64,000 bases of DNA from Bathymodiolus japonicus methanotrophic gill symbiont (GTDB lineage Bacteria > Pseudomonadota > Gammaproteobacteria > Methylococcales > Methylomonadaceae), in assembly GCF_019721995.1 (NCBI RefSeq), contig NZ_BLYC01000018.1, positions 1 through 64,000 of the forward strand. The letters are read 5' to 3'. Below, in pieces: positions 1 to 64,000 of the stretch; position 1 is the stretch's first letter; every line of letters begins with the position of its first letter. The notes below the pieces were generated by a model, which did not search any database, had not been told where the DNA came from, and worked only from the letters and a program-made list of their open reading frames with translations. The position numbers were made by a program, and so were the translations under genes.

Positions 1-519
1 AGTTCTCACAGTAAAAAACGCTTTGTCATTGCCTTAAAATATGACGGTGAAAACGACTATCGCTATTTAGTGGCGACAGACCTGACTTGGCGCACACAAG
101 ATATTATTCAAGCCTATACGTTGAGATGGCTGATTGAGGTTTTCTTTGAGGACTGGAAGCTTTATGAAGGATGGGAGCGTGAGGCCAAACAATTAGATGA
201 AGAGGGATCAAGCCGTGGCCTGATTCTGAGTCTTTTGTTTGACCATTGCCTTCTCCTTCACCCAGAGCAAATAGCCCGCATTGAAAGCAAACTACCTGCG
301 TATACCGTAGGAAGCTTACAGCGCAAGTCTCAAATGGATGTACTGCTTGAGTTCATCACGTCATTGCTAGAGTTTCCAGATCCTGGTGATAAGCTGAAAG
401 AGTTAGGTGAATTAATAAAGGATGTGTTTCAACTGATGCCATCAGGAAAACATATGATTGGCAGAGATTTAGGGCGCTTAGGGCCAACAGCATCATTAAA
501 GTATTGTTCTACTGGGTGA
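1..519 (+). CDS. IS4-like DDE transposase, C-terminal part
   Basis: This is the C-terminal 172 residues of a transposase that continues upstream of the window; the reading frame is open from base 1. It shows the Y-x2-R-x3-E-x6-K signature of IS4-family enzymes in the segment YTLRWLIEVFFEDWK, whose Glu is the third catalytic acidic residue. The sequence is almost identical to the copy at 43085, which lacks exactly this last part because a B element interrupts it. Together the two copies give a protein of roughly 480 residues. The enzyme acts on the ACTCGATG-type inverted repeats also found on the 154-bp G repeats, so it is the likely mobiliser of those. Whether this copy is intact cannot be judged from the window. 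Confidence 0.85.
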   Translation, partial: SSHSKKRFVIALKYDGENDYRYLVATDLTWRTQDIIQAYTLRWLIEVFFEDWKLYEGWEREAKQLDEEGSSRGLILSLLFDHCLLLHPEQIARIESKLPAYTVGSLQRKSQMDVLLEFITSLLEFPDPGDKLKELGELIKDVFQLMPSGKHMIGRDLGRLGPTASLKYCSTG

Positions 520-566
520 AGGTAAGAGTTTGATGGCAATGGGATGGAAAAACTTGAACATCGAGT
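1..566 (+). mobile_element. 3' part of a DDE (IS4-like) insertion sequence, copy 1 (ISa)
   Basis: The right end carries the terminal inverted repeat AAAAACTTGAACATCGAGT, the reverse complement of the left end of the copy at 43006. Aligning the two copies gives an intact length of about 1.53 kb. The element is cut by the window edge. It abuts an IS200-type transposase fragment that it appears to have interrupted. Confidence 0.85.
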
Positions 567-809
567 TTTACTCTTCCAAATATATCTGATACTGAAACCT
601 TGGGGGTATTTTTACAAGTAAGTGGACATGATCAGTTTGTACATTTAATTCGATAACTTCACATCCAGCTCTCTCTGTATGAGCATAAATGCTTTGATAA
701 ACATACTTACCAAGAGCCCTTTTAAAATTTGATAACGATATTTTGGTACAAAAACAATATGGTACGGGCAAAACCAGACGACATGTGATAATTTTTGAAA
801 TCTGCTCAT
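567..809 (-). pseudogene. IS200/IS605-type TnpA (HUH) transposase fragment
   Basis: Read from 809 downward, the start matches IS200 TnpA (MSRFQKLSHVVWFCPYH). After a frameshift near 720 it continues through GCEVIELNVQTDHVHLLVK, which contains the HUH metal-binding motif (HVH) of the Y1 single-strand transposases. A second frameshift falls in a C-run near 604. The catalytic Tyr region is missing because the gene is cut at 566 by the neighbouring DDE insertion sequence. Both lesions are indels, one in a homopolymer, so sequencing error is possible for each. It matters as evidence that single-strand transposases have been active in this genome; by itself it is dead. Confidence 0.75.
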
Positions 810-845
810 TTGTTTCTCCTAGTTAAATTGCGGGAACAACTTAAC

Positions 846-1049
846 CTGAAGTTTCCCAATTATTGAGTAGCTGAAATACACAATGCTGGTGTATCGAGGT
901 TTATTTTAGGTGGTTTTGCCATGTTTATAGCAAACCCCTACTTAATTCCCCTTAGGCAATAGCATTTGAAACGAATGAAAAGACTATTTTTTTCATATAG
1001 TTGTAGCATAGTTTCAATTTTACCATAAATAATTATTGGGAAACTTCAG
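846..1049 (+). repeat. MITE family E, copy E1
   Basis: 204 bp with terminal inverted repeats CTGAAGTTTCCCAAT / ATTGGGAAACTTCAG. It is flanked by a 7-bp direct repeat ACTTAAC (839-845 and 1050-1056). No coding capacity. Confidence 0.9.
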
Positions 1050-1371
1050 ACTTAACTACTTGATACTCTTGAGCAGATCTTTACGCAAAGATTTTTTTAT
1101 CCCCGCCCACAGGGCGCGGTTATCTAAGTTGTAATATAATGAAAAGCAAAATAAATACAATAACGGGTCTCAGAAACATTTTTATTTCTAGCTCCCTTAG
1201 CAGATTTAGGTATTGACTATGAAAGTTCAAAATTACGCCATACCATGATTGAATTTGCCAGTCACAATCTTGACTGGCTTCCCTTTCATTTCTTGCAAAT
1301 ACAGCTTTAAATTGCATTTAACTATCATTCGCGTAAAATCACTTTTTTCTGGTTCCTGATGGATTTTTTGT
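1050..1371. other. Non-coding gap upstream of the cobalamin riboswitch
   Basis: No credible gene is seen. The stretch holds a terminator-like hairpin at 1077-1092 (ATCTTT-ACGC-AAAGAT) followed by a T-run. The rest is AT-rich and probably contains the btuB promoter, which I cannot place with confidence. Confidence 0.5.
1077..1098 (+). terminator. Terminator-like hairpin
   Basis: A six-base-pair stem with a four-base loop is followed by seven T residues. Short stem, so only a candidate. Confidence 0.4.
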
Positions 1372-1528
1372 CCTGAAGGTTAAAAGGGAAGTTTGGTGCG
1401 GCTTTACGCCAATGCCAACGCTGCCCCCGCAACGGTAAATAAGTTTAAAATCAAGCATAACCACTGTGCACTGCATGGGAAGGTCTGATTTTAGCAATCC
1501 ATACTTATAAGCTCGGAGACCTGCCTGA
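1372..1528 (+). promoter_or_regulatory. Cobalamin riboswitch
   Basis: The conserved blocks of the cobalamin aptamer occur in order: AAAAGGGAA near 1382, GGTG near 1395, the core GCTGCCCCCGCAACGGTAA at 1420-1438, CCACTGTGC...TGGGAAGG at 1461-1483 and GGAGACCTGCCTG at 1515-1527. It sits about 120 bases upstream of btuB. Binding of adenosylcobalamin would be expected to reduce expression of btuB and the following btuM. Confidence 0.95.
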
Positions 1529-1649
1529 AAATATATTTGCTGCAGCGGAGGGCTGTTAACGGAATATGTTAGCCTTTCTTTGCTATTTTTCGTTATTTTT
1601 CTCTGCTGTGTGATTACACTTTATTTGTGCGGGCGGCACAGCGGGATTT

Positions 1650-3482
1650 ATGAAAAAATCATTAATTACTACTCCTTTCTTACTCAGCACATTATCTCCA
1701 ATAGCGTATGCTGATGATAACATTCGAAGCCTTACCCCTTTAACAGTTACGGCGACCCGCAGCGAACACGATTCGCGTCTTGTTTCTAGCACAGTGATTA
1801 CCCGACAAGATATAGAACGCAAACAACTTAATACGATCGAACAGGCCTTGCATGGTGTTGCGGGGATTAATATTACCAATACTGGTGGCCTGGGGAAAAC
1901 CACCTCAATCTTTATGCGTGGTACCGAGTCTGATCATGTTTTAGCCTTGATAGATGGCGTGCGTGCAGGATCTGCAACAACTGGTGGTGCAGCCTGGCAG
2001 CATCTGCCAATCAGTGAAATCGAGTCAATCGAAGTAATACGCGGCCCTAAATCCAGTATCTATGGCGCAGATGCTGTTGGCGGGATTATTCATATTCATA
2101 CCCGCAATGCAACCTCTTCGGATTCAACCGTTACTCCGGCGTTTACTGCAGGCGTCGGCACTTATGCTCACTATAAGCTGGGCGCCGGGGTCTCAGGTGC
2201 CGTTGATAAGGCTTGGTATAACGTGCATATCAGTTATCAACAGAGTGAAGGATTTAATTCCTGTGCAGGAGCTTTTGGCTTTGGTTGTTTTACCAATGAA
2301 CCCGACAGAGATGGCTATGAAAATTATGCAGGAACACTACGTCTCGGCTATCAACTTACCGACTGGCTAACTATCGAGGGTCATGCCTTGTATAGTGGAG
2401 GGGAAACCGAATTTGATGGTAGCTTTGTCAATAAAACAGACTTTGGACAGCTTACTTATGGAGGTAAAGCGACGATACAGGCGATGGACTTCTGGCGGAT
2501 AGATTTAACAGGAGGTGAAAGCCAGGATAATTCCACAAATTTTTTAAATGGTACTAAGAAAAGCGTCTTTGATACGTCGCGTGTTTCATTTTCAGCCTTG
2601 AATAACTTTAGCATCACAGATAAGCACCTGATTTCTCTAGGCTACGACTTTCAAAATGATAGCATTGATAGCACCACCAGCTATGCTGAAACGTCGCGTT
2701 ATAATCATGCCGTTTTTATTCAGTACCAGGGCGAGCTTGCTAACAACCAGTTCACTCTCGCCTATCGTAGTGATTTTAATCAACAGTTTGGACAAAATAG
2801 CACCTGGAACGCCTCATGGGGCTATGCTTTTGACAATGGAATTTTAGTCTCGGCTTCTTATGGAACGGCTTTTAAAGCGCCAACCTTTAACGAACTCTAT
2901 TTTCCAGGTTTTGGCAATAGTAACTTGAACCCAGAAAAATCGGAAAGTTACGAAATAGGCGTAAGTGGCGAACATTTTGACTGGGAGTGGTCGCTGAATG
3001 GTTATTTAACCTATATTGACAACCTGATTGCTTTTGATAGTGCTATCTTTGCGCCGAATAATATCAGCAAGGCGCGCATTATGGGAATAGAGGCAATCAT
3101 GGCAGGAAGATTTTATGGTTTTGATCTGCAACTAAATTATAGTGCCCTAAACCCTAAAAGTCTGGATTCAGCAACTTTTGGCAATATTCTACCTAGGCGT
3201 GCGCAGCAAATTTTTCGTTTTGATATAGATCGACAATTCGGTAACGCAAGTGTAGGCACGACACTTAATGTTGAAGGCCACCGCTTTGATGATTTACAAA
3301 ATACCCGTTACATAGATGGTTTTGTGACCTGGGACTTAAGAGCAGAATATCAGTTTTTTGAGCAAGTTGTGTTACAGGGGGCAATCAATAATATTCTTAA
3401 TACCCAATATCAAACAGTAGCAGGGTATAATACACTTGGATTGAATGTTTTCTTTAATGTACGTTATACACCTTCACTTTAA
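1650..3482 (+). CDS. btuB: TonB-dependent vitamin B12 outer-membrane receptor BtuB
   Basis: The 610-residue protein begins with a signal peptide ending near SPIAYA. It has a TonB-box-like segment (LTPLTVTATR), a plug domain with the typical IEVIRGPKSSIYG motif near residue 130, and a C-terminal beta-barrel. It imports cobalamin across the outer membrane using TonB energy. The assignment to cobalamin, rather than a siderophore, rests on the cobalamin riboswitch directly upstream and on btuM 15 bases downstream. Length and architecture are normal for BtuB. The ATG at 1650 is chosen because it starts the signal peptide. No damage is seen, in contrast to many neighbours. Confidence 0.93.
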   Translation: MKKSLITTPFLLSTLSPIAYADDNIRSLTPLTVTATRSEHDSRLVSSTVITRQDIERKQLNTIEQALHGVAGINITNTGGLGKTTSIFMRGTESDHVLALIDGVRAGSATTGGAAWQHLPISEIESIEVIRGPKSSIYGADAVGGIIHIHTRNATSSDSTVTPAFTAGVGTYAHYKLGAGVSGAVDKAWYNVHISYQQSEGFNSCAGAFGFGCFTNEPDRDGYENYAGTLRLGYQLTDWLTIEGHALYSGGETEFDGSFVNKTDFGQLTYGGKATIQAMDFWRIDLTGGESQDNSTNFLNGTKKSVFDTSRVSFSALNNFSITDKHLISLGYDFQNDSIDSTTSYAETSRYNHAVFIQYQGELANNQFTLAYRSDFNQQFGQNSTWNASWGYAFDNGILVSASYGTAFKAPTFNELYFPGFGNSNLNPEKSESYEIGVSGEHFDWEWSLNGYLTYIDNLIAFDSAIFAPNNISKARIMGIEAIMAGRFYGFDLQLNYSALNPKSLDSATFGNILPRRAQQIFRFDIDRQFGNASVGTTLNVEGHRFDDLQNTRYIDGFVTWDLRAEYQFFEQVVLQGAINNILNTQYQTVAGYNTLGLNVFFNVRYTPSL

Positions 3483-3497
3483 CAGAGGGGTTTTGAT

Positions 3498-4067
3498 ATG
3501 AACTGGATAACTCAGAATACTAAATATTTAAACATTTCTGCACTGGCACTATTGATGGCATTGACGCGCTCTGACCATTTTGGTAGCGCAATTAGTTTGC
3601 CGGACGCCTCACTAGCCGTGTTCTACCTCGCCGGGATTTTTTTAGGTGGGATCACGAGTTTACTACTGTTATGTGTAGAAGCTGGCTTATTGGATTATAT
3701 TGCGATAGCACATTGGCAAGTGAGTGATTATTGTATTTCTCCAGCCTATATTTTTTTAATACCGACCTATGCGGTGATGTTTTTTGCTGGACGCTGGAGC
3801 GCAAAATATAGCTCCCTCAACAGCCTCAACTTAGTGCGTCAACTTGCTTATTTACTGGTTGCCGTCTCAATTGCATTTTTAATTTCTAATGGCAGCTTTT
3901 ACCTGCTTTCAGGCAAGTTCCCTGATCTATCGCTTGTACAATATGCAGAGCGAGTAGCAAAATACTATCCCGCCTATGTAGGCTCTACGCTTATCTACAG
4001 TCTTGGTGTTTTAGTTTTTACTTGGTTGATGCAGATGCTATACCCAGAAGCCTATAAAACGGCGTAA
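3498..4067 (+). CDS. btuM: BtuM-type cobalamin transporter (solitary ECF S-component-like)
   Basis: A 189-residue membrane protein with about six hydrophobic segments. The block SLPDASLAVFYLAG and the segment VSDYCISPAYIFLIP resemble the BtuM family, in which one conserved cysteine ligates the cobalt of cobalamin; here that residue would be Cys79. BtuM proteins move vitamin B12 across the inner membrane without a dedicated ECF ATPase module. The start has a GAGGGG ribosome-binding site. It lies 15 bases after btuB under the same riboswitch, which strongly supports a B12 role. The family call is from remembered sequence features, not a search. Confidence 0.8.
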   Translation: MNWITQNTKYLNISALALLMALTRSDHFGSAISLPDASLAVFYLAGIFLGGITSLLLLCVEAGLLDYIAIAHWQVSDYCISPAYIFLIPTYAVMFFAGRWSAKYSSLNSLNLVRQLAYLLVAVSIAFLISNGSFYLLSGKFPDLSLVQYAERVAKYYPAYVGSTLIYSLGVLVFTWLMQMLYPEAYKTA

Positions 4068-4200
4068 ACGGAAATAGCCTTTATGACTAGATAGTGCTTG
4101 CACGAAATAAATAATACCCTTTTGAAACAATATATTATGGTATAATAACATCCCAAGTCACAACTGAAGATTCTGAGTATCCCTTTTTGGTATTTCCCGG

Positions 4201-4927
4201 ATTCAAGCTATAAATGCAACACCCTGTGATATATTTAAACTGAAGTTTCCCAATTATTGAGTAGCTGAAATACACAATGCTGGTGTATCGAGGTTTATTT
4301 TAGGTGGTTTTGCCATGTTTATAGCAAACCCCTACTTAATTCCCCTTAGGCAATAGCATTTGAAACGAATGAAAAGACTACTTTTTTCATATAGTTGTAG
4401 CATAGTTTCAATTTTACCATAAATAATTATTGGGAAACTTCAGTATTTAAATTCATTCCGGTCATTTTGCAAAAAACTTCCCAGGGTGTTTTGTAGTTTA
4501 AGGTTTTTCTTGGGCGATGGTTGAGTGCTGTAATAGCACTGTCAACCTCCTCTTGAGTCACCGTATCCAAGGGTTCGTTTTTTGGAAAATATTGCCTTAA
4601 TAAACCATTATGGTTTTCATTTAAGCCTCTTTGCCATGAATGATAAGGTTTGGCAAAATAAGTGCTGCAACCGAGTGTCTTTGCAATTGCTTGATGCCCG
4701 CAAAATTCACGACCATTATCAAATGTGATCGTGTGTACCCACTGCTTAAAAGGTGTAAGCACTTCAATAATTGCATCTTTCGTCAATTCAGGTTCTTTCC
4801 GCATAATTGAGACTGCAAAGTTCAGTTTTGATACACGCTCAGTCAGCGTCACCAAAACCCCGCGATGCCCTTTACCAATGACAGTATCAGCTTCCCAATC
4901 ACCTAATCGTGTTTTATCATCAACTAC
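4201..4927 (-). pseudogene. IS30-family transposase, C-terminal part, interrupted by MITE E2
   Basis: The reading frame from 4927 to 4444 encodes the DDE domain of IS30 transposases: RLGDWEADTVIGKGHRG, then TFDNGREF, then GLNENHNGLLRQYFPK. The N-terminal DNA-binding half is missing: at 4928 it is replaced by an A element whose other flank is unrelated. At the 3' end MITE E2 splits the last codons. Removing E2 and one duplication restores a natural tail, NLNISQGVAFIA, ending at a stop near 4211. The gene is therefore doubly broken and cannot make an active transposase. Confidence 0.85.
4240..4443 (+). repeat. MITE family E, copy E2
   Basis: 204 bp, same termini as the other E copies. Flanked by an 8-bp direct repeat TATTTAAA (4232-4239 and 4444-4451). 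Inserted in the last codons of the IS30 transposase. Confidence 0.92.
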
Positions 4928-5187
4928 CAGGCGCGCCATGCTACCTCACGAAATTCCGGGACTCCTGTCGCCGTAATTCGTTCACCTACGCAGCGAATAG
5001 GAGATGCTCCAGCCGCCCTGCGTCCGCCACAGACTGAGCACAAAGCAGCTCAGTCATGGCTACCACAAATGGCTCTACGGCTATTCGGGATAAAATTTTA
5101 GCCTCCCTCGCGCGCTATCGCGCACTTCGGATTGGCAAATTTCCCTGCGCCTTCTGGAGACTATCAGCCCTTCCGGGGCTGACAGCG
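4928..5187 (+). repeat. Type A element, copy A1
   Basis: 260 bp from CAGGCGCGCC to GACAGCG. Left flank is the IS30 gene, right flank is unrelated sequence, so this copy marks a rearrangement junction. Right flank TTGG fits the G-at-+4 rule. Confidence 0.9.
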
Positions 5188-5502
5188 TTGGTGGTTCGCT
5201 TACGCTCATCTCCAAATTTCACACCTGGCAGAATCTTTGTCCTGCCTTTTCCCGTGACACTTATCACCCTGACTCTTAATCAACGCAACTCACGGTGGCT
5301 TGATAACGACTACTGGAAGTCGTCACCGAAGGGCCATCCTTCATCTTTCTTACAGTTACGAGCAAAAATAAAAAAAATTTTCTCTCGTGGCAGACCGTAG
5401 CCAGCTATGCGCTAGTTTCAGCACCTTGCTCTCGACAAAAATCAGCTCACTATATTTTCCGCATCCGTGATCGCGTGAAGTATATCAAGAAATATACAAA
5501 AA
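5188..5502. other. Non-coding structured sequence
   Basis: No gene is recognised. Small hairpins occur (for example CGACTACTGGAAGTCGTC near 5309) and the right part is a degenerate copy of the repeat at 28921. It may be a further, unnamed structured repeat. Confidence 0.4.
5395..5487 (+). repeat. Degenerate partial copy of repeat H
   Basis: GGCTATGCGC-like core, GCTCTCGACAAAAAT and the end CATCCGTGATCGCGTGAAGTA match the right part of the repeat at 28921-29080 with several mismatches. Confidence 0.55.
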
Positions 5503-5935
5503 ATAGGTGCCATCAAACGGGGCATGGAACGGCAACGATTGGCCGAAGAAAAAAAGCAAGCCGCTTAACCCATCTTCGTCACTTTCATCTTTCTAAGCCA
5601 TTGATTCATCGGTTTAAGCGATTTTTTGTCGAAAAATTCTCTTTAAAATCAATGGTGTTTTTTTTGAAAGTTTTGTAGTGCCATTTATATTATTTTTGTC
5701 GATAAATTCATTGACTTTTGTCAAAAAAATCATCATTATTTGAGTGTAATCTACATGCGACAAAAATACTCTAAAAAATCCAACGTTTTATACAAAAACA
5801 CAAAATCTGTAGTGCCAACTGGCTACTTTTTAAAATTTCAACCAATTGATTTATAACAACTACATCATCAATAGTGACGAAGATGGGTTAAGCTTAAAGA
5901 AAGTGGTCTTACGGAAGGATTGGTGTGTCTAAAAA
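5503..5935 (+). pseudogene. C-terminal fragment resembling Rpn/PDDEXK-type transposase, split by MITE F1
   Basis: Removing MITE F1 and one TA joins an open frame reading about KRGMERQRLAEEKKQAAKL followed by KESGLTEGLVCLK. The charged, Q/E-rich helix followed by a K-L-x-x-x-G-L motif resembles the tail of Rpn/PDDEXK_2 family proteins. This is a weak resemblance and the rest of the gene is absent. The fragment is cut at 5936 by element B1, beyond which lies an unrelated Fic gene on the other strand. Confidence 0.3.
5568..5888 (+). repeat. MITE family F, copy F1
   Basis: 321 bp with inverted termini ACCCATCTTCGTCAC / GTGACGAAGATGGGT, flanked by TA on both sides (5566-5567, 5889-5890). Removing it with one TA restores an open frame. 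Confidence 0.9.
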
Positions 5936-6215
5936 CAGGCGCGCCATGCTACCTCACGAAATTCTGGGACTCCTGTAGCCATAATTCGTTCACCTACGCA
6001 GCGGATGGGAGATGCCCTGAACGCCCTGCGTCCGCAACGACTACGCACAAAAGCAGCTTCGTCATTACTACCTCACTCGCTGGACGGCTATTCGGAATGC
6101 AATTCTTGCTCCTCTCGCGTGCTGCTAGCACACGTCGAATCAGCGAATTGCCCTGTCGCCTATCAGGGGCTAAAAATCACCACTTAGCTAAGCTCCGTTT
6201 CCATGATTTTCAGCG
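5936..6215 (+). repeat. Type B element, copy B1
   Basis: 280 bp from CAGGCGCGCC to TTTTCAGCG. Left flank is the Rpn-like fragment, right flank the Fic gene: a junction between unrelated genes. Right flank GATG fits the +4 G rule. Confidence 0.9.
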
Positions 6216-6563
6216 GATGAGCAGAGCATTACTTATCATTCTAGCAGTGCGCTTGTTACCATCTTCAAAAGATTGAATATATTAGTTGAGCACGACAGCC
6301 AATAAAGCCTTTTCAAAACCATCAACTCTGGCATTGATCAAAGAGCACATTCGCTCCAGGCTTTCTTTGATTTGGTGTTCATTATCGAGTGGTTTATACG
6401 CGGCGCCAGAAATACCCACGGATCGGGAACGAATATTTCTGCTTACATCCAAATCTTTAATCAGTAGTGAGTGAATTTCTTCCAGAACCCTTAAATTAAG
6501 ATCTTTTGCTATATCTTTATTATCTAACAGGTAATTTAAGGCATCCTTGTGATTTAGAAGCAT
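6216..6563 (-). pseudogene. Fic-family protein fragment
   Basis: Reading down from 6563 gives an N-terminal helical part (MLLNHKDALNYLLDNKDIAK), then the segment that precedes the Fic core. After an in-frame TAA at about 6277 the frame continues YIQSFEDGNKRTARMISNALL. That is the Fic signature (normally HxFx(D/E)GNxxR) with the first His apparently replaced. Fic proteins transfer AMP or related groups to target proteins. The gene is inactivated by the stop and by the B1 element that ends it at 6216. Confidence 0.75.
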
Positions 6564-6576
6564 TGTAGCTTCTTCT

Positions 6577-6605
6577 GTAACTACTCAGCGAAGCTGAGTA
6601 GTTAC
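6577..6605. repeat. Solo palindrome matching the end of the IS66-type element at 55872
   Basis: GTAACTACTCAGC-GAA-GCTGAGTAGTTAC is a perfect palindrome. The same sequence forms the left end of the IS66-type element at 55872, so this may be a remnant of another copy. It lies just upstream of the Fic remnant and next to MITE E3. Confidence 0.6.
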
Positions 6606-6609
6606 AAAA

Positions 6610-6812
6610 CTGAAGTTTCCCAATAATTATTTATGGTAAAATTGAAACTATGCTACAACTATATGAAAAAACAGTCTTTTCATTCGTTTCAAATGCTATT
6701 GCCTAAGGGGAATTAAGTAGGGGTTTGCTATAAACATGGCAAAACCACCTAAAATAAACCTCGATACACCAGCATTGTGTATTTCAGCTACTCAATAATT
6801 GGGAAACTTCAG
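6610..6812 (-). repeat. MITE family E, copy E3
   Basis: 203 bp, reverse orientation, 8-bp direct repeat TTACAAAA (6602-6609 and 6813-6820). It lies about 20 bases beyond the lpxD stop. Confidence 0.92.
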
Positions 6813-6832
6813 TTACAAAATAAATAACCTTT

Positions 6833-7882
6833 TTATTCCTTACCCAGACGAGATAGCTTTTGTTCCACATCAGTTAAGCGTTTCAGGATATTTTTCACCT
6901 GCCCCAATAGAGCAGGTAATTTAGGAATACTCGCCATTTCGCGCATGACTTGTTTAATAGGTCGATTAGGTGCACCCCAGACAATTTGATTAGGCTTTAC
7001 ATCTTTGGAAATCCCGGTTCTTGCGGCAGCAGTAGAGCCATCGCCCATAGTGATATGATCGGCAATTCCCACCTGCCCGGCTAAGGTTACACGCTTGCCT
7101 AATGTAACGCTGCCCGACAGACCGACATGGGAGACGATAATACAATGTTCGCCGATATCGTTGTTATGCGCAATCTGTACCAGATTATCAATTTTAGTGC
7201 CTTTACCGATCCGGGTCATACCAAAAGTCGCTCTATCGATGCAGGTGTTGCAGCCAATTTCGACATTATCTTCAATAATTACCACACCTAATTGCGGTAC
7301 TCTTTTTTGTTGCTGGCCATCCCAGAAGTAACCAAAGCCTTCACCGCCAATCACTGTACCTGCATGAATAGTCACATTATGTCCCAGCGTAACCTTAGAT
7401 AGAATGCTTACATTCGGGCCGATCTTGCAATGCTCGCCTATAACCACATCATGTGCAATATGCGTATTGGAGTCGATACTGGTATTCGCACCGATCGTTA
7501 CATTTTCCTGGATGCAAACATGGGCAGCGATAGCAACAGACCTTGCAATATTCACTTGCTTTTCAGCAATTACGGCGCTGGGATGAATGCCTGAAAACGC
7601 CACGCCTGCATCATCAAACATCATCATAATGCCGATAAAGGTCTCTTTCGGCTTATCTACTTTTAAGATGTTTTTACCAGCCAGCTCAGGAAAACCTTTC
7701 GGTACGATGATAATTGAGGCATTGCTTTGCTTGGCAATGGCTAGATACTTGTCATTCTCAGCATAGGCAATTTCACCCGACACGGCCAATTCCAGTGAGT
7801 TGACGGCTGTAACGACAACATTGGTATCGCCAGCCATTTCGCCGCCCACATGTTGCTGAATATCTGCTAAACGCATTTGCAT
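6833..7882 (-). CDS. lpxD: UDP-3-O-(3-hydroxyacyl)glucosamine N-acyltransferase LpxD
   Basis: The 349-residue protein has an N-terminal uridine-binding domain followed by a long left-handed beta-helix of hexapeptide repeats (for example VIGEHCKIGPNVSIL, TIHAGTVIGGEGFGY). The catalytic His lies in the AHDVVIGEHC / QIAHNNDIGEHC region. It adds the second 3-hydroxyacyl chain in lipid A synthesis in the cytoplasm. Full family length. It stands alone here, away from the usual bamA-skp-lpxD-fabZ-lpxA cluster, which is somewhat unusual. C-terminal residues form a short coiled helix (KNILKRLTDVEQKLSRL). Confidence 0.95.
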   Translation of the reverse strand: MQMRLADIQQHVGGEMAGDTNVVVTAVNSLELAVSGEIAYAENDKYLAIAKQSNASIIIVPKGFPELAGKNILKVDKPKETFIGIMMMFDDAGVAFSGIHPSAVIAEKQVNIARSVAIAAHVCIQENVTIGANTSIDSNTHIAHDVVIGEHCKIGPNVSILSKVTLGHNVTIHAGTVIGGEGFGYFWDGQQQKRVPQLGVVIIEDNVEIGCNTCIDRATFGMTRIGKGTKIDNLVQIAHNNDIGEHCIIVSHVGLSGSVTLGKRVTLAGQVGIADHITMGDGSTAAARTGISKDVKPNQIVWGAPNRPIKQVMREMASIPKLPALLGQVKNILKRLTDVEQKLSRLGKE

Positions 7883-8051
7883 TTTATTTTCCTGGTATGT
7901 AGAGATAACTCAAAGTATGAAAGAGCATTAAGCCTGATTTTCCAAGTTTAAAGTTTTTAGCAATAAACAACCTGCAACAGCAATTCACTTATGCTTTACA
8001 ACATATTTTATGCTGTCATATAGTTGCTTTTTATAAGGCAGGGTGGGTAGA
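7883..8051. other. Intergenic gap between lpxD and the DUF2934 remnant
   Basis: AT-rich, no gene seen. It must contain the divergent promoters for lpxD (minus strand) and the small gene at 8052. Confidence 0.4.
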
Positions 8052-8285
8052 ATGAATTGGCTCGTTAGAGTGCCTCCTGCAAATATTCAAAATACGAACC
8101 CTGGTATCATGAGTAATAATCAAGTACAAAAACATAAATGGATTTCTGACGCTGCTTATTTCAACTCTTTAAAGCACGAATTTAACCCCGATCAGGACAT
8201 GCAAGACTAGCTCGCCGCAGAGCAACAATATTTACAGCTGATGCACAACCGCGTTAAATCAGGGTTAGTCAGAATAAATTCTTAA
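8052..8285 (+). pseudogene. DUF2934-like small protein with an internal stop
   Basis: The frame from ATG 8052 reads through WISDAAYFNSLKHEFNPDQDMQD, then a TAG at 8208, then LAAEQQYLQLMHNRVKSGLV to TAA at 8283. DUF2934 proteins carry an (I)xxxAYxxxxxxG...(D)WLxAE pattern. The TAG sits exactly where the conserved Trp is expected, so a TGG to TAG change is the simplest explanation. Function of the family is unknown. An alternative is a start at 8109. Confidence 0.6.
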
Positions 8286-8297
8286 GACCAAGAAAAG

Positions 8298-8329
8298 ACT
8301 GCTTCGCTCACAACTGAGAAGCAGTTTTT
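8298..8329. terminator. Bidirectional terminator between the DUF2934 remnant and copA
   Basis: Perfect 8-bp stem ACTGCTTC / GAAGCAGT with a 12-base loop, followed by a T-run on the plus strand; the minus strand also has a T-rich tail. It serves converging genes. Confidence 0.7.
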
Positions 8330-8338
8330 CTGCCAGCC

Positions 8339-10663
8339 TTATGCCAAGCTCTTTTTAAAAGCCTCAACCAGCTCTAAAACCTGCTGTTTGTAATCGTCTT
8401 TACCGGTATCATCCAGATTCATCCAGCGCAAGCGGTTAGCATTGGCAACTACGGTTACTGAAGACATTGCCATCGCTGCACCAGCTATCATTGGGCTTAA
8501 TAAAATACCAAATACCGGGTACAACAAGCCTGCGGCAATGGGTATGCTAAGTGAATTATAAATAAAGGCACCAAACAGGTTCTGCTGAATATTAGCCACC
8601 GTCGCTTTAGACAACAACATAGCTTCAGGTACTTTTTGTAATGAGCCTTGCAGGATCACAATATCTGCACTTTCGATCGCCACATCAGTACCGGTACCAA
8701 TCGCTATACCCACATCAGCCTGAGCGAGCGCGGGTGCATCGTTGATACCATCACCAACCATACCTACTACCTGCCCAGCTTGCTGTAACTCTTTGACAAT
8801 CGCAGCCTTATCTTCCGGTAAAACCTGTGCCCGTACTTCGCTAATACCCGCCTGTTTGGCGATTGCATCTGCAGTCACCGCATTATCGCCAGTCACCATT
8901 AAAACGCGTACACCCTGCTTTTGCAGTTTAACTATAGCTTCGGCGGAGTCCACTTTAATTGGATCAGCCACCGCAATAATACCGGCAATTTTCTTATCGA
9001 CCGCTAAAAACATCGCTGTTTGGCCTTGCTTTGATAGCGCCAGCATTTTATCTGTAAATGCTTCATAGCTAACGCCCTGCTCTTGCATCAGCGCTTCATT
9101 ACCAAATAACACAGCTTGACCCTTAATTATTGCCGAGACGCCATGCCCTGCAACTGCAGTAAATTTCTTCGCACGCGTTAATTTTAAGGACTTTTTATCC
9201 GCAGCATCCATAATCGCTGATGCCAAAGGATGTTCCGAGCCTTTTTCTATGCTTGCCGCTAATTGCAAGACCTTATCTGCCGAAAAATCAGCCAGTGCTT
9301 CAATCGTGGATACTGTCGGCTTGCCTGCGGTGACTGTGCCGGTTTTATCCAGTACCAGGGTGGTGATTTTGCCTGCAACTTGCAAGCCATCACCATTGCG
9401 AATCAGGATTCCAGATTGCGCCGAACTTCCTACTGCAACCATCACCGAAATAGGCGTTGCCAGTCCTAACGCACAAGGACAGGCGATCACTAATACAGTC
9501 ATAGCAGTTACAAAGGCATAGCCTAATGATGGCTCTGGCCCCCAAATATTCCAAATCATAAAAGTCAGGATAGAAATACACACCACCACCGGGACGAAAA
9601 TACTGGCAATCTTATCGGCTAGTTTTGCTAATTCTGGCTTACTACCCTGTGCCTGACGTACGCTTTTAATAATTTGCGCCAAAGCGGTATCTCGCCCAAT
9701 CCGGGTCGCCTGGTACAGAAAACTACCCTGCTGATTCATGGTACCTGCGGCAACAGTCGCACCAACCACTTTTTCTACGGGTAAAGGTTCACCGGTCAGC
9801 ATGGACTCATCGACGGTAGAATGCCCTTCTATCAGCTCACCATCCACCGCAATTTTTTCGCCCGGACGAACACGCAAGGTTTCACCTAAGCCCACTTCTT
9901 CGATGGGAATATCCAGTTCCTGCCCATCACGAACCACTCTCGCGGTACGTGGCTGCAAGCCAATCAAAGCACGAATCGCGCTGGATGTCTTGCCCCGGGC
10001 TTTGGTTTCCAGAGCTTGCCCAAAATTAATAAAGGCCAGAATAATAATTGATGCTTCAAAATACGCGTGCGCGGAAAGTGAAGGTAAGTATTCAGAATAA
10101 TCAATCACCACACAGGAATATAACCAGGCAGCACCTGTTCCTAAAGCGATCAGAGTGTCCATATTCGCCTGCCTGACCAGGATTGACTTCCACGCGCCGA
10201 CAAGAAATTGCCCACCGGAATAAATCAAGATAGCCAGAGTAATCAATGCGACTTCGGGCCAGAACCAATTGCCCGTTTCGGAGCCTATATCAGGGACACC
10301 TCCAAAATGGCCAACGACCATGAGTGGTATACCAAATATGGCCGCCACTGTTGCCTTGCGGACTAATTGCCGATAACGTGCCATTTCCTGTTCTTCCTGC
10401 TCGGCAGGGTCTTCAAAGCCCTCCATAACAGCACCATCATAGCCTGAGTCTTGCAACGATTTTTTCAGTAAATCAGCATCGACATCACCTTTAACAATGG
10501 CCGAGTGATCAGCAAAGTTCACTGTAACCGACGTAACACCGGGCACCGAATTTAAGGCTGTTTCTACAGCTGCTACGCATCCAGCACAACTCATGCCTAA
10601 GACTGACAAGCGAATTTCTGGATCGCTAGCATCCGCAGTTATAGTAGTATTATCTTCGCTCAT
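8339..10663 (-). CDS. copA: Copper-translocating P1B-type ATPase CopA
   Basis: The 774-residue protein has an N-terminal heavy-metal-associated domain with GMSCAGC. The membrane part includes the ion-binding CPC motif in [11 protein letters not shown], followed by the actuator TGE (LTGEPLP lies earlier), the phosphorylation motif DKTGT, the SEHPL nucleotide-site motif and [16 protein letters not shown]. These are the marks of a Cu(I)-exporting ATPase of the inner membrane. Only one HMA domain is present. The separate chaperone copZ lies 167 bases upstream on the same strand, so the two probably act together in copper export; copper homeostasis is expected to matter in a methanotroph. Confidence 0.95.
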
Positions 10664-10690
10664 ACTAATTCTCTCATTTCGTTACAAACT

Positions 10691-10790
10691 AGTGCAGCGC
10701 CGTGTTGGTTTAATGGATAAGGTGTTTCATAGACCACTAATTTAAAAATAAATTATAGTTATCTATGAATGAGTTCAACACGGTGCTGTA
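10691..10790. repeat. Imperfect inverted repeat between copZ and copA
   Basis: AGTGCAGCGCCGTGTTG at 10691-10707 and CAACACGGTGCTGTACT near 10773-10789 pair with two mismatches around a 65-base AT-rich spacer. It could be a tiny MITE or a regulatory structure in the copZ-copA message. It is not a recognisable CueR operator. Confidence 0.45.
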
Positions 10791-10830
10791 CTACAGCAAT
10801 CATGACGCCAGGATTTATTACCAAAATAGT

Positions 10831-11040
10831 TTAATCAACTACGGTAAACCCTGCATCTTCAATAATTTCGATAACATCATCCTCTTCAATCACTGCTTCA
10901 TCAAACTCTACTTCTACCCAATCTTCACTGTGATTGCCATCGACAGAAATAACACCATCTTTAGCCATTAATGCCTGTTTAATTGTGTTTTCACAACCAC
11001 CACATTTCATTCCAGTTACTTTTAGTTTTACTGTTGTCAT
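10831..11040 (-). CDS. copZ: CopZ-like heavy-metal-associated (HMA) copper chaperone
   Basis: A 69-residue single HMA domain with the metal-binding motif GMKCGGC near residues 10-16. The C-terminal half is unusually acidic (SEDWVEVEFDEAVIEEDDVIEIIEDAG), which would give a low pI. It would carry Cu(I) in the cytoplasm and hand it to CopA, whose gene follows. The fold order beta-alpha-beta-beta-alpha-beta fits the length. The metal is inferred from the neighbour. Confidence 0.85.
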   Translation of the reverse strand: MTTVKLKVTGMKCGGCENTIKQALMAKDGVISVDGNHSEDWVEVEFDEAVIEEDDVIEIIEDAGFTVVD

Positions 11041-11168
11041 TGCTAGTTCCCAAGTTGATTATAAGTTAACTGTATATCATACTCGACTGATAAACATTAA
11101 TCATGATATAAATTACCAGGAAATTCACCTCGGGTGAATAAATTATTCTCTTATTTAGATCTCAGCCC

Positions 11169-11615
11169 ATGCATCATAAAAATTTAATCAGCTACACACT
11201 TCTTTTTTTCTTTTTATTCAGCAGTCATTTACTTAGCGCTGCGGAACTCACTAATTTAACGCCTGACCAGCTAAACAGCGACTTAACAAAAGACGCGCTG
11301 GTTATCGACATACGCACTCCCCAGGAATGGCAGAATACCGGGATAATACCGGGGAGTCATCCACTCAGCTTCTTTGATCAAAATGGCAAGTACAATACCC
11401 AACAATGGTTGGCTGAAGTGCAAAAATTACAAACATCACCCAATCAGGAAATAATATTAGTCTGTCACTCAGGTGGGCGTAGTGGTAGAGTAGGAAAACT
11501 TTTAAGCGAAAAGCTTAATATGTCGAATGTATCGCACTTACAAAATGGTATTTCATCATGGATAAAAGAACAGCGTCCTACAGAAAAAGTGTGTACTCCC
11601 ACCCAAACTTGTTAA
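11169..11615 (+). CDS. Periplasmic rhodanese-like protein
   Basis: A 148-residue protein with a signal peptide (MHHKNLISYTLLFFFLFSSHLLSAA) and one rhodanese domain. The active-site loop CHSGGRSG contains the catalytic Cys near residue 99. It would move sulfane sulfur or bind thiol-linked substrates in the periplasm; the natural substrate is unknown. A short Cys-containing tail (VCTPTQTC) is unusual and could bind metal or form a disulfide. It is followed after four bases by hflD, perhaps in one transcript. Confidence 0.85.
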   Translation: MHHKNLISYTLLFFFLFSSHLLSAAELTNLTPDQLNSDLTKDALVIDIRTPQEWQNTGIIPGSHPLSFFDQNGKYNTQQWLAEVQKLQTSPNQEIILVCHSGGRSGRVGKLLSEKLNMSNVSHLQNGISSWIKEQRPTEKVCTPTQTC

Positions 11616-11619
11616 ACCC

Positions 11620-12264
11620 ATGTCTTTCAAAACCATAACCTATCAAACAATTGCGCTTGCAGGCATCGCCCAGGCAACTTATCTGGTACAACAACTGGCA
11701 ACAACCGGCAAAGCTGATAAAAATGTCATTCAGGCCAGCCTGGGTAGTTTGCTCGCCCTGGACCCGGAAAATCCGGTAGATATCTATGGCGGACTCTCGG
11801 GGGTTAAGCTGGGGCTGGAACAGTTGCAGATGCAATTCAAAACTCATAGCGTCCCTAATCCCGAAGTTGCTCGGTATGCCGCTTCGCTGGTGTTTCTGGA
11901 AACTGGTTTTTCGGCCAATCAAGCGATGCTAAAAACAGTACGCGACAAACTCAAAGTCGCCCAGGCTCAAAGCGAGCACTTTGGACTAATGCATGAAAAT
12001 GTTATTGCCAATCTGGCGGATATTTATCATAGTACCATTAGCACCATGTCCCCGCGTATTATGGTTAATGGCGACCAGACCTATCTCTCATCACCGGATG
12101 TGATTAACAAGATCAGGGCACTATTATTGAGTGGCATACGTTCGGCCATGTTATGGAAGCAATGTGGCGGGAGCCGCTGGCGCTTTATATTTTTTAGACA
12201 AAAAATTCGTACCGAAATTGATTTTTTATTAGCCGAATTAGGTGAAGAAAAAACGGCCTCATAG
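11620..12264 (+). CDS. hflD: High-frequency lysogenization protein HflD homolog
   Basis: The 214-residue, mostly helical protein matches HflD from the start (IALAGIAQATYLVQQLA) through ENPVDIYGGLSGVKLGLEQL to IRALLLSGIRSAMLWKQ-GGSRW. HflD is a peripheral inner-membrane protein known for binding phage lambda CII in E. coli; its general role is unclear. It usually follows mnmA, which is not present here. The gene ends inside a REP-like hairpin at 12263. Confidence 0.9.
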   Translation: MSFKTITYQTIALAGIAQATYLVQQLATTGKADKNVIQASLGSLLALDPENPVDIYGGLSGVKLGLEQLQMQFKTHSVPNPEVARYAASLVFLETGFSANQAMLKTVRDKLKVAQAQSEHFGLMHENVIANLADIYHSTISTMSPRIMVNGDQTYLSSPDVINKIRALLLSGIRSAMLWKQCGGSRWRFIFFRQKIRTEIDFLLAELGEEKTAS

Positions 12265-12280
12265 CGGACTGAAGTCCGCT
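12263..12280. repeat. REP-like palindrome AGCGGACTGAAGTCCGCT
   Basis: Perfect 8-bp stem overlapping the hflD stop region and lying between two converging genes. Related palindromes occur at 35931-35990 and 62316. Confidence 0.7.
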
Positions 12281-12291
12281 CTACCTAGGCC

Positions 12292-12852
12292 TTATTCTTT
12301 ACCAGCCTGTATAGCCTGCTCCAGTAAACCTTGCATTTTCTTGATCCCCATTTCGCGGGTAAGCCGGATGTTATTCCGGGGAATATTTTCCGGATTTTTA
12401 TATTGCGCTAAAGCAGATTCGATACTTTGCTCTCTAAGCAAATGGAAGATTGGGTAAGGTGCCCGATTGGTAAAATTTTCCGGATCATCTGCATCGCACT
12501 CTGCAAAACAATAATCTGGGTGAAAGCTGGCTAATTGGTAGACGCCTTCATAACCCTGCTCATGCATTTCCTCATTCGCGATATCCAGCACATCCAGAAA
12601 ATTATCGAAGTCCTGTAATGAATTTGTGAAAATAAGTAATGTGGTTGCTATTTCAGCCTGTGTGTCCAGCCGTTTAGCTTCAATGATCAGGTTTTCCAGG
12701 CAACACTCCAGCGACTCTGCATCACTGACTTGAAAATGGATTTTACCCTGCTCAAAAACAGACTTGGCAAAGGGGCAAAAATTAAGCCCGATAACGACAT
12801 GCTCTAGCCAATAGCGGGTTTGCACAATGACCTGTTTAATCTGGATGTTCAT
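12292..12852 (-). CDS. DUF1415 family protein
   Basis: A 186-residue protein matching DUF1415: WLEHVVIGLNFCPFAKSVFEQGKIHFQVS near the N-terminus and QLASFHPDYCFAECDADDPENFTNRAPYPIFHLLRE in the middle. The family has no established function. It follows mlaA by three bases on the same strand, suggesting co-transcription. Length is normal for the family. Confidence 0.88.
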   Translation of the reverse strand: MNIQIKQVIVQTRYWLEHVVIGLNFCPFAKSVFEQGKIHFQVSDAESLECCLENLIIEAKRLDTQAEIATTLLIFTNSLQDFDNFLDVLDIANEEMHEQGYEGVYQLASFHPDYCFAECDADDPENFTNRAPYPIFHLLREQSIESALAQYKNPENIPRNNIRLTREMGIKKMQGLLEQAIQAGKE

Positions 12853-12855
12853 GGC

Positions 12856-13644
12856 CTACAGATTAATATCTAAATCGTCATCTAGCAGATCCAGGTCTTC
12901 ATCATCAAAAGAGTCATTCAGCTCAGGCAACAAGATATCTGTCTCCGCATTCGCGCCTTCAGAGATCTGGTAATCCCGCCATTGTATGTATGATGCACGC
13001 ATAAATAGATAGGGATCAACCGCAGCCTCGTCAATGAATTTTAGCGACTGGTCAGCATTAGAACGTGAATTTAACAGGTCTAATACCTGTATCGGCCAGA
13101 CCAGATAACTAACTGGACTGGCAGCAGCATCAACAATCTTTCCGGGAATGCCTCGATAAGACGAAGGGCCTAATACCGGGATAACCACATACTCGCCACG
13201 CGGTACTCCCCAGACGGCCATGGTTTGCGAAAAATCTTCTTCATGATACTCAATTTCTGCATAGCTGGCGACATCGATCAAGCCACCTAAGCCCAGTAAT
13301 GAATTGATAACAAAGCGCTCAAAGTCTTCACCTGCTGGCCTCTCTTTTCCCTGTAAAGCATCATTGATCACAGTTCTGGGCTCTTTTAGATTAGTAAAGA
13401 AATTGGCAATGGTGCCACTTACCAAGTCCGGAAGAACAAACTGATAAACAGTGGCTAGCGGTGAAGAAATATAAGTATCTACACCTCTATTAAATGCATA
13501 GGTTTTACGGTTAATACGCTCATGTGGATCATCAGGATTAATGACGACTACTTCTTTTTCTTTAGGTTCGCTATTGCTGGCACAGGCGACTAATAAAAAA
13601 ATGCCCGCAACAGCTAAAAAACGCGATAATTGTCGAATCATCAA
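12856..13644 (-). CDS. mlaA: MlaA (VacJ) family outer-membrane lipoprotein
   Basis: The 262-residue protein has a lipoprotein signal with the lipobox LLVAC (Cys21). The mature part has the MlaA hallmarks DPHERINRKTYAFNRGVD, FFTNLKEPRTVINDALQGK and GEYVVIPVLGPSSYRGIPGKIVDAAASP. MlaA removes misplaced phospholipids from the outer leaflet of the outer membrane and passes them to MlaC. Here it sits directly before hpnM (an MlaC homolog) and the hopanoid genes, so it may serve hopanoid transport. The C-terminus is very acidic (DDEDLDLLDDDLDINL). Confidence 0.93.
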   Translation of the reverse strand: MMIRQLSRFLAVAGIFLLVACASNSEPKEKEVVVINPDDPHERINRKTYAFNRGVDTYISSPLATVYQFVLPDLVSGTIANFFTNLKEPRTVINDALQGKERPAGEDFERFVINSLLGLGGLIDVASYAEIEYHEEDFSQTMAVWGVPRGEYVVIPVLGPSSYRGIPGKIVDAAASPVSYLVWPIQVLDLLNSRSNADQSLKFIDEAAVDPYLFMRASYIQWRDYQISEGANAETDILLPELNDSFDDEDLDLLDDDLDINL

Positions 13645-13659
13645 AAAGCAAAAAACTGG

Positions 13660-14268
13660 TTAATTAGAGAATTTCTCAATTTTAGCAGAAAGCTCCGTTA
13701 ATAATGCATCAAAACCTGATCTTTGTATCACCGCAACATACTCAGAGCGTTTCAACGCTAGGTCACTGACTCCCTGGGTTATGATATTGATAATGCGCCA
13801 GTCATCGCCGGTCTTTTTCAACAGATAATCCATACTGACATCTTTATCATCTGGTAGCACTAAAAATGTATGCACATAAATTTGCCCTGGAGATAATTGC
13901 TTGGCCGATACAACCTTAAAACTTTGTCCCGAGAAACTATTAAAATAATGCGCATAGGATGCAATACTTAAAGTGCTAAACTTTCGGATGAGCTCTTTTT
14001 TCTGCTCGGTTGTTAGCGTCTTCCATTCTTTGCTAACCACAATACGAGTAATTTTAGTTAAATCATGGCTCTTGATTACTGCGGGTTTAAATATTGCAAA
14101 GCGCTGCTCAAAATCAAGCTTGTCTCCCTGCTGCATGACATTCAGTATCACTGCCTGAAAGTCGGTTACCACCTTAGTTGCAGCTGCTGTTTCAGCATCC
14201 TCTGCAAACCCTGTCGAAGTAAAACAAAATAAAAAAAACATCATTATCACTTTTCTAATTGGCATCAT
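13660..14268 (-). CDS. hpnM: HpnM, MlaC/Ttg2-like periplasmic lipid-binding protein
   Basis: A 202-residue protein with a signal peptide ending near TGFAED and an MlaC-type fold (family once called toluene tolerance Ttg2). Recognisable segments include FSTLSIASYAHYFNSFSGQSFKVVS and DWRIINIITQGVSDLALKRSEY. MlaC proteins shuttle lipids through the periplasm. In hopanoid clusters the member next to hpnH/hpnB is named HpnM. It lies 15 bases upstream of mlaA in the same direction. Confidence 0.9.
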   Translation of the reverse strand: MMPIRKVIMMFFLFCFTSTGFAEDAETAAATKVVTDFQAVILNVMQQGDKLDFEQRFAIFKPAVIKSHDLTKITRIVVSKEWKTLTTEQKKELIRKFSTLSIASYAHYFNSFSGQSFKVVSAKQLSPGQIYVHTFLVLPDDKDVSMDYLLKKTGDDWRIINIITQGVSDLALKRSEYVAVIQRSGFDALLTELSAKIEKFSN

Positions 14269-14274
14269 TCTGTC

Positions 14275-15143
14275 TTAACCTTTCTGATAAATTCGACCTT
14301 TCCAGCGTGAACGCTCGCCTCGCCAGTAACGCATGGCAGATGTCCAGGTCATTAATAAATACAAGCCAGCAATCACTGGCATACACAAAGCCCACATCCT
14401 GTTGAGCGCATAAAAACGTAAAGTAGGCAGATAAAGCCCCAACATAATTAAAAGCGCAAGCATAGAAAACAGCCAGGCAATCCCGGTAAAGTTAAACACG
14501 CCATACCCCCTATTACATGCAACGCCTGAGTATCCACCAGGATACATCCACCTGCAGCTGCAGCCACTTTACTCTCGGGCTTATTCGCCAGTGCAAAGGG
14601 ATAGAGCATTTTAAAAAAGTAAATAAATGCGAGCATCAGCATTTTTTCCCAAAGACTATCGACTTGAAGCATCGCCATCAGGGAGACAAACTGCAAGCCC
14701 TCTGCATCACGCTTTGCTTTTAAAGCAGCTAACAAGCCCAGCATAAGTAAAATATCTGCATCCAGCAATAAAGTTAGCCGCGTTTGCACCGCCTGCAAGC
14801 CCTGCTCCTGCGCCCATAATTTTCCGCTCCAGCCAGCGGTGCAGAACTGATTACCTGTAAATTATTCAGCCCTGCCTGTTGCGCAGTTTCTGCCGTACCA
14901 TCAGTCGACTCATCATCAACCAGAATAATATGGCAAGCCCTGTCCTTGCACCTTCAAGCCTTGCAGCGTACCAGCAATAACATCGGCTTCATTGCGCGCA
15001 GGAATAACCACCGTTATATCGCTTAAATCCAGCGCCTGTTGCTGAACGACTTCCAGCATTTCTCTGCAACGCCACGACTGCCACGGAAGCAGTGCAGTAA
15101 GCATCCAGATAAAAGCCGACAGCCCAGCGACTACCTCAGTCAT
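14275..15143 (-). pseudogene. hpnB: Hopene-associated glycosyltransferase HpnB, broken
   Basis: Three frames together carry a family 2 glycosyltransferase of the HpnB type. First is MTEVVAGLSAFIWMLTALLPW with VVIPARNEADVIAGTL (15143-14916). Next, in another frame, are ILVDDESTDGT and LLLDADI. Then come FVSLMAMLQ, FFKMLYPFAL and AAAAGGCILV, and lastly YLPTLRFYALNRMWALCMPV and the C-terminus KGRIYQKG. At least three frameshifts are needed, and the stretch after HVIGGMA that should hold the D-D-C acceptor motif is missing (roughly 80-90 residues). The deletion makes true inactivation likely even if some indels are sequencing errors. HpnB is thought to glycosylate hopanoid side chains. Confidence 0.8.
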
Positions 15144-15159
15144 TAGCGTAGTAACAAGC

Positions 15160-16266
15160 TTAGACTTCTACTTTTACCGGTATATCATTCAGTGTCGGCG
15201 TCGCAGGCTTAAACGTCGGCACCTGCACTATACCCCCTTCCGTTCTCGGTCCGCGTATCGCTGCACCCAGTGCTTTCAAAGGATGCGCTAGAGTATCTTC
15301 TACAGCTGTCGCTTCATAGCCACAATGCGCCATACAGCCTTCGCACTTAGGATTTTTTCCCGCGCCATATTTATCCCAGTCAGTACTATCCATCATTTCC
15401 TGAAAGCTATCGACATAGCCTTCATCAGATAATAAATAACAAGGCTTCTGCCAGCCAAAAACATTACGCGTTGGATTACCCCACGGTGTGCAATCGTATT
15501 GCTGATTACCGGCAAGAAAGTCCAGGTAAAGCGAAGAGTGATTTAATTTCCAGTTTTTATTCTTTCCAATAGCGAAAATACCCCGGAATAACTCTTTTGC
15601 CGCCTGACTGGAAATAAATGAGTCCTGATCCGGTGCATCTTCATAACTAAAACCCGGTGCCATGGTAATTCCTTCAACACCTAACTTTGTTGCATAATCC
15701 AGAAAATCAGCAACTTCCTGCGATGTTTCTCCCTGAAATAAGGTGCAGTTAATAGTTACTCTAAAGCCTTTGTCTAGCGCCATTTTGATGGCTTCTACCG
15801 CAATATCGAATATTCCATCCTGGCACACCGAGGCATCATGCCTAGCTTGATTACCATCAAGATGCACAGAAAAAGTCAGATACGGCGACGGGGTGTAATC
15901 CTTGATTTTCTTTTTTAACAACAAGGCATTGGTACAAAGATAAATAAACTTCTTACGCTTAACGATACCGGCAACAATTTCGGGCATTTCTTTGTGGATT
16001 AAAGGCTCTCCACCAGGAATAGACACCATCGGCGCACCACATTCATCCACTGCCTGCAAACATTCTTCAACGGATAGGCGCTTGTTTAAAATATCGTCAG
16101 GGTAAGCAATTTTTCCGCAACCTGCACACTCCAGATTACAACGGAATAAAGGCTCTAACATTAATACCAAAGGGTACTTACCCACCCCTTTGAATTTTTG
16201 CTTCATTAAATATGTACCCACAGCTATCTGCTGTCTTAATGGAACACCCATAAACTTTAACTCCAA
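15160..16266 (-). CDS. hpnH: HpnH, adenosylhopane-forming radical SAM protein
   Basis: The 368-residue protein has the radical SAM cluster motif CNLECAGC near residue 43 (C-x3-C-x2-C), followed by VSIPGGEPLIHKEMP. C-terminal cysteines (PKCEGCMAHCGYEA) belong to the family-specific domain. HpnH joins the adenosyl group of SAM to diploptene, giving adenosylhopane, the first step of extended hopanoid synthesis. Full length, no damage. It is divergent from the sqs-shc operon, with 352 bases between them. Confidence 0.96.
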   Translation of the reverse strand: MELKFMGVPLRQQIAVGTYLMKQKFKGVGKYPLVLMLEPLFRCNLECAGCGKIAYPDDILNKRLSVEECLQAVDECGAPMVSIPGGEPLIHKEMPEIVAGIVKRKKFIYLCTNALLLKKKIKDYTPSPYLTFSVHLDGNQARHDASVCQDGIFDIAVEAIKMALDKGFRVTINCTLFQGETSQEVADFLDYATKLGVEGITMAPGFSYEDAPDQDSFISSQAAKELFRGIFAIGKNKNWKLNHSSLYLDFLAGNQQYDCTPWGNPTRNVFGWQKPCYLLSDEGYVDSFQEMMDSTDWDKYGAGKNPKCEGCMAHCGYEATAVEDTLAHPLKALGAAIRGPRTEGGIVQVPTFKPATPTLNDIPVKVEV

Positions 16267-16618
16267 ATCTGGTAAATAGTGATAACTTAATAAAGTTGCA
16301 AATATGCAACAAAAAAGAAAAGCTGGAAAATAGTCTTTAAAATCCGCTGCAGACTTCCATTAACAATTCCTAATAACTGCCTAGCATACTATTTTTAAAA
16401 GACCAACACCAGTTTGAAAGCGATTTTTTCTCATAAAAACAACAAAATCTCAGTCATTAAATTGCCAATACGTGCAATCTAGCGGATTATTTATACGACA
16501 AAAATGTAACTTTTTCGCAAAAAAACAACATCTTTTGTGTTTACGCCACAGACAGTCTATAATTTGCCACTAAATTTTGTTTTTTCCAACTACTACACCT
16601 TAAAAATATACAGACTGC
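16267..16618. promoter_or_regulatory. Divergent intergenic region between hpnH and the sqs-shc operon
   Basis: 352 bases, AT-rich with several A-runs (for example around 16500-16530), no gene seen. It must carry both promoters of the divergent hopanoid operons. I cannot identify a specific operator. Confidence 0.5.
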
Positions 16619-17698
16619 ATGACTGACTCTCAAATTTCACTTGAAAACCCAGAATCGCTTTTAGCTGCCTCTGTTGATGAATTTCAGGCTATATTACTTG
16701 AAGGCGTGTCGCGCACATTCGCACTAACCATTCCCCAGCTACCAGCAGGATTATACTCTGCCGTAGCAAATGCTTACCTGCTATGCCGCATCGTAGATAC
16801 CGTTGAAGATGAAGTTTCTCTGAACTTTGAGCAAAAGCTGGAATTCTGTAGCCGCTTTATAGACGTCGTTAGAACAGGTGAAGATGCAATTGGTTTTGCA
16901 ACAGACCTGGCACCACTTCTATCAGGCCAGACCATTCCAGCTGAACACGTACTTATCCAGCTAACCCCCCGGGTAATCGAGATTACCCATAGCTTTGCCC
17001 CTGAACAAATTGATGCACTACTCAACTGCGTTGAAACCATGGCAAAAGGCATGCCTGTGTATCAGGGCATGGATTTAAAGGGTGGTCTGGCAACCCTGCA
17101 GGATATGAATGAATATTGTTATTATGTTGCAGGCTGTGTGGGTGAAATGCTGGCAAAATTATTCTGCCATTACTCACCCGCAATTGACCAACACCGCGAA
17201 CAGTTACTGGAATTATCTGTTTCCTTTGGCCAAGGCTTGCAGATGACCAATATTTTAAAAGACATCTGGGATGATGCCGAGCGAGGCGTGTGCTGGCTAC
17301 CCCAGGATATTTTTACAGAAACAGGCTTTGACCTGAAAAAACTGAATACAGCTACCGATAGTGCTGAATTTCGCCTCGGCTTAGAACATCTGATCAGCAT
17401 CGCGCAAGGCCATTTAAAAGATGCCCTCACTTATACTCAGCTACTACCACGTAATGAAACCGGCATGCGTAACTTCTGTCTGTGGGCATTAGGTATGGCA
17501 GTACTCACCCTCAATGAAATTAAACAAAACCTGAATTTCAAGGATTCCAGTGAAGTCAAAATCACACGTAAAAGTGTTAAGCAGACTATTCTGACAACCA
17601 GGATTATTGGCCGTAGCAACTTATTACTCTCGCTACTTTTTGATCTAAAAAGTAAAAATCTGGTCTGCAAAGACTGGCAATATCAAGCAAACAAGTAA
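16619..17698 (+). CDS. Squalene/phytoene synthase family protein (probable squalene synthase)
   Basis: A 359-residue trans-isoprenyl diphosphate synthase. It has two Asp-rich Mg-diphosphate motifs: DTVEDE (Asp60/Asp64) and DIWDDAE near residue 217, plus the conserved SRTFALTIPQLP near the start. These proteins couple two farnesyl diphosphates head to head. Its place nine bases before shc argues for squalene as product. No hpnC, hpnD or hpnE is seen in the window, so a single-enzyme squalene synthase route is plausible, though HpnD-like activity cannot be excluded from sequence alone. Confidence 0.88.
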   Translation: MTDSQISLENPESLLAASVDEFQAILLEGVSRTFALTIPQLPAGLYSAVANAYLLCRIVDTVEDEVSLNFEQKLEFCSRFIDVVRTGEDAIGFATDLAPLLSGQTIPAEHVLIQLTPRVIEITHSFAPEQIDALLNCVETMAKGMPVYQGMDLKGGLATLQDMNEYCYYVAGCVGEMLAKLFCHYSPAIDQHREQLLELSVSFGQGLQMTNILKDIWDDAERGVCWLPQDIFTETGFDLKKLNTATDSAEFRLGLEHLISIAQGHLKDALTYTQLLPRNETGMRNFCLWALGMAVLTLNEIKQNLNFKDSSEVKITRKSVKQTILTTRIIGRSNLLLSLLFDLKSKNLVCKDWQYQANK

Positions 17699-17706
17699 GT
17701 CGCACT

Positions 17707-19623
17707 ATGTTTACCGAGGATTACAATAATATGCGCAATATCCATAATCTGGACAATGCGACAAAAAATGCACAGGATGAACTGCTATCCTTGCAACACC
17801 AGGACGGCTATTGGTTATTTGAGCTAGAAGCAGACTGTACGATTCCAGCTGAATACATCATGATGATGCATTATCTGGATGATATTGACAGTAAATTACA
17901 GGAAAAAATTGCGACCTATCTGCGTGCGCACCAGTCTGTAGATGGTAGCTATCCTCTGTTTGCCGGTGGTAATGGCGATATTAGTTGCAGTGTTAAAGTT
18001 TACTACGCCCTAAAAATGGCTGGAGACCAGACAGACCAGCCCCATATGGTGCGCCTACGCGAGTTTATACTTACGCAGGGCGGTGCGGCAAAAGCAAACG
18101 TTTTTACACGTATTTCACTGGCCATTTTTGAGCAACTTCCCTGGCGTGGCGTACCGTTTATTCCAGTGGAAATCATGCTGCTACCCAAATGGTTTCCATT
18201 CCATATAGACAAAGTATCTTACTGGTCCCGCACCGTGATGATTCCTTTATTTATCTTATGTACGTTAGAAGCGAAAGCTAAAAACCCGCTAAACATCAAT
18301 ATTCTGGAATTATTCATAGTTCACCCAGACAAGGAGCAACATTATTTTCCTGAGCGTGGGCTGCTGAATAAATTCTTTCTATTTCTGGATGCACTAGGCC
18401 GGAAGTCACGTATTCTGGTCACCAAGAAAATGCACCAGACTGCAGTTGCCAGAGCTAAAGACTGGTTTACCGAGCGCCTCAATGGCGAAGATGGTTTAGG
18501 CGGTATCTTTCCAGCGATGGTCAATGCTTATCAAGCCATGCTATTACTCGGCATGCCCGCCGACCATGAGCATGTTGTCACTGCCCGTAAGGCGATCGAT
18601 AAACTACTCGTCATCAAAACAGATGAAGCATATTGCCAACCTTGCCTATCCCCTGTCTGGGATACTGGACTAACTCTACTTGCCTTGCAGGAAGCTGATT
18701 TAGATAGCACCAAAGCTAGCAGAGAACGTGCTTATGACTGGTTGAAAACCAAGCAACTATCGGATGAGCCTGGTGACTGGCGTATTCAACGCCCTAACCT
18801 GGAAGGCGGTGGCTGGGCATTTCAATTTGAGAACCCGCATTACCCCGATGTCGACGATACTGCTGTTGTTGCTTATGGCATGGCAACGTCTGAACTCCCT
18901 GATATGGATGAATCCATTCACCGCGCGACTCGCTGGATTGTAGGTATGCAGGCAGGTAATGGCGGCTATGGTGCATTTGATGTAGATAATTCTTATTATT
19001 ACCTGAATGAAATCCCGTTTGCCGATCACGGCGCTTTATTAGACCCGCCTACGGCTGATGTTAGTGCGCGTTGCATCATGCTAATGGCTAAAGTAGCACA
19101 GGAGCATGATGAATATTTACCTGCGTATAATCGCTGCCTAAATTATATTCGTTCCGAGCAAGAAGAAGATGGCTCGTGGTTTGGGCGTTGGGGTACTAAT
19201 TATATTTATGGCACCTGGTCAGTATTAATCGCGCTAGAGCAAACTGGCACGCCTAAAGATGACCCTATGTACACTAAAGCGGCCGCATGGTTAAAAAGCG
19301 TACAGCATGAAGATGGTGGCTGGGGCGAGGATAATCAAAGTTATCACCAGGCTGAATTGCGCGGTCAATTCCATTCCAGCACAGCCTTTCAGACAGCCTG
19401 GGCATTACTGGCTTTAATGGCTGCGGGTGAGCATGATTCACAAGCAGTTCGTAGCGGTATTGATTATTTGCTAAATATGCAACAGCAAGACGGCGTATGG
19501 GCGGATGATTGTCACACGGCTCCCGGCTTTCCGCGCGTGTTTTACCTAAAATACCACGGTTATGATAAGTTCTTTCCATTATGGGCCCTGGCGCGTTACC
19601 GCAATGAGCAGCGTAACAAGTGA
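17707..19623 (+). CDS. shc: Squalene-hopene cyclase
   Basis: The 638-residue enzyme has the catalytic DXDD motif as DVDDTA at residues 381-386 and repeated QW motifs (for example QDGYWLFELEADC, EDGSWFGRWGTNYIYGTW, EDGGWGEDNQSY, QDGVWADDC). It cyclises squalene to hopene/hopanol at the membrane. The GTG at 19620 of hpnG overlaps its stop, so the two are translationally coupled. A second possible start at 17731 would remove eight residues. Normal family length and no lesions. Confidence 0.97.
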   Translation: MFTEDYNNMRNIHNLDNATKNAQDELLSLQHQDGYWLFELEADCTIPAEYIMMMHYLDDIDSKLQEKIATYLRAHQSVDGSYPLFAGGNGDISCSVKVYYALKMAGDQTDQPHMVRLREFILTQGGAAKANVFTRISLAIFEQLPWRGVPFIPVEIMLLPKWFPFHIDKVSYWSRTVMIPLFILCTLEAKAKNPLNINILELFIVHPDKEQHYFPERGLLNKFFLFLDALGRKSRILVTKKMHQTAVARAKDWFTERLNGEDGLGGIFPAMVNAYQAMLLLGMPADHEHVVTARKAIDKLLVIKTDEAYCQPCLSPVWDTGLTLLALQEADLDSTKASRERAYDWLKTKQLSDEPGDWRIQRPNLEGGGWAFQFENPHYPDVDDTAVVAYGMATSELPDMDESIHRATRWIVGMQAGNGGYGAFDVDNSYYYLNEIPFADHGALLDPPTADVSARCIMLMAKVAQEHDEYLPAYNRCLNYIRSEQEEDGSWFGRWGTNYIYGTWSVLIALEQTGTPKDDPMYTKAAAWLKSVQHEDGGWGEDNQSYHQAELRGQFHSSTAFQTAWALLALMAAGEHDSQAVRSGIDYLLNMQQQDGVWADDCHTAPGFPRVFYLKYHGYDKFFPLWALARYRNEQRNK

Positions 19624-20339
19624 TTACCGGTATTCTGGTTGCACTACCTGAAGAATTACACACTCTGACTAAATCCAGAATTAAACAGGGTGAATGCATC
19701 GCCGTGTCTGCAAACACCTTGATTACTTTATCTGGCGCTGGTTCTAAAAATGCGGCAAGTGCTGCGCAAAACCTGATAATACTGGGTGCAAATCAATTAA
19801 TTAGCTGGGGTTGTGCCGGCGCATTATCTCCGCAGTTAAAAGCCGGTGACCTGGTTGTTCCTGCCGATATACTTACCCGGGACAATATTCAATTAACAAC
19901 ACATAAACAGTGGTCCCGGAAAGTTATCGACCTACTAGATAAGACCATAAAGCATACGCAAGCCACATTGCTGGAAAGTGATACGGTGATCGGCCAGGCC
20001 TGCGATAAAAACCGGCTATACCTGACGACTCAGGCGATCGCAGTGGATATGGAATCAGCCGCAGTCGCGCAACTTGCTCAGCAGGCACAACTCCCGTTTA
20101 TCGCCATACGCAGCATAGTTGACCCGGCGCAGCTTGACCTTCCCGGGGCGATTGATTATGCGATGACCGACAGCGGCGTTATATCTATTCGCAAACTGCT
20201 GCGCTATTTATGCAGCCATCCAGGCGACCTGCCTCGTTTAATAACACTAGGTATGCACTTCAATGCGGCAAAGAAAACCCTGAAATACCTTGCGGGTCAG
20301 TTGCCACAAATCACTCGGACGCAGTGGAGTCTGGCATGA
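19620..20339 (+). CDS. hpnG: HpnG, hopanoid nucleoside phosphorylase
   Basis: A 239-residue member of the purine nucleoside phosphorylase/MTAN family. It shows VALPEELHTL at the start, SWGCAGALSPQLKAGDLVVP in the middle, and the substrate-binding motif AVDMESAAVAQLA near residue 145. HpnG releases adenine from adenosylhopane to form ribosylhopane (or its phosphate). It starts at GTG 19620, overlapping the shc stop (GTGA), and ends in ATGA shared with hpnN. Confidence 0.93.
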   Translation: MITGILVALPEELHTLTKSRIKQGECIAVSANTLITLSGAGSKNAASAAQNLIILGANQLISWGCAGALSPQLKAGDLVVPADILTRDNIQLTTHKQWSRKVIDLLDKTIKHTQATLLESDTVIGQACDKNRLYLTTQAIAVDMESAAVAQLAQQAQLPFIAIRSIVDPAQLDLPGAIDYAMTDSGVISIRKLLRYLCSHPGDLPRLITLGMHFNAAKKTLKYLAGQLPQITRTQWSLA

Positions 20340-22939
20340 GCCTGTCAACAAGAATACTCGAGTGGCAAGGCTGCCTGGTAACGCGTTATGCGTGGTTTAT
20401 TATTAGTGCCGCTCTATTGCTGGTAGGACTGAGTGCTTACTATGCAAAAGACCATCTTGGCGTGAATAATAATTCGTCTGAGATGCTGTCACCTGATTTG
20501 CCATTTCAGAAAAATTACAAGCGCCTGGAAACTGCATTTCCACAAGATACCAATGCCATTTTATTTGTGGTCGATACGCCTACCCCGGAAGAAACTGCAA
20601 TTGCGGCGACTAATCTGTTAAAGCGCCTAAATAACAATAGCGATTTTTTTGAGTCCAGCTATATTCCGGATGACAATGCATTCTTTCGTCAGCAGGCTTT
20701 TCTGTATCTATCCACTGCAGAGTTAGATAAATTAGCCAGCAACTTAACCGATGCCCAGCCTTTTATTGGTTATCTGGCACAGAATTACCATCTGCAAGGA
20801 CTGTTTAGCATTTTAACCGAGGCGCTGGAAAATGAAGATAGTGTCATCAGCCAAAGCTTGCCAGCGCTACTAACATCCATCAGCACAGCTCTAAACAAAA
20901 CTGCTGCAGGCGAACATTATCATGTTTCCTGGCAAGAAATACTCAACCCGAATAGTGCCACAAACAAAACCCGCCGAATTGTGATTGCCAAGCCCCGGGT
21001 GCATTACCAGTCGATGATGCCAGTCGCTGCTGCGATTGAAAAAGCACGCGCATTATCTAGCTTGCTTATGCAGGAAATGCCCGGAACAAATATTCGTATC
21101 ACCGGTGATATCGCACTACAGCATGAAGAACTGGAAGATATAGGTGATGGCGCTGTACTCAGTGGCATTGGCTCTTTACTACTGGTACTGCTTATTTTAT
21201 TTCGTTGCTTTCACTCGATTAAGCTACTGCTAGCAACCCTGATCACCTTATTAATGGGACTAACACTGACGGCCGGATTTGCAGCTATTGCCATTGGTCA
21301 TTTAAATGTTATTTCAATTTCATTCGCAGCATTGTATATAGGTCTGGGAGTGGATTTCGCCATTCATATGAACCTGCATTACCGCGCGCAACTAGTTAAG
21401 AAATGTAGCAATAAAAAGGCTATTAGAAAAGCCCTGCACAGCGTTGGCTTTTCATTATTTCTTTGCGCTTTAACCACCTCTATCGGTTTTTTTGCTTTTA
21501 TACCTACAGACTATAAAGGCGTCTCTGAACTAGGCATGATTTCTGGTGTCAGCATGTTTATTGGCCTTGCAGTTTCCATGCTGGTATTACCTGCCTTGCT
21601 GACGATATTTAAACTTGAGCAGGCAGAGCCGTTTCATACTTCGGCACAACCTTCGTTTATCCAGACCCTGCCATTTCGCTATAAAAAAGCCATACGCATC
21701 GGTACATTTGTCCTTGTTGCTGCCTGTCTATTCGTCGTCCCGTATATCAGCTTTGATTCTAACCCGATCGATATGCGTAACCCCAAGGCGAGCACAGTCA
21801 GCACATTTAAAGACTTACTCAAATCAAAAACTGACTCGCCTTATGCTCTGTACGCTTTAAGTGATAGCCTGCACGCAACACAAAAAATGCAGAAAAAGCT
21901 GGAACAACTTTCAAGCGTGCATGGGACTATCTCACTGGAAAGTCTGGTAGCTACAGACCAGGAAGATAAGCTATATACTATCGAAGACTTGGCATTAATT
22001 CTAGGACCTCAGCTCAGCCAGTTTAACGCACGCCTTGTTCCCTCTGATACTATCGCGGTGTTAAGTCAGTTTAATGCAACACTTGCCAGCTTGCTGGCAA
22101 ACAACCGCACGTCCATAGACCCGCTGGTTTTGCAGGATCTCAGTAGCAGTATCGATAAATTTTTAGCTGCGCTGGAATTATTTCCAGAGCCGGTCATCCT
22201 GGCGCAAAACCTGGATAATAGTATTCTGGGTCTATTGCCCTACACCATTAAGATGCTAAGCCAAGGCTTAACTGCCTACCCGTTTGATATAAACGATATA
22301 CCTGACGAGATTCGTCTGCAGTGGCTTAGTCTAACGGGTATTTATCGTACGATGATTATGCCGGAGCAGAATTTAAATATCCCTGCCAACTTAAAGCAGT
22401 TCGCTGAACAAGTACAGAGTGTTGAGCCTACCGCAGTCGGCTTGCCGGTGGGTGATCTTGCTTCGGGAAAAGCGGTGGTTGGCGCTTTTCAGCAGGCATT
22501 TGCCAGCTCGTTAATCATTATTTTCCTGTTACTTTTGTTTATGCTGAAAAGCATTAAAAAAACGCTATTAGTCATAGGTCCATTATTGCTTGCCGGTTTA
22601 TTAACCTGCACGACCAATGTTTTTCTTGGCATTCCGTTTAATTTTGCTAACATCATCGCCCTGCCTCTCCTGTTAGGCATGGGCGTTGATAGCGGTATTC
22701 ATATTATCCATTGCCTATATGAAGGCCTTGAGGACAATCAACATTTATTACAAAGCAGTACCGCGCGCGGGGTCATGTTCAGTTCGCTGACCACCATGAG
22801 TAGTTTTATCAGCCTGGCGTTAATACCGCATTTTGGCATTTCCAGCATGGGGATTACTCTGGCTGTTGGCATTAGCTTTACGCTGTTTTGCACGCTGTTT
22901 ATATTACCTGCTTTTAGCAATAGAACCATTCAACTTTAA
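20336..22939 (+). CDS. hpnN: HpnN, hopanoid RND-family transporter
   Basis: An 867-residue RND/MMPL-type protein with a duplicated layout. Each half has a large periplasmic loop and a bundle of about six membrane helices. The halves carry related motifs GLGVDFAIHMNLHYR and GMGVDSGIHIIHCLYEG near the fourth helix. HpnN moves hopanoids from the inner to the outer membrane. The ATG at 20336 overlaps the hpnG stop as ATGA; this start is preferred over an earlier in-frame ATG because it gives a normal N-terminus MSLSTRILEWQG. It is followed by hpnO after 16 bases. Confidence 0.95.
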   Translation: MSLSTRILEWQGCLVTRYAWFIISAALLLVGLSAYYAKDHLGVNNNSSEMLSPDLPFQKNYKRLETAFPQDTNAILFVVDTPTPEETAIAATNLLKRLNNNSDFFESSYIPDDNAFFRQQAFLYLSTAELDKLASNLTDAQPFIGYLAQNYHLQGLFSILTEALENEDSVISQSLPALLTSISTALNKTAAGEHYHVSWQEILNPNSATNKTRRIVIAKPRVHYQSMMPVAAAIEKARALSSLLMQEMPGTNIRITGDIALQHEELEDIGDGAVLSGIGSLLLVLLILFRCFHSIKLLLATLITLLMGLTLTAGFAAIAIGHLNVISISFAALYIGLGVDFAIHMNLHYRAQLVKKCSNKKAIRKALHSVGFSLFLCALTTSIGFFAFIPTDYKGVSELGMISGVSMFIGLAVSMLVLPALLTIFKLEQAEPFHTSAQPSFIQTLPFRYKKAIRIGTFVLVAACLFVVPYISFDSNPIDMRNPKASTVSTFKDLLKSKTDSPYALYALSDSLHATQKMQKKLEQLSSVHGTISLESLVATDQEDKLYTIEDLALILGPQLSQFNARLVPSDTIAVLSQFNATLASLLANNRTSIDPLVLQDLSSSIDKFLAALELFPEPVILAQNLDNSILGLLPYTIKMLSQGLTAYPFDINDIPDEIRLQWLSLTGIYRTMIMPEQNLNIPANLKQFAEQVQSVEPTAVGLPVGDLASGKAVVGAFQQAFASSLIIIFLLLLFMLKSIKKTLLVIGPLLLAGLLTCTTNVFLGIPFNFANIIALPLLLGMGVDSGIHIIHCLYEGLEDNQHLLQSSTARGVMFSSLTTMSSFISLALIPHFGISSMGITLAVGISFTLFCTLFILPAFSNRTIQL

Positions 22940-22955
22940 AGACCAAGATACAGTC

Positions 22956-24347
22956 ATGTCATTCAGTATCGCCGAACTTTTTACTCAACATAGTCAGGAA
23001 AAATTTGAGTTGCACGAAAACTATTTGAATAATCAAATGGTTCGAGTTCTAAAAACGATAGGCTATGACCGCACCTACACAAAGGCGCTGGGTCAGTATT
23101 TATATGATCAGCAAAACACCGAGTATCTGGATTGTTTAAGTGGCTTTGGTGTATTTGCCGTAGGGCGCAACCACCCTACAGTCGTTAACGCGCTACAGGA
23201 AACATTGACACTGGAATTACCTAACCTGGTGCAAATGGATGTGTCTTTATTAAGTGGCTTGCTGGCAAAGAAAATCCTGGCTACCACTCCGGATAATCTG
23301 GATAAGATGTTCTTCTGTAATTCCGGTACCGAAGCGGTTGAAGCGGCTATTAAATTTGCCCGCTATACCACTAAACGAGAAAAAATCGTTTTCTGTGAGC
23401 ATGGCTATCATGGCTTGACCATGGGTTCTTTATCTTTAATTGGTGAAGAAGTGTTTCGCGAAGGCTTTGGCCCATTTCTGCCAGGCTGCAGTTCTGTGCC
23501 ATTTAATGATCTGGCGGCACTAGAGCAGGCACTGAGCAATAAAGATGTTGCTGCATTTATAGTCGAACCGATACAGGGTAAAGGCGTAAACCTACCTGAT
23601 GATAATTATCTGGTGGGCGTACAGCGCCTGTGTAAACAATATGGCACTTTATTTGTTGCCGATGAAGTACAAACCGGCATAGGCCGCACTGGAAAATTCT
23701 GGGCTATCGATCACTGGGATGTACAACCAGATATGATTTGCATGGCTAAAGCCTTATCTGGTGGCTTCGTCCCCGTTGGTGGCGTTGCCATGACTAGTAA
23801 AATTATGGATACGGTGTTTAACCGCATGGATAGAGCCGTGGTTCATGGCTCAACCTTTTCAAAAAATAATATGGCGATGGCGGCAGGATTGGCTACCTTA
23901 CAGGTTATTGAAGATGAGAGCCTGGTGCAAAACAGTGCTCTGGTCGGCGCAGATATTATTCGTAGTATCAATGCCATGAGCAGTCGATATGAATTTTTAA
24001 AAGAAGCACGAGGCAAAGGGCTAATGGTTGCCATCGAATTTCAGGCGCCTAAAAGCCTAACCCTTAAAGCCGCCTGGGCAACGCTGGAAGCGGCGAATAA
24101 AGGCTTGTTTTGTCAGATGGTCACCATCCCCTTATTTAAAGATCATCACTTACTCACACAGGTGGCTGGACACGGCATGAATGTCGTTAAACTATTGCCG
24201 CCATTGAACTTAACACAAAAAGATCGCGACTGGATTGTTAACTCGTTCGATCATGCCATTGCTGACACTCACAAAGTCCCTGGCTCAATCTGGTCACTGG
24301 GTAAAAACCTAGCTGGCCATGCACTTAAATCAAAAACAGGGTCTTAA
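22956..24347 (+). CDS. hpnO: HpnO, class III aminotransferase for aminobacteriohopanetriol
   Basis: A 463-residue PLP enzyme of the class III (acetylornithine/GABA) aminotransferase family. It has FCNSGTEAVEAAIKFAR, the Asp-containing LFVADEVQTGIGRTGKFW and the lysine region AKALSGGFVPVGGV, where the Schiff-base Lys lies, followed by HGSTFSKNNMAMAAGLA. HpnO is proposed to aminate the ribosylhopane-derived side chain to give aminotriol. The start at 22956 is chosen over an upstream ATG inside hpnN because it follows the hpnN stop and gives MSFSIAELF. Part of the hopanoid operon. Confidence 0.92.
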   Translation: MSFSIAELFTQHSQEKFELHENYLNNQMVRVLKTIGYDRTYTKALGQYLYDQQNTEYLDCLSGFGVFAVGRNHPTVVNALQETLTLELPNLVQMDVSLLSGLLAKKILATTPDNLDKMFFCNSGTEAVEAAIKFARYTTKREKIVFCEHGYHGLTMGSLSLIGEEVFREGFGPFLPGCSSVPFNDLAALEQALSNKDVAAFIVEPIQGKGVNLPDDNYLVGVQRLCKQYGTLFVADEVQTGIGRTGKFWAIDHWDVQPDMICMAKALSGGFVPVGGVAMTSKIMDTVFNRMDRAVVHGSTFSKNNMAMAAGLATLQVIEDESLVQNSALVGADIIRSINAMSSRYEFLKEARGKGLMVAIEFQAPKSLTLKAAWATLEAANKGLFCQMVTIPLFKDHHLLTQVAGHGMNVVKLLPPLNLTQKDRDWIVNSFDHAIADTHKVPGSIWSLGKNLAGHALKSKTGS

Positions 24348-24359
24348 GGAACGTATATT

Positions 24360-26222
24360 ATGAATATTGCAGAGAATTATCCACTTTTACATACCATCGA
24401 CCTTCCTGACGATGTGCGGAAATTAGACCGGGATCAGTTGATTCCGCTATCCGGTGAATTACGCGAATTTTTAACCCACTCTGTTAGTTTATCTGGCGGC
24501 CATTTTTCAGCGGGTCTGGGAACGGTTGAATTAACCGTTGCTTTACATTATGTCTATAACACACCTAACGATCAACTAGTCTGGGATGTGGGACATCAAG
24601 CCTATCCGCATAAAATCCTCACTGGGCGCAAAGAGCGCATGACCACAATTCGCACTAAAGACGGTATCTCGGCTTTCCCCAAGCGCAAGGAAAGTGAATA
24701 CGATGCATTTGGCGTTGGCCATTCGAGCACCTCGATCAGTGCAGCCTTAGGTATGGCCATTGCTGCTGAAAATAAAGGTGAAAACAGCCGCATGGTCGCA
24801 ATTATTGGTGATGGTAGTATTACTGGCGGCATGGCGTTTGAAGCGATGAATCATGCGGGTGCTCTTGACGCCAATTTGCTGGTTATTCTAAATGATAACG
24901 ATATGGCAATTTCGCCTAATGTTGGTGCGATGAACAACTACTTTACTAAAATCATTTCCAGCAAGCTTTATTCTTCTGTACGCGAAGAAAGCAAAAAAGT
25001 ACTCAGTAACCTACCCTCTGTATGGGAACTTGCAAAAAAGACCGAGGAGCATGTTAAGGGCATGATTGTTCCCGGCACTTTATTTGAAGAACTAGGCTTT
25101 AATTACATTGGCCCGATTGATGGCCATGATGTGGATATGCTAGTCGATACGCTGAAAGCCGTCAAAGAACTTTCTGGCCCGGTATTTCTGCATATCGTTA
25201 CTAAAAAAGGTAAGGGCTATGCCCCTGCTGAAAAAGACCCGTTAGCTTATCATGGTGTACCCGCCTTTGATCGTAGCAAGGATTGCCTGCCTAAATCCGC
25301 GCCATCGCCACACCCGACTTATACCCAGGTTTTTGGTTGCTGGTTATGTGATATGGCAGAAAAAGATGAACGTTTATTAGGCATTACCCCTGCCATGCGT
25401 GAGGGTTCAGGAATGGTGAAATTTTCTGAATGTTATCCAAAACGCTATTTTGATGTCGCGATCGCTGAACAACATGCGGTGACCCTCGCTGCTGGACAGG
25501 CATGTCAGGGAGCAAAACCAATTGTTGCTATTTATTCCACGTTCTTACAGCGCGCATATGATCAACTCGTGCACGATGTCGCGATCCAGAACCTGGATGT
25601 GTTATTTGCCATCGACCGTGCTGGCCTGGTTGGCCCTGATGGTCCTACGCATGCGGGTAATTTTGATTACAGCTTTCTGCGCTGTATTCCGAATATGCTG
25701 GTAATGGCACCAGCCGATGAAAATGAATGCCGACAAATGCTAACCACTGGCTATAACTATGAAGGCCCTGCTTCAGTACGTTATCCTCGCGGTAAAGGCC
25801 CGGGCACTACTATTGCTAATGACTTTGCTGAACTGGAAATCGGTAAAGCTGAAGTACGTCATCAAGGCGGCCGTATAGCAATTCTTGCCTGGGGCAGCAT
25901 GGTCACTCCTGCGCTTGAAGTGGGTAAACATATAGGCGCTACTGTCATTAATATGCGCTTTATCAAGCCACTGGATGAAGACATTATTCTGCAAATGGCT
26001 AAGAGTCATGATGTGCTGGTCACCGTTGAAGAAAATGTACTCGCGGGTGGCGCTGGTAGCGCGGTCAATGAATTTTTACAGGCGCAGAAAATTCTGATGC
26101 CAGTATTAAATATCGCCTTAGCTGATGAATTTATCGAACAGGGAACGCGTGAAGAGCTATTGGCAGAATGTGGTCTGGATATGCAGGGCATTACAACGCA
26201 AATAGAAAACTTCTGCGCCTAA
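24360..26222 (+). CDS. dxs: 1-deoxy-D-xylulose-5-phosphate synthase
   Basis: The 620-residue thiamine-diphosphate enzyme has the [18 protein letters not shown] motif for Mg-ThDP binding and [22 protein letters not shown]. The transketolase pyrimidine domain is seen in [18 protein letters not shown], followed by the C-terminal domain. It makes DXP from pyruvate and glyceraldehyde-3-phosphate, the entry to the MEP pathway, and so supplies the isoprene units for the squalene made by the same operon. Start at 24360 with AAGGA upstream, 13 bases after hpnO. Confidence 0.97.
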
Positions 26223-26231
26223 TCAATCACT

Positions 26232-26262
26232 TTCGGGTGGGTGCATATAGCCCACCCAACAT
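26232..26262. terminator. Hairpin after dxs
   Basis: GGGTGGG and CCCACCC pair across about nine bases. There is no clear T-run, so termination is uncertain. Confidence 0.35.
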
Positions 26263-26275
26263 CTAGCCATAAACT

Positions 26276-27181
26276 GTGTCTTATACTTCTGTAAAATCGT
26301 TAACAGCACTATGCCTATTACTTTTTCCATTACTTAGCCTTGCCCACGGCACCATTAGGCTCTGGCAATCCATCTGGTCGGCATGGATTTTCACGCCCGA
26401 TGTTGCCATCCCGATGCTTTTAACCGTAGTTGTTTTTTTTCGGGGTCGTGCCAAGCGGCGTGAAGCAGGCCGCCCCGTCAGCATCGGGCAAACCATTAGC
26501 TTTCTACTGGGTATGCTGTGCTTCGTTATCGCCCTGCAATCTCCATTAGAGCCACTGTCCGAGCATTTTTTGTTTTTTCATCAGATTGAACATTTATTAA
26601 TGCGTGGTTTAGGCCCCCTATTGCTTATCTTAAGTATGCCTCTCGCACCACTAATACAGGGGCTTCCCAAAGTGGTACGCCATTCTATTTTGACACCGAT
26701 TATCCGTAATAAAGTGATACAGTGGCTATATAATTTCCTGAACTACCCAGTCATCGCATCGGTTTTATTTATCGCAACCCTACTCATCTGGCAAATCCCC
26801 AGCCTGCATAATAGCGCCCTGGCAGACCAGTCTTTACATAACTGGATGCACTTCACCATGATTCTGACCGGCTTCTTTTTCTGGTGGTTAATCTGCGATC
26901 CACGCCAGAAATCATCCCGTATTCCGTTTGGTATACGTATTATTATTTTATGGTTAGTGACCATACCTAATACTATTATTGGTGCTATTATTACTTTAAA
27001 GAGAGATCAGATCTATGCTGCTTACGATGTACTCGATGGACGATTAGCCATTGAAATAATGCTGGATCAGCAGTTAGGCGGTATTATGATCTGGGGACCT
27101 GGTGGCATGATAGGACTGATTGGTACCGCTGTTGTATTTTTTCTATGGACACGCAAAGATAAAAAATTGCGCTATCACTAA
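26276..27181 (+). CDS. CtaG-type (caa3) cytochrome c oxidase assembly membrane protein
   Basis: A 301-residue protein with about seven membrane helices matching the caa3_CtaG family (PF09678). Features include HGTIRLWQSIWSAWIFTPDV, the His-containing FLFFHQIEHLLMRGLGPLLL, HNWMHFTMILTGFFFWWLI and DQQLGGIMIWGPGGM. Conserved His residues probably bind copper. It is thought to help insert copper into oxidases. Translation would start at GTG 26276. It is distinct from the Cox11-type CtaG. Confidence 0.82.
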   Translation: MSYTSVKSLTALCLLLFPLLSLAHGTIRLWQSIWSAWIFTPDVAIPMLLTVVVFFRGRAKRREAGRPVSIGQTISFLLGMLCFVIALQSPLEPLSEHFLFFHQIEHLLMRGLGPLLLILSMPLAPLIQGLPKVVRHSILTPIIRNKVIQWLYNFLNYPVIASVLFIATLLIWQIPSLHNSALADQSLHNWMHFTMILTGFFFWWLICDPRQKSSRIPFGIRIIILWLVTIPNTIIGAIITLKRDQIYAAYDVLDGRLAIEIMLDQQLGGIMIWGPGGMIGLIGTAVVFFLWTRKDKKLRYH

Positions 27182-27247
27182 ATTACTCCGCGTCACCTGT
27201 CCCGATCTTTCTAGGTTTAAAACACATTATTACGTTGGGGGGAGCTT

Positions 27248-28419
27248 ATGAAAATTGCAATTATCGGTATGGGGCGTGTTGGCGAAACTCTCGCATACAG
27301 CATCGTAATGAGAGGCCTCTGTGATCATCTAATACTATGCAACCGCACAGCGTCAACAGCAACCGGAGATGCAATGGATTTGCAGCATAGTCTGGCTTTT
27401 TGTCAGCACTCCATGAAAATAAGCTCTGGCGAAATTGCCCAGGCTAAAGATGCAGATATCGTAGTGATTACAGCATCAATCTCCATGTCAAAGACAATGT
27501 CTTCGCGCACAGAACTGGGACTGGTCAATGTTGCGCTATTTCGAGAATTAGTTCCACTTATTGCCAGTAATAACCCAGATGCAGTGCTGGTCATTGTATC
27601 TAACCCTGTTGATGCCTTGACTTACCTGACGACCAAGCTTTCAGGCTTTGCTGCATCCCAGGTTATTGGTGTGAGTACATTGATAGACTCAGCCAGATTC
27701 AGGGTCATGCTCTCACAAGTCGAGAAAATCCATCCTGATGATCTACGCGCTTATGTCGTCGGAGAGCATGGACCTAACCAATTCCCGATTTTTAGTCAGG
27801 CGATTGTTGGCTGTGAGTCGATCAATGATAACCCATTACACCGCGAGATATTTGATCAAGTAACTGACGCAGGATTCGAAGTCTATCATAACAAGGGCTA
27901 TACCAATTTTGCCATTGCCAATGCCTGCACTGAAGTGCTTAGAACCATTGTTTCTGATGCCCACCGCACCATGCCACTTTGCACCTACTTTGATGAGTGG
28001 CTAGGCATCACTAATAACTGTTTTAGCATTCCGGTGGTAGTCGGCCGCAGAGGTATCATACGCTATTTATACCCGGCACTAAATAAACGCGAGCAACAGG
28101 ATTTAAATAGTCAGGCGCGCCATGCTACCTCACGAAATTCCGGGACTCCTGTCGCCGTAATTCGTTCACCTACGCAGCGAATAGGAGATGCTCCAGCCGC
28201 CCTGCGTCCGCCACAGACTGAGCACAAAGCAGCTCAGTCATGGCTACCACAAATGGCTCTACGGCTATTCGGGATAAAATTTTAGCCTCCCTCGCGCGCT
28301 ATCGCGCACTTCGGATTGGCAAATTTCCCTGCGCCTTCTGGAGACTATCAGCCCGTCCGGGGCTGACAGCGAATGCGAAAAAAATTAAAGCAACAATCAG
28401 TACGCTTTTAGACTTATGA
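27248..28419 (+). CDS. Malate/lactate dehydrogenase family protein with tail replaced by element A2
   Basis: The NAD-binding GMGRVGETLA motif is at the N-terminus. The substrate Arg lies in DSARFRVMLS and the catalytic His in GEHGPNQFPIFS, so the catalytic core is complete. Element A2 (28112-28371) interrupts codon 289. Removing it restores a natural C-terminus (LNSNAKKIKATISTLLDL, stop at 28417), which ends in the usual final helix. As it stands, translation runs into the element and ends at 28285, adding about 57 foreign residues (starting [15 protein letters not shown]) in place of 17 native ones. Activity may survive or not. The choice between malate and lactate is not clear: the loop has MSKTMSSRTEL rather than a plain malate-type R-R pair. 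GGGGGAG is a strong ribosome-binding site. Confidence 0.82.
28112..28371 (+). repeat. Type A element, copy A2
   Basis: 260 bp. Empty site AATAGT|AATGCG restores the dehydrogenase frame, so no target duplication. Right flank AATG fits the +4 G rule. Confidence 0.93.
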
Positions 28420-28502
28420 AATGAGGCTTCGCCTTAGGCAACTCGCAACCCACTCTCCTTGCTGGTCTTTTTGTCCATCATCTGCGTTGTAGAAACAATT
28501 GC

Positions 28503-28782
28503 CAGGCGCGCCATGCTACCTCACGAAATTCCGGGACTCCTGTCGCCATAATTCGTTCACCTACGCAGCGGATGGGAGATGCCCTGAACGCCCTGCGTCC
28601 GCAACGACTACGCACAAAAGCCGCTTCGTCATTACTACCTCACTGGCTGGACGGCTATTCAGAATGCAATTCTTGCTCCTCTCGCGTGCTGCTAGCACAC
28701 GTCGAATCAGCGAATTACCCTGTCGCCTATCAGGGACTAGAAATCACCACTTCGCTAAGCTCCGTTTCCATGATTTTCAGCG
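28503..28782 (+). repeat. Type B element, copy B2
   Basis: 280 bp in non-coding sequence, between AACAATTGC and GTAGCCTGCC. Right flank GTAG fits the +4 G rule. Confidence 0.9.
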
Positions 28783-28920
28783 GTAGCCTGCCATGTGCCT
28801 TGGCTACACATTGAAAACAAACAAAATATCCTGCGCAATATGAGCAAATTATTTATTGCGCGTTACATTACCGCTATTTTTTATTGGCCTTTAAGCCATA
28901 TTAATTATATTATCAACATA

Positions 28921-29080
28921 TACTTCGCGCGGTCACGACTGCGGATTTCTAACGACTGACTTTTTGCCGCTGGCGGCGTTGCTAAAACAGTTGCGTAGTC
29001 GGCTATGCGCCTGTTTTAGCGCCTTGCCCTCGACAAAAATTAGTGCGTTATAAACTCTGCATCCGTGACCACGCGAAGTA
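28921..29080. repeat. Inverted-repeat element H
   Basis: 160 bp with termini TACTTCGCGCGGTCACG / CGTGACC-ACGCGAAGTA (one-base gap), and an internal TAAAACAG...CTGTTTTA stem. Possible TA flanks. A degenerate partial copy lies at 5395-5487. Confidence 0.65.
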
Positions 29081-29137
29081 TAACTTATTACTTTTAGTAA
29101 GTTTTTCATCCCATTATAATCTCAATAGGAATTTACA

Positions 29138-29341
29138 ATGTCAAAATCCCTTAAGAAAAAATCAGTCAAGTCTGTTGCAAAAAAGGTTATTAAAAAAGCT
29201 GTTGCTAAAAAAATCATCGCTAAAAAGAAAGCAAAATCTATGCTAAAAAAAATCAGCAAAATTACTATTAAGAAGAAGCCTGAAAACAGAAAGTCGGCGA
29301 CAAAAGCAGCTAAAAAAGCACTAAAAAAAGTAGCCAAATAA
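29138..29341 (+). CDS. Lysine-rich histone H1-like protein
   Basis: A 67-residue protein, more than a third Lys, built of KKA/AKK/KKS blocks (for example KKVIKKAVAKKIIAKKK) with Ala, Val, Ser and Thr between. Such proteins resemble the C-terminal tail of histone H1 and are thought to bind DNA or nucleic acids nonspecifically. No folded domain is expected. It has a good ribosome-binding site (AATAGGAATTTACA) and a hairpin after the stop. Low-complexity composition makes homology claims unsafe; the call describes composition only. Confidence 0.7.
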   Translation: MSKSLKKKSVKSVAKKVIKKAVAKKIIAKKKAKSMLKKISKITIKKKPENRKSATKAAKKALKKVAK

Positions 29342-29351
29342 AAACATAGAC

Positions 29352-29375
29352 AGAAACCCAATCATCTGGGTTTCT
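29352..29375 (+). terminator. Hairpin after the histone-like gene
   Basis: Perfect 9-bp stem AGAAACCCA / TGGGTTTCT with a six-base loop. No long T-run follows. Confidence 0.55.
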
Positions 29376-29732
29376 TCAATAAACTTTCTCCTGTAAATAT
29401 TCCAAACGGTCAAAGCTAAGCCCCGTATTGCCGCTATTCAAGCCCTGGCCCATTTATTTCGCGCCAGGCAATGCTTTGCGAATCGGTATATTCTCGCTGA
29501 GCTATATTTTTCCGCTGTGCGTTTATCTGGCTGGAAAAGTGTGTGTGTACTGTCCGCAAAGCGAAAAGTACTCTGCCACGATTGCCATATATCCCGGGGT
29601 ATTAAATCCACAGCGTCTATTAGCGATTGCCAGCGCATTAGGTAAATAACGCCAGTAGCTTAGTGCGTGTTTTTTGGTCAGAATTTTGACCAGGTAAACC
29701 AGGGCATTATTATTCGCCCGGTAATTGCTTTG

Positions 29733-29936
29733 CTGAAGTTTCCCAATTATTGAGTAGCTGTAATACACAATGCTGGTGTATCGAGGTTTATTTTAGGTGG
29801 TTTTGCCATGTTTATAGCAAACCCCTACTTAATTCCCCTTAGGCAATAGCATTTGAAACGAATGAAAAGACTATTTCTTTCATACAGTTGTAGCATAGTT
29901 TCAATTTTACCATAAATAATTATTGGGAAACTTCAG
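29733..29936 (+). repeat. MITE family E, copy E4
   Basis: 204 bp. Unlike the other E copies, its flanks (TTGCTTTG / ATGAATAA) are not a direct repeat, which suggests a deletion or recombination at this copy. Confidence 0.88.
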
Positions 29937-29949
29937 ATGAATAATACCA

Positions 29950-30229
29950 CAGGCGCGCCATGCTACCTCACGAAATTCCGGGACTCCTGTCACCATAATT
30001 CGTTCACCTACGCAGCGGATGGGAGATGCCCTGAACGCCCTGCGTCCGCAACGACTACGCACAAAAGCCGCTTCGTCATTACTACCTCACTGGCTGGACG
30101 GCTATTCGGAATGCAATTCTTGCTCCTCTCGCGTGCTGCTAGCACACGTCGAATCAGCGAATTGCCCTGTCGCCTATCAGGGACTAAAAATCACCACTTC
30201 GCTAAGCTCCGTTTCCATGATTTTCAGCG
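29950..30229 (+). repeat. Type B element, copy B3
   Basis: 280 bp inside the radical SAM gene. Joining the flanks (AATACCA|TCCGAA) keeps the frame open through SGNNSDGIIH. Right flank TCCG fits the +4 G rule. Confidence 0.9.
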
Positions 30230-30579
30230 TCCGAATTATTGCCACTACTCGCCTGGATCATCCGCCCTTGTTTCTGCAACCGTGCTATTAACGGAGTACA
30301 AGGCAGAGCATTTAATAGACCTGCCATAACAATAGGGGCATGGCAGGCATTTACAAAATCAATAAACTCCTGCACTGATTCATCGCTGTCATGGTCAAAA
30401 CCGTAAATCATGCCCATCATCACCCCTGCACCGGTTTGCTCGGATATAAACTTTAGTTTTTCGACCAGGCTACGCTCACCGCGCAGGTTCTGCCTTTTAT
30501 CTGTTCCTAACAAGGAGGCTTCATTCGGGGTTTCAACGCCATAAAAGCCGTTGATAAAGTTTGCCTTATGAAACCAGTG

Positions 30580-30839
30580 CAGGCGCGCCATGCTACCTCA
30601 CGAAATTCCGGGACTCCTGTCGCCGTAATTCGTTCACCTACGCAGCGAATAGGAGATGCTCCAGCCGCCCTGCGTCCGCCACAGACTGAGCACAAAGCAG
30701 CTCAGTCATGGCTACCACAAATGGCTCTACGGCTATTCGGGATAAAATTTTAGCCTCCCTCGCGCGCTATCGCGCACTTCGGATTGGCAAATTTCCCTGC
30801 GCCTTCTGGAGACTATCAGCCCTTCCGGGGCTGACAGCG
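30580..30839 (+). repeat. Type A element, copy A3
   Basis: 260 bp. Joining the flanks (CCAGTG|ACGTAA) restores the minus-strand reading MAELRHWFHKAN with no duplication. Right flank ACGT is the single exception to the +4 G rule. Confidence 0.93.
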
Positions 30840-30899
30840 ACGTAACTCTGCCATCACCGGTGATTCATCGTCAAGGCGCAAGGTCAGTTCAGTATATTT

Positions 30900-31674
30900 G
30901 TAAGCGTCAATTCTCTCCACCTAGACAAGCTACACCAATTACTTTAGAGGCTTAATTTTTTCAATCAAGTTCCAGGACAAAAACTGATCCAGTGCTTCTG
31001 GTTTATAATGCCTACCCAGCTTGGGTAGTTCAGTTTCGGAAGTGCTGACAGCGCGTATGCCATACCGTGATTCTCGTCAGGCGCAAGGTCAGTCGAATTT
31101 GAAGCGCAATCCTCCACCTGACAGCTCAATTACTTTAGAGGCTTAATTTTTTCAATCAGTTCCAGGACAAAAACTGATCCAGTGCTTCGGTTTATAATGC
31201 CTACCCAGCTTGGGTAGTTCAGTTAATAGGTATTTCAGGTAATCAAAAGGTTCCAGGTTATTAGCAACGGCTGTTTGCACAAGACTGTAAAGTAGTGCGC
31301 TGACATTTGCACCGCGTGGTGTCTGGTTAAACAGCCAGTTTTTACGTCCAATCACAAACGGTTTGATATGCCGTTCAGCTGCATTATTATCAATTTGTAT
31401 ATTACCGTCATCAATATAGCGGATCAAGCTACCCCACTGGTTAATAGTGTAACGAATGGCTTTACCTATTGCGCTGTCCTTTGCTGTCTTGGTAAGGTTG
31501 TTATCGCACCACTGCTTTAACTCTTCCAGTAAAGGTTTGCTTTTTTACTGACGCTGTAAATAACGTTGCTCTATCGTCAGGTCTTTGATCTGTTTTTCAA
31601 GTGCATACAGTCGGGCAAACTTACGTAATGCGGTTTGAGCCAGCCCCATTTTATTCTTGCGACTCTCTTTAGGG
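30900..31674 (-). mobile_element. IS66-family fragment (same type as 55364-62188)
   Basis: The outer end GTAAGCGTCAATT at 30900 matches the IS66 copy at 55364-62188. The minus strand encodes the end of Tnp[44 protein letters not shown] and [15 protein letters not shown]. An in-frame stop follows RYLQRQ near 31545. The inner end is cut at 31674 by A4, at exactly the point where the other IS66 copy carries B9. The last 200 bases are present twice (see the duplication entry). Confidence 0.85.
31045..31225. repeat. Noisy near-duplicate of 30830-31044
   Basis: From GCTGACAGCG onward the segment repeats 30830-31044 with many scattered one- to several-base deletions and changes. The pattern resembles an uncorrected sequencing read joined into the assembly rather than a biological repeat. 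Confidence 0.7.
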
Positions 31675-31934
31675 CAGGCGCGCCATGCTACCTCACGAAA
31701 TTCCGGGACTCCTGTCGCCGTAATTCGTTCACCTACGCAGCGAATAGGAGATGCTCCAGCCGCCCTGCGTCCGCCACAGACTGAGCACAAAGCAGCTCAG
31801 TCATGGCTACCACAAATGGCTCTACGGCTATTCGGGATAAAATTTTAGCCTCCCTCGCGCGCTATCGCGCACTTCGGATTGGCAAATTTCCCTGCGCCTT
31901 CTGGAGACTATCAGCCCGTCCGGGGCTGACAGCG
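31675..31934 (+). repeat. Type A element, copy A4
   Basis: 260 bp joining an IS66 fragment (left) to the 5'-truncated IS4-like element (right): a recombination junction. Right flank TTAG fits the +4 G rule. Confidence 0.92.
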
Positions 31935-33165
31935 TTAGCAGAGCGTCATCCTTTGTGGGCTCGTTCATGCCCAGAGTTGAAGGATATCGACTTTATTCGC
32001 CTTGGGTTATTACGCTGTATCAGTGTAGTCGATAGTGGTCGCCATTTCCTCCAAACCAATGAACAGATTTATGGCCAGCTGCTTCCCCACTCAACGTATT
32101 TTAAATCACTGAAGTCGCATAGACGAACAAGTATGCTTGAGGCATTTGAACAGCAGAGCTATCATCTTCACTCTGAACACTGCTATCGCAAGGCATTGAT
32201 TATCTTAAAGTATTCCCGGAACTTGACGAATACACCATAGAAGCAGCGGATGGGCATTTTATTGATCATGCCTGCCATACTGAAAAAAACAGCAAGGGGA
32301 AAGTTTATGCGGCCGGGGGGATTTACGCGTTGAATCTCAGAAGTGGGTTGCTCAGATTTCTTTGTCTGGTGACAAACGGAACTCAGAGACATCAAGAAAT
32401 ACCTGTGTTACGAGATCATATTGAAAAGCAAAACAAGGGAAATAACAGCTCTCAGAAACATCTCTATGTCTACGATAAAGCCGTCACCGACTTTGTCTGG
32501 TGGGATCGGCAGAAATGACATGCTAATTACATGATTTCAATGCTAAAAGAAAATTCAATTGCGACTCTGGTTGAGTCTATCCCTTTTGACTCCCGCCATG
32601 AGATCAATACAGGGGTTGAAGCATACAGTGTGTACGAAAACAAGGGCATCAAATTTAACGTGGTGGATTACCGTGATCCAGAAACCGGAAAACTTCACCG
32701 GTTTGTGACAACCTTGCCAATGACTATTAACCCTGGAACCATTGCCATGCTGTATTTCAAGCGATGGACGATTGAAAAGACATTCAATAACACTAAAAGT
32801 AATTTCAAGGAAACTAAAGCTTGGTCTTCCAATACCCGCTCACTTGAAAATCAAATGCGCCTGACTGCAATGAGCTATAATTTAATGCGCGTGTTTGAAG
32901 AGAGTTCAAAAACACAACAGCCAGAATTGATTCATCCATCGGATAAAAAATATAGCGAGGCTCTGGAGATAAGGCAGCAACAGGCTCAAAAACGAGATCG
33001 TTTTGTGAATCCATTATTTTTCCAGGCAAGAATATCTCGTATCAGCTCGTATACCATTCGGGCAGTTCAAAACGCAATAATAACAGGAATGTCTTTACAG
33101 TGCTTTATGAGCTCTCTTGTGGCGAGGTTAGTTTTACCGCCTCAATTGATAGGGGAACACTGATG
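31935..33165 (+). mobile_element. IS4-like element ISb, 5'-truncated defective copy
   Basis: Nearly identical to the complete copy at 44582-46115 but missing the first part. The right end GGGAACACTGATG is intact. The transposase carries a one-base deletion near 32177 (GAACACTG for GAAACACTG) and a TGA at 32516 replacing an Arg codon. The copy at 51302 shares both lesions. Confidence 0.9.
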
Positions 33166-33516
33166 ATATTAATAGCAGCATAATCTGGCTGGAAAAAAAT
33201 TCTGGTGAATTAAAGCCACCTTTATAATATTTTTTGGCCTTAGCTTTGCTGAGCCCCTCTAGCAACTCATCGATAACCCCTTCCGCTTCATTTTCCAGCA
33301 AATGATCAGTGATTTGCATCAATGGCGACTGCGGACTAATCGCCGTGCCACCCACAATTAATAATTTATTGAACTTTTTTACTTCCAGCCCTAGTTTGAT
33401 CAAGCTCTGCTCTTGCGCCATCATTCCGCCGATATAAATATGATCAGCATCGGCGATAAACTCACTGATAGGCCGGGGGTCAATATTTTTATCTATCAGG
33501 CAAAGCTGTTCATAAT

Positions 33517-33670
33517 ACTCGATGTTCAAGTTTTCAGCTATAACTGGGCTAAGAAAAGTAAATTTTTCCGGCTTTGTTTTATAGGTGATTGATTTACAAT
33601 GATGTTGATGCTTTCTTTGTCAGTAAAATTATCAATAAAATCAATCAGTTAAAAAACTTGAACATCGAGT
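33517..33670. repeat. MITE family G, copy G1
   Basis: 154 bp with termini ACTCGATGTTCAAGTTTT / AAAAACTTGAACATCGAGT and a 3-bp direct repeat AAT. Removing it with one AAT restores the radical SAM frame (HLKPYYEQLCLID). Confidence 0.93.
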
Positions 33671-33949
33671 AATAGGGTTTAAGATGGTTAAACAAGCCCA
33701 TACGCCCCGACGGCGGCAATAATCGCTTTAGCACCCCAAACTCACTGGCAGGCGCATACATTTTCAGGCTTTCTGCATAACTCCAGAAGGTGTCCTGGGT
33801 ATCAAATTCAGGGTAGATCAGAACAGCTTTATGAGCAATATTCTCGTTCATCATCCCCTCTTAAATAAATTCATTAAACCAAATCATACTCTTTTGACAT
33901 TTGCAGAGACACGCTACGCACACACATACTCATCAGCAGCACTGCTAAT

Positions 33950-35491
33950 TTACCCTGCAGATAAATGTCTTAACCTTAAACCAGATAGCAATAAAACAAA
34001 TGCATATAAAGTCGCCGCAATGGCTATCCACATCGCTAGATTCAAGGCTCGATCGACTAAGCCCCAGTTATGCCAAAGACTGGTATCAACACAATGGTAA
34101 ATCAAAGATGCCATAGCAGAAGATGCCAATATAATACGTAAAATGAAGACGCGCCAACCTGTTGCTGGTCGGTAAATTTTAGTTTTTAACAACTTAGACA
34201 ATAATAAACTGGCATTAAAAAATGCGCCTAATGATGTCGCTAAAGCTAAACCAGCGTGGGCCAAAGGGAAAACCAGGGCAATATTTAACAGCATATTGGC
34301 AATCATCGCATAAATACCAAAACGTACTGGGGTTTTCATATCCTTACGTGAAGTAAAGCCAGGCACTAGTACTTTTACCAATATAAAGCCTAATAATCCG
34401 ACAGAATAAGCCATTAAGCTGCGCCCAGTCATAACAACATCGTTAACACCAAAATGATGGTATTGAAATAATGTAGAGACCATAGGTTCAGCCAGCATAA
34501 TTAAGCCTAGTGATGCAGGTACACCGATTAACACTACCAACTTCAACCCCCAATCCAGGGACCTGGAAAATGCCTCGGTATTCTCTGCTGCATGGTTTTT
34601 TGACAGATTTGGTAAAATCACAGTCGCCAATGCGATGCCAAATATCCCCAGGGGGAACTCGACCAGCCTATCCGAATAATATAACCAGGAAATACTGCCT
34701 GCCGTTAAAAATGAAGCCAGTAAAGTATCCAGTAATAAGTTAATCTGGGTCACAGAAACACCGAACAAGGCGGGTAGCATCAGCTTTAAAATACGCTTTA
34801 CCCCTGGATCCCTAAAGCCAAAGCGTAAGCGTGGTACCAGGCCTAAGCGGCGCAAGGCAGGAAACTGAAAAACCAGCTGTACTGCACCAGCAAAAAACAC
34901 ACCCCAGGCCAAAGCAACAATTGGCTGCGGCATTAAAGGCGCTAACCAGATAGCCGCAGAAATCAGGCATATATTAAGGAATACCGGGGTAAATGCAGGC
35001 ACGGCAAATTTACCATAGGTATTTAAAATTCCACCAGCAAATGCGACCGATGAAATAAAAAACAAATACGGAAAGGTAATACACAACATCTGCACTGCCA
35101 AATCATACTGCTCCCCTTGCCAGGAAAAGCCGGGGGCAAACACCATAATTAGATACGGTGCAGCGAGCATACCCGCAATGGTAGTTAACATTAAAATAAG
35201 TGCTAGCGTTCCTGCAGTACGATCTATAAAATGGCGTAGCGTTGCTTTACCTCCCTGCTGCTTATAATCTGATAACACAGGGACAAATGCCTGAGCGAAA
35301 GCACCTTCGGCAAAGAGGCGGCGTAAAAAATTGGGGATTTTAAACGCCACAAAAAAGGCATCAGTGCCAGAGTCTGCACCGAAAATGCGTGCAAATAACA
35401 TATCCCGAATAAAGCCTAATATACGTGAAATCATAGTCATGCTACTGACTATCGCGGTCGATTTAAAAAGTTTGCGGCTCAAGACTTGCAT
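33950..35491 (-). CDS. murJ: Lipid II flippase MurJ (MviN)
   Basis: A 513-residue protein with about 14 membrane helices. It shows the family motifs SRILGFIRDMLFARIFGA, NFLRRLFAEGAFAQAFVPVL near the N-terminus and FPLGIFGIALATVILPNLSK in the middle. It flips lipid-linked peptidoglycan precursor to the periplasmic side. ATG 35491 is preferred over an upstream ATG at 35647 because it follows an AGGAA site and gives MQVLSRKLFKSTAIVSSMTM. It is divergent from rpsT, a common gammaproteobacterial arrangement. Confidence 0.95.
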   Translation of the reverse strand: MQVLSRKLFKSTAIVSSMTMISRILGFIRDMLFARIFGADSGTDAFFVAFKIPNFLRRLFAEGAFAQAFVPVLSDYKQQGGKATLRHFIDRTAGTLALILMLTTIAGMLAAPYLIMVFAPGFSWQGEQYDLAVQMLCITFPYLFFISSVAFAGGILNTYGKFAVPAFTPVFLNICLISAAIWLAPLMPQPIVALAWGVFFAGAVQLVFQFPALRRLGLVPRLRFGFRDPGVKRILKLMLPALFGVSVTQINLLLDTLLASFLTAGSISWLYYSDRLVEFPLGIFGIALATVILPNLSKNHAAENTEAFSRSLDWGLKLVVLIGVPASLGLIMLAEPMVSTLFQYHHFGVNDVVMTGRSLMAYSVGLLGFILVKVLVPGFTSRKDMKTPVRFGIYAMIANMLLNIALVFPLAHAGLALATSLGAFFNASLLLSKLLKTKIYRPATGWRVFILRIILASSAMASLIYHCVDTSLWHNWGLVDRALNLAMWIAIAATLYAFVLLLSGLRLRHLSAG

Positions 35492-35575
35492 TCCTGCTAT
35501 TAAAAGATTGACAATCATATCATTTATCGGGAAAATAAACGGTTTTAAAATATACAACGCAATAACCGAGGAATC

Positions 35576-35839
35576 ATGGCTAATACAGCTCAAGCAAGAA
35601 AACGCGCACGTCAGGCAGAAAAGAACCGCGTTCGCAATGCAGGACAACGTAGCAATCTACGTACATTCATCAAAAAAGTTATTGCTGCAGTAGATTCTGG
35701 TGACGTAGAACAAGCAAAAACAGCTTATGCAACAATCGTTCCAGTTATCGACTCAGCAGTAAATAAAGGACTACTTCACAAAAACAAAGCGGCAAGAAAC
35801 AAAAGCAGACTTAATAAAAGAATCCGCGCAATGGCTTAG
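35576..35839 (+). CDS. rpsT: 30S ribosomal protein S20
   Basis: An 87-residue basic protein starting MANTAQARKRARQAEKNRVRNAGQRS and ending NKAARNKSRLNKRIRAMA, typical of bS20. It binds 16S rRNA during assembly of the small subunit. Its start lies 85 bases from the divergent murJ start. A strong hairpin terminator follows. Confidence 0.98.
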   Translation: MANTAQARKRARQAEKNRVRNAGQRSNLRTFIKKVIAAVDSGDVEQAKTAYATIVPVIDSAVNKGLLHKNKAARNKSRLNKRIRAMA

Positions 35840-35865
35840 TAATTCCGCAAGGCATTACCCAAAGT

Positions 35866-35901
35866 ACCAGGCAAGCTCTTAGCTTGACCTGGTGTTTTTT
35901 T
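35866..35901 (+). terminator. Rho-independent terminator of rpsT
   Basis: ACCAGGCAAGCT / AGCTTGACCTGGT stem (one bulge) with a three-base loop and seven T residues. Confidence 0.85.
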
Positions 35902-35930
35902 GCCTGAAAGATACCAAATTCAGCTACTGC

Positions 35931-35990
35931 AGGACGTGGCTTCAGCCCGCCAAAATAAAAAGCTTTTTAAGGCGGACTGAAGTCACGTCC
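35931..35990. repeat. REP-like inverted repeat
   Basis: GGACGTGGCTTCAGCCCGCC and GGCGGACTGAAGTCACGTCC form a 20-bp imperfect stem. It belongs to the GCGGACTGAAGTCC group seen at 12263 and 62316. Confidence 0.7.
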
Positions 35991-36041
35991 AGCTATTTTT
36001 GCTATACTCTGCCTACCATCCACTATAAGTAGATACAGACT

Positions 36042-37052
36042 ATGTCAAACAAAATACGCTGGGGAATTCTAGGCGCTGCACGCATTAACCAACAACTTAT
36101 GCCGGCTATTGTTGCGGCTAATAACAGCGAGCTGATTGCTATTGCCAGCCGCAGACCTGGGGCAGCTACGACAACACTAGAGCAATATGCACCAGATATT
36201 GCAAACCTGCGTCTGTACGATGATCCTGCCGAGCTACTTAAAGACCCTGAGATACAAGCAGTCTATATACCGCTTGCTACAGAAGATCATGCGCACTGGA
36301 CTTTACGCGCAATAGAGCATGGCAAACATGTTTTATGTGAAAAACCAATCGCGCTGAGTATTGCGGATATAGAAAACATAGAAAGCGCAGCTAAACAACA
36401 TCAAGTTTATGTTATGGAAGGCTTTATGTATCGCTTTCATCCACAACATCAGCGCATTCAGGAAATTATCAGCTCTGGTGCTATTGGCGAAGTTCGCTCG
36501 GTACGCACCTGTTTTGCCTACCCGATGCAGCCTGCTCGTCTGTATCGTGTGGATCGGCCCATAAATCAAGGTGGTGGCGCAATGTGGGATATCGGTTGTT
36601 ACGCCATTCATGCCGCGCGGTTTCATTTTGGCGATACTAAAGCCCAGGCAGTCACAGCACTGGCAAAGCATAATGAACATGGCGCAGATATTAGCAGCAG
36701 CGGCCTGATTGATTTTGGCGATGGTCGCTATGCACAATTTAATTTCAGCTTTGAACATGCCCGACGCGCCGAATATGAGATTATCGGCACAACTGGCGGT
36801 ATAAAGTGTCATAACGTCTGGGCTAAAGCAGATGAGCAGCCGGTAATCTCCTGGCAAGCAGATTCATCTGAACCACAGATTGAAAAACTGGATCTAGCGA
36901 ATCACTTTCAACTGGAAGTCGAACATTTCTGTGCTTGCATACTCAATAAGCAGCCACCCAGACTTTCCCTGCAGGATGCAAAAGATAACTGCGCAATTAT
37001 TCTTGCTGCCCTGCAATCTGTCGAACAGGGACGCACCATACGGCTAGAATAA
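36042..37052 (+). CDS. Gfo/Idh/MocA family oxidoreductase
   Basis: A 336-residue NAD(P)-dependent dehydrogenase. The Rossmann motif is GILGAARINQQLMPAI, followed by the family motif EHGKHVLCEKPIALS (Lys of EKP near residue 98). The C-terminal domain has GGGAMWDIGCYAIHAARFHFG, with the His of the active site. Such enzymes oxidise or reduce sugar-like substrates or dihydrodiols. No neighbour points to the substrate. Length is normal. Confidence 0.9.
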   Translation: MSNKIRWGILGAARINQQLMPAIVAANNSELIAIASRRPGAATTTLEQYAPDIANLRLYDDPAELLKDPEIQAVYIPLATEDHAHWTLRAIEHGKHVLCEKPIALSIADIENIESAAKQHQVYVMEGFMYRFHPQHQRIQEIISSGAIGEVRSVRTCFAYPMQPARLYRVDRPINQGGGAMWDIGCYAIHAARFHFGDTKAQAVTALAKHNEHGADISSSGLIDFGDGRYAQFNFSFEHARRAEYEIIGTTGGIKCHNVWAKADEQPVISWQADSSEPQIEKLDLANHFQLEVEHFCACILNKQPPRLSLQDAKDNCAIILAALQSVEQGRTIRLE

Positions 37053-38983
37053 ATACATCGCTAATTTAGGCGTATCATTCAGAACGGGTGCTATACCATC
37101 AACAAGCACAATCATACAGCATGCTAAAGCTCCCACTGTTTTCCCATTACCCGGCTATCGCTCTAATTTTTCTTTTGTCTACGCAGTTTACCCTTGCAGA
37201 GACCATTGCTGTACCCATGCAAATTGACTTTGCGTAATTGCAAAAACTACTCGTCAGACAATTATTTACCGAGCCGTCCAGTTCAATAGAAGTACTAAAC
37301 GACCCGCAGGGCTGTAGTAAAATCACCCTATCTAATCCGCAACTAAGTGAATTCAAGCAACACTTACAAATTAATGCGCAGCTAAAAGCCCGGCTCGCTG
37401 TCAAGGTAATTGATCGCTGTGTGCCCTTATTCAATTGGGACGGCTATGCGCAAATTATCAGCAAGCCGCTAATAAAAGCAAACGACCCGCGTCTGATCCA
37501 CCTACAGCTTATAGACAGCCATCTGGTCAATCTTAATCATGAACGATTAACGACTGGCCCTTTATGGGACTATGCCAGAACACATATACACCCTTTATTT
37601 AACAGGTTTTTTCTGGATCTAGCGCCTGCAATTAGTGAGTTAAAGAATTTTCTGCCGTTATTCCTTCCCCGACATAACCATGAGCAAATCAACAGCATGC
37701 TCGATTCGATGCGGCTGAATGATATACAGGTCGTTAAACAGGGTATTACCGGAAAACTGCAATTTAATGTTAATACTGTTGCACCTGCAAAACAGCCAGA
37801 GCAGGTACTTAACGCACAAGAACAGCAACTATGGCAGGAAAAATGGCAAAGCATGGATGCCCTGCTTACCTATACTATTAAAAATTATGCTCAGCAAACT
37901 GAATTAGAGGAACTTAAACAGACTCTGTTTGAAATTCTGTTAGACGCACGTTATCAATTACAAGTCGCACTACAACAAGACCAGAGTAATGATCCCGTCA
38001 GGCACTGGTTTATTGATAGCTGGACACAGCTAATACCGGTACTACAAAAAATCAGCACGGCTAACCCGCAACAGGCTCCGCTGGCATTATTAACCCTAGT
38101 CACCTCCACAGATGCATTACAGGCATTAGACAAGCTGGGGCCATCATTTGGCCTGGATATTTCTATCGATGGCTTACGTAGATTAGCGCGCATGTTGACT
38201 AACACCCCCGGCATAAGCCCCTTGGAATATAACCAGGCTATCGATCCCGAGCTACTGCGTATTTTTCAGTTTAACCCAGACCCTGAAAATAGCGATACAG
38301 ATCATAGTCAGTATCAAATCAACTTATGGCCAATCAATACTGCCAACGCAGCCAGTACCCGCCCATTAGATAACTGGATACCAACTGCTAATGAACTTAA
38401 TGCCTACCTATTGCAGGTACGCACACTGTTAATCAATACCGCTAGCAAAGCGGGCAAAAAATCTTCCCTGACGGCACAGCAAGGTGATATTTTTCAGAAA
38501 CTGGTACTCACCACCGCCTGTCAGGAAAGCTGCTGGCGCCAGTATGTGGTAAAAACAAAAAAATCACTCCCCTGCATTCATCAACCGGTGATACCGGCAT
38601 TATGCAAATTAATGAAAATATCTGGCGCGGCTTTGTTGATCGACACAAATTACGCTGGAATATTGCCTATAATGCAGAGACAGGTAGCAATATTCTGCTT
38701 AAATATATGACTCGCTATGCACTGAAAAAAGGGGAGCATAAAAAACACGGCGGCCTTGATAACCTGGCTCGATCTGCTTATTCTATGTATAACGGTGGCC
38801 CAAGGCAATTTAGCCGCTATAGAAACAGCCGCGCAGGCGCATGGCCACAGAAAGTCGATAAAGCGTTTCATGCCAAGTATATACAGGTAAAACGTGGCGA
38901 TGAGCTTGCCGTCGCAGCTTGCCTAGGTGGAACAAAGCCTGGTAGCACTATGACTCAAACCAGAACAAAAAAACCAGCAAGAA

Positions 38984-39243
38984 CAGGCGCGCCATGCTAC
39001 CTCACGAAATTCCGGGACTCCTGTCGCCGTAATTCGTTCACCTACGCAGCGAATAGGAGATGCTCCAGCCGCCCTGCGTCCGCCACAGACTGAGCACAAA
39101 GCAGCTCAGTCATGGCTACCACAAATGGCTCTACGGCTATTCGGGATAAAATTTTAGCCTCCCTCGCGCGCTATCGCGCACTTCGGATTGGCAAATTTCC
39201 CTGCGCCTTCTGGAGACTATCAGCCCGTCCGGGGCTGACAGCG
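38984..39243 (+). repeat. Type A element, copy A5
   Basis: 260 bp in the linker between SLT and SPOR parts, flanks GCAAGAA|AACGAC. Right flank AACG fits the +4 G rule. Confidence 0.92.
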
Positions 39244-39454
39244 AACGACTGTAGCTAACAAGGCAATACCTGCTTCAATCTCAAAAAAAATAATTCATAA
39301 TGAAGCGTGGATTAAGCAACAAAACAAACATCACCTAACCTTGCAATTAGCGGTCTTTAGCTCCCAGCAAGCGGCCAAAGACTTTATTGGACAGCAAAGC
39401 GTTAATGGCAACTATGCCATTTATCATCAACGCAAACAAAACAAACGGCTTTAT

Positions 39455-39608
39455 ACTCGATGTTCAAGTTTTCAGCTATAACTGGGCTAAGAAAAGTAAA
39501 TTTTTCCGGCTTTGTTTTATAAGTGATTGATTTACAATGATGTTGATGCTTTCTTTGTCAGTAAAATTACCAATAAAGTCAATCAGTTAAAAAACTTGAA
39601 CATCGAGT
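39455..39608. repeat. MITE family G, copy G2
   Basis: 154 bp, same termini as G1 and G3. Left flank is the SPOR domain; the right flank is a truncated IS4-like element, so its own duplication is lost. Confidence 0.9.
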
Positions 39609-40616
39609 TAACGGTAATCCACCACGTTAAATTTGATGCCCTTGTTTTCGTACACACTGTATGCTTCAACCCCTGTATTGATCTCATGGCGGGAGTCAAA
39701 AGGGATAGACTCAACCAGAGTCGCAATTGAATTTTCTTTTAGCATTGAAATCATGTAATTAGCATGTCGTTTCTGCCGATCCCACCAGACAAAGTCGGTG
39801 ACGGCTTTATCGTAGACATAGAGATGTTTCTGAGAGCTGTTATTTCCCTTGTTTTGCTTTTCAATATGATCTCGTAACACAGGTATTTCTTGATGCCTCT
39901 GAGTTCCGTTTGTCACCAGACAAAGAAATCTGAGCAACCCACTTCTGAGATTCAACGCGTAAATCCCCCCGGCCGCATAAACTTTCCCCTTGCTGTTTTT
40001 TTCAGTATGGCAGGCATGATCAATAAAATGTCCATCCGCTGCTTCTATGGTGTATTCGTCAAGTTCTGGGAATGCTTTAAGATAATCAATGCCTTGCGAT
40101 AGCAGTGTTTCAGAGTGAAGATGGTAGCTCTGCTGTTCAAATGCCTCAAGCATACTTGTTCGTCTATGCGACTTCAGTGATTTAAAATACGTTGAGTGGG
40201 GAAGCAGCTGGCCATAAATCTGTTCATTGGTTTGGAGGAAATGGCGACCACTATCGACTACACTGATACAGCGTAATAACCCAAGGCGAATAAAGTCGAT
40301 ATCCTTCAACTCTGGGCATGAACGAGCCCACAAAGGATGACGCTCTGCTAACAGGGCACGTTCCATACTTTCATTGCAGTGTTGGTGAATATGTTCAGAG
40401 AGTGGTAGGTCTTTAAGCATGGGTGATATCCGTTTATGAGGTGATTAAAACGGAAATTTTTAGAAAAATTTTTTCGGCAATTGCAAGCTTTATTTGAAAT
40501 TATTTGTTGTTTTTTTACGGTGCCTACAGAGTGTCTATTTGCTGTTATAAGTGATTAAAATCAAAAAGATGGAAATATTCGAGTGGTGCTACCTTCAGGT
40601 AGGTTATAGGCTGCTT
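39609..40616 (-). mobile_element. IS4-like element ISb, truncated copy (N-terminal 268 codons of transposase)
   Basis: Minus-strand frame from 40420 matches the intact transposase at 45882 up to NVVDYR, then meets G2. The outer terminal repeat at the other end is also missing (it stops in GGCTGCTT). TTAT occurs at both host edges (39451-39454 and 40620-40623), as if one composite insertion had occurred in the SPOR gene. Confidence 0.85.
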
Positions 40617-40749
40617 GAGTTATACAGTTATTTATGGCTATTACTCTACGCGACAAAGAGCAGAAAACGGCAGTAGGCAATTCAAAGCACTTGAAGCCTG
40701 GATTCGCCCATTTAACGATATTCAGGCATTAGTAAATTAATCAGCATAG

Positions 40750-41715
40750 ATGGAAAATATCTTAAATATTACAAATGGAGACTGTGCTGTCAAAGTCATG
40801 CAGCAAGCAGGTATCGCTGGTGTGTTTCTTCCCTGGCAGGATGTATTACATAATGGCCCAGTACCAGCCAAACTCATATTAACGGAGCTTTCCAGAATTC
40901 GCGCCCAGTTTCTTGCTGATTGTGGCTGGGGTAAATTTACAGAAATACATCAGGATTTTATCGACCGAGATAGCCAGCTAAAAGCATTCAATCGCTATGA
41001 TAAAGTCATATTATGGTTTGAGCATGACCTCTATGATCAGCTACAAATATTGCAGATATTAGACTGGCTAAACGAAAATCCTGCTACCAATACAGAACTA
41101 TCCATTATTTGTACTGATCAATATTTAGGCATGCAAACGCCAGATGAACTGCTCGCATTACAGCAGTTTGAACAAGCGATTACTAAAGCACAGCTACAAC
41201 TCGCAAGTCGGGCATGGGCGGCCTTTCGTGCAAACACGCCTGAGAAATGGGCTGCACTATTAAAGAGCGATACTTCCACACTGCCTTTTTTACAAGGTGC
41301 TATCACTCGATTATTAGAAGAATTTCCCGACACTTTTAGTGGTTTATCCCGCACCGCACAAAAAGCGCTAGAAATAATATCCCTGGCAGATAAACGACCT
41401 GAAGAGGTATTCCAGCTTTACCAGGAAACTGAACAGCGCAAATTTTTGGGTGATGCGAGTTTCTGGCTAATTCTAAATGAATTTTTACAATTGAGCCCTC
41501 CCTTAATCACACAGTCAGGCGGCAGTACCCTTAGCATCCCCTCTGCAGCAGCGCAAAGCCTGAGTATTACTGCTACTGGTAAAGACGTATTGGCAGGCAA
41601 GAAAAACTGGTTAGAAATCTCCGCGCCAGATCATTGGCTTGGCGGCGTACACTTAACTGCAGATAATCTATGGCTGTGGAATTCTGCTACTTCTAAACTT
41701 ATAAAATCCAGTTAA
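40750..41715 (+). CDS. DUF1835-domain protein
   Basis: A 321-residue protein beginning MENILNITNGDCAVKVMQQAGI and continuing FLPWQDVLHNGPVPAKL, the pattern of the DUF1835 domain. A later VILWFEHDLYDQLQILQIL segment belongs to the same domain. The C-terminal half resembles the DUF3658-like winged-helix region of such proteins. Function unknown. Its stop codon overlaps, tail to tail, the restored stop of the DUF924 gene on the other strand. Confidence 0.82.
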   Translation: MENILNITNGDCAVKVMQQAGIAGVFLPWQDVLHNGPVPAKLILTELSRIRAQFLADCGWGKFTEIHQDFIDRDSQLKAFNRYDKVILWFEHDLYDQLQILQILDWLNENPATNTELSIICTDQYLGMQTPDELLALQQFEQAITKAQLQLASRAWAAFRANTPEKWAALLKSDTSTLPFLQGAITRLLEEFPDTFSGLSRTAQKALEIISLADKRPEEVFQLYQETEQRKFLGDASFWLILNEFLQLSPPLITQSGGSTLSIPSAAAQSLSITATGKDVLAGKKNWLEISAPDHWLGGVHLTADNLWLWNSATSKLIKSS

Positions 41716-41754
41716 AATATAGACCCAGGCTGTTGTAAGAATTCTACTTCTTCT

Positions 41755-42034
41755 CAGGCGCGCCATGCTACCTCACGAAATTCCGGGACTCCTGTCGCCA
41801 TAATTCGTTCACCTACGCAGCGGATGGGAGATGCCCTGAACGCCCTGCGTCCGCAACGACTACGCACAAAAGCCGCTTCGTCATTACTACCTCACTGGCT
41901 GGACGGCTATTCGGAATGCAATTCTTGCTCCTCTCGCGTGCTGCTAGCACACGTCGAATCAGCGAATTGCCCTGTCGCCTATCCGGGACTAAAAATAACC
42001 ACTTCGCTAAGCTCCGGTTCCATGATTTTCAGCG
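41755..42034 (+). repeat. Type B element, copy B4
   Basis: 280 bp. The empty site (TTCT|GTAG, plus strand) restores the DUF924 C-terminus exactly, with no duplication. Fits the +4 G rule. Confidence 0.95.
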
Positions 42035-42242
42035 GTAGTTGACTGCCTGCCAAGAATCTTATTTCGATGTGGGTATCGACCGAATTTCTCGATAATTTGT
42101 TGATGCTTTACCTCAAAATCAAGATTAGATTGAATACCATTTTTTTGATATAGCTGCATAGCAACCTCATGTATTACTAAAGATTCGCTATGCATAAACG
42201 GCAAATAAAGCACGCTACGCTGAAGTGGCGTTAACTCTTTAT

Positions 42243-42446
42243 CTGAAGTTTCCCAATTATTGAGTAGCTGAAATACACAATGCTGGTGTATCGAGGTTTA
42301 TTTTAGGTGGTTTTGCCATGTTTATAGCAAACCCCTACTTAATTCCCCTTAGGCAATAGCATTTGAAACGAATGAAAAGACTATTTTTTTCATATAGTTG
42401 TAGCATAGTTTCAATTTTACCATAAATAATTATTGGGAAACTTCAG
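42243..42446 (+). repeat. MITE family E, copy E5
   Basis: 204 bp, 8-bp direct repeat CTCTTTAT (42235-42242, 42447-42454), inside the DUF924 gene. Confidence 0.95.
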
Positions 42447-42748
42447 CTCTTTATCTGCCCCCATTAAAACCACCTCTCGAGCTAGCACCAAAGCCAATGC
42501 ATCATTGGTGAAACATAGCGCGGAACCTCAATACATATTTCTTGAGAACTGATCCAGAATAATAATTTCAGCCAGTCTACCCGGCGCTGTTGACCGCCAC
42601 TCAAATAACTCACAACGACCTGCTTGCTGGTGAATCTCTGAAAACCTTGTCTTGATCAGATGATCTAACTGATCATCTTTTCTCCACCACTGCGAGGGTT
42701 CCAGCTCCTCGAACCAGAATTTTAAAATTGTTTGATACATTTGTATAA

Positions 42749-42952
42749 CTGAAGTTTCCCAATAATTATTTATGGTAAAATTGAAACTATGCTACAACTA
42801 TATGAAAAAAATAGTCTTTTCATTCGTTTCAAATGCTATTGCCTAAGGGGAATTAAGTAGGGGTTTGCTATAAACATGGCAAAACCACCTAAAATAAACC
42901 TCGATACACCAGCATTGTGTATTTCAGCTACTCAATAATTGGGAAACTTCAG
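42749..42952 (-). repeat. MITE family E, copy E6
   Basis: 204 bp, reverse orientation, 9-bp direct repeat TTTGTATAA (42740-42748, 42953-42961), directly upstream of the DUF924 start. Confidence 0.95.
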
Positions 42953-43005
42953 TTTGTATAACTCTTAAAGATTGATAATTCCCTGCATAGGGGCAAATTA
43001 TTAAT

Positions 43006-44305
43006 ACTCGATGTTCAAGTTTTTGATATTGAGAAGGTAAAATCAGGTATTCTGAGGTTGTTGTAATTTTATCGGTGTAAGCCCATGTTAATGAATGCCC
43101 CAGCCACCTTTATCCAAAGCTATATTGACGATTTAAATGATGCGCTCAATCAGCTAAAACCCGGAGCCGCTTTGACACGGATTCAAGCCGCTTGGTTGGG
43201 CACTTGTTTAACGTGCATACTGCTAATGAACTCTGTTTGCTGGGCTAAGTTTGAGCGAGCAAGCCTTGGAGATTGCAAAGTAGCCGCATTATCCTGGGTG
43301 TTTCGTAAAGCAAGTATACCCTGGGACTGTTTGCTACGGGTGAGTGTGGTCTTAATTTTAAAACGTTATGGCATTACTGAAGGTGTGTTGGCCTTTGATG
43401 AATCAGACCGAGCACGATCTAAGTCTACAAAACGTATTTATAAGGTTTACAAGCAGAAACACAAAGGCTCCGGCGGGTATGTTAATGGACAAACGATAGT
43501 ATTATTGCTGCTAGTTACCTCATCCATTACAGTGCCTGTCGGTTTTTTCTTTTATATGCCGGATCCAGCCTTAAAGCAGTGGGATAAAGAAGATAAACGG
43601 TTGAAAAAGAGCGGTATAGCAAAAAAAGATCGGCCTATTAAGCCTGAACGTGACAGTGCCTACCCGACCAAAACAGAGATTGCATTAGGCTTATTAAAAG
43701 AGTTTAAAGTTGCGCATAGCCTGATTAAAATTAAAGGCGTACTGGCTGATGCGCTGTATGGTGAAAAAGCCTTTATGGACGAAGCCGCTAAAGAATCTGG
43801 AGGCTCGCAGGTGATTAGCCAATTACGTAAAAACCAAAATATTGAATATAGAGGTAGAATAAGGTCAGTCGAGAGCTACTTTAATTCGATTAACAAAGGC
43901 ATTGATCAGATAATACGTGTACGTGGCGGAAAAGAGATTAAAGTGACTGTCAGCAGTGCACGATTAAAGGTGAGTTCTCACAGTAAAAAGCGCTTTGTCA
44001 TTGCCTTAAAATATGACGGTGAAAACGACTATCGCTATTTAGTGGCGACAGACCTGACTTGGCGCACACAAGATATTATTCAAGCCTATACGTTGAGATG
44101 GCTGATTGAGGTTTTCTTTGAGGACTGGAAGCTTTATGAAGGATGGGGGCGTGAGGCCAAACAATTAGATGAAGAGGGATCAAGCCGTGGCCTGATTCTG
44201 AGTCTTTTGTTTGACCATTGCCTTCTCCTTCACCCAGAGCAAATAGCCCGCATTGAAAGCAAACTACCTGCGTATACCCTAGGAAGCTTACAGCGCAAGT
44301 CTCAA
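43006..44305 (+). mobile_element. IS4-like element ISa, copy 2, 3'-truncated by B5
   Basis: Starts with the terminal repeat ACTCGATGTTCAAGTTTTT and matches copy 1 (1-566) over its shared part. At 44306 element B5 replaces the rest. The missing 3' end does not reappear after B5, so the copy is truncated. Confidence 0.9.
43085..44305 (+). pseudogene. IS4-like DDE transposase, lacking the C-terminal end
   Basis: About 407 native residues remain. Probable catalytic acids are Asp in VLAFDESDRA and Asp in GVLADALYGEKA; the third is the Glu of YTLRWLIEVFFEDWK (Y-x2-R-x3-E-x6-K motif). The missing end is the 61-residue stretch MDVLLEFITSLLEF... seen in copy 1. Translation runs into B5 and adds about 99 element-encoded residues. 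Since all three acidic residues are present, residual activity is conceivable but unlikely with a foreign tail. Confidence 0.85.
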
Positions 44306-44581
44306 CAGGCGCGCCATGCTACCTCACGAAATTCCGGGACTCCTGTCGCCATAATTCGTTCACCTACGCAGCGGATGGGAGATGCCCTGAACGCCCTGCG
44401 TCCGCAACGACTACGCACAAAAGCCGCTTCGTCATTACTACCTCACTGGCTGGACGGCTATTCGGAATGCAATTCTTGCTCCTCTCGCGTGCTGCTAGCA
44501 CACGTCGAATCAGTGAATTGCCCTGTCGCCTTTCAGGGACTAAAAATCACCACTTCGCTAAGCTCCGTTTCCATGATTTTC

Positions 44582-46115
44582 CATCAGTGTTCCCCTATCA
44601 ATTGAGGCCGTGAAACTAACCTCGCCACAAGAGAGCTCATAAAGCACTGTAAAGACATTCCTGTTATTATTGCGTTTTGAACTGCCCGAATGGTATACGA
44701 GCTGATACGAGATATTCTTGCCTGGAAAAATAATGGATTCACAAAACGATCTCGTTTTTGAGCCTGTTGCTGCCTTATCTCCAGAGCCTCGCTATATTTT
44801 TTATCCGATGGATGAATCAATTCTGGCTGTTGTGTTTTTGAAATCTCTTCAAATACGCGCATTAAATTATAGCTCATTGCAGTCAGGCGCATTTGATTTT
44901 CAAGTGAGCGGGTATTGGAAGACCAAGCTTTAGTTTCCTTGAAATTACTTTTAGTGTTATTGAATGTCTTTTCAATCGTCCATCGCTTGAAATACAGCAT
45001 GGCAATGGTTCCAGGGTTAATAGTCATTGGCAAGGTTGTCACAAACCGGTGAAGTTTTCCGGTTTCTGGATCACGGTAATCCACCACGTTAAATTTGATG
45101 CCCTTGTTTTCGTACACACTGTATGCTTCAACCCCTGTATTGATCTCATGGCGGGAGTCAAAAGGGATAGACTCAACCAGAGTCGCAATTGAATTTTCTT
45201 TTAGCATTGAAATCATGTAATTAGCATGTCGTTTCTGCCGATCCCACCAGACAAAGTCGGTGACGGCTTTATCGTAGACATAGAGATGTTTCTGAGAGCT
45301 GTTATTTCCCTTGTTTTGCTTTTCAATATGATCTCGTAACACAGGTATTTCTTGATGCCTCTGAGTTCCGTTTGTCACCAGACAAAGAAATCTGAGCAAC
45401 CCACTTCTGAGATTCAACGCGTAAATCCCCCCGGCCGCATAAACTTTCCCCTTGCTGTTTTTTTCAGTATGGCAGGCATGATCAATAAAATGTCCATCCG
45501 CTGCTTCTATGGTGTATTCGTCAAGTTCTGGGAATGCTTTAAGATAATCAATGCCTTGCGATAGCAGTGTTTCAGAGTGAAGATGGTAGCTCTGCTGTTC
45601 AAATGCCTCAAGCATACTTGTTCGTCTATGCGACTTCAGTGATTTAAAATACGTTGAGTGGGGAAGCAGCTGGCCATAAATCTGTTCATTGGTTTGGAGG
45701 AAATGGCGACCACTATCGACTACACTGATACAGCGTAATAACCCAAGGCGAATAAAGTCGATATCCTTCAACTCTGGGCATGAACGAGCCCACAAAGGAT
45801 GACGCTCTGCTAACAGGGCACGTTCCATACTTTCATTGCAGTGTTGGTGAATATGTTCAGAGAGTGGTAGGTCTTTAAGCATGGGTGATATCCGTTTATG
45901 AGGTGATTAAAACGGAAATTTTTAGAAAAATTTTTTCGGCAATTGCAAGCTTTATTTGAAATTATTTGTTGTTTTTTTACGGTGCCTACAGAGTGTCTAT
46001 TTGCTGTTATAAGTGATTAAAATCAAAAATATGGAAATATTCGAGTGGTGCTACCTTCAGGTAGGTTATAGGCTGCTTTGTTTAGGTACTTCTTCTTTCA
46101 ATGGGAACACTGATG
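44582..46115 (-). mobile_element. Complete IS4-like element ISb
   Basis: 1534 bp with perfect 13-bp terminal repeats CATCAGTGTTCCC / GGGAACACTGATG and an 8-bp target duplication TGATTTTC (44574-44581 and 46116-46123) made inside element B5. The intact ends, duplication and reading frame suggest a recent, possibly active, insertion. Confidence 0.95.
44584..45882 (-). CDS. IS4-like transposase, intact
   Basis: The 432-residue DDE transposase begins MLKDLPLSEHIHQHCNES. It has candidate catalytic Asp residues in TIEAADGHFIDHAC and VYDKAVTDFVWWDRQ. The IS4 signature is in YFKRWTIEKTFNNTK (Y-x2-R-x3-E-x6-K). This is the only undamaged copy in the window; the copies at 31935 and 51302 share a frameshift and a TGA, and that at 39609 is truncated. 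The stop overlaps the terminal repeat. Confidence 0.93.
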   Translation of the reverse strand: MLKDLPLSEHIHQHCNESMERALLAERHPLWARSCPELKDIDFIRLGLLRCISVVDSGRHFLQTNEQIYGQLLPHSTYFKSLKSHRRTSMLEAFEQQSYHLHSETLLSQGIDYLKAFPELDEYTIEAADGHFIDHACHTEKNSKGKVYAAGGIYALNLRSGLLRFLCLVTNGTQRHQEIPVLRDHIEKQNKGNNSSQKHLYVYDKAVTDFVWWDRQKRHANYMISMLKENSIATLVESIPFDSRHEINTGVEAYSVYENKGIKFNVVDYRDPETGKLHRFVTTLPMTINPGTIAMLYFKRWTIEKTFNNTKSNFKETKAWSSNTRSLENQMRLTAMSYNLMRVFEEISKTQQPELIHPSDKKYSEALEIRQQQAQKRDRFVNPLFFQARISRISSYTIRAVQNAIITGMSLQCFMSSLVARLVSRPQLIGEH

Positions 46116-46209
46116 TGATTTTCAGCGAATGAGCGTGCACGCAATAACGTAAACAACTAGCTTGTCTTGTTATTTTTCTTCTGCTTAGCCACTTCGACTA
46201 ACGCCCCCG

Positions 46210-48447
46210 CTACTTCCAGATCCCCATGATATTTGTAAAGTCATCTGTCCAGGGCTTAATATCAAAATATAAACCGGGCTTGTGCCATCGGCCTAATCCA
46301 TTTTGATATAGCGGCGCCAGAACCTGCTCATTTTTCGCAAACACAAACCAGTCTGTTGCTACCACTAACGGGATTTCCTGTTGCGGCTTAAACTCCTGTA
46401 TTAAGGCTGCATAATGTAATTGCTTTGCATGATCAGCTAGCACTTTTTTTAATTCCAGATGCCGGTTGGTAATATGGAATGATAGTATGCCGTTGTCTGA
46501 TAATTTATTGAAATATAATTGCAAGGCTTCCTGTGTTAATAAATGGGTTGGCACCGAATCAGAACTAAATGCATCGATAACTAATAAATCAAATTTTTCA
46601 GCAGGCTCTGCTATTAATGATAATCTTGCATCGCCTATGACCATTGCTGCTTTAGGCGTACAGCGTTGCAGATAACTAAAGTATTTAGGATTTTTAGCAA
46701 TATCCACAACCACCGGATCAATCTCGTAAAACGTCCAGCTTTGCTGAGGCTTGGCATAACAGGCTAAAGCCCCTGCCCCTAGGCCAACTACGCCTATTTG
46801 CCATTGCTGATCGACCTTATCATAGGCTTTAAACAACCGCCCCATTGGGCCAGGGCGGCTGTAATAAGTCAAAGGTTCTTGTACATGGCTGGCTAGACGT
46901 TGTGCACCATGTTTAGTCGTACCATGAAACAGCTCTTTGTACTTTTCTGGTTTGCCCTGCTCGTTTATTAATACACTGTCGCGCACGGATAAGACACCAA
47001 AAAAAGTACGTTCTTTATAGATAGTATTCGACATGGTGATACGTAAGCCTACGATAAAGAAAATAATCACCCCGGTTAATAAAGCCAGACTTACTGCCTG
47101 CTTACGAAAGGCGTAGCTTAGGCCGGCAAATAATATCAATGCAGTGCCGATATTATCCATGTACGCACCTAAATCAGAGACGCCAAAATAAACGAGCAAG
47201 CCAAAGATAAATATTACTATCGGGAATATGGCCTGTATGTCCATAATTTTCCATTGTTCGCTATCTCTTATTTGCACGGCTGGGCGTAATAATAATGCGG
47301 CAACGATCATCAATGGATATTCATAAATACCATTAAAGATAAATGGCGCCACAAAAGTGTTAAACATACCGCCCAGCATACCTGCAAATGACATAATCAA
47401 ATAAAACAGGGTCAGATAAGCCGTATGCGGACGACTTTTAGCTAACTCACCATGACACACCATTACCGCAAGAAAGAAGGCAGTTAAATGCAGGGTTAAA
47501 TCTAGCCAGTAGGGTAATATCGCGGGATTAATAAATGAATAGGCGATAAAAGGTAGCAACACAATAGGCTGTAAAAACACCGAAACTCGTTGAATTGGCT
47601 CAGACCAACGCGAAAAAACCAGTACAAAGGAAAGTAAATAGAGAGTTAGTGGAATAATCCATAATAACGGTACAGCAGCAATATCAGTACTAACAAAATT
47701 AGTCAGCCCTAGTAATAAGCTAGACGGTACAAAGGCTAGCACTAACCAGTGTAATTTAGTTAATGCCGAAGGAGCTTCCACTTCTGCATCTTGCTGCTCA
47801 GCAATTTCTTCATGCTGATAATTGCGTAGAAAGTACCAGGCACAGGCTGCTATAAATAGTATCAGAACAAGATAACCGCCACTCCAGATTAATTTCTGCG
47901 CGCTTAAGCCAATATTCGGCTCGATAATAAAGGGGTAACTTAATAAAGCTAACAAGCTACCGATATTACTTGCGACATACAGATAATAAGGATCATGGCT
48001 AGTATGGTGCCCCACATGCGAGAACCATTTCTGAATTAAAGGGGAGGTTGTGGACAGCACAAAAAAGGGTAAGCCTATCGCAATAAATAACGTCCAGACC
48101 AGCCATAAAGTAGGATTGCTATCGGTAGGCGGTGACATGATCTCGGGCAAGGCCACAGGCAGTGCTATTAAGCTGATTAATACAATGGCAGCATGCACCT
48201 GAATCTGGCGTGCATGTGTAAAACGAGTGGATAAAAGATGTGCATATAAATAGCCAAAAAACAGCAGCATCTGATAAAACACCATACAGGTATTCCAGAC
48301 CGCTGGCGATCCGCCGAGCAATGGCAACATTAACTTGCCAAATAAAGGCTGCAAGATAAACATCAGCGTTGCACTGAGAAACAGCGTACCGGCAAATAAT
48401 AGTATCAAAGAAAGGCTACGATCGGAGCTTGGAGGTGTTTTGGACAT
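46210..48447 (-). CDS. Multi-helix membrane protein fused to a spermidine-synthase-like domain
   Basis: A protein of about 745 residues. The N-terminal two-thirds contain a dozen or more membrane segments, starting LSLILLFAGTLFLSATLMFILQPLFGKLMLPLLGGSPAVWN. The C-terminal part is a soluble Rossmann-type methyltransferase fold like spermidine synthase: IGVVGLGAGALACYAKPQQSWTFYEIDPVVVDIA, then DARLSLIAEPAEKFDLLVIDAFSSDSVPTHLLT. Such fusions are widespread in proteobacteria; true spermidine synthase activity is unproven. Starts at 48468 or 48561 are also possible; 48447 gives MSKTPPSSDRSL. Confidence 0.85.
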   Translation of the reverse strand: MSKTPPSSDRSLSLILLFAGTLFLSATLMFILQPLFGKLMLPLLGGSPAVWNTCMVFYQMLLFFGYLYAHLLSTRFTHARQIQVHAAIVLISLIALPVALPEIMSPPTDSNPTLWLVWTLFIAIGLPFFVLSTTSPLIQKWFSHVGHHTSHDPYYLYVASNIGSLLALLSYPFIIEPNIGLSAQKLIWSGGYLVLILFIAACAWYFLRNYQHEEIAEQQDAEVEAPSALTKLHWLVLAFVPSSLLLGLTNFVSTDIAAVPLLWIIPLTLYLLSFVLVFSRWSEPIQRVSVFLQPIVLLPFIAYSFINPAILPYWLDLTLHLTAFFLAVMVCHGELAKSRPHTAYLTLFYLIMSFAGMLGGMFNTFVAPFIFNGIYEYPLMIVAALLLRPAVQIRDSEQWKIMDIQAIFPIVIFIFGLLVYFGVSDLGAYMDNIGTALILFAGLSYAFRKQAVSLALLTGVIIFFIVGLRITMSNTIYKERTFFGVLSVRDSVLINEQGKPEKYKELFHGTTKHGAQRLASHVQEPLTYYSRPGPMGRLFKAYDKVDQQWQIGVVGLGAGALACYAKPQQSWTFYEIDPVVVDIAKNPKYFSYLQRCTPKAAMVIGDARLSLIAEPAEKFDLLVIDAFSSDSVPTHLLTQEALQLYFNKLSDNGILSFHITNRHLELKKVLADHAKQLHYAALIQEFKPQQEIPLVVATDWFVFAKNEQVLAPLYQNGLGRWHKPGLYFDIKPWTDDFTNIMGIWK

Positions 48448-48517
48448 AATAGTTATTGACGTTGACATACATGTGTCAGTGGGTGATGGCAGGCTAAAGT
48501 CGTGCCCTACAATTATC

Positions 48518-48584
48518 GTTCCCATGCTCCGCGTGGGAATGCAGTGGTTGATGCTCTGCACCTCAGAACGCAGAGCATGGGAAC
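48518..48584. repeat. Palindromic intergenic repeat (GTTCCCATGCTC type)
   Basis: GTTCCCATGCTC at the left and GAGCATGGGAAC at the right enclose further partial repeats (GTGGGAATGC, GATGCTCTGC). It lies between two minus-strand genes. Confidence 0.75.
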
Positions 48585-49948
48585 TAGAATTAAGTTATTT
48601 TAAGCTACCCATATATTCAGTTACCGCCTTTATATCTTCTTCTGATAACATTTTAGCAATACCACTCATCGGGCCATTTTTACGCGAACCATCTTTAAAT
48701 GCATGCAACTGGCGTTGTAAATAGGCGGGCTGCTGTCCTGCCAATCTTGGCGTAACACCCATTCCTATTGCCTTATTACCGTGACAGCCAAAACACATGG
48801 GTGCTTTGGACTCACCTTTTGTCGCAAGTTCTTTATCACCTCCGGCACTGATATTTGTTACCGAAGAAAAATAAGCTGCCAGATTATTAATCTCTATATC
48901 CGTCAAGTTTTTCGCCATATTTTGCATCATGCCATTTTTGCGCACCCCTTTACGAAACGCACGTAATTGATTGACAATATAGGCTAATGATATGGACTCC
49001 TCTCCCACCAACAGTGTCATAATGCACCTAAGAGTAATAACGGAGCAAAGAGGAGCCCGACATGAATAATAGCGTAATTGGATTGGATATAGCAAAAAAT
49101 ATTTTTCACATGTATACATTTGGTGAAAAAAAATCAAAACCTGTTAAGAAAAAGCTAAAACGAGCTGAGCTTTTAATATTTTTTGCAAATTATCCAGTGA
49201 GCTTAATTGGAATAGAAGCCTGTGGCGGAGCTCATCACTGGGCAAGAGAGTTAACTAAACAAGGGCATGAAGTCATTTTGCTTAATGCCCGTTATGTAAA
49301 GGGTTTTGTGGTGGGGAACAAAAATGACTTTAATGATGCCGCTGCTATATTTGATGCGGTTACCCTTCCAAATAAGCGCACAGTGTCGATAAAAACGATT
49401 GAACAGCAAGACATTCAACTTGTTCATAGAATACGTGAAGGCCTTGTTGGCAAACGTACTGCGCTGGTTAATCAAGTGCGAGGGCTACTCAGTGAAAGAG
49501 GCATTGTTATTCCTAAAGGTATAAAGAAAGTAAGAGTAGAATTACCGTTGATTTTAGAAGATAGCGACAATGATTTGACTGATTTAAGTCGAGAAATGTT
49601 TGCTGAGCAATATGAAAAACTAGTTGCACTAGATGAAGAGATTAAACAACAGGACAGACGTATTAGCCGGCTATGTAATAGCAATCAGTTAAGCCAGCGT
49701 TTTCTTGATGTGCCAGGTATTGGGGCAATAACAGCCACCATCATTGCCTCAGACATAGGGGCAGGTAAAAGCTATCAGAGTAGCCGAGATTATGCAGCCA
49801 GCTTAGGGATTGTTCCGAGACAACATAGCAGTGGTGATAATCAGGTTTATTTAGGAATTAGTAGCGAGGTAACCGCTATATTCGTACGATGTTAATTCAT
49901 GGAGCACGATCGGTGTTAAAGCACTGTAGTGGTAAAAAAGATAAATTA

Positions 49949-50564
49949 ACCCATCTTCGTCACTTTCATCTTTCTAAGCCATTGATTCATCGGTTTAAGC
50001 GATTTTTTTTGGGGAGTCGCTATTTTTGCGAAAGCTTGTTTTGGGCATCCCAGCCCAAGCAAGCAGCAAAAACTTAACGCGACCACTTATGCCTCCGGCG
50101 GCCCCGATTCGTCCTCGTCACCTCGTCCCGACCCAACAAGGGGTCGGAACATAGGCTCCAAATGACTTGACGCCGTGTCGGATGGCCTTTTATTTTGTCT
50201 CCACCTTCGCTAACGCTCAGACTCCGACAAAATAACGGCCCTACGGCTATCGCGGACTAAAAATCATCACTTCGCTTAGGCTCCGTTTCCCTGATTTTCA
50301 GCGGTCGAAAAATTCTCTTTAAAATCAATGGTGTTTTTTTTGAAAGTTTTGTAGTGCCATTTATATTATTTTTGTCGATAAATTCATTGACTTTTGTCAA
50401 AAAAATCATCATTATTTGAGTGTAATTTACATGCGACAAAAATACTCTAAAAAATCCAACGTTTTATACAAAAACACAAAATCTGTAGTGCCAACTGGCT
50501 ACTTTTTAAAATTTCAACCAATTGATTTATAACAACTACATCATCAATAGTAACGAAGATGGGT
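49949..50564 (+). repeat. MITE family F, copy F2, split by D1
   Basis: 321 bp of F sequence around D1, flanked by TA (49947-49948, 50565-50566), inside the IS1111-type transposase. Confidence 0.93.
50009..50303 (+). repeat. Type D element, copy D1
   Basis: 295 bp from TTGGGGAGTCGC to TTTTCAGCG. The empty site GATTTTTT|GTCGAAA is seen uninterrupted in F1, so no duplication. Fits the +4 G rule. Confidence 0.95.
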
Positions 50565-50698
50565 TAAGCCTATGGCTACAAGCACTCATTGAGCGGCGTG
50601 GATTTAATAAAGCCGCCGTTGCGCTGGCCAATAAAAATGCCCGAATACTGTGGGCGATGGCGAGTCAGGATAAAGAATATGATGCAGCTCTGACATAG

Positions 50699-51047
50699 TT
50701 AGAGTGCATAAGCAGGGTTACCCACCCTTTGCCCACCGACTGCGAGCTAGGAGGGCTCTTCGTCTGTGGACAAAGCGTGGATAACCCTGAGATAACCGAG
50801 TAACCAAGATTGCGGAGGCAAGTTAACCAATATTGATGACAACAACAGGTCAGACCGATACTTTTACAGAACCCTTGCAACCCAGAGAGTCCATTGCGAG
50901 ACCGTTAGGCTGGTAGGGTCAAAAAGTATGCGAATAGATTCATCAGGAGTCCTGAGGCAAAAAGCCTCTGTTAGAGACCGAATATATGGCTGCAATCTTG
51001 TTCACTGTTATTAGCATCAATTATGTAAAACTTGGCTTGCAATAAAC
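50699..51047 (+). ncRNA. Candidate bridge/seeker RNA region of the IS1111-type element
   Basis: About 350 non-coding bases follow the transposase and end at the right inverted repeat. In the IS1111 group the guide RNA that pairs with target and donor is known to be encoded downstream of the transposase. The segment has several possible stems (for example TCAGGAGTCCTGA and GGCAAAAAGCC near 50942-50965). I cannot define RNA ends or guide loops by eye. Confidence 0.5.
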
Positions 51048-51250
51048 GAGGAGTCCATATATGGTTTTTGACCTGCCAGGATCGGGAAATTTGCATTGTT
51101 GCTGTTGCCCTCGGCACCGTGACAGCCAAAGCACATTCCTGCTTTTTCTTTACCTGCTGCAACATCAGGTGCGGCATAAACAACACCAGAAAAACATAAG
51201 CCCAGAAAAATAATTTGGTAGAGTTTTTGTATTTTCATTTTGCCCCCGCT

Positions 51251-51301
51251 CGCTGAAAATCATGGAAACTTCGCTAAGCTCCGTTTCCATGATTTTCAGC
51301 G
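51251..51301. repeat. 51-bp hairpin made of two inverted copies of the B-type right end
   Basis: CGCTGAAAATCATGGAAAC and GTTTCCATGATTTTCAGCG pair perfectly around a 13-base loop. It abuts the truncated ISb copy; the next bases TTTG also fit the +4 G rule. It lies just upstream of the cytochrome c4 start. Confidence 0.85.
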
Positions 51302-52851
51302 TTTGATTTTAATCACTTATAACAGCAAATAGATACTCTGTAGGCACCGTAAAAAAACAACAAATAATTTCAAATAAAGCTTGCAATTGCCGAAAAAAGT
51401 TTTCTAAAAATTTCCGTTTTAATCACCTCATAAACGGATATCACCCATGCTTAAAGACCTACCACTCTCTGAACATATTCACCAACACTGCAATGAAAGT
51501 ATGGAACGTGCCCTGTTAGCAGAGCGTCATCCTTTGTGGGCTCGTTCATGCCCAGAGTTGAAGGATATCGACTTTATTCGCCTTGGGTTATTACGCTGTA
51601 TCAGTGTAGTCGATAGTGGTCGCCATTTCCTCCAAACCAATGAACAGATTTATGGCCAGCTGCTTCCCCACTCAACGTATTTTAAATCACTGAAGTCGCA
51701 TAGACGAACAAGTATGCTTGAGGCATTTGAACAGCAGAGCTATCATCTTCACTCTGAACACTGCTATCGCAAGGCATTGATTATCTTAAAGTATTCCCGG
51801 AACTTGACGAATACACCATAGAAGCAGCGGATGGGCATTTTATTGATCATGCCTGCCATACTGAAAAAAACAGCAAGGGGAAAGTTTATGCGGCCGGGGG
51901 GATTTACGCGTTGAATCTCAGAAGTGGGTTGCTCAGATTTCTTTGTCTGGTGACAAACGGAACTCAGAGACATCAAGAAATACCTGTGTTACGAGATCAT
52001 ATTGAAAAGCAAAACAAGGGAAATAACAGCTCTCAGAAACATCTCTATGTCTACGATAAAGCCGTCACCGACTTTGTCTGGTGGGATCGGCAGAAATGAC
52101 ATGCTAATTACATGATTTCAATGCTAAAAGAAAATTCAATTGCGACTCTGGTTGAGTCTATCCCTTTTGACTCCCGCCATGAGATCAATACAGGGGTTGA
52201 AGCATACAGTGTGTACGAAAACAAGGGCATCAAATTTAACGTGGTGGATTACCGTGATCCAGAAACCGGAAAACTTCACCGGTTTGTGACAACCTTGCCA
52301 ATGACTATTAACCCTGGAACCATTGCCATGCTATATTTCAAACGATGGACGATTGAAAAGACATTCAATAACACTAAAAGTAATTTCAAGGAAACTTCGG
52401 GGAGTCGCTATTTTTGCGAAAGCTTGTTTTGGGCATCCCAGCCCAAGCAAGCAGCAAAAACTTAACGCGACCACTTATGCCTCCGGCGGCCCCGATTCGT
52501 CCTCGTCACCTCGTCCCGACCCAACAAGGGGTCGGAACATAGGCTCCAAATGACTTGACGCCGTGTCGGATGGCCTTTTATTTTGTCTCCACCTTCGCTA
52601 ACGCTCAGACTCCGACAAAATAACGGCCCTACGGCTATCGCGGACTAAAAATCATCACTTCGCTTAGGCTCCGTTTCCCTGATTTTCAGCGAAAGCTTGG
52701 TCTTCCAATACCCGCTCACTTGAAAATCAAATGCGCCTGACTGCAATGAGCTATAATTTAATGCGCGTGTTTGAAGAGATTTCAAAAACACAACAGCCAG
52801 AATTGATTCATCCATCGGATAAAAAATATAGCGAGGCTCTGGAGATAAGGC
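51302..52851 (+). mobile_element. IS4-like element ISb, defective copy truncated at both ends and split by D2
   Basis: Lacks about 88 bases of the left end and everything after GGAGATAAGGC. Shares the one-base deletion and TGA of the copy at 31935, so the two descend from one defective ancestor. The transposase frame begins at 51447. Confidence 0.92.
52397..52691 (+). repeat. Type D element, copy D2
   Basis: 295 bp. The empty site GGAAACT|AAAGCTTGG is seen uninterrupted at 32811 and in the intact copy at 44582. No duplication. Fits the +4 G rule. Confidence 0.96.
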
Positions 52852-53111
52852 CAGGCGCGCCATGCTACCTCACGAAATTCCGGGACTCCTGTCGCCGTAA
52901 TTCGTTCACCTACGCAGCGAATAGGAGATGCTCCAGCCGCCCTGCGTCCGCCACAGACTGAGCACAAAGCAGCTCAGTCATGGCTACCACAAATGGCTCT
53001 ACGGCTATTCGGGATAAAATTTTAGCCTCCCTCGCGCGCTATCGCGCACTTCGGATTGGCAAATTTCCCTGCGCCTTCTGGAGACTATCAGCCCGTCCGG
53101 GGCTGACAGCG
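52852..53111 (+). repeat. Type A element, copy A6
   Basis: 260 bp joining truncated ISb (left) to the region after apeB (right). Right flank GGTG fits the +4 G rule. Confidence 0.92.
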
Positions 53112-53116
53112 GGTGC

Positions 53117-54418
53117 CTAATCTCTAAAAAAACAACGCATAACATCTATCATATAAGCATGATCCAGCACCCCGGCACTCTCACGAATACTATGCATTGC
53201 CCACATGGCATTGCCCACATCCACAGTACGTATACCCAGTTTTGCCGAGGTCATAGGCCCTATAGTACTACCACAGGGTATATCTGTTCGATGCGCATAT
53301 TTTTGATATGGCACACCTGCTTTTTGGCACCAATCGATAAACATCGCCTCAGAAACACTTTCAGAACTATAGCACTGATTGGCATTTAATTTAATAACCG
53401 GCCCCTTATTAACATAGACTTTGTGCTCGCCTTCATAAGCCGCTGGAAAATTCGACTGGTAAGCATGTGCCATATCCACACTCAACATAAAGCTATGCGC
53501 TAGCGCTCGTTTATAATCTTCATCTGTAAGATCTGTTGCTAAGGCAATGCGCTCTAATATATCTGGTAGAAAGCTGCCATCCGCGCCCTTTGTGCTCTCG
53601 CTACCCACCTCTTCATGATCAAAAAAAGCACAGACTACCGTATTATTGGAACCTAACACGGCATCGTCCAGCAATGCCATTAAACCCGCATGACAGGAAG
53701 CTAAATTATCCAGCTGGCTATCAGCATAAAACTCTTGCTCCCTGCCCCAAAATATCCCTTGCTGGGTATCGTAAATATTAAGTTCCCAGGATAAAATCTG
53801 CTCGGCGGGTATCTGTGCCTGCTTAACTAACAGCTCGGTAAAAAGCTGGTCAGGTATTTGCTGTTTGCTGCTCATGGCAAACAACAAGGGTAGCTCTGTT
53901 TGCTTATTCAGCTTCAAGCCATCTTCATTTACCGTTCGATTCATATGTATAGCGAGATTGGGTAAGCGCAATAAGGACGGCTTAAAATGTACTAATTTTG
54001 TATTGATTGCACCCTCTTCAGTACGATAACTTAGCCGCCCAGCAAAGCTCAAATCTCGATCGGTAAAGGTCGCTAAAATAGGTCCGCCATAAACTTCCAC
54101 GCTGATGCGCAATAGTTCATCAGCCTTATGCAAAGCATGTGGTTTAATCCTTAGCCCCGGCGAATCGGTATGCGCACCGATAATTTTATAACCGCTTTCA
54201 GGCAATGCTTTTTGACCCACAACAAACGCAATAATAGAAGAGTCATCGCGAATAATATAATAGCGCCCCGCTGGCTTTAACTGCCACGACTGCATTTCAG
54301 ACAAGCGTGTAAACGCAGCTGCCTGCAACGCCCGCTCCATAGTTGCTACCGCATGCCACGGGCTCGGGCTAGCATCAATAAAATCTAATAATTGCTGTAC
54401 CTGTACTGAATGACTCAT
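53117..54418 (-). CDS. apeB: M18 family aspartyl aminopeptidase
   Basis: The 433-residue zinc peptidase shows [13 protein letters not shown] (metal His and Asp) near residue 80, [20 protein letters not shown] (catalytic Glu pair) near residue 260, and [19 protein letters not shown] later. The C-terminus has [33 protein letters not shown]. It removes N-terminal acidic residues from peptides in the cytoplasm. Its ATG overlaps the msrB stop (ATGA), so the two are coupled. The stop lies only six bases from element A6, which has replaced its natural downstream sequence. Confidence 0.94.
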
Positions 54419-54807
54419 TTTGGTTTTAATGCTAAAGCGACTGAATTAATGCAATAACGCAGACCTGTTGGCTCAGGGCCATCCTCAAACACATGCCCTA
54501 AGTGCGCATCGCAGGCACTGCAAGTAACTTCCACACGGCGCATGCCATGACTGGTATCCACAATTTCTGTTATCGCCTCTCTGGACACCCCATCCCAGAA
54601 ACTAGGCCAGCCCGTGCCTGAGTCGTATTTGCTTAGCGAATCAAATAATGCCTGACCACAGCACCTACAATGGTAAATACCCGCCTCTTTGCAGTCAGCA
54701 TATTTCCCGGTAAACGGTGGCTCTGTTGCACTGCAACGGCAAATATTAAATTGCTCTGGCGTTAATTTCTCACGCCACTGTGCATCTGTCAGCTTGCTAT
54801 CGGTCAT
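54415..54807 (-). CDS. msrB: Peptide-methionine (R)-S-oxide reductase MsrB
   Basis: A 130-residue protein with two zinc-binding CxxC pairs (HCRCCG and TCSACDAH), GTGWPSFW, and [11 protein letters not shown] with the catalytic Cys. It reduces methionine-R-sulfoxide in proteins. The start at 54807 ([15 protein letters not shown]) is chosen over 54918 because it matches the family N-terminus. It overlaps apeB by four bases, so both are probably made from one transcript. Confidence 0.95.
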
Positions 54808-54940
54808 ATTACTTCTCTTTAAATATTTCGTAGAATGGAATAACATCGAGCATTCCACCATGAGCATGCATGAAAAATCACGCACACTTGCTTGCAAAGA
54901 TATTGTCTGATTTATCACAACAAGCCTATATTAAAAACCT

Positions 54941-54967
54941 GCCGGAAAACGCTTGCGCTATTCCGGC
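54941..54967. terminator. Palindrome upstream of msrB
   Basis: GCCGGAA / TTCCGGC stem with an inner CGC/GCG pair. No T-run; could be a REP-type repeat or an end for a missing gene. Confidence 0.4.
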
Positions 54968-55049
54968 CTACAGACTGGTTTTAATTGATACCCTTTTTAC
55001 ATTATTTTAGCCCAAATAATCACTGTGTTGCGAAAAGAAAAACAGAGCA

Positions 55050-55329
55050 CAGGCGCGCCATGCTACCTCACGAAATTCCGGGACTCCTATCGCCATAATT
55101 CGTTCACCTACGCAGCGGATGGGAGATGCCCTGAACGCCCTGCGTCCGCAACGACTACGCACAAAAGCCGCTTCGTCATTACTACCTCACTGGCTGGACG
55201 GCTATTCGGAATGCAATTCTTGCTCCTCTCGCGTGCTGCTAGCACACGTCGAATCAGCGAATTGCCCTGTCGCCTATCAGGGACTAAAAATCACCACTTC
55301 GCTAAGCTCCGTTTCCATGATTTTCAGCG
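55050..55329 (+). repeat. Type B element, copy B6
   Basis: 280 bp, intergenic, flanks AGAGCA|ATTGAC. Fits the +4 G rule. Confidence 0.92.
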
Positions 55330-55879
55330 ATTGACTGACTGATTTAGATTTGAGCATTTCAACGTAAGCGTCAATTAAAGTACATATTCTAAACCAATAT
55401 AAAAAATGGCAGACTAATACCTCCAATTAACTCAGGAGGAATTTATGAGTCCATCTCAAAATAAAGCGGCTATGCAAAATCATATACCGCAATGGCAAGC
55501 CAGTCGTTTAACTCAGGTCGGGTATTGCAAAGCCCATGATATCAAGCCGCATATCTTCAGTTATTACAAAAAGCAATTCAGTTCGCTCGCTCCACCAGTG
55601 TTACAAGCCAAGCAATTGGTTCCGGTAACACTGGTTGCAGAGGACATGTTGAACGGATCACAGGCGCGCCATGCTACCTCACAACATTCTGGGACTCCTG
55701 TCACCAACATTCATTCGCCTACGCAGCGAATGGGAGATGCCCTGGTCGCCCTGCGTCCGTCTCAAATGGCTGGACGGCTATTCGGAATGCAATTCTTGCC
55801 TCCCTCGCGCGCTACTAGCGCACTTCGGATCAGCGAATTGCCCTGTCGCCTACCAGGGACTAAAAATCATCGTAACTAC

Positions 55880-56174
55880 TCGGGGAGTCGCTATTTTTGC
55901 GAAAGCTTGTTTTGGGCATCCCAGCCCAAGCAAGCAGCAAAAACTTAACGCGACCACTTATGCCTCCGGCGGCCCCGATTCGTCCTCGTCACCTCGTCCC
56001 GACCCAACAAGGGGTCGGAACATAGGCTCCAAATGACTTGACGCCGTGTCGGATGGCCTTTTATTTTGTCTCCACCTTCGCTAACGCTCAGACTCCGACA
56101 AAACAACGGCCCTACGGCTATCGCGGACTAAAAATCATCACTTCGCTTAGGCTCCGTTTCCCTGATTTTCAGCG
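55880..56174 (+). repeat. Type D element, copy D3
   Basis: 295 bp inserted in the terminal palindrome of IS66b. The empty sequence GTAACTAC|TCAGCGAAGC is seen uninterrupted at 6577. No duplication. Fits the +4 G rule. Confidence 0.95.
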
Positions 56175-56201
56175 TCAGCGAAGCTGAGTAGTTCAATGAA
56201 A

Positions 56202-57871
56202 TTATAAAGCAAATTCAGGTAACTTTCCCTCAAAGACCAAGGTCATTGCCTGAGTTGCACTTAGACCTTGTTTACGGCACGTTGATAAATACCCTCTGAC
56301 ATGACAAAATATCTCTGCACCCTTGGTACTACGAAAGCAGCCGGATATTTTCTGTTGAACCTTGGTCATCCGAATCGAATTTTCTGCGGCATTATTGGTA
56401 AATGGCACCCAGGTATTTGTCATGAAGCGCAAGACATCCTCTTCATAATTAATCAGCCTTTCCAGTAAGTTTCTAGCTTTACTGCGTTTTATTCGCTCCC
56501 GTTTTACTTCTTTAGGCTTATCGGGTGGTGGGCATTCGATCTCCGCTTTGCCAAGTAATTCTCTGTATTGTACCTTCCATTTTTCTGCTTCTTTATGTAG
56601 TAGCATGCCACCTGCTTCATTGACGGCATCATTCATTTTTTCAAGTAGTCGTTTCATTTCAAGCGCCCACTCCTGTTTATCCTGCTCCCAGGCGCGCGTT
56701 AATTCCCTCAAATGATGTGCATTACAAAGCGAATGAGTACAATCATATTTATAGTAGGGCTTCCAATGATCATGACATAAAATCCCATGAAAATGGGGTA
56801 AAATACCAATGTCATTCATTGCCTCTGTGCCACGTTTGGCATGTGGAAAGAAGTGTGTCCACTGAACACAGGCGCGCCATGCTACCTCACGAAATTCCGG
56901 GACTCCTGTCGCCGTAATTCGTTCACCTACGCAGCGAATAGGAGATGCTCCAGCCGCCCTGCGTCCGCCACAGACTGAGCACAAAGCAGCTCAGTCATGG
57001 CTACCACAAATGGCTCTACGGCTATTCGGGATAAAATTTTAGCCTCCCTCGCGCGCTATCGCGCACTTCGGATTGGCAAATTTCCCTGCGCCTTCTGGAG
57101 ACTATCAGCCCGTCCGGGGCTGACAGCGTTGGAGGCCCCATGTAGCCAATGGCGCTTACCATTAATATTAATGCCTGTTTCATCCGCATGAATGCACGCT
57201 GATTCGACTAAGTGTTCTTTACTGATAGTTTCAAACCCAGCCAACTTCTCATAGGCCAGTTCATTGAAATTATAGATAGAGCCTTCACTAATCGGCATAC
57301 CTAATTGATCAGCGAAATACTCCTGTATTCGGTTGTAGGGCAATAACTGATATTGCGAAAGATAAACCACATGGGCTTTTATCCCATTACCATATTGCGC
57401 AGCCTTAGTAACCTCATCTGGAAAAGGAGCGATAAAACACTGACCTTTTCCATTTATCAACCGTTGCGCCTGGTATTCTGTCACTACCCTTGAGATATCA
57501 ATATCGAATACCTAGCGTGTTTCAAAGCCATCTGCCGTGTATCGCCCTTTTGGCAAGGTACGGCGATCAATGGTAATGATCTCGATTTCATCCGGGTCAT
57601 CTATTTTTTGAAGTGTCGTGCCGACATGCGATTTTTGTCCGCCAGAAGGCTTATCTGATTTTTTTCGATTCCCTTTTTTACGGTTGGGATCACTTGCAGG
57701 TGGTTTACTGCTATTTTTGCTGTTCAGTGTCACTCGATTGAGTAATACCGTGACTAATAATAGAATCACTTCCAGTGCTGATTTTAGCGCAGGCGATATA
57801 TCACGCTCAGTTTCAAGTAACTGTTTGGCATGACTGATTGCGGAATCAACATCGATGAAGTCTATTTTCAA
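56202..57871 (-). pseudogene. IS66b TnpC-like transposase, broken
   Basis: Reading down from 57871: a helical N-terminus, the basic linker SSKPPASDPNRKKGNRKKSDK, then TAG at about 57510 (probably CAG before). The zinc-ribbon/DDE part follows (AAQYGNGIKAHVVYLSQYQLLPYNRIQEYF, HADETGININGKRHWLHGASN). A7 interrupts. The rest is VQWTHFFPHAKRGTEAM...LCNAHHLRELTRAWE...FTNNAAENSIRMTKVQQKISGCFRS with the final catalytic Glu. The stop and A7 inactivate it. Confidence 0.9.
56869..57128 (+). repeat. Type A element, copy A7
   Basis: 260 bp. Joining the flanks (TGAACA|TTGGAG) gives the in-frame minus-strand reading LHGASNVQWTHFF. Fits the +4 G rule. Confidence 0.94.
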
Positions 57872-58116
57872 AGGGTAACCTGTATTGCTTTAAGGACAGG
57901 CTTATTATCTCATGGGTTTTAAATCCCGAATTTTCCTTGTTTTAAGCGATTGTAAGGCGAATAAAAAAGTTCTTCGAGGTCGTAGATGTTTAAGGGGACA
58001 TTTTGTGATGACTATAGCGATAGAAGCAATAAAGCGTGGATTAATCGACTGTTGGGCAGTTTACTAAAAATCACAAAAACCAGACTAAAACCCTGTCAAG
58101 AACTTTTTTAATTATT

Positions 58117-58730
58117 CAGGCGCGCCATGCTACCTCACAACATTCTGGGACTCCTGTCACCAACATTCATTCGCCTACGCAGCGAATGGGAGATGCCCTG
58201 GTCGCCCTGCGTCCGTCTCAACTACTCAACTACGCACAAAACCCTGCTTAGTTAAGTCTACCTCAAATGGCTGGACGGCTATTCGGAATGCAATTCTTGC
58301 CTCCCTCGCGCGCTACTAGCGCACTTCGGATCAGCGAATTGCCCTGTCGCCTACCAGAGACTAAAAATCATCACTCCGCTTAGGCTCCGTTTCCCTGATT
58401 TTAACCAATCTTCGTCACTATTGATGATGTAGTTGTTATAAATCAATTGGTTGAAATTTTAAAAAGTAGCCAGTTGGCACTACAGATTTTGTGTTTTTGT
58501 ATAAAACGTTGGATTTTTTAGAGTATTTTTGTCGCATGTAAATTACACTCAAATAATGATGATTTTTTTGACAAAAGTCAATGAATTTATCGACAAAAAT
58601 AATATAAATGGCACTACAAAACTTTCAAAAAAAACACCATTGATTTTAAAGAGAATTTTTCGACAAAAAATCGCTTAAACCGATGAATCAATGACTTAGA
58701 AAGATGAAAGTGACGAAGATGGGTTAAGCG
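58117..58730 (+). repeat. Type C element, copy C2, split by MITE F3
   Basis: 291 bp of C sequence around F3; it keeps 45 bp that C1 has lost between two CTCAA repeats. Inserted near the right end of IS66b. Right flank TACG fits the +4 G rule. Confidence 0.9.
58404..58724 (-). repeat. MITE family F, copy F3
   Basis: 321 bp, TA on both sides, inserted in the TTTTAAGCG right end of C2. The uninterrupted end is visible in C1 at 58781-58789. Confidence 0.95.
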
Positions 58731-58911
58731 TACGCTGAGTAGTTACAAATCATCACTCCGCTTAGGCTCCGTTTCCCTGATTTTAAGCGGGCGTACCTGC
58801 TGATTCATCAGTTATCAAAGTGACTCATTCTAATGGCTTCAGTCTGGAAATTTGTGCCAGTACAGAACTTGCATCATTAAAGCCGCTTCTGAAACTGGTT
58901 AGGTCTATCTC

Positions 58912-59256
58912 ATGATAAACGGACTTGTTGTTAATCAAGTGTTTTTGGCGACCGGCGTTACTGATATGCGTAAATCTATCAATGGTCTGTCACTGATTGT
59001 TTCGGAACAGTTTGGCCATGATCCCTTTGCCGGAAGTATTTTTGTCTTTTGTAACCGCTCTCGCGATAAACTGAAAATACTCTATTGGGAGTGTAATGGG
59101 TTCTGACTTTATTATCGGCGCCTGGATAAGGGGAAGTTTCAGTGGCCAACCGAGTTAAACGAACATCCGTTATCATTAACCTTACGTGAATTACACTGGT
59201 TATCCTATCGGCAAGCGCAAGCTCATACCGCTATTTCTGGCTTAATAAATAATTGA
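58912..59256 (+). pseudogene. IS66 TnpB with an internal stop
   Basis: The frame starts MINGLVVNQVFLATGVTDMRKSINGLSLIV and contains FVFCNRSRDKLKILYWECNGF, the TnpB (IS66 Orf2) signature. A TGA at 59104 replaces the conserved Trp codon before LYYRRLDKGKFQWP. The frame then continues to a natural stop at 59254. A TGG to TGA change explains it. The ATG overlaps the tnpA stop. Confidence 0.9.
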
Positions 59257-59737
59257 TTTGTTGCCGTTATTTTACGTTGAAAATATCTAATAAAACAGCC
59301 AGTTAAATGATTATTTAACCCTGTTTTTCGGTATAATAAACACCATGAAATCACTTCCTGAAATACTGCCAGACGAGACGAATGTACTGCACAAAATGGT
59401 GCTGGACTATCAGCCGACAGTGGATCAATTACAGGAAAAACTGACATGGTATGAGGAGCAGTTTCGTCTGTTGCAACATGAGCGTTTTGGCACCTCCAGT
59501 GAGAAATGTCCGGGTCAAATGGAGTTGTTTAATGAAGCGGAGTCCATTCTTGATAGCTTAAAGCAGGATGATTCCGACCCTGAAGAAACCCTAAGCTATC
59601 AGCGTAAAAAGCCAGGCCGCAAGCCATTATCCAGAGATATCCCGCGCGAAGTTATCCGTTATGAATTACCTGAAGCAGAGCGTGTTTGTGCCTGCGGTCA
59701 TGCATTGCATGAGGCTGGCGAAGACAAGTCAGAGCAG

Positions 59738-60017
59738 CAGGCGCGCCATGCTACCTCACGAAATTCCGGGACTCCTGTCGCCATAATTCGTTCACCTACG
59801 CAGCGGATGGGAGATGCCCTGAACGCCCTGCGTCCGCAACGACTACGCACAAAAGCCGCTTCGTCATTACTACCTCACTGGCTGGACGGCTATTCGGAAT
59901 GCAATTCTTGCTCCTCTCGCGTGCTGCTAGCACACGTCGAATCAGCAAATTGCCCTGTCGCCTATCAGGGACTAAAAATCACCACTTCGCTAAGCTACGT
60001 TTCCATGATTTTCAGCG
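59738..60017 (+). repeat. Type B element, copy B7
   Basis: 280 bp. Joining GAGCAG|TTAGAA restores SEQLEIIPAQIK in TnpC. Fits the +4 G rule. Confidence 0.95.
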
Positions 60018-60187
60018 TTAGAAATCATTCCTGCCCAGATCAAAGTCATTGAACATATACAGATCAAGTATGGCTCCCGCGCCTGTGAAAATGGCATTAT
60101 CAGTGCACCAAAACCCGCACAGCCCATTCCTCGTAGTTTTGCCTCGGCAAGTTTATTAGCTTACATTATTGTCGCCAAGTTCATGGA

Positions 60188-60671
60188 CTGAAGTTTCCCA
60201 ATTATTGAGTAGCTGAAATACACAATGCTGGTGTATCGAGGTTTATTTTAGGTGGTTTTGCCATGTTTATAGCAAACCCCTACTTAATTCCCCTTAGGCA
60301 ATAGCATTTGAAACGAATGAAAAGACTGTTTTTTTCATATACAGGCGCGCCATGCTACCTCACGAAATTCCGGGACTCCTGTCGCCATAATTCGTTCACC
60401 TACGCAGCGGATGGGAGATGCCCTGAACGCCCTGCGTCCGCAACGACTACGCACAAAAGCCGCTTCGTCATTACTACCTCACTGGCTGGACGGCTATTCG
60501 GAATGCAATTCTTGCTCCTCTCGCGTGCTGCTAGCACACGTCGAATCAGCAAATTGCCCTGTCGCCTATCAGGGACTAAAAATCACCACTTCGCTAAGCT
60601 CCGTTTCCATGATTTTCAGCGGTTGTAGCATAGTTTCAATTTTACCATAAATAATTATTGGGAAACTTCAG
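60188..60671 (+). repeat. MITE family E, copy E7, split by B8
   Basis: 204 bp of E sequence around B8, with 8-bp direct repeat TTCATGGA (60180-60187, 60672-60679). Confidence 0.95.
60342..60621 (+). repeat. Type B element, copy B8
   Basis: 280 bp. The empty site TCATATA|GTTGTAG is seen uninterrupted in E1, E2 and E5. No duplication. Fits the +4 G rule. Confidence 0.97.
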
Positions 60672-60986
60672 TTCATGGATAGCCTGCCACTTTACCGGCA
60701 GGAAACCATTTTCAAGCGCTTAAGTGTTGACCTTTCTCGTGCCACGCTATCTAACTGGGTATTAAAGTCCGCTGAATTGCTCCAGCCCTTTTATGATCGA
60801 CTGCATGCTCTGCTGATTCTACAGAAGATCCTCCAGGCCGATGAAACAACCTTAAATGTGATTCGGGATGGTCGAGAGACGAAATCGAAATCCTATATGT
60901 GGCTCTATCAGAGTGGTGGGCATGAATCCGAGCACCCGATCGTTTTGTATGATTATCAGTCAACGCGGGCAGGAGCGCATGCTGAA

Positions 60987-61140
60987 ACTCGATGTTCAAG
61001 TTTTCAGCTATAACTGGGCTAAGAAAAGTAAATTTTTCCGGCTTTGTTTTATAAGTGATTGATTTACAATGATGTTGATGCTTTCTTTGTCAGTAAAATT
61101 ATCAATAAAATCAATCAGTTAAAAAACTTGAACATCGAGT
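60987..61140. repeat. MITE family G, copy G3
   Basis: 154 bp with a 3-bp direct repeat GAA (60984-60986, 61141-61143), inside TnpC. Confidence 0.95.
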
Positions 61141-61280
61141 GAAAGCTTCTTGCGGGCCTTTTCAGGTCACTTGCAGGTAGATGGCTATGCAGGCTATCAT
61201 GCACTGGCATCAGATGATTGTATCCTCGTGGGGTGTATGGCACATGCGCGGCGTAAATTCGATGAAGCGCTAAAAGCCCT

Positions 61281-61883
61281 CGCTGAAAATCATGGAAACG
61301 GAGCTTAGCCCATCTTCGTCACTATTGATGATGTAGTTGTTATAAATCAATTGGTTGAAATTTTAAAAAGTAGCCAGTTGGCACTACAGATTTTGTGTTT
61401 TTGTATAAAACGTTGGATTTTTTAGAGTATTTTTGTCGCATGTAAATTACACTCAAATAATGATGATTTTTTTGACAAAAGTCAATGAGTTTATCGACAA
61501 AAATAATATAAATGGCACTACAAAACTTTCAAAAAAAACACCATTGATTTTAAAGAGAATTTTTCGACAAAAAATCGCTTAAACCGATGAATCAATGGCT
61601 TAGAAAGATGAAAGTGACGAAGATGGGTTAGCGAAGTGGTGATTTTTAGTCCCTGATAGGCGACAGGGAAATTCGCTGATTCGACGTGTGCTAGCAGCAC
61701 GCGAGAGGAGCAAGAATTGCGTTCCGAATAGCCGTCCAGCCAGTGAGGTAGTAATGACGAAGCGGCTTTTGTGCGTAGTCGTTGCGGACGCAGGGCGTTC
61801 AGGGCATCTCCCATCCGCTGCGTAGGTGAACGAATTATGGCGACAGGAGCCCCGGAATTTCGTGAGGTAGCATGGCGCGCCTG
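61281..61883 (-). repeat. Type B element, copy B9, split by MITE F4
   Basis: 280 bp of B sequence in reverse orientation around F4. The only A-D copy in this direction. On its own strand the right flank is AGGG, which fits the +4 G rule. The TnpC sequence on its two sides is not contiguous, so a deletion occurred here. Confidence 0.93.
61308..61628 (-). repeat. MITE family F, copy F4
   Basis: 321 bp inserted at a TA in the GCTTAGCG motif near the right end of B9; TA on both sides. Confidence 0.95.
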
Positions 61884-62315
61884 TTGATAATAATGCAGCT
61901 GAGCGGCATATCAAACCGTTTGTGATTGGACGTAAAAACTGGCTGTTTAACCAGACACCACGCGGTGCAAATGCCAGCGCACTACTTTACAGTCTTGTGC
62001 AAACAGCCGTTGCTAATAACCTGGAACCTTTTGATTACCTGAAATACCTATTAACTGAACTACCCAAGCTGGGTAGGCATTATAAACCAGAAGCACTGGA
62101 TCAGTTTTTGCCCTGGAACTTGATTGAAAAAATTAAGCCTCTAAAGTAATTGGGGTAGCTTGTCTAGGTGGAGAGAATTGACGCTTACATTTCAACACCT
62201 TTTGTTTAACTGGTGGGTATTGCGGTACAGGAGATATTAGGTTATCTTTTAACTAAATTCTACATGCAGTCGTTTGTCCCTACTGGAGAACCAGGTACAG
62301 ATCACATCGAGAAAA

Positions 62316-62331
62316 GCGGACTAAAGTCCGC
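62316..62331. repeat. REP-like palindrome GCGGACTAAAGTCCGC
   Basis: Perfect 7-bp stem, same group as 12263 and 35931, between the IS66 element and the gene at 62398. Confidence 0.65.
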
Positions 62332-62397
62332 ACTACATGTCATGTTCACTGTTAAACTATTTTAATTATTCATACCGATAGGACGCAGGGTGTATTT

Positions 62398-63831
62398 ATG
62401 GGGCAGGAAATCAATTCAACTCTTTTTAATGATGATTACTTTGAGCGTTTTCACCAAAAACTAACGCTGGAAACGCAGCACTTAAGAGAGTTAATTGAGC
62501 ATAAAAAATTCTCGGAATTAGCACCCACAGCAGGCTTTGAAATTGAAGCCTGGCTGATTGATGATAATATGCAGGCTGCGCCTAATAATGTCTCTTTTCT
62601 GCAACACATGAATGACCCGCTAGCCTTTCCCGAATTAGCTAAATTCAATATTGAACTCAACGGCATCCCGAAAAAATTAACCGCTGATGTCTTTAGTGTG
62701 CTGCATAAAAATTTATTAGCCACCTGGGATAAATCCTGCCGCCATGCCAAAGAACTGGATAATCATATTCTTATCATTGGCACATTGCCGACACTCAAGC
62801 CCTCTTCCATGACCTTAGCTAATATGTCGGATATGAACCGCTATCGAGTGCTGAATGAGCAAATTCTCAAGGCACGCGGTAAGCCAATCAACCTGGATAT
62901 TGTAGGACTGGAACATCTAAAATTTGACCATCATGATGTAATGCTGGAATCAGCCACCACGTCTCTGCAACTGCATACTCAGATACCGCTCTCTCAGGCA
63001 CATCATTTTTATAATGCATCCATTATCGCGTCAGCAGCGATTGTTGCCAGCTGTGCCAATGCCCCCTATTTATTTGGCAAAAATCTGTGGCATGAGTCAC
63101 GCATCCCGCTGTTTGAACAGGCGATAGAAACCGGAGGTTATGGCGGTGCTATACATGGTCCACTAAGACGCGTTAGCTTTGGCTCTGATTATGCACGAGC
63201 TTCGATCATGGAATGTTTTCAGGAGAACCTGGAACATTTCCCGACATTACTTCCCGAACTGTTCGACGAGCCGATAGAGCAATTTGAACATTTGCGCCTG
63301 CATAATGGTACAGTCTGGCGCTGGAACAGGCCATTAATTGGCTTTGATGCTGATAACACCCCGCATATCAGAATTGAGCATCGCACACCTTCAGCGGGTC
63401 CGACTATTATTGACTCCATTGCCAATGCCGCTTTTTATTATGGTTTGGCGATGAATTTATGTACTGAAATTATGGCCAACGGCATTCCATTAGCCTTTAC
63501 CCAGGCCAAAGATAATTTTTATCAGGCAGCCCGGTTTGGCCTGGATAGTCATATCGTCTGGTTCGATGGCACAAAGCAGAATTTTCAAAAACTGATTCTA
63601 AGTGACTTATTACCCAGAGCAAGATCAGGTCTACAATCATTAAACATTGACCCTGTGGATATTGATACCTATTTAACAATTATTGAGCAGCGCATCGCCA
63701 GTAAGCAAACCGGCAGTCAGTGGCAGCGTCAATTTATGCAGCAGGCTGATGCAAGCCTGCAATCCATGACACAATCTTATTTAGGGCATCAATACTCAGA
63801 AGTCCCGGTCAGTCAGTGGTCAAACTCTTAA
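62398..63831 (+). CDS. GCS2-type glutamate-cysteine ligase family protein
   Basis: A 477-residue protein with TAGFEIEAWLIDDN near residue 40, typical of the glutamate-cysteine ligase type 2 superfamily of carboxylate-amine ligases. Later segments such as LHTQIPLSQAHHFYNA, PRLGGAIHG-like TGGYGGAIHGPLRRVSFG and IRIEHRTPSAGPTIIDSIANAAFYYGLA carry acidic and basic residues for ATP and metal. It may ligate glutamate to an amine, but the true substrates are unknown. An M14/AstE-like gene follows after four bases, an arrangement suggesting joint action in peptide or amide metabolism. Confidence 0.8.
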   Translation: MGQEINSTLFNDDYFERFHQKLTLETQHLRELIEHKKFSELAPTAGFEIEAWLIDDNMQAAPNNVSFLQHMNDPLAFPELAKFNIELNGIPKKLTADVFSVLHKNLLATWDKSCRHAKELDNHILIIGTLPTLKPSSMTLANMSDMNRYRVLNEQILKARGKPINLDIVGLEHLKFDHHDVMLESATTSLQLHTQIPLSQAHHFYNASIIASAAIVASCANAPYLFGKNLWHESRIPLFEQAIETGGYGGAIHGPLRRVSFGSDYARASIMECFQENLEHFPTLLPELFDEPIEQFEHLRLHNGTVWRWNRPLIGFDADNTPHIRIEHRTPSAGPTIIDSIANAAFYYGLAMNLCTEIMANGIPLAFTQAKDNFYQAARFGLDSHIVWFDGTKQNFQKLILSDLLPRARSGLQSLNIDPVDIDTYLTIIEQRIASKQTGSQWQRQFMQQADASLQSMTQSYLGHQYSEVPVSQWSNS

Positions 63832-63835
63832 CGCC

Positions 63836-64000
63836 ATGCAACTGCAACAAATCGACACTTACCCCGAAGCGCTACTAAGCTGTGCGGCAACAGACTTACA
63901 TACGCTATTTCCTCAGCCGACCCTGCTACACTTACAGGGAAAAAACCCCACAGCCATTATTTATCTCTGTGCTGTTACACGGCAATGAAACAACCGGATT
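63836..64000 (+). CDS. Start of an M14/AstE-AspA-like metallohydrolase gene (cut by window end, possible frameshift)
   Basis: From ATG 63836 the frame reads MQLQQIDTYPEALLSCAATDL and LHLQGKNPTAI. The zinc motif HGNETTG appears only after shifting frame near 63958 (LFISVLLHGNETTG). In the unshifted frame a stop appears at about 63985. HGNE(T)TG is the metal-binding motif of M14 carboxypeptidases and succinylglutamate desuccinylase/aspartoacylase. A one-base insertion, real or from sequencing, is the likely cause. Confidence 0.6.

Follow-up and report, generated by a model that had tools for sequence, protein, structure and literature searches.

Folded 260–295 bp elements inserted exactly at CNNN sites in a methanotrophic gill symbiont and across Gammaproteobacteria

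Introduction

Passages of PMC6006769 describe IS200/IS605 elements as having a guide tetranucleotide 5' of the hairpin foot, a target tetranucleotide that flanks the left end (LE), a final tetranucleotide at the right end (RE), and lagging-strand use. REPs are 21-65 nt long and tagged GTAG (or CGTC) (sections of PMC6006769 and PMC3733652). Guide bases are linked to cleavage choice in REPs, with CT/CA as the cut sites (sections of PMC8266576). REPINs reach high copy numbers, carry their tag 5' of a hairpin and are thought to move in trans (part of PMC3116915), and for CGTC-tagged REPs, which are also structured repeats, no dedicated transposase is apparent (part of PMC3733652).

We analyzed elements that recall these systems in the genome of the Bathymodiolus japonicus methanotrophic gill symbiont (GCF_019721995.1), centred on a window of 64,000 nucleotides (NZ_BLYC01000018.1, positions 1 to 64,000). 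Like IS200/IS605, they show no target-site duplication (TSD), a hairpin at each end, and a left-flank target with an equivalent right-end tetranucleotide. They differ in lacking tnpA, since 260–295 bp leave no room for a Y1 gene, in having only one fixed base in the target (CNNN), in their long, branched and conserved core, and in their spread over many gammaproteobacterial families. With REPs and REPINs they share high copy number and a tag directly 5' of a hairpin, and the REPIN doublets in the cited part of PMC3116915 resemble the minis reported below. Unlike REPs, they have GCTG or GAAGGA tags, their predicted cut is at CNNN and not CT/CA, they measure 260–295 bp, and no regular RAYT linkage was seen in the part of the Y1 loci inspected. 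The CGTC-tagged REPs are likewise structured repeats without an apparent dedicated transposase, but they are short single hairpins with another tag in the relevant part of PMC3733652.

Results

The genome is crowded with recently spread copies of small folded elements. Their copy numbers, sizes, shared ends and nesting, as described in the initial annotation, were reproduced by BLAST and pattern counts. With one BLAST query per type, the window held 7 A, 9 B, 2 C and 3 full D copies, besides short end pieces. Strands are given in the orientation of that annotation; for every feature the fold lies on the other strand. Type A (260 bp) lies on the + strand at 4928..5187 (also identified by its start pattern), 28112..28371, 30580..30839, 31675..31934, 38984..39243, 52852..53111 and 56869..57128. 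Type B measures 280 bp where uninterrupted and is found on the + strand at 5936..6215, 28503..28782, 29950..30229, 41755..42034, 55050..55329, 59738..60017 (within a transposase-like open frame) and 60342..60621. The other two of the nine B copies are cut or split: at 44306..44581 (+) an IS end (CATCAGTGTTCCC) stands in place of the last bases, and the only - strand copy, 61281..61883, is split by another repeat (61628-61883 plus 61281-61309). One + strand type C copy (55661..55871) is shortened and followed by a palindrome and then by a D copy, and the end of the other (58117..58396, +) is interrupted by another repeat. Type D measures 295 bp, its variable first two bases included, and occupies 50009..50303 and 52397..52691 (BLAST and empty sites) and 55880..56174 (BLAST), all on the + strand.

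The start shared by A, B and C (CAGGCGCGCC) has 18 occurrences in the window, 17 of them on the + strand and 1 on the - strand. Genome-wide it gave 372+458 = 830 matches, against 0+0 for the reversed-pattern control. A covariance model detected 140 copies in a 464-kb genome sample, which scales up to about 1,500 in the genome. Both ends were complete at 125 of the 156 BLAST places in this sample, and sequence divergence among 37 A copies averaged 0.25%. The flank, target and strand counts below are based on 123 full copies, 105 in contig 1 and 18 in the window, with the split - strand B copy left out.

Insertion is exact. None of the 123 copies has identical flanks of 4-9 bases; identical flanks of 2 bases occurred in 15 (9.0 expected) and of 3 bases in 4 (2.4 expected). 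For 44 copies the joined flanks exist intact elsewhere in the sample as empty sites, with no gap for 21 (A, B), a gap of exactly two bases for 21 (D), and a gap of one base in two weak matches (80-84%). The absence of target duplication claimed in the initial annotation is thus borne out. We assign the two variable bases of D to the element, as the empty sites do in every one of the 21 D copies open to comparison. Among 45 D copies this dinucleotide reads TC in 24, TT in 11, GC in 6 and otherwise in 4, and it varies inside one internal haplotype. Against repeats introduced by assembly, identical copies at many sites were also present in relatives with two-contig assemblies (G008, G027), and the flanks of the host-genome copies inspected differ from copy to copy.

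The target rule is CNNN, both in the target beside the left end and at those right ends that can be fixed. In the orientation used for the coordinates, 117 of the 123 copies have G at +4, equivalent to C at -4 on the active strand (p about 2e-69); viewed on the opposite strand, a CGCTG hairpin opens the element directly after CNNN. Four exceptions stem from C copies whose query stopped 13 bases before the true end; two of these show G once the true end is used and two run into a repeat, so of the six exceptions two are real. One of the two real exceptions is the A copy at 30580..30839, with the right flank ACGT. On the active strand, empty sites define right ends of CCTG (A, B) and CCNN (D), and four Methylotuvimicrobium buryatense copies, each with its own flanks, end in CTTG; C is at -4 in each. 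The right-end rule rests on A, B, D and M. buryatense, the exact end being ambiguous in L013, L015 and L017-L020.

Rare minis and end pieces measure 27-51 bp. A palindromic mini without strand at 51251..51301 consists of the end hairpin alone (CGCTG...CAGCG), with CNNN on its left and NNNG on its right, and a short tail-only piece (...AAATCATCACTCC...AAGCG) at 58744..58789 (+) has G at +4. A 45-nt end piece in another genome, G006, sits between 51-bp direct repeats and looks like the product of another route.

Folding and covariation analyses place the structure on the strand opposite to that of the initial annotation, with a consensus energy of -59.2 kcal on this active strand vs -31.6 kcal on the other. 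The fold has 77 consensus pairs, 96.0% of cells are paired, and 27 pairs show compensatory changes. Double-change cells numbered 103 vs 35.2 after shuffling (0/500 shuffles as high), and G.T cells on the folded strand numbered 150 vs 14 A.C cells. Among the five covariation measures, that of further pair types did not rise above shuffles in A1 (58 vs 58.4). Subterminal hairpins are found at both ends of the active strand, and besides the ends there is a covarying core of about 160 nt.

By GC skew, the folded strand is the lagging template (the G-rich strand) in 103/123 copies. This holds for 85 of the 105 full copies in contig 1, where skew is positive in 8/8 bins, and for 18/18 in the window, where skew is negative and the split - copy is uncounted. 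Gene direction is unrelated to element strand (29 same vs 25 opposite). A second genome, G134, has 19/22 elements in this orientation. Across 25 genomes the lagging template accounts for 51/77 elements (32/55 without G134), with 13 positive vs 12 negative genome means. The bias is shown in two genomes, the host and G134, and is not general.

The same fold and insertion rule recur in relatives across many gammaproteobacterial families. The core model matched 39 of 369 genomes of class Gammaproteobacteria, with the same C at -4 in flanks that lie outside the model. From 98 core matches in L246-L323 we took 93, the remaining five being covered by a different locus. The scripts assigned a class-1 left end to 54 of the 93 and a class-2 left end to 17, and accepted none for 22. 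The C is present at 51/54 class-1 left ends in 18 genomes (30/32 without G134), or 49/52 distinct places, as two were counted twice (L250/L295, L263/L300), and at 16/17 class-2 left ends in 8 genomes. In one of the three class-1 exceptions, L301, the script misplaced the left end. Hairpin-foot tags are GCTG or GAAGGA. Among the relatives, M. buryatense has copies (strain 5G), D-like ones included, and G006 carries at least seven B copies identical to the query; G083 was excluded because its matches sit on short contigs in a draft assembly and could be contaminants. D-like copies occur in four plasmid records (Methylomonas 2, Methylobacter 1, Methyloprofundus 1), queries with three further elements yielded 2, 0 and 0 plasmid records, and phages searched with the D query gave no match. 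Rfam had no match inside elements in the whole window at the gathering threshold, in two window stretches at E 5, or in 15 distant loci at E 0.5. The target rule, the strand bias and this wide distribution go beyond the initial annotation.

A longer autonomous version with the same ends had also been expected, and none was found among the loci inspected in the host (G000) and relatives. The partial matches inspected, a subset from G000, G008, G009, G027 and others, were minis, short-repeat deletions, whole D-like elements and copies split by DDE elements. Y1 candidates came from 22 PF01797 matches in the host and from listings for 9 relatives and 8 other genomes; in the part of these Y1 loci inspected, no gene had the element's ends, and no regular flanking of Y1/RAYT genes by elements was seen. 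The host has one long intact RAYT-like Y1 gene (C5, 222 aa). We rejected it as the mover, as it does not track the elements: G006 carries copies, and its best match to C5 is 46% over part of the protein, with no close relative. An IS200 common to G000, G006 and G008 was rejected as a source because its ends are unrelated to those of the elements, as were the multicopy repeat families of the genome sample, whose ends differ. Ten core matches fell in 57 sources, mostly Y1 loci. In G134, elements lie 60 and 157 bp from a Y1 gene (L349, L326), and in G013 and G015 they come within kilobases of one (L243, L365), all three being element-rich genomes; G243 has core matches and no Y1 match.

Discussion

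We favour, with some reservation, the reading that these are non-autonomous single-stranded-DNA elements which behave like giant REPs or the ends of IS200/IS605 and which an HUH (Y1-type) enzyme mobilises in trans. On the active strand, the predicted layout is CGCTG and a hairpin at the left end, a branched core with one closing helix, then a right-end hairpin and a tail ending in C-N-N-N. Single-stranded as lagging-strand template, this strand would be bound at the left-end hairpin by the trans-acting enzyme, which would cut behind the C-N-N-N of the target and behind the one that closes the element. Both cut sites may be chosen by guide bases at the feet of the hairpins, and element and target would be joined as single strands; because of this, no target duplication would arise. 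Enzyme class, guide pairing, and single-stranded DNA rather than RNA as the moving form are what we infer here. Counting against this reading are the missing close relative of C5 in G006, the lack of a Y1 match in G243, the 45-nt end piece between direct repeats and a strand bias that is not general. The core appears to be conserved beyond the needs of known IS200 or REP ends, and the variation of the D dinucleotide points beyond simple peel-and-paste. As no gene with matching ends was found, we do not claim IS200/IS605 membership. The view that the elements fit no known family is supported, and we recognised no paper describing them among the open-access papers searched. Of the three nearest ideas initially put forward, IS200/IS605-like movement is the best supported, retro-insertion is kept as an alternative and an IS91-like origin is less likely.

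Retrotransposition, which we consider unlikely, would have a reverse transcriptase copy RNA of the annotated strand (ending CAGCG), primed by the nicked target 3' end CNNN-OH and starting at the conserved hairpin end, as in non-LTR elements. The cut rule does lie where such copying would begin, the palindromic minis carry it on both sides as in twin priming, the D dinucleotide varies like untemplated additions, and there is the one 45-nt end piece between 51-bp repeats. However, most copies are complete at both ends, the conserved fold sits on the opposite strand, and the other end also obeys CNNN where it can be fixed. The five RVT_1 matches in the host look, from their sequences, like defence RTs, one retron RT and one broken group II RT.

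It is less probable again that the elements are carriers of a guide-like core RNA (IscB/TnpB omega RNA or bridge RNA), with CNNN as the target-adjacent motif (TAM). The strongly covarying core fits this proposal, as does the geometry, with a motif flanking one side and unconstrained sequence flanking the other, like a TAM and guide. Yet neither the TnpB Zn domain (control matched in 6) nor the IscB domain RRXRR (no control matched) gave a match in the host, and Rfam found nothing within the elements. Near-identical A copies also sit at unrelated sites, which is not expected of bridge-RNA targeting.

IS91/Helitron-like rolling circle movement by a Y2 enzyme is a shade more doubtful. IS91 has a tetranucleotide (CTTG or GTTC) next to ori, at one end only, has a hairpin at that end and makes no TSD. 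IS91/ISCR and Helitrons share a one-sided tetranucleotide target and the lack of TSD with our elements, but the second end of the elements is exact and follows CNNN. The IS91 Y2 domain PF04986 had no match in G000, G008 and G015 and four in G006, and no control genome gave a match.

Although the genome is rich in multicopy repeats resembling DDE insertion sequences, we regard ordinary DDE MITEs with a missed or lost target duplication as refuted, because the empty sites are exact; the 4-9 base duplication is missing from every full copy, and, as compared, neither end is an inverted repeat of the other, in agreement with the initial annotation.

A bolder view is plausible, though we lean slightly against it: an ancient, large class found in many gammaproteobacterial families and absent from Rfam, moved by a novel enzyme that reads little beyond one base of the target, in which the core works in movement and the element is a folded substrate or RNA and not a gene-less IS remnant. 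If true, an entire class of mobile elements has escaped notice, one that spread recently to an extrapolated 1,500 or so copies in a single genome. Because the target rule is hardly more than one base, such elements could land almost anywhere on the lagging-strand template, and an enzyme reading so little would be of interest for DNA writing. They would also offer a testable case of mobilisation in trans of elements without a gene, a question that REPs raise as well.

Copies, exact insertion and target rule

The draft genome of the symbiont (4.97 Mb) contains CAGGCGCGCC 830 times, with 18 occurrences in the window, and a reversed-pattern control gave none. We sampled 464 kb (contig 1:1-400000 plus the window), where BLAST placed the elements at 156 sites and a covariance model found 140 copies; 123 full copies from the BLAST places were kept with 60-base flanks (45 D, 37 B, 37 A and 4 C). 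The superfamily described in the initial annotation is real, is distributed more widely than first reported and follows a strict rule. The A copies are almost identical (mean difference 0.25%, n = 37), which points to recent spread; B (n = 31) and D (n = 43) copies each differ by 1.5% on average. About 23% of the sample sequence without elements consists of other repeats, chiefly from a small number of multicopy families whose ends are fixed. The window also holds a cobalamin riboswitch (1333-1542, 98.6 bits) ahead of a TonB-type receptor-like gene, and, on the minus strand at 5223-5342, a Group II intron D1-D4-2 match that has an A element on one side and a B element on the other. Rfam gave no match inside the window elements searched.

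The elements had been claimed to insert exactly, without target duplication, and this was upheld: the joined flanks of 44 of the 123 copies occur intact elsewhere in the sample, and no copy (0/123) had identical flanks of 4-9 bases. In the best empty-site match, 21 copies showed no gap, another 21, all of type D, showed precisely two extra bases, and two, both poor matches, showed one base. Because the empty sites of D show two extra bases, D is 295 bp long with two variable bases ahead of GGGGAG. In the sampled D copies, this terminal dinucleotide (TC, TT, GC and others) varies independently of the internal haplotype.

In the orientation of the initial annotation, the fourth base past the element is G in 117/123 copies (binomial p ~2e-69). 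Of the six exceptions, four come from type C, for which the query had been ended 13 bases too early: two of them carry G at the true end, and the other two continue into a further repeat. The real exceptions are a D copy at contig 1:46042 and an A copy at window 30580. Read from the opposite strand, here called the CGCTG strand, the rule becomes CNNN^CGCTG. Empty sites place the element's other end on this strand at CCTG (A and B) or CCNN (D), and it is CTTG in four Methylotuvimicrobium buryatense copies with different flanks, with C at -4 throughout; this result covers A, B, D and M. buryatense, the end being not placeable to the base in other relatives. Four palindromic pieces consisting only of the end hairpin (contig 1:303494, contig 1:71279, window 51251 and locus L035) keep the rule at both sides. 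A elements lie directly ahead of the D start GGGGAG at contig 1:24852 and 23375 (L040) and at 135463 (L045), where the D start is shortened; the GGGG of D can therefore serve as an NNNG target.

Folding and strand preference

The fold was computed on both strands of an alignment of sixteen A/B/C-type elements, taken from the genus and its neighbours. RNAalifold gave -59.2 kcal for the CGCTG strand versus -31.6 for the other, with 77 pairs on the CGCTG strand (96.0% of cells formed), 27 of them changed on both sides. Double-change cells numbered 103 against a shuffled mean of 35.2 (0/500 shuffles as high) and dropped to 1-11 when partners were slid by 1-3 columns; further pair types (58) showed no excess over shuffles (58.4) in this CGCTG-strand alignment. 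Since G.T cells (150) far outnumber A.C cells (14), the strand bearing CNNN is the folding strand. The fold runs from a left-end hairpin through a branched core closed by one helix to a right-end hairpin and a short tail, and eight aligned D-type elements have a similar plan.

Along contig 1, GC skew is positive in 8/8 bins and 85/105 full copies lie on the minus strand (orientation of the initial annotation); in the window, skew is negative and 18/18 lie on the plus strand, a count that leaves out the single minus copy, which is split. In both stretches, the CGCTG strand therefore coincides with the G-rich strand, which is usually the lagging-strand template. Gene direction had no effect: long open frames enclose 54 of the 123 copies, 29 in the same direction and 25 in the opposite one. 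G134, a one-contig genome from another order, has 19/22 elements on the G-rich strand. Across 25 genomes the count is 51/77 (32/55 without G134) and genome means divide 13 versus 12, so the bias is demonstrated for the symbiont and G134 only.

Distribution in relatives and the class

Of 369 genomes sampled across the class, 39 were matched at E ≤0.001 by a covariance model of the core (20 sequences, 161 positions); 36 of these belong to other orders. Nineteen matches from 18 distant loci, fitted to the model, showed double changes in 23/31 pairs and 120 double-change cells versus 38.6 shuffled, in an alignment that leans to the model; the 15 of these 18 loci that were compared with Rfam had no match at E 0.5. 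Left ends and flanks lie outside the core model. Among 93 core matches examined from 30 genomes, 22 had no script-accepted left end. A CGCT-type left hairpin occurred in 54 (18 genomes; 22 from G134, and two are places counted twice), with C at -4 in 51/54, or 30/32 without G134. In 17 (8 genomes; seven from G063, which belongs to the same order) the left end was of another type, mostly GAAGGAGC or CGAGGAGC, and C stood at -4 in 16/17.

G134 is dense: seven stretches of 12 kb, selected because they contained matches, hold 22 elements. At least 52 stretches in named records carry the same tail, including, among the matches listed, Bathymodiolus methanotroph symbionts, M. buryatense 5G, Methylomonas and Methylicorpusculum. 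Plasmid pINp10 (42,044 bp, Methyloprofundus sp. INp10) carries an element match, and the 289-kb Methylomonas sp. AM2-LC plasmid (CP157006.1) has ten D-like places; the copy examined (L374) has CCAC ahead of CGCTG. In genome G016, six B matches each cover only positions 214-280 of B and may be either short copies or elements of D-like type.

Candidate enzymes and relation to known systems

No mobilising enzyme was found. The symbiont genome gave 22 Y1 matches, almost every one of them broken. Its single long intact Y1 gene is RAYT-like (222 aa), and among 101 genomes only G073, G089 and G017 hold relatives with more than 60% identity to it. Genome G006 carries identical B copies and no such relative. 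In G006 (contig C129, locus L240, 2252-2296), a small RAYT gene contains a 45-nt element end that is flanked by direct repeats of 51 bp, has one base in common with the repeat and keeps the rule at its left junction, CGTT^. An IS200 with 94-97% identity among the symbiont, G006 and G008 (a genome of the same genus) was rejected, as its ends differ from those of the elements. The Y1 loci examined showed no regular link with the elements; in G134, two Y1 genes have an element close by, at distances of 60 and 157 bp, and G243 has core matches and no Y1 match. In the symbiont genome no match was seen to the TnpB, IscB or IS91 families, the last two matching no control genome either.

Retro-insertion remains the strongest rival to IS200/IS605-like movement. 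The reverse transcriptase genes of the symbiont do not look like mobilisers; judged by sequence, the open ones at L079 and L081-L083 resemble defence reverse transcriptases and a retron reverse transcriptase. Two reverse transcriptase genes stand side by side on contig C102. The mover may be an unrecognised HUH protein, the product of a gene absent from the draft, or another enzyme.

As described in PMC6006769, IS200/IS605 elements work through single-stranded DNA and use the lagging-strand template: the left end is flanked by a tetranucleotide target, the right end closes with an equivalent tetranucleotide, and guide bases stand at the hairpin feet. Compared with that description, our elements show the sequence-visible features with a one-base target, except for the strand bias, which is not general. 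The conserved core, the D end dinucleotide varying within one internal haplotype, the 45-nt end piece in G006, the lack of a Y1 match in G243 and the missing enzyme do not fit such movement. The elements have no tnpA of their own, as IS200/IS605 would, and differ from REPs in size and tag, so we place them in neither group. They are filed as a variant of IS200/IS605-like movement, outside IS200/IS605 and REP proper.
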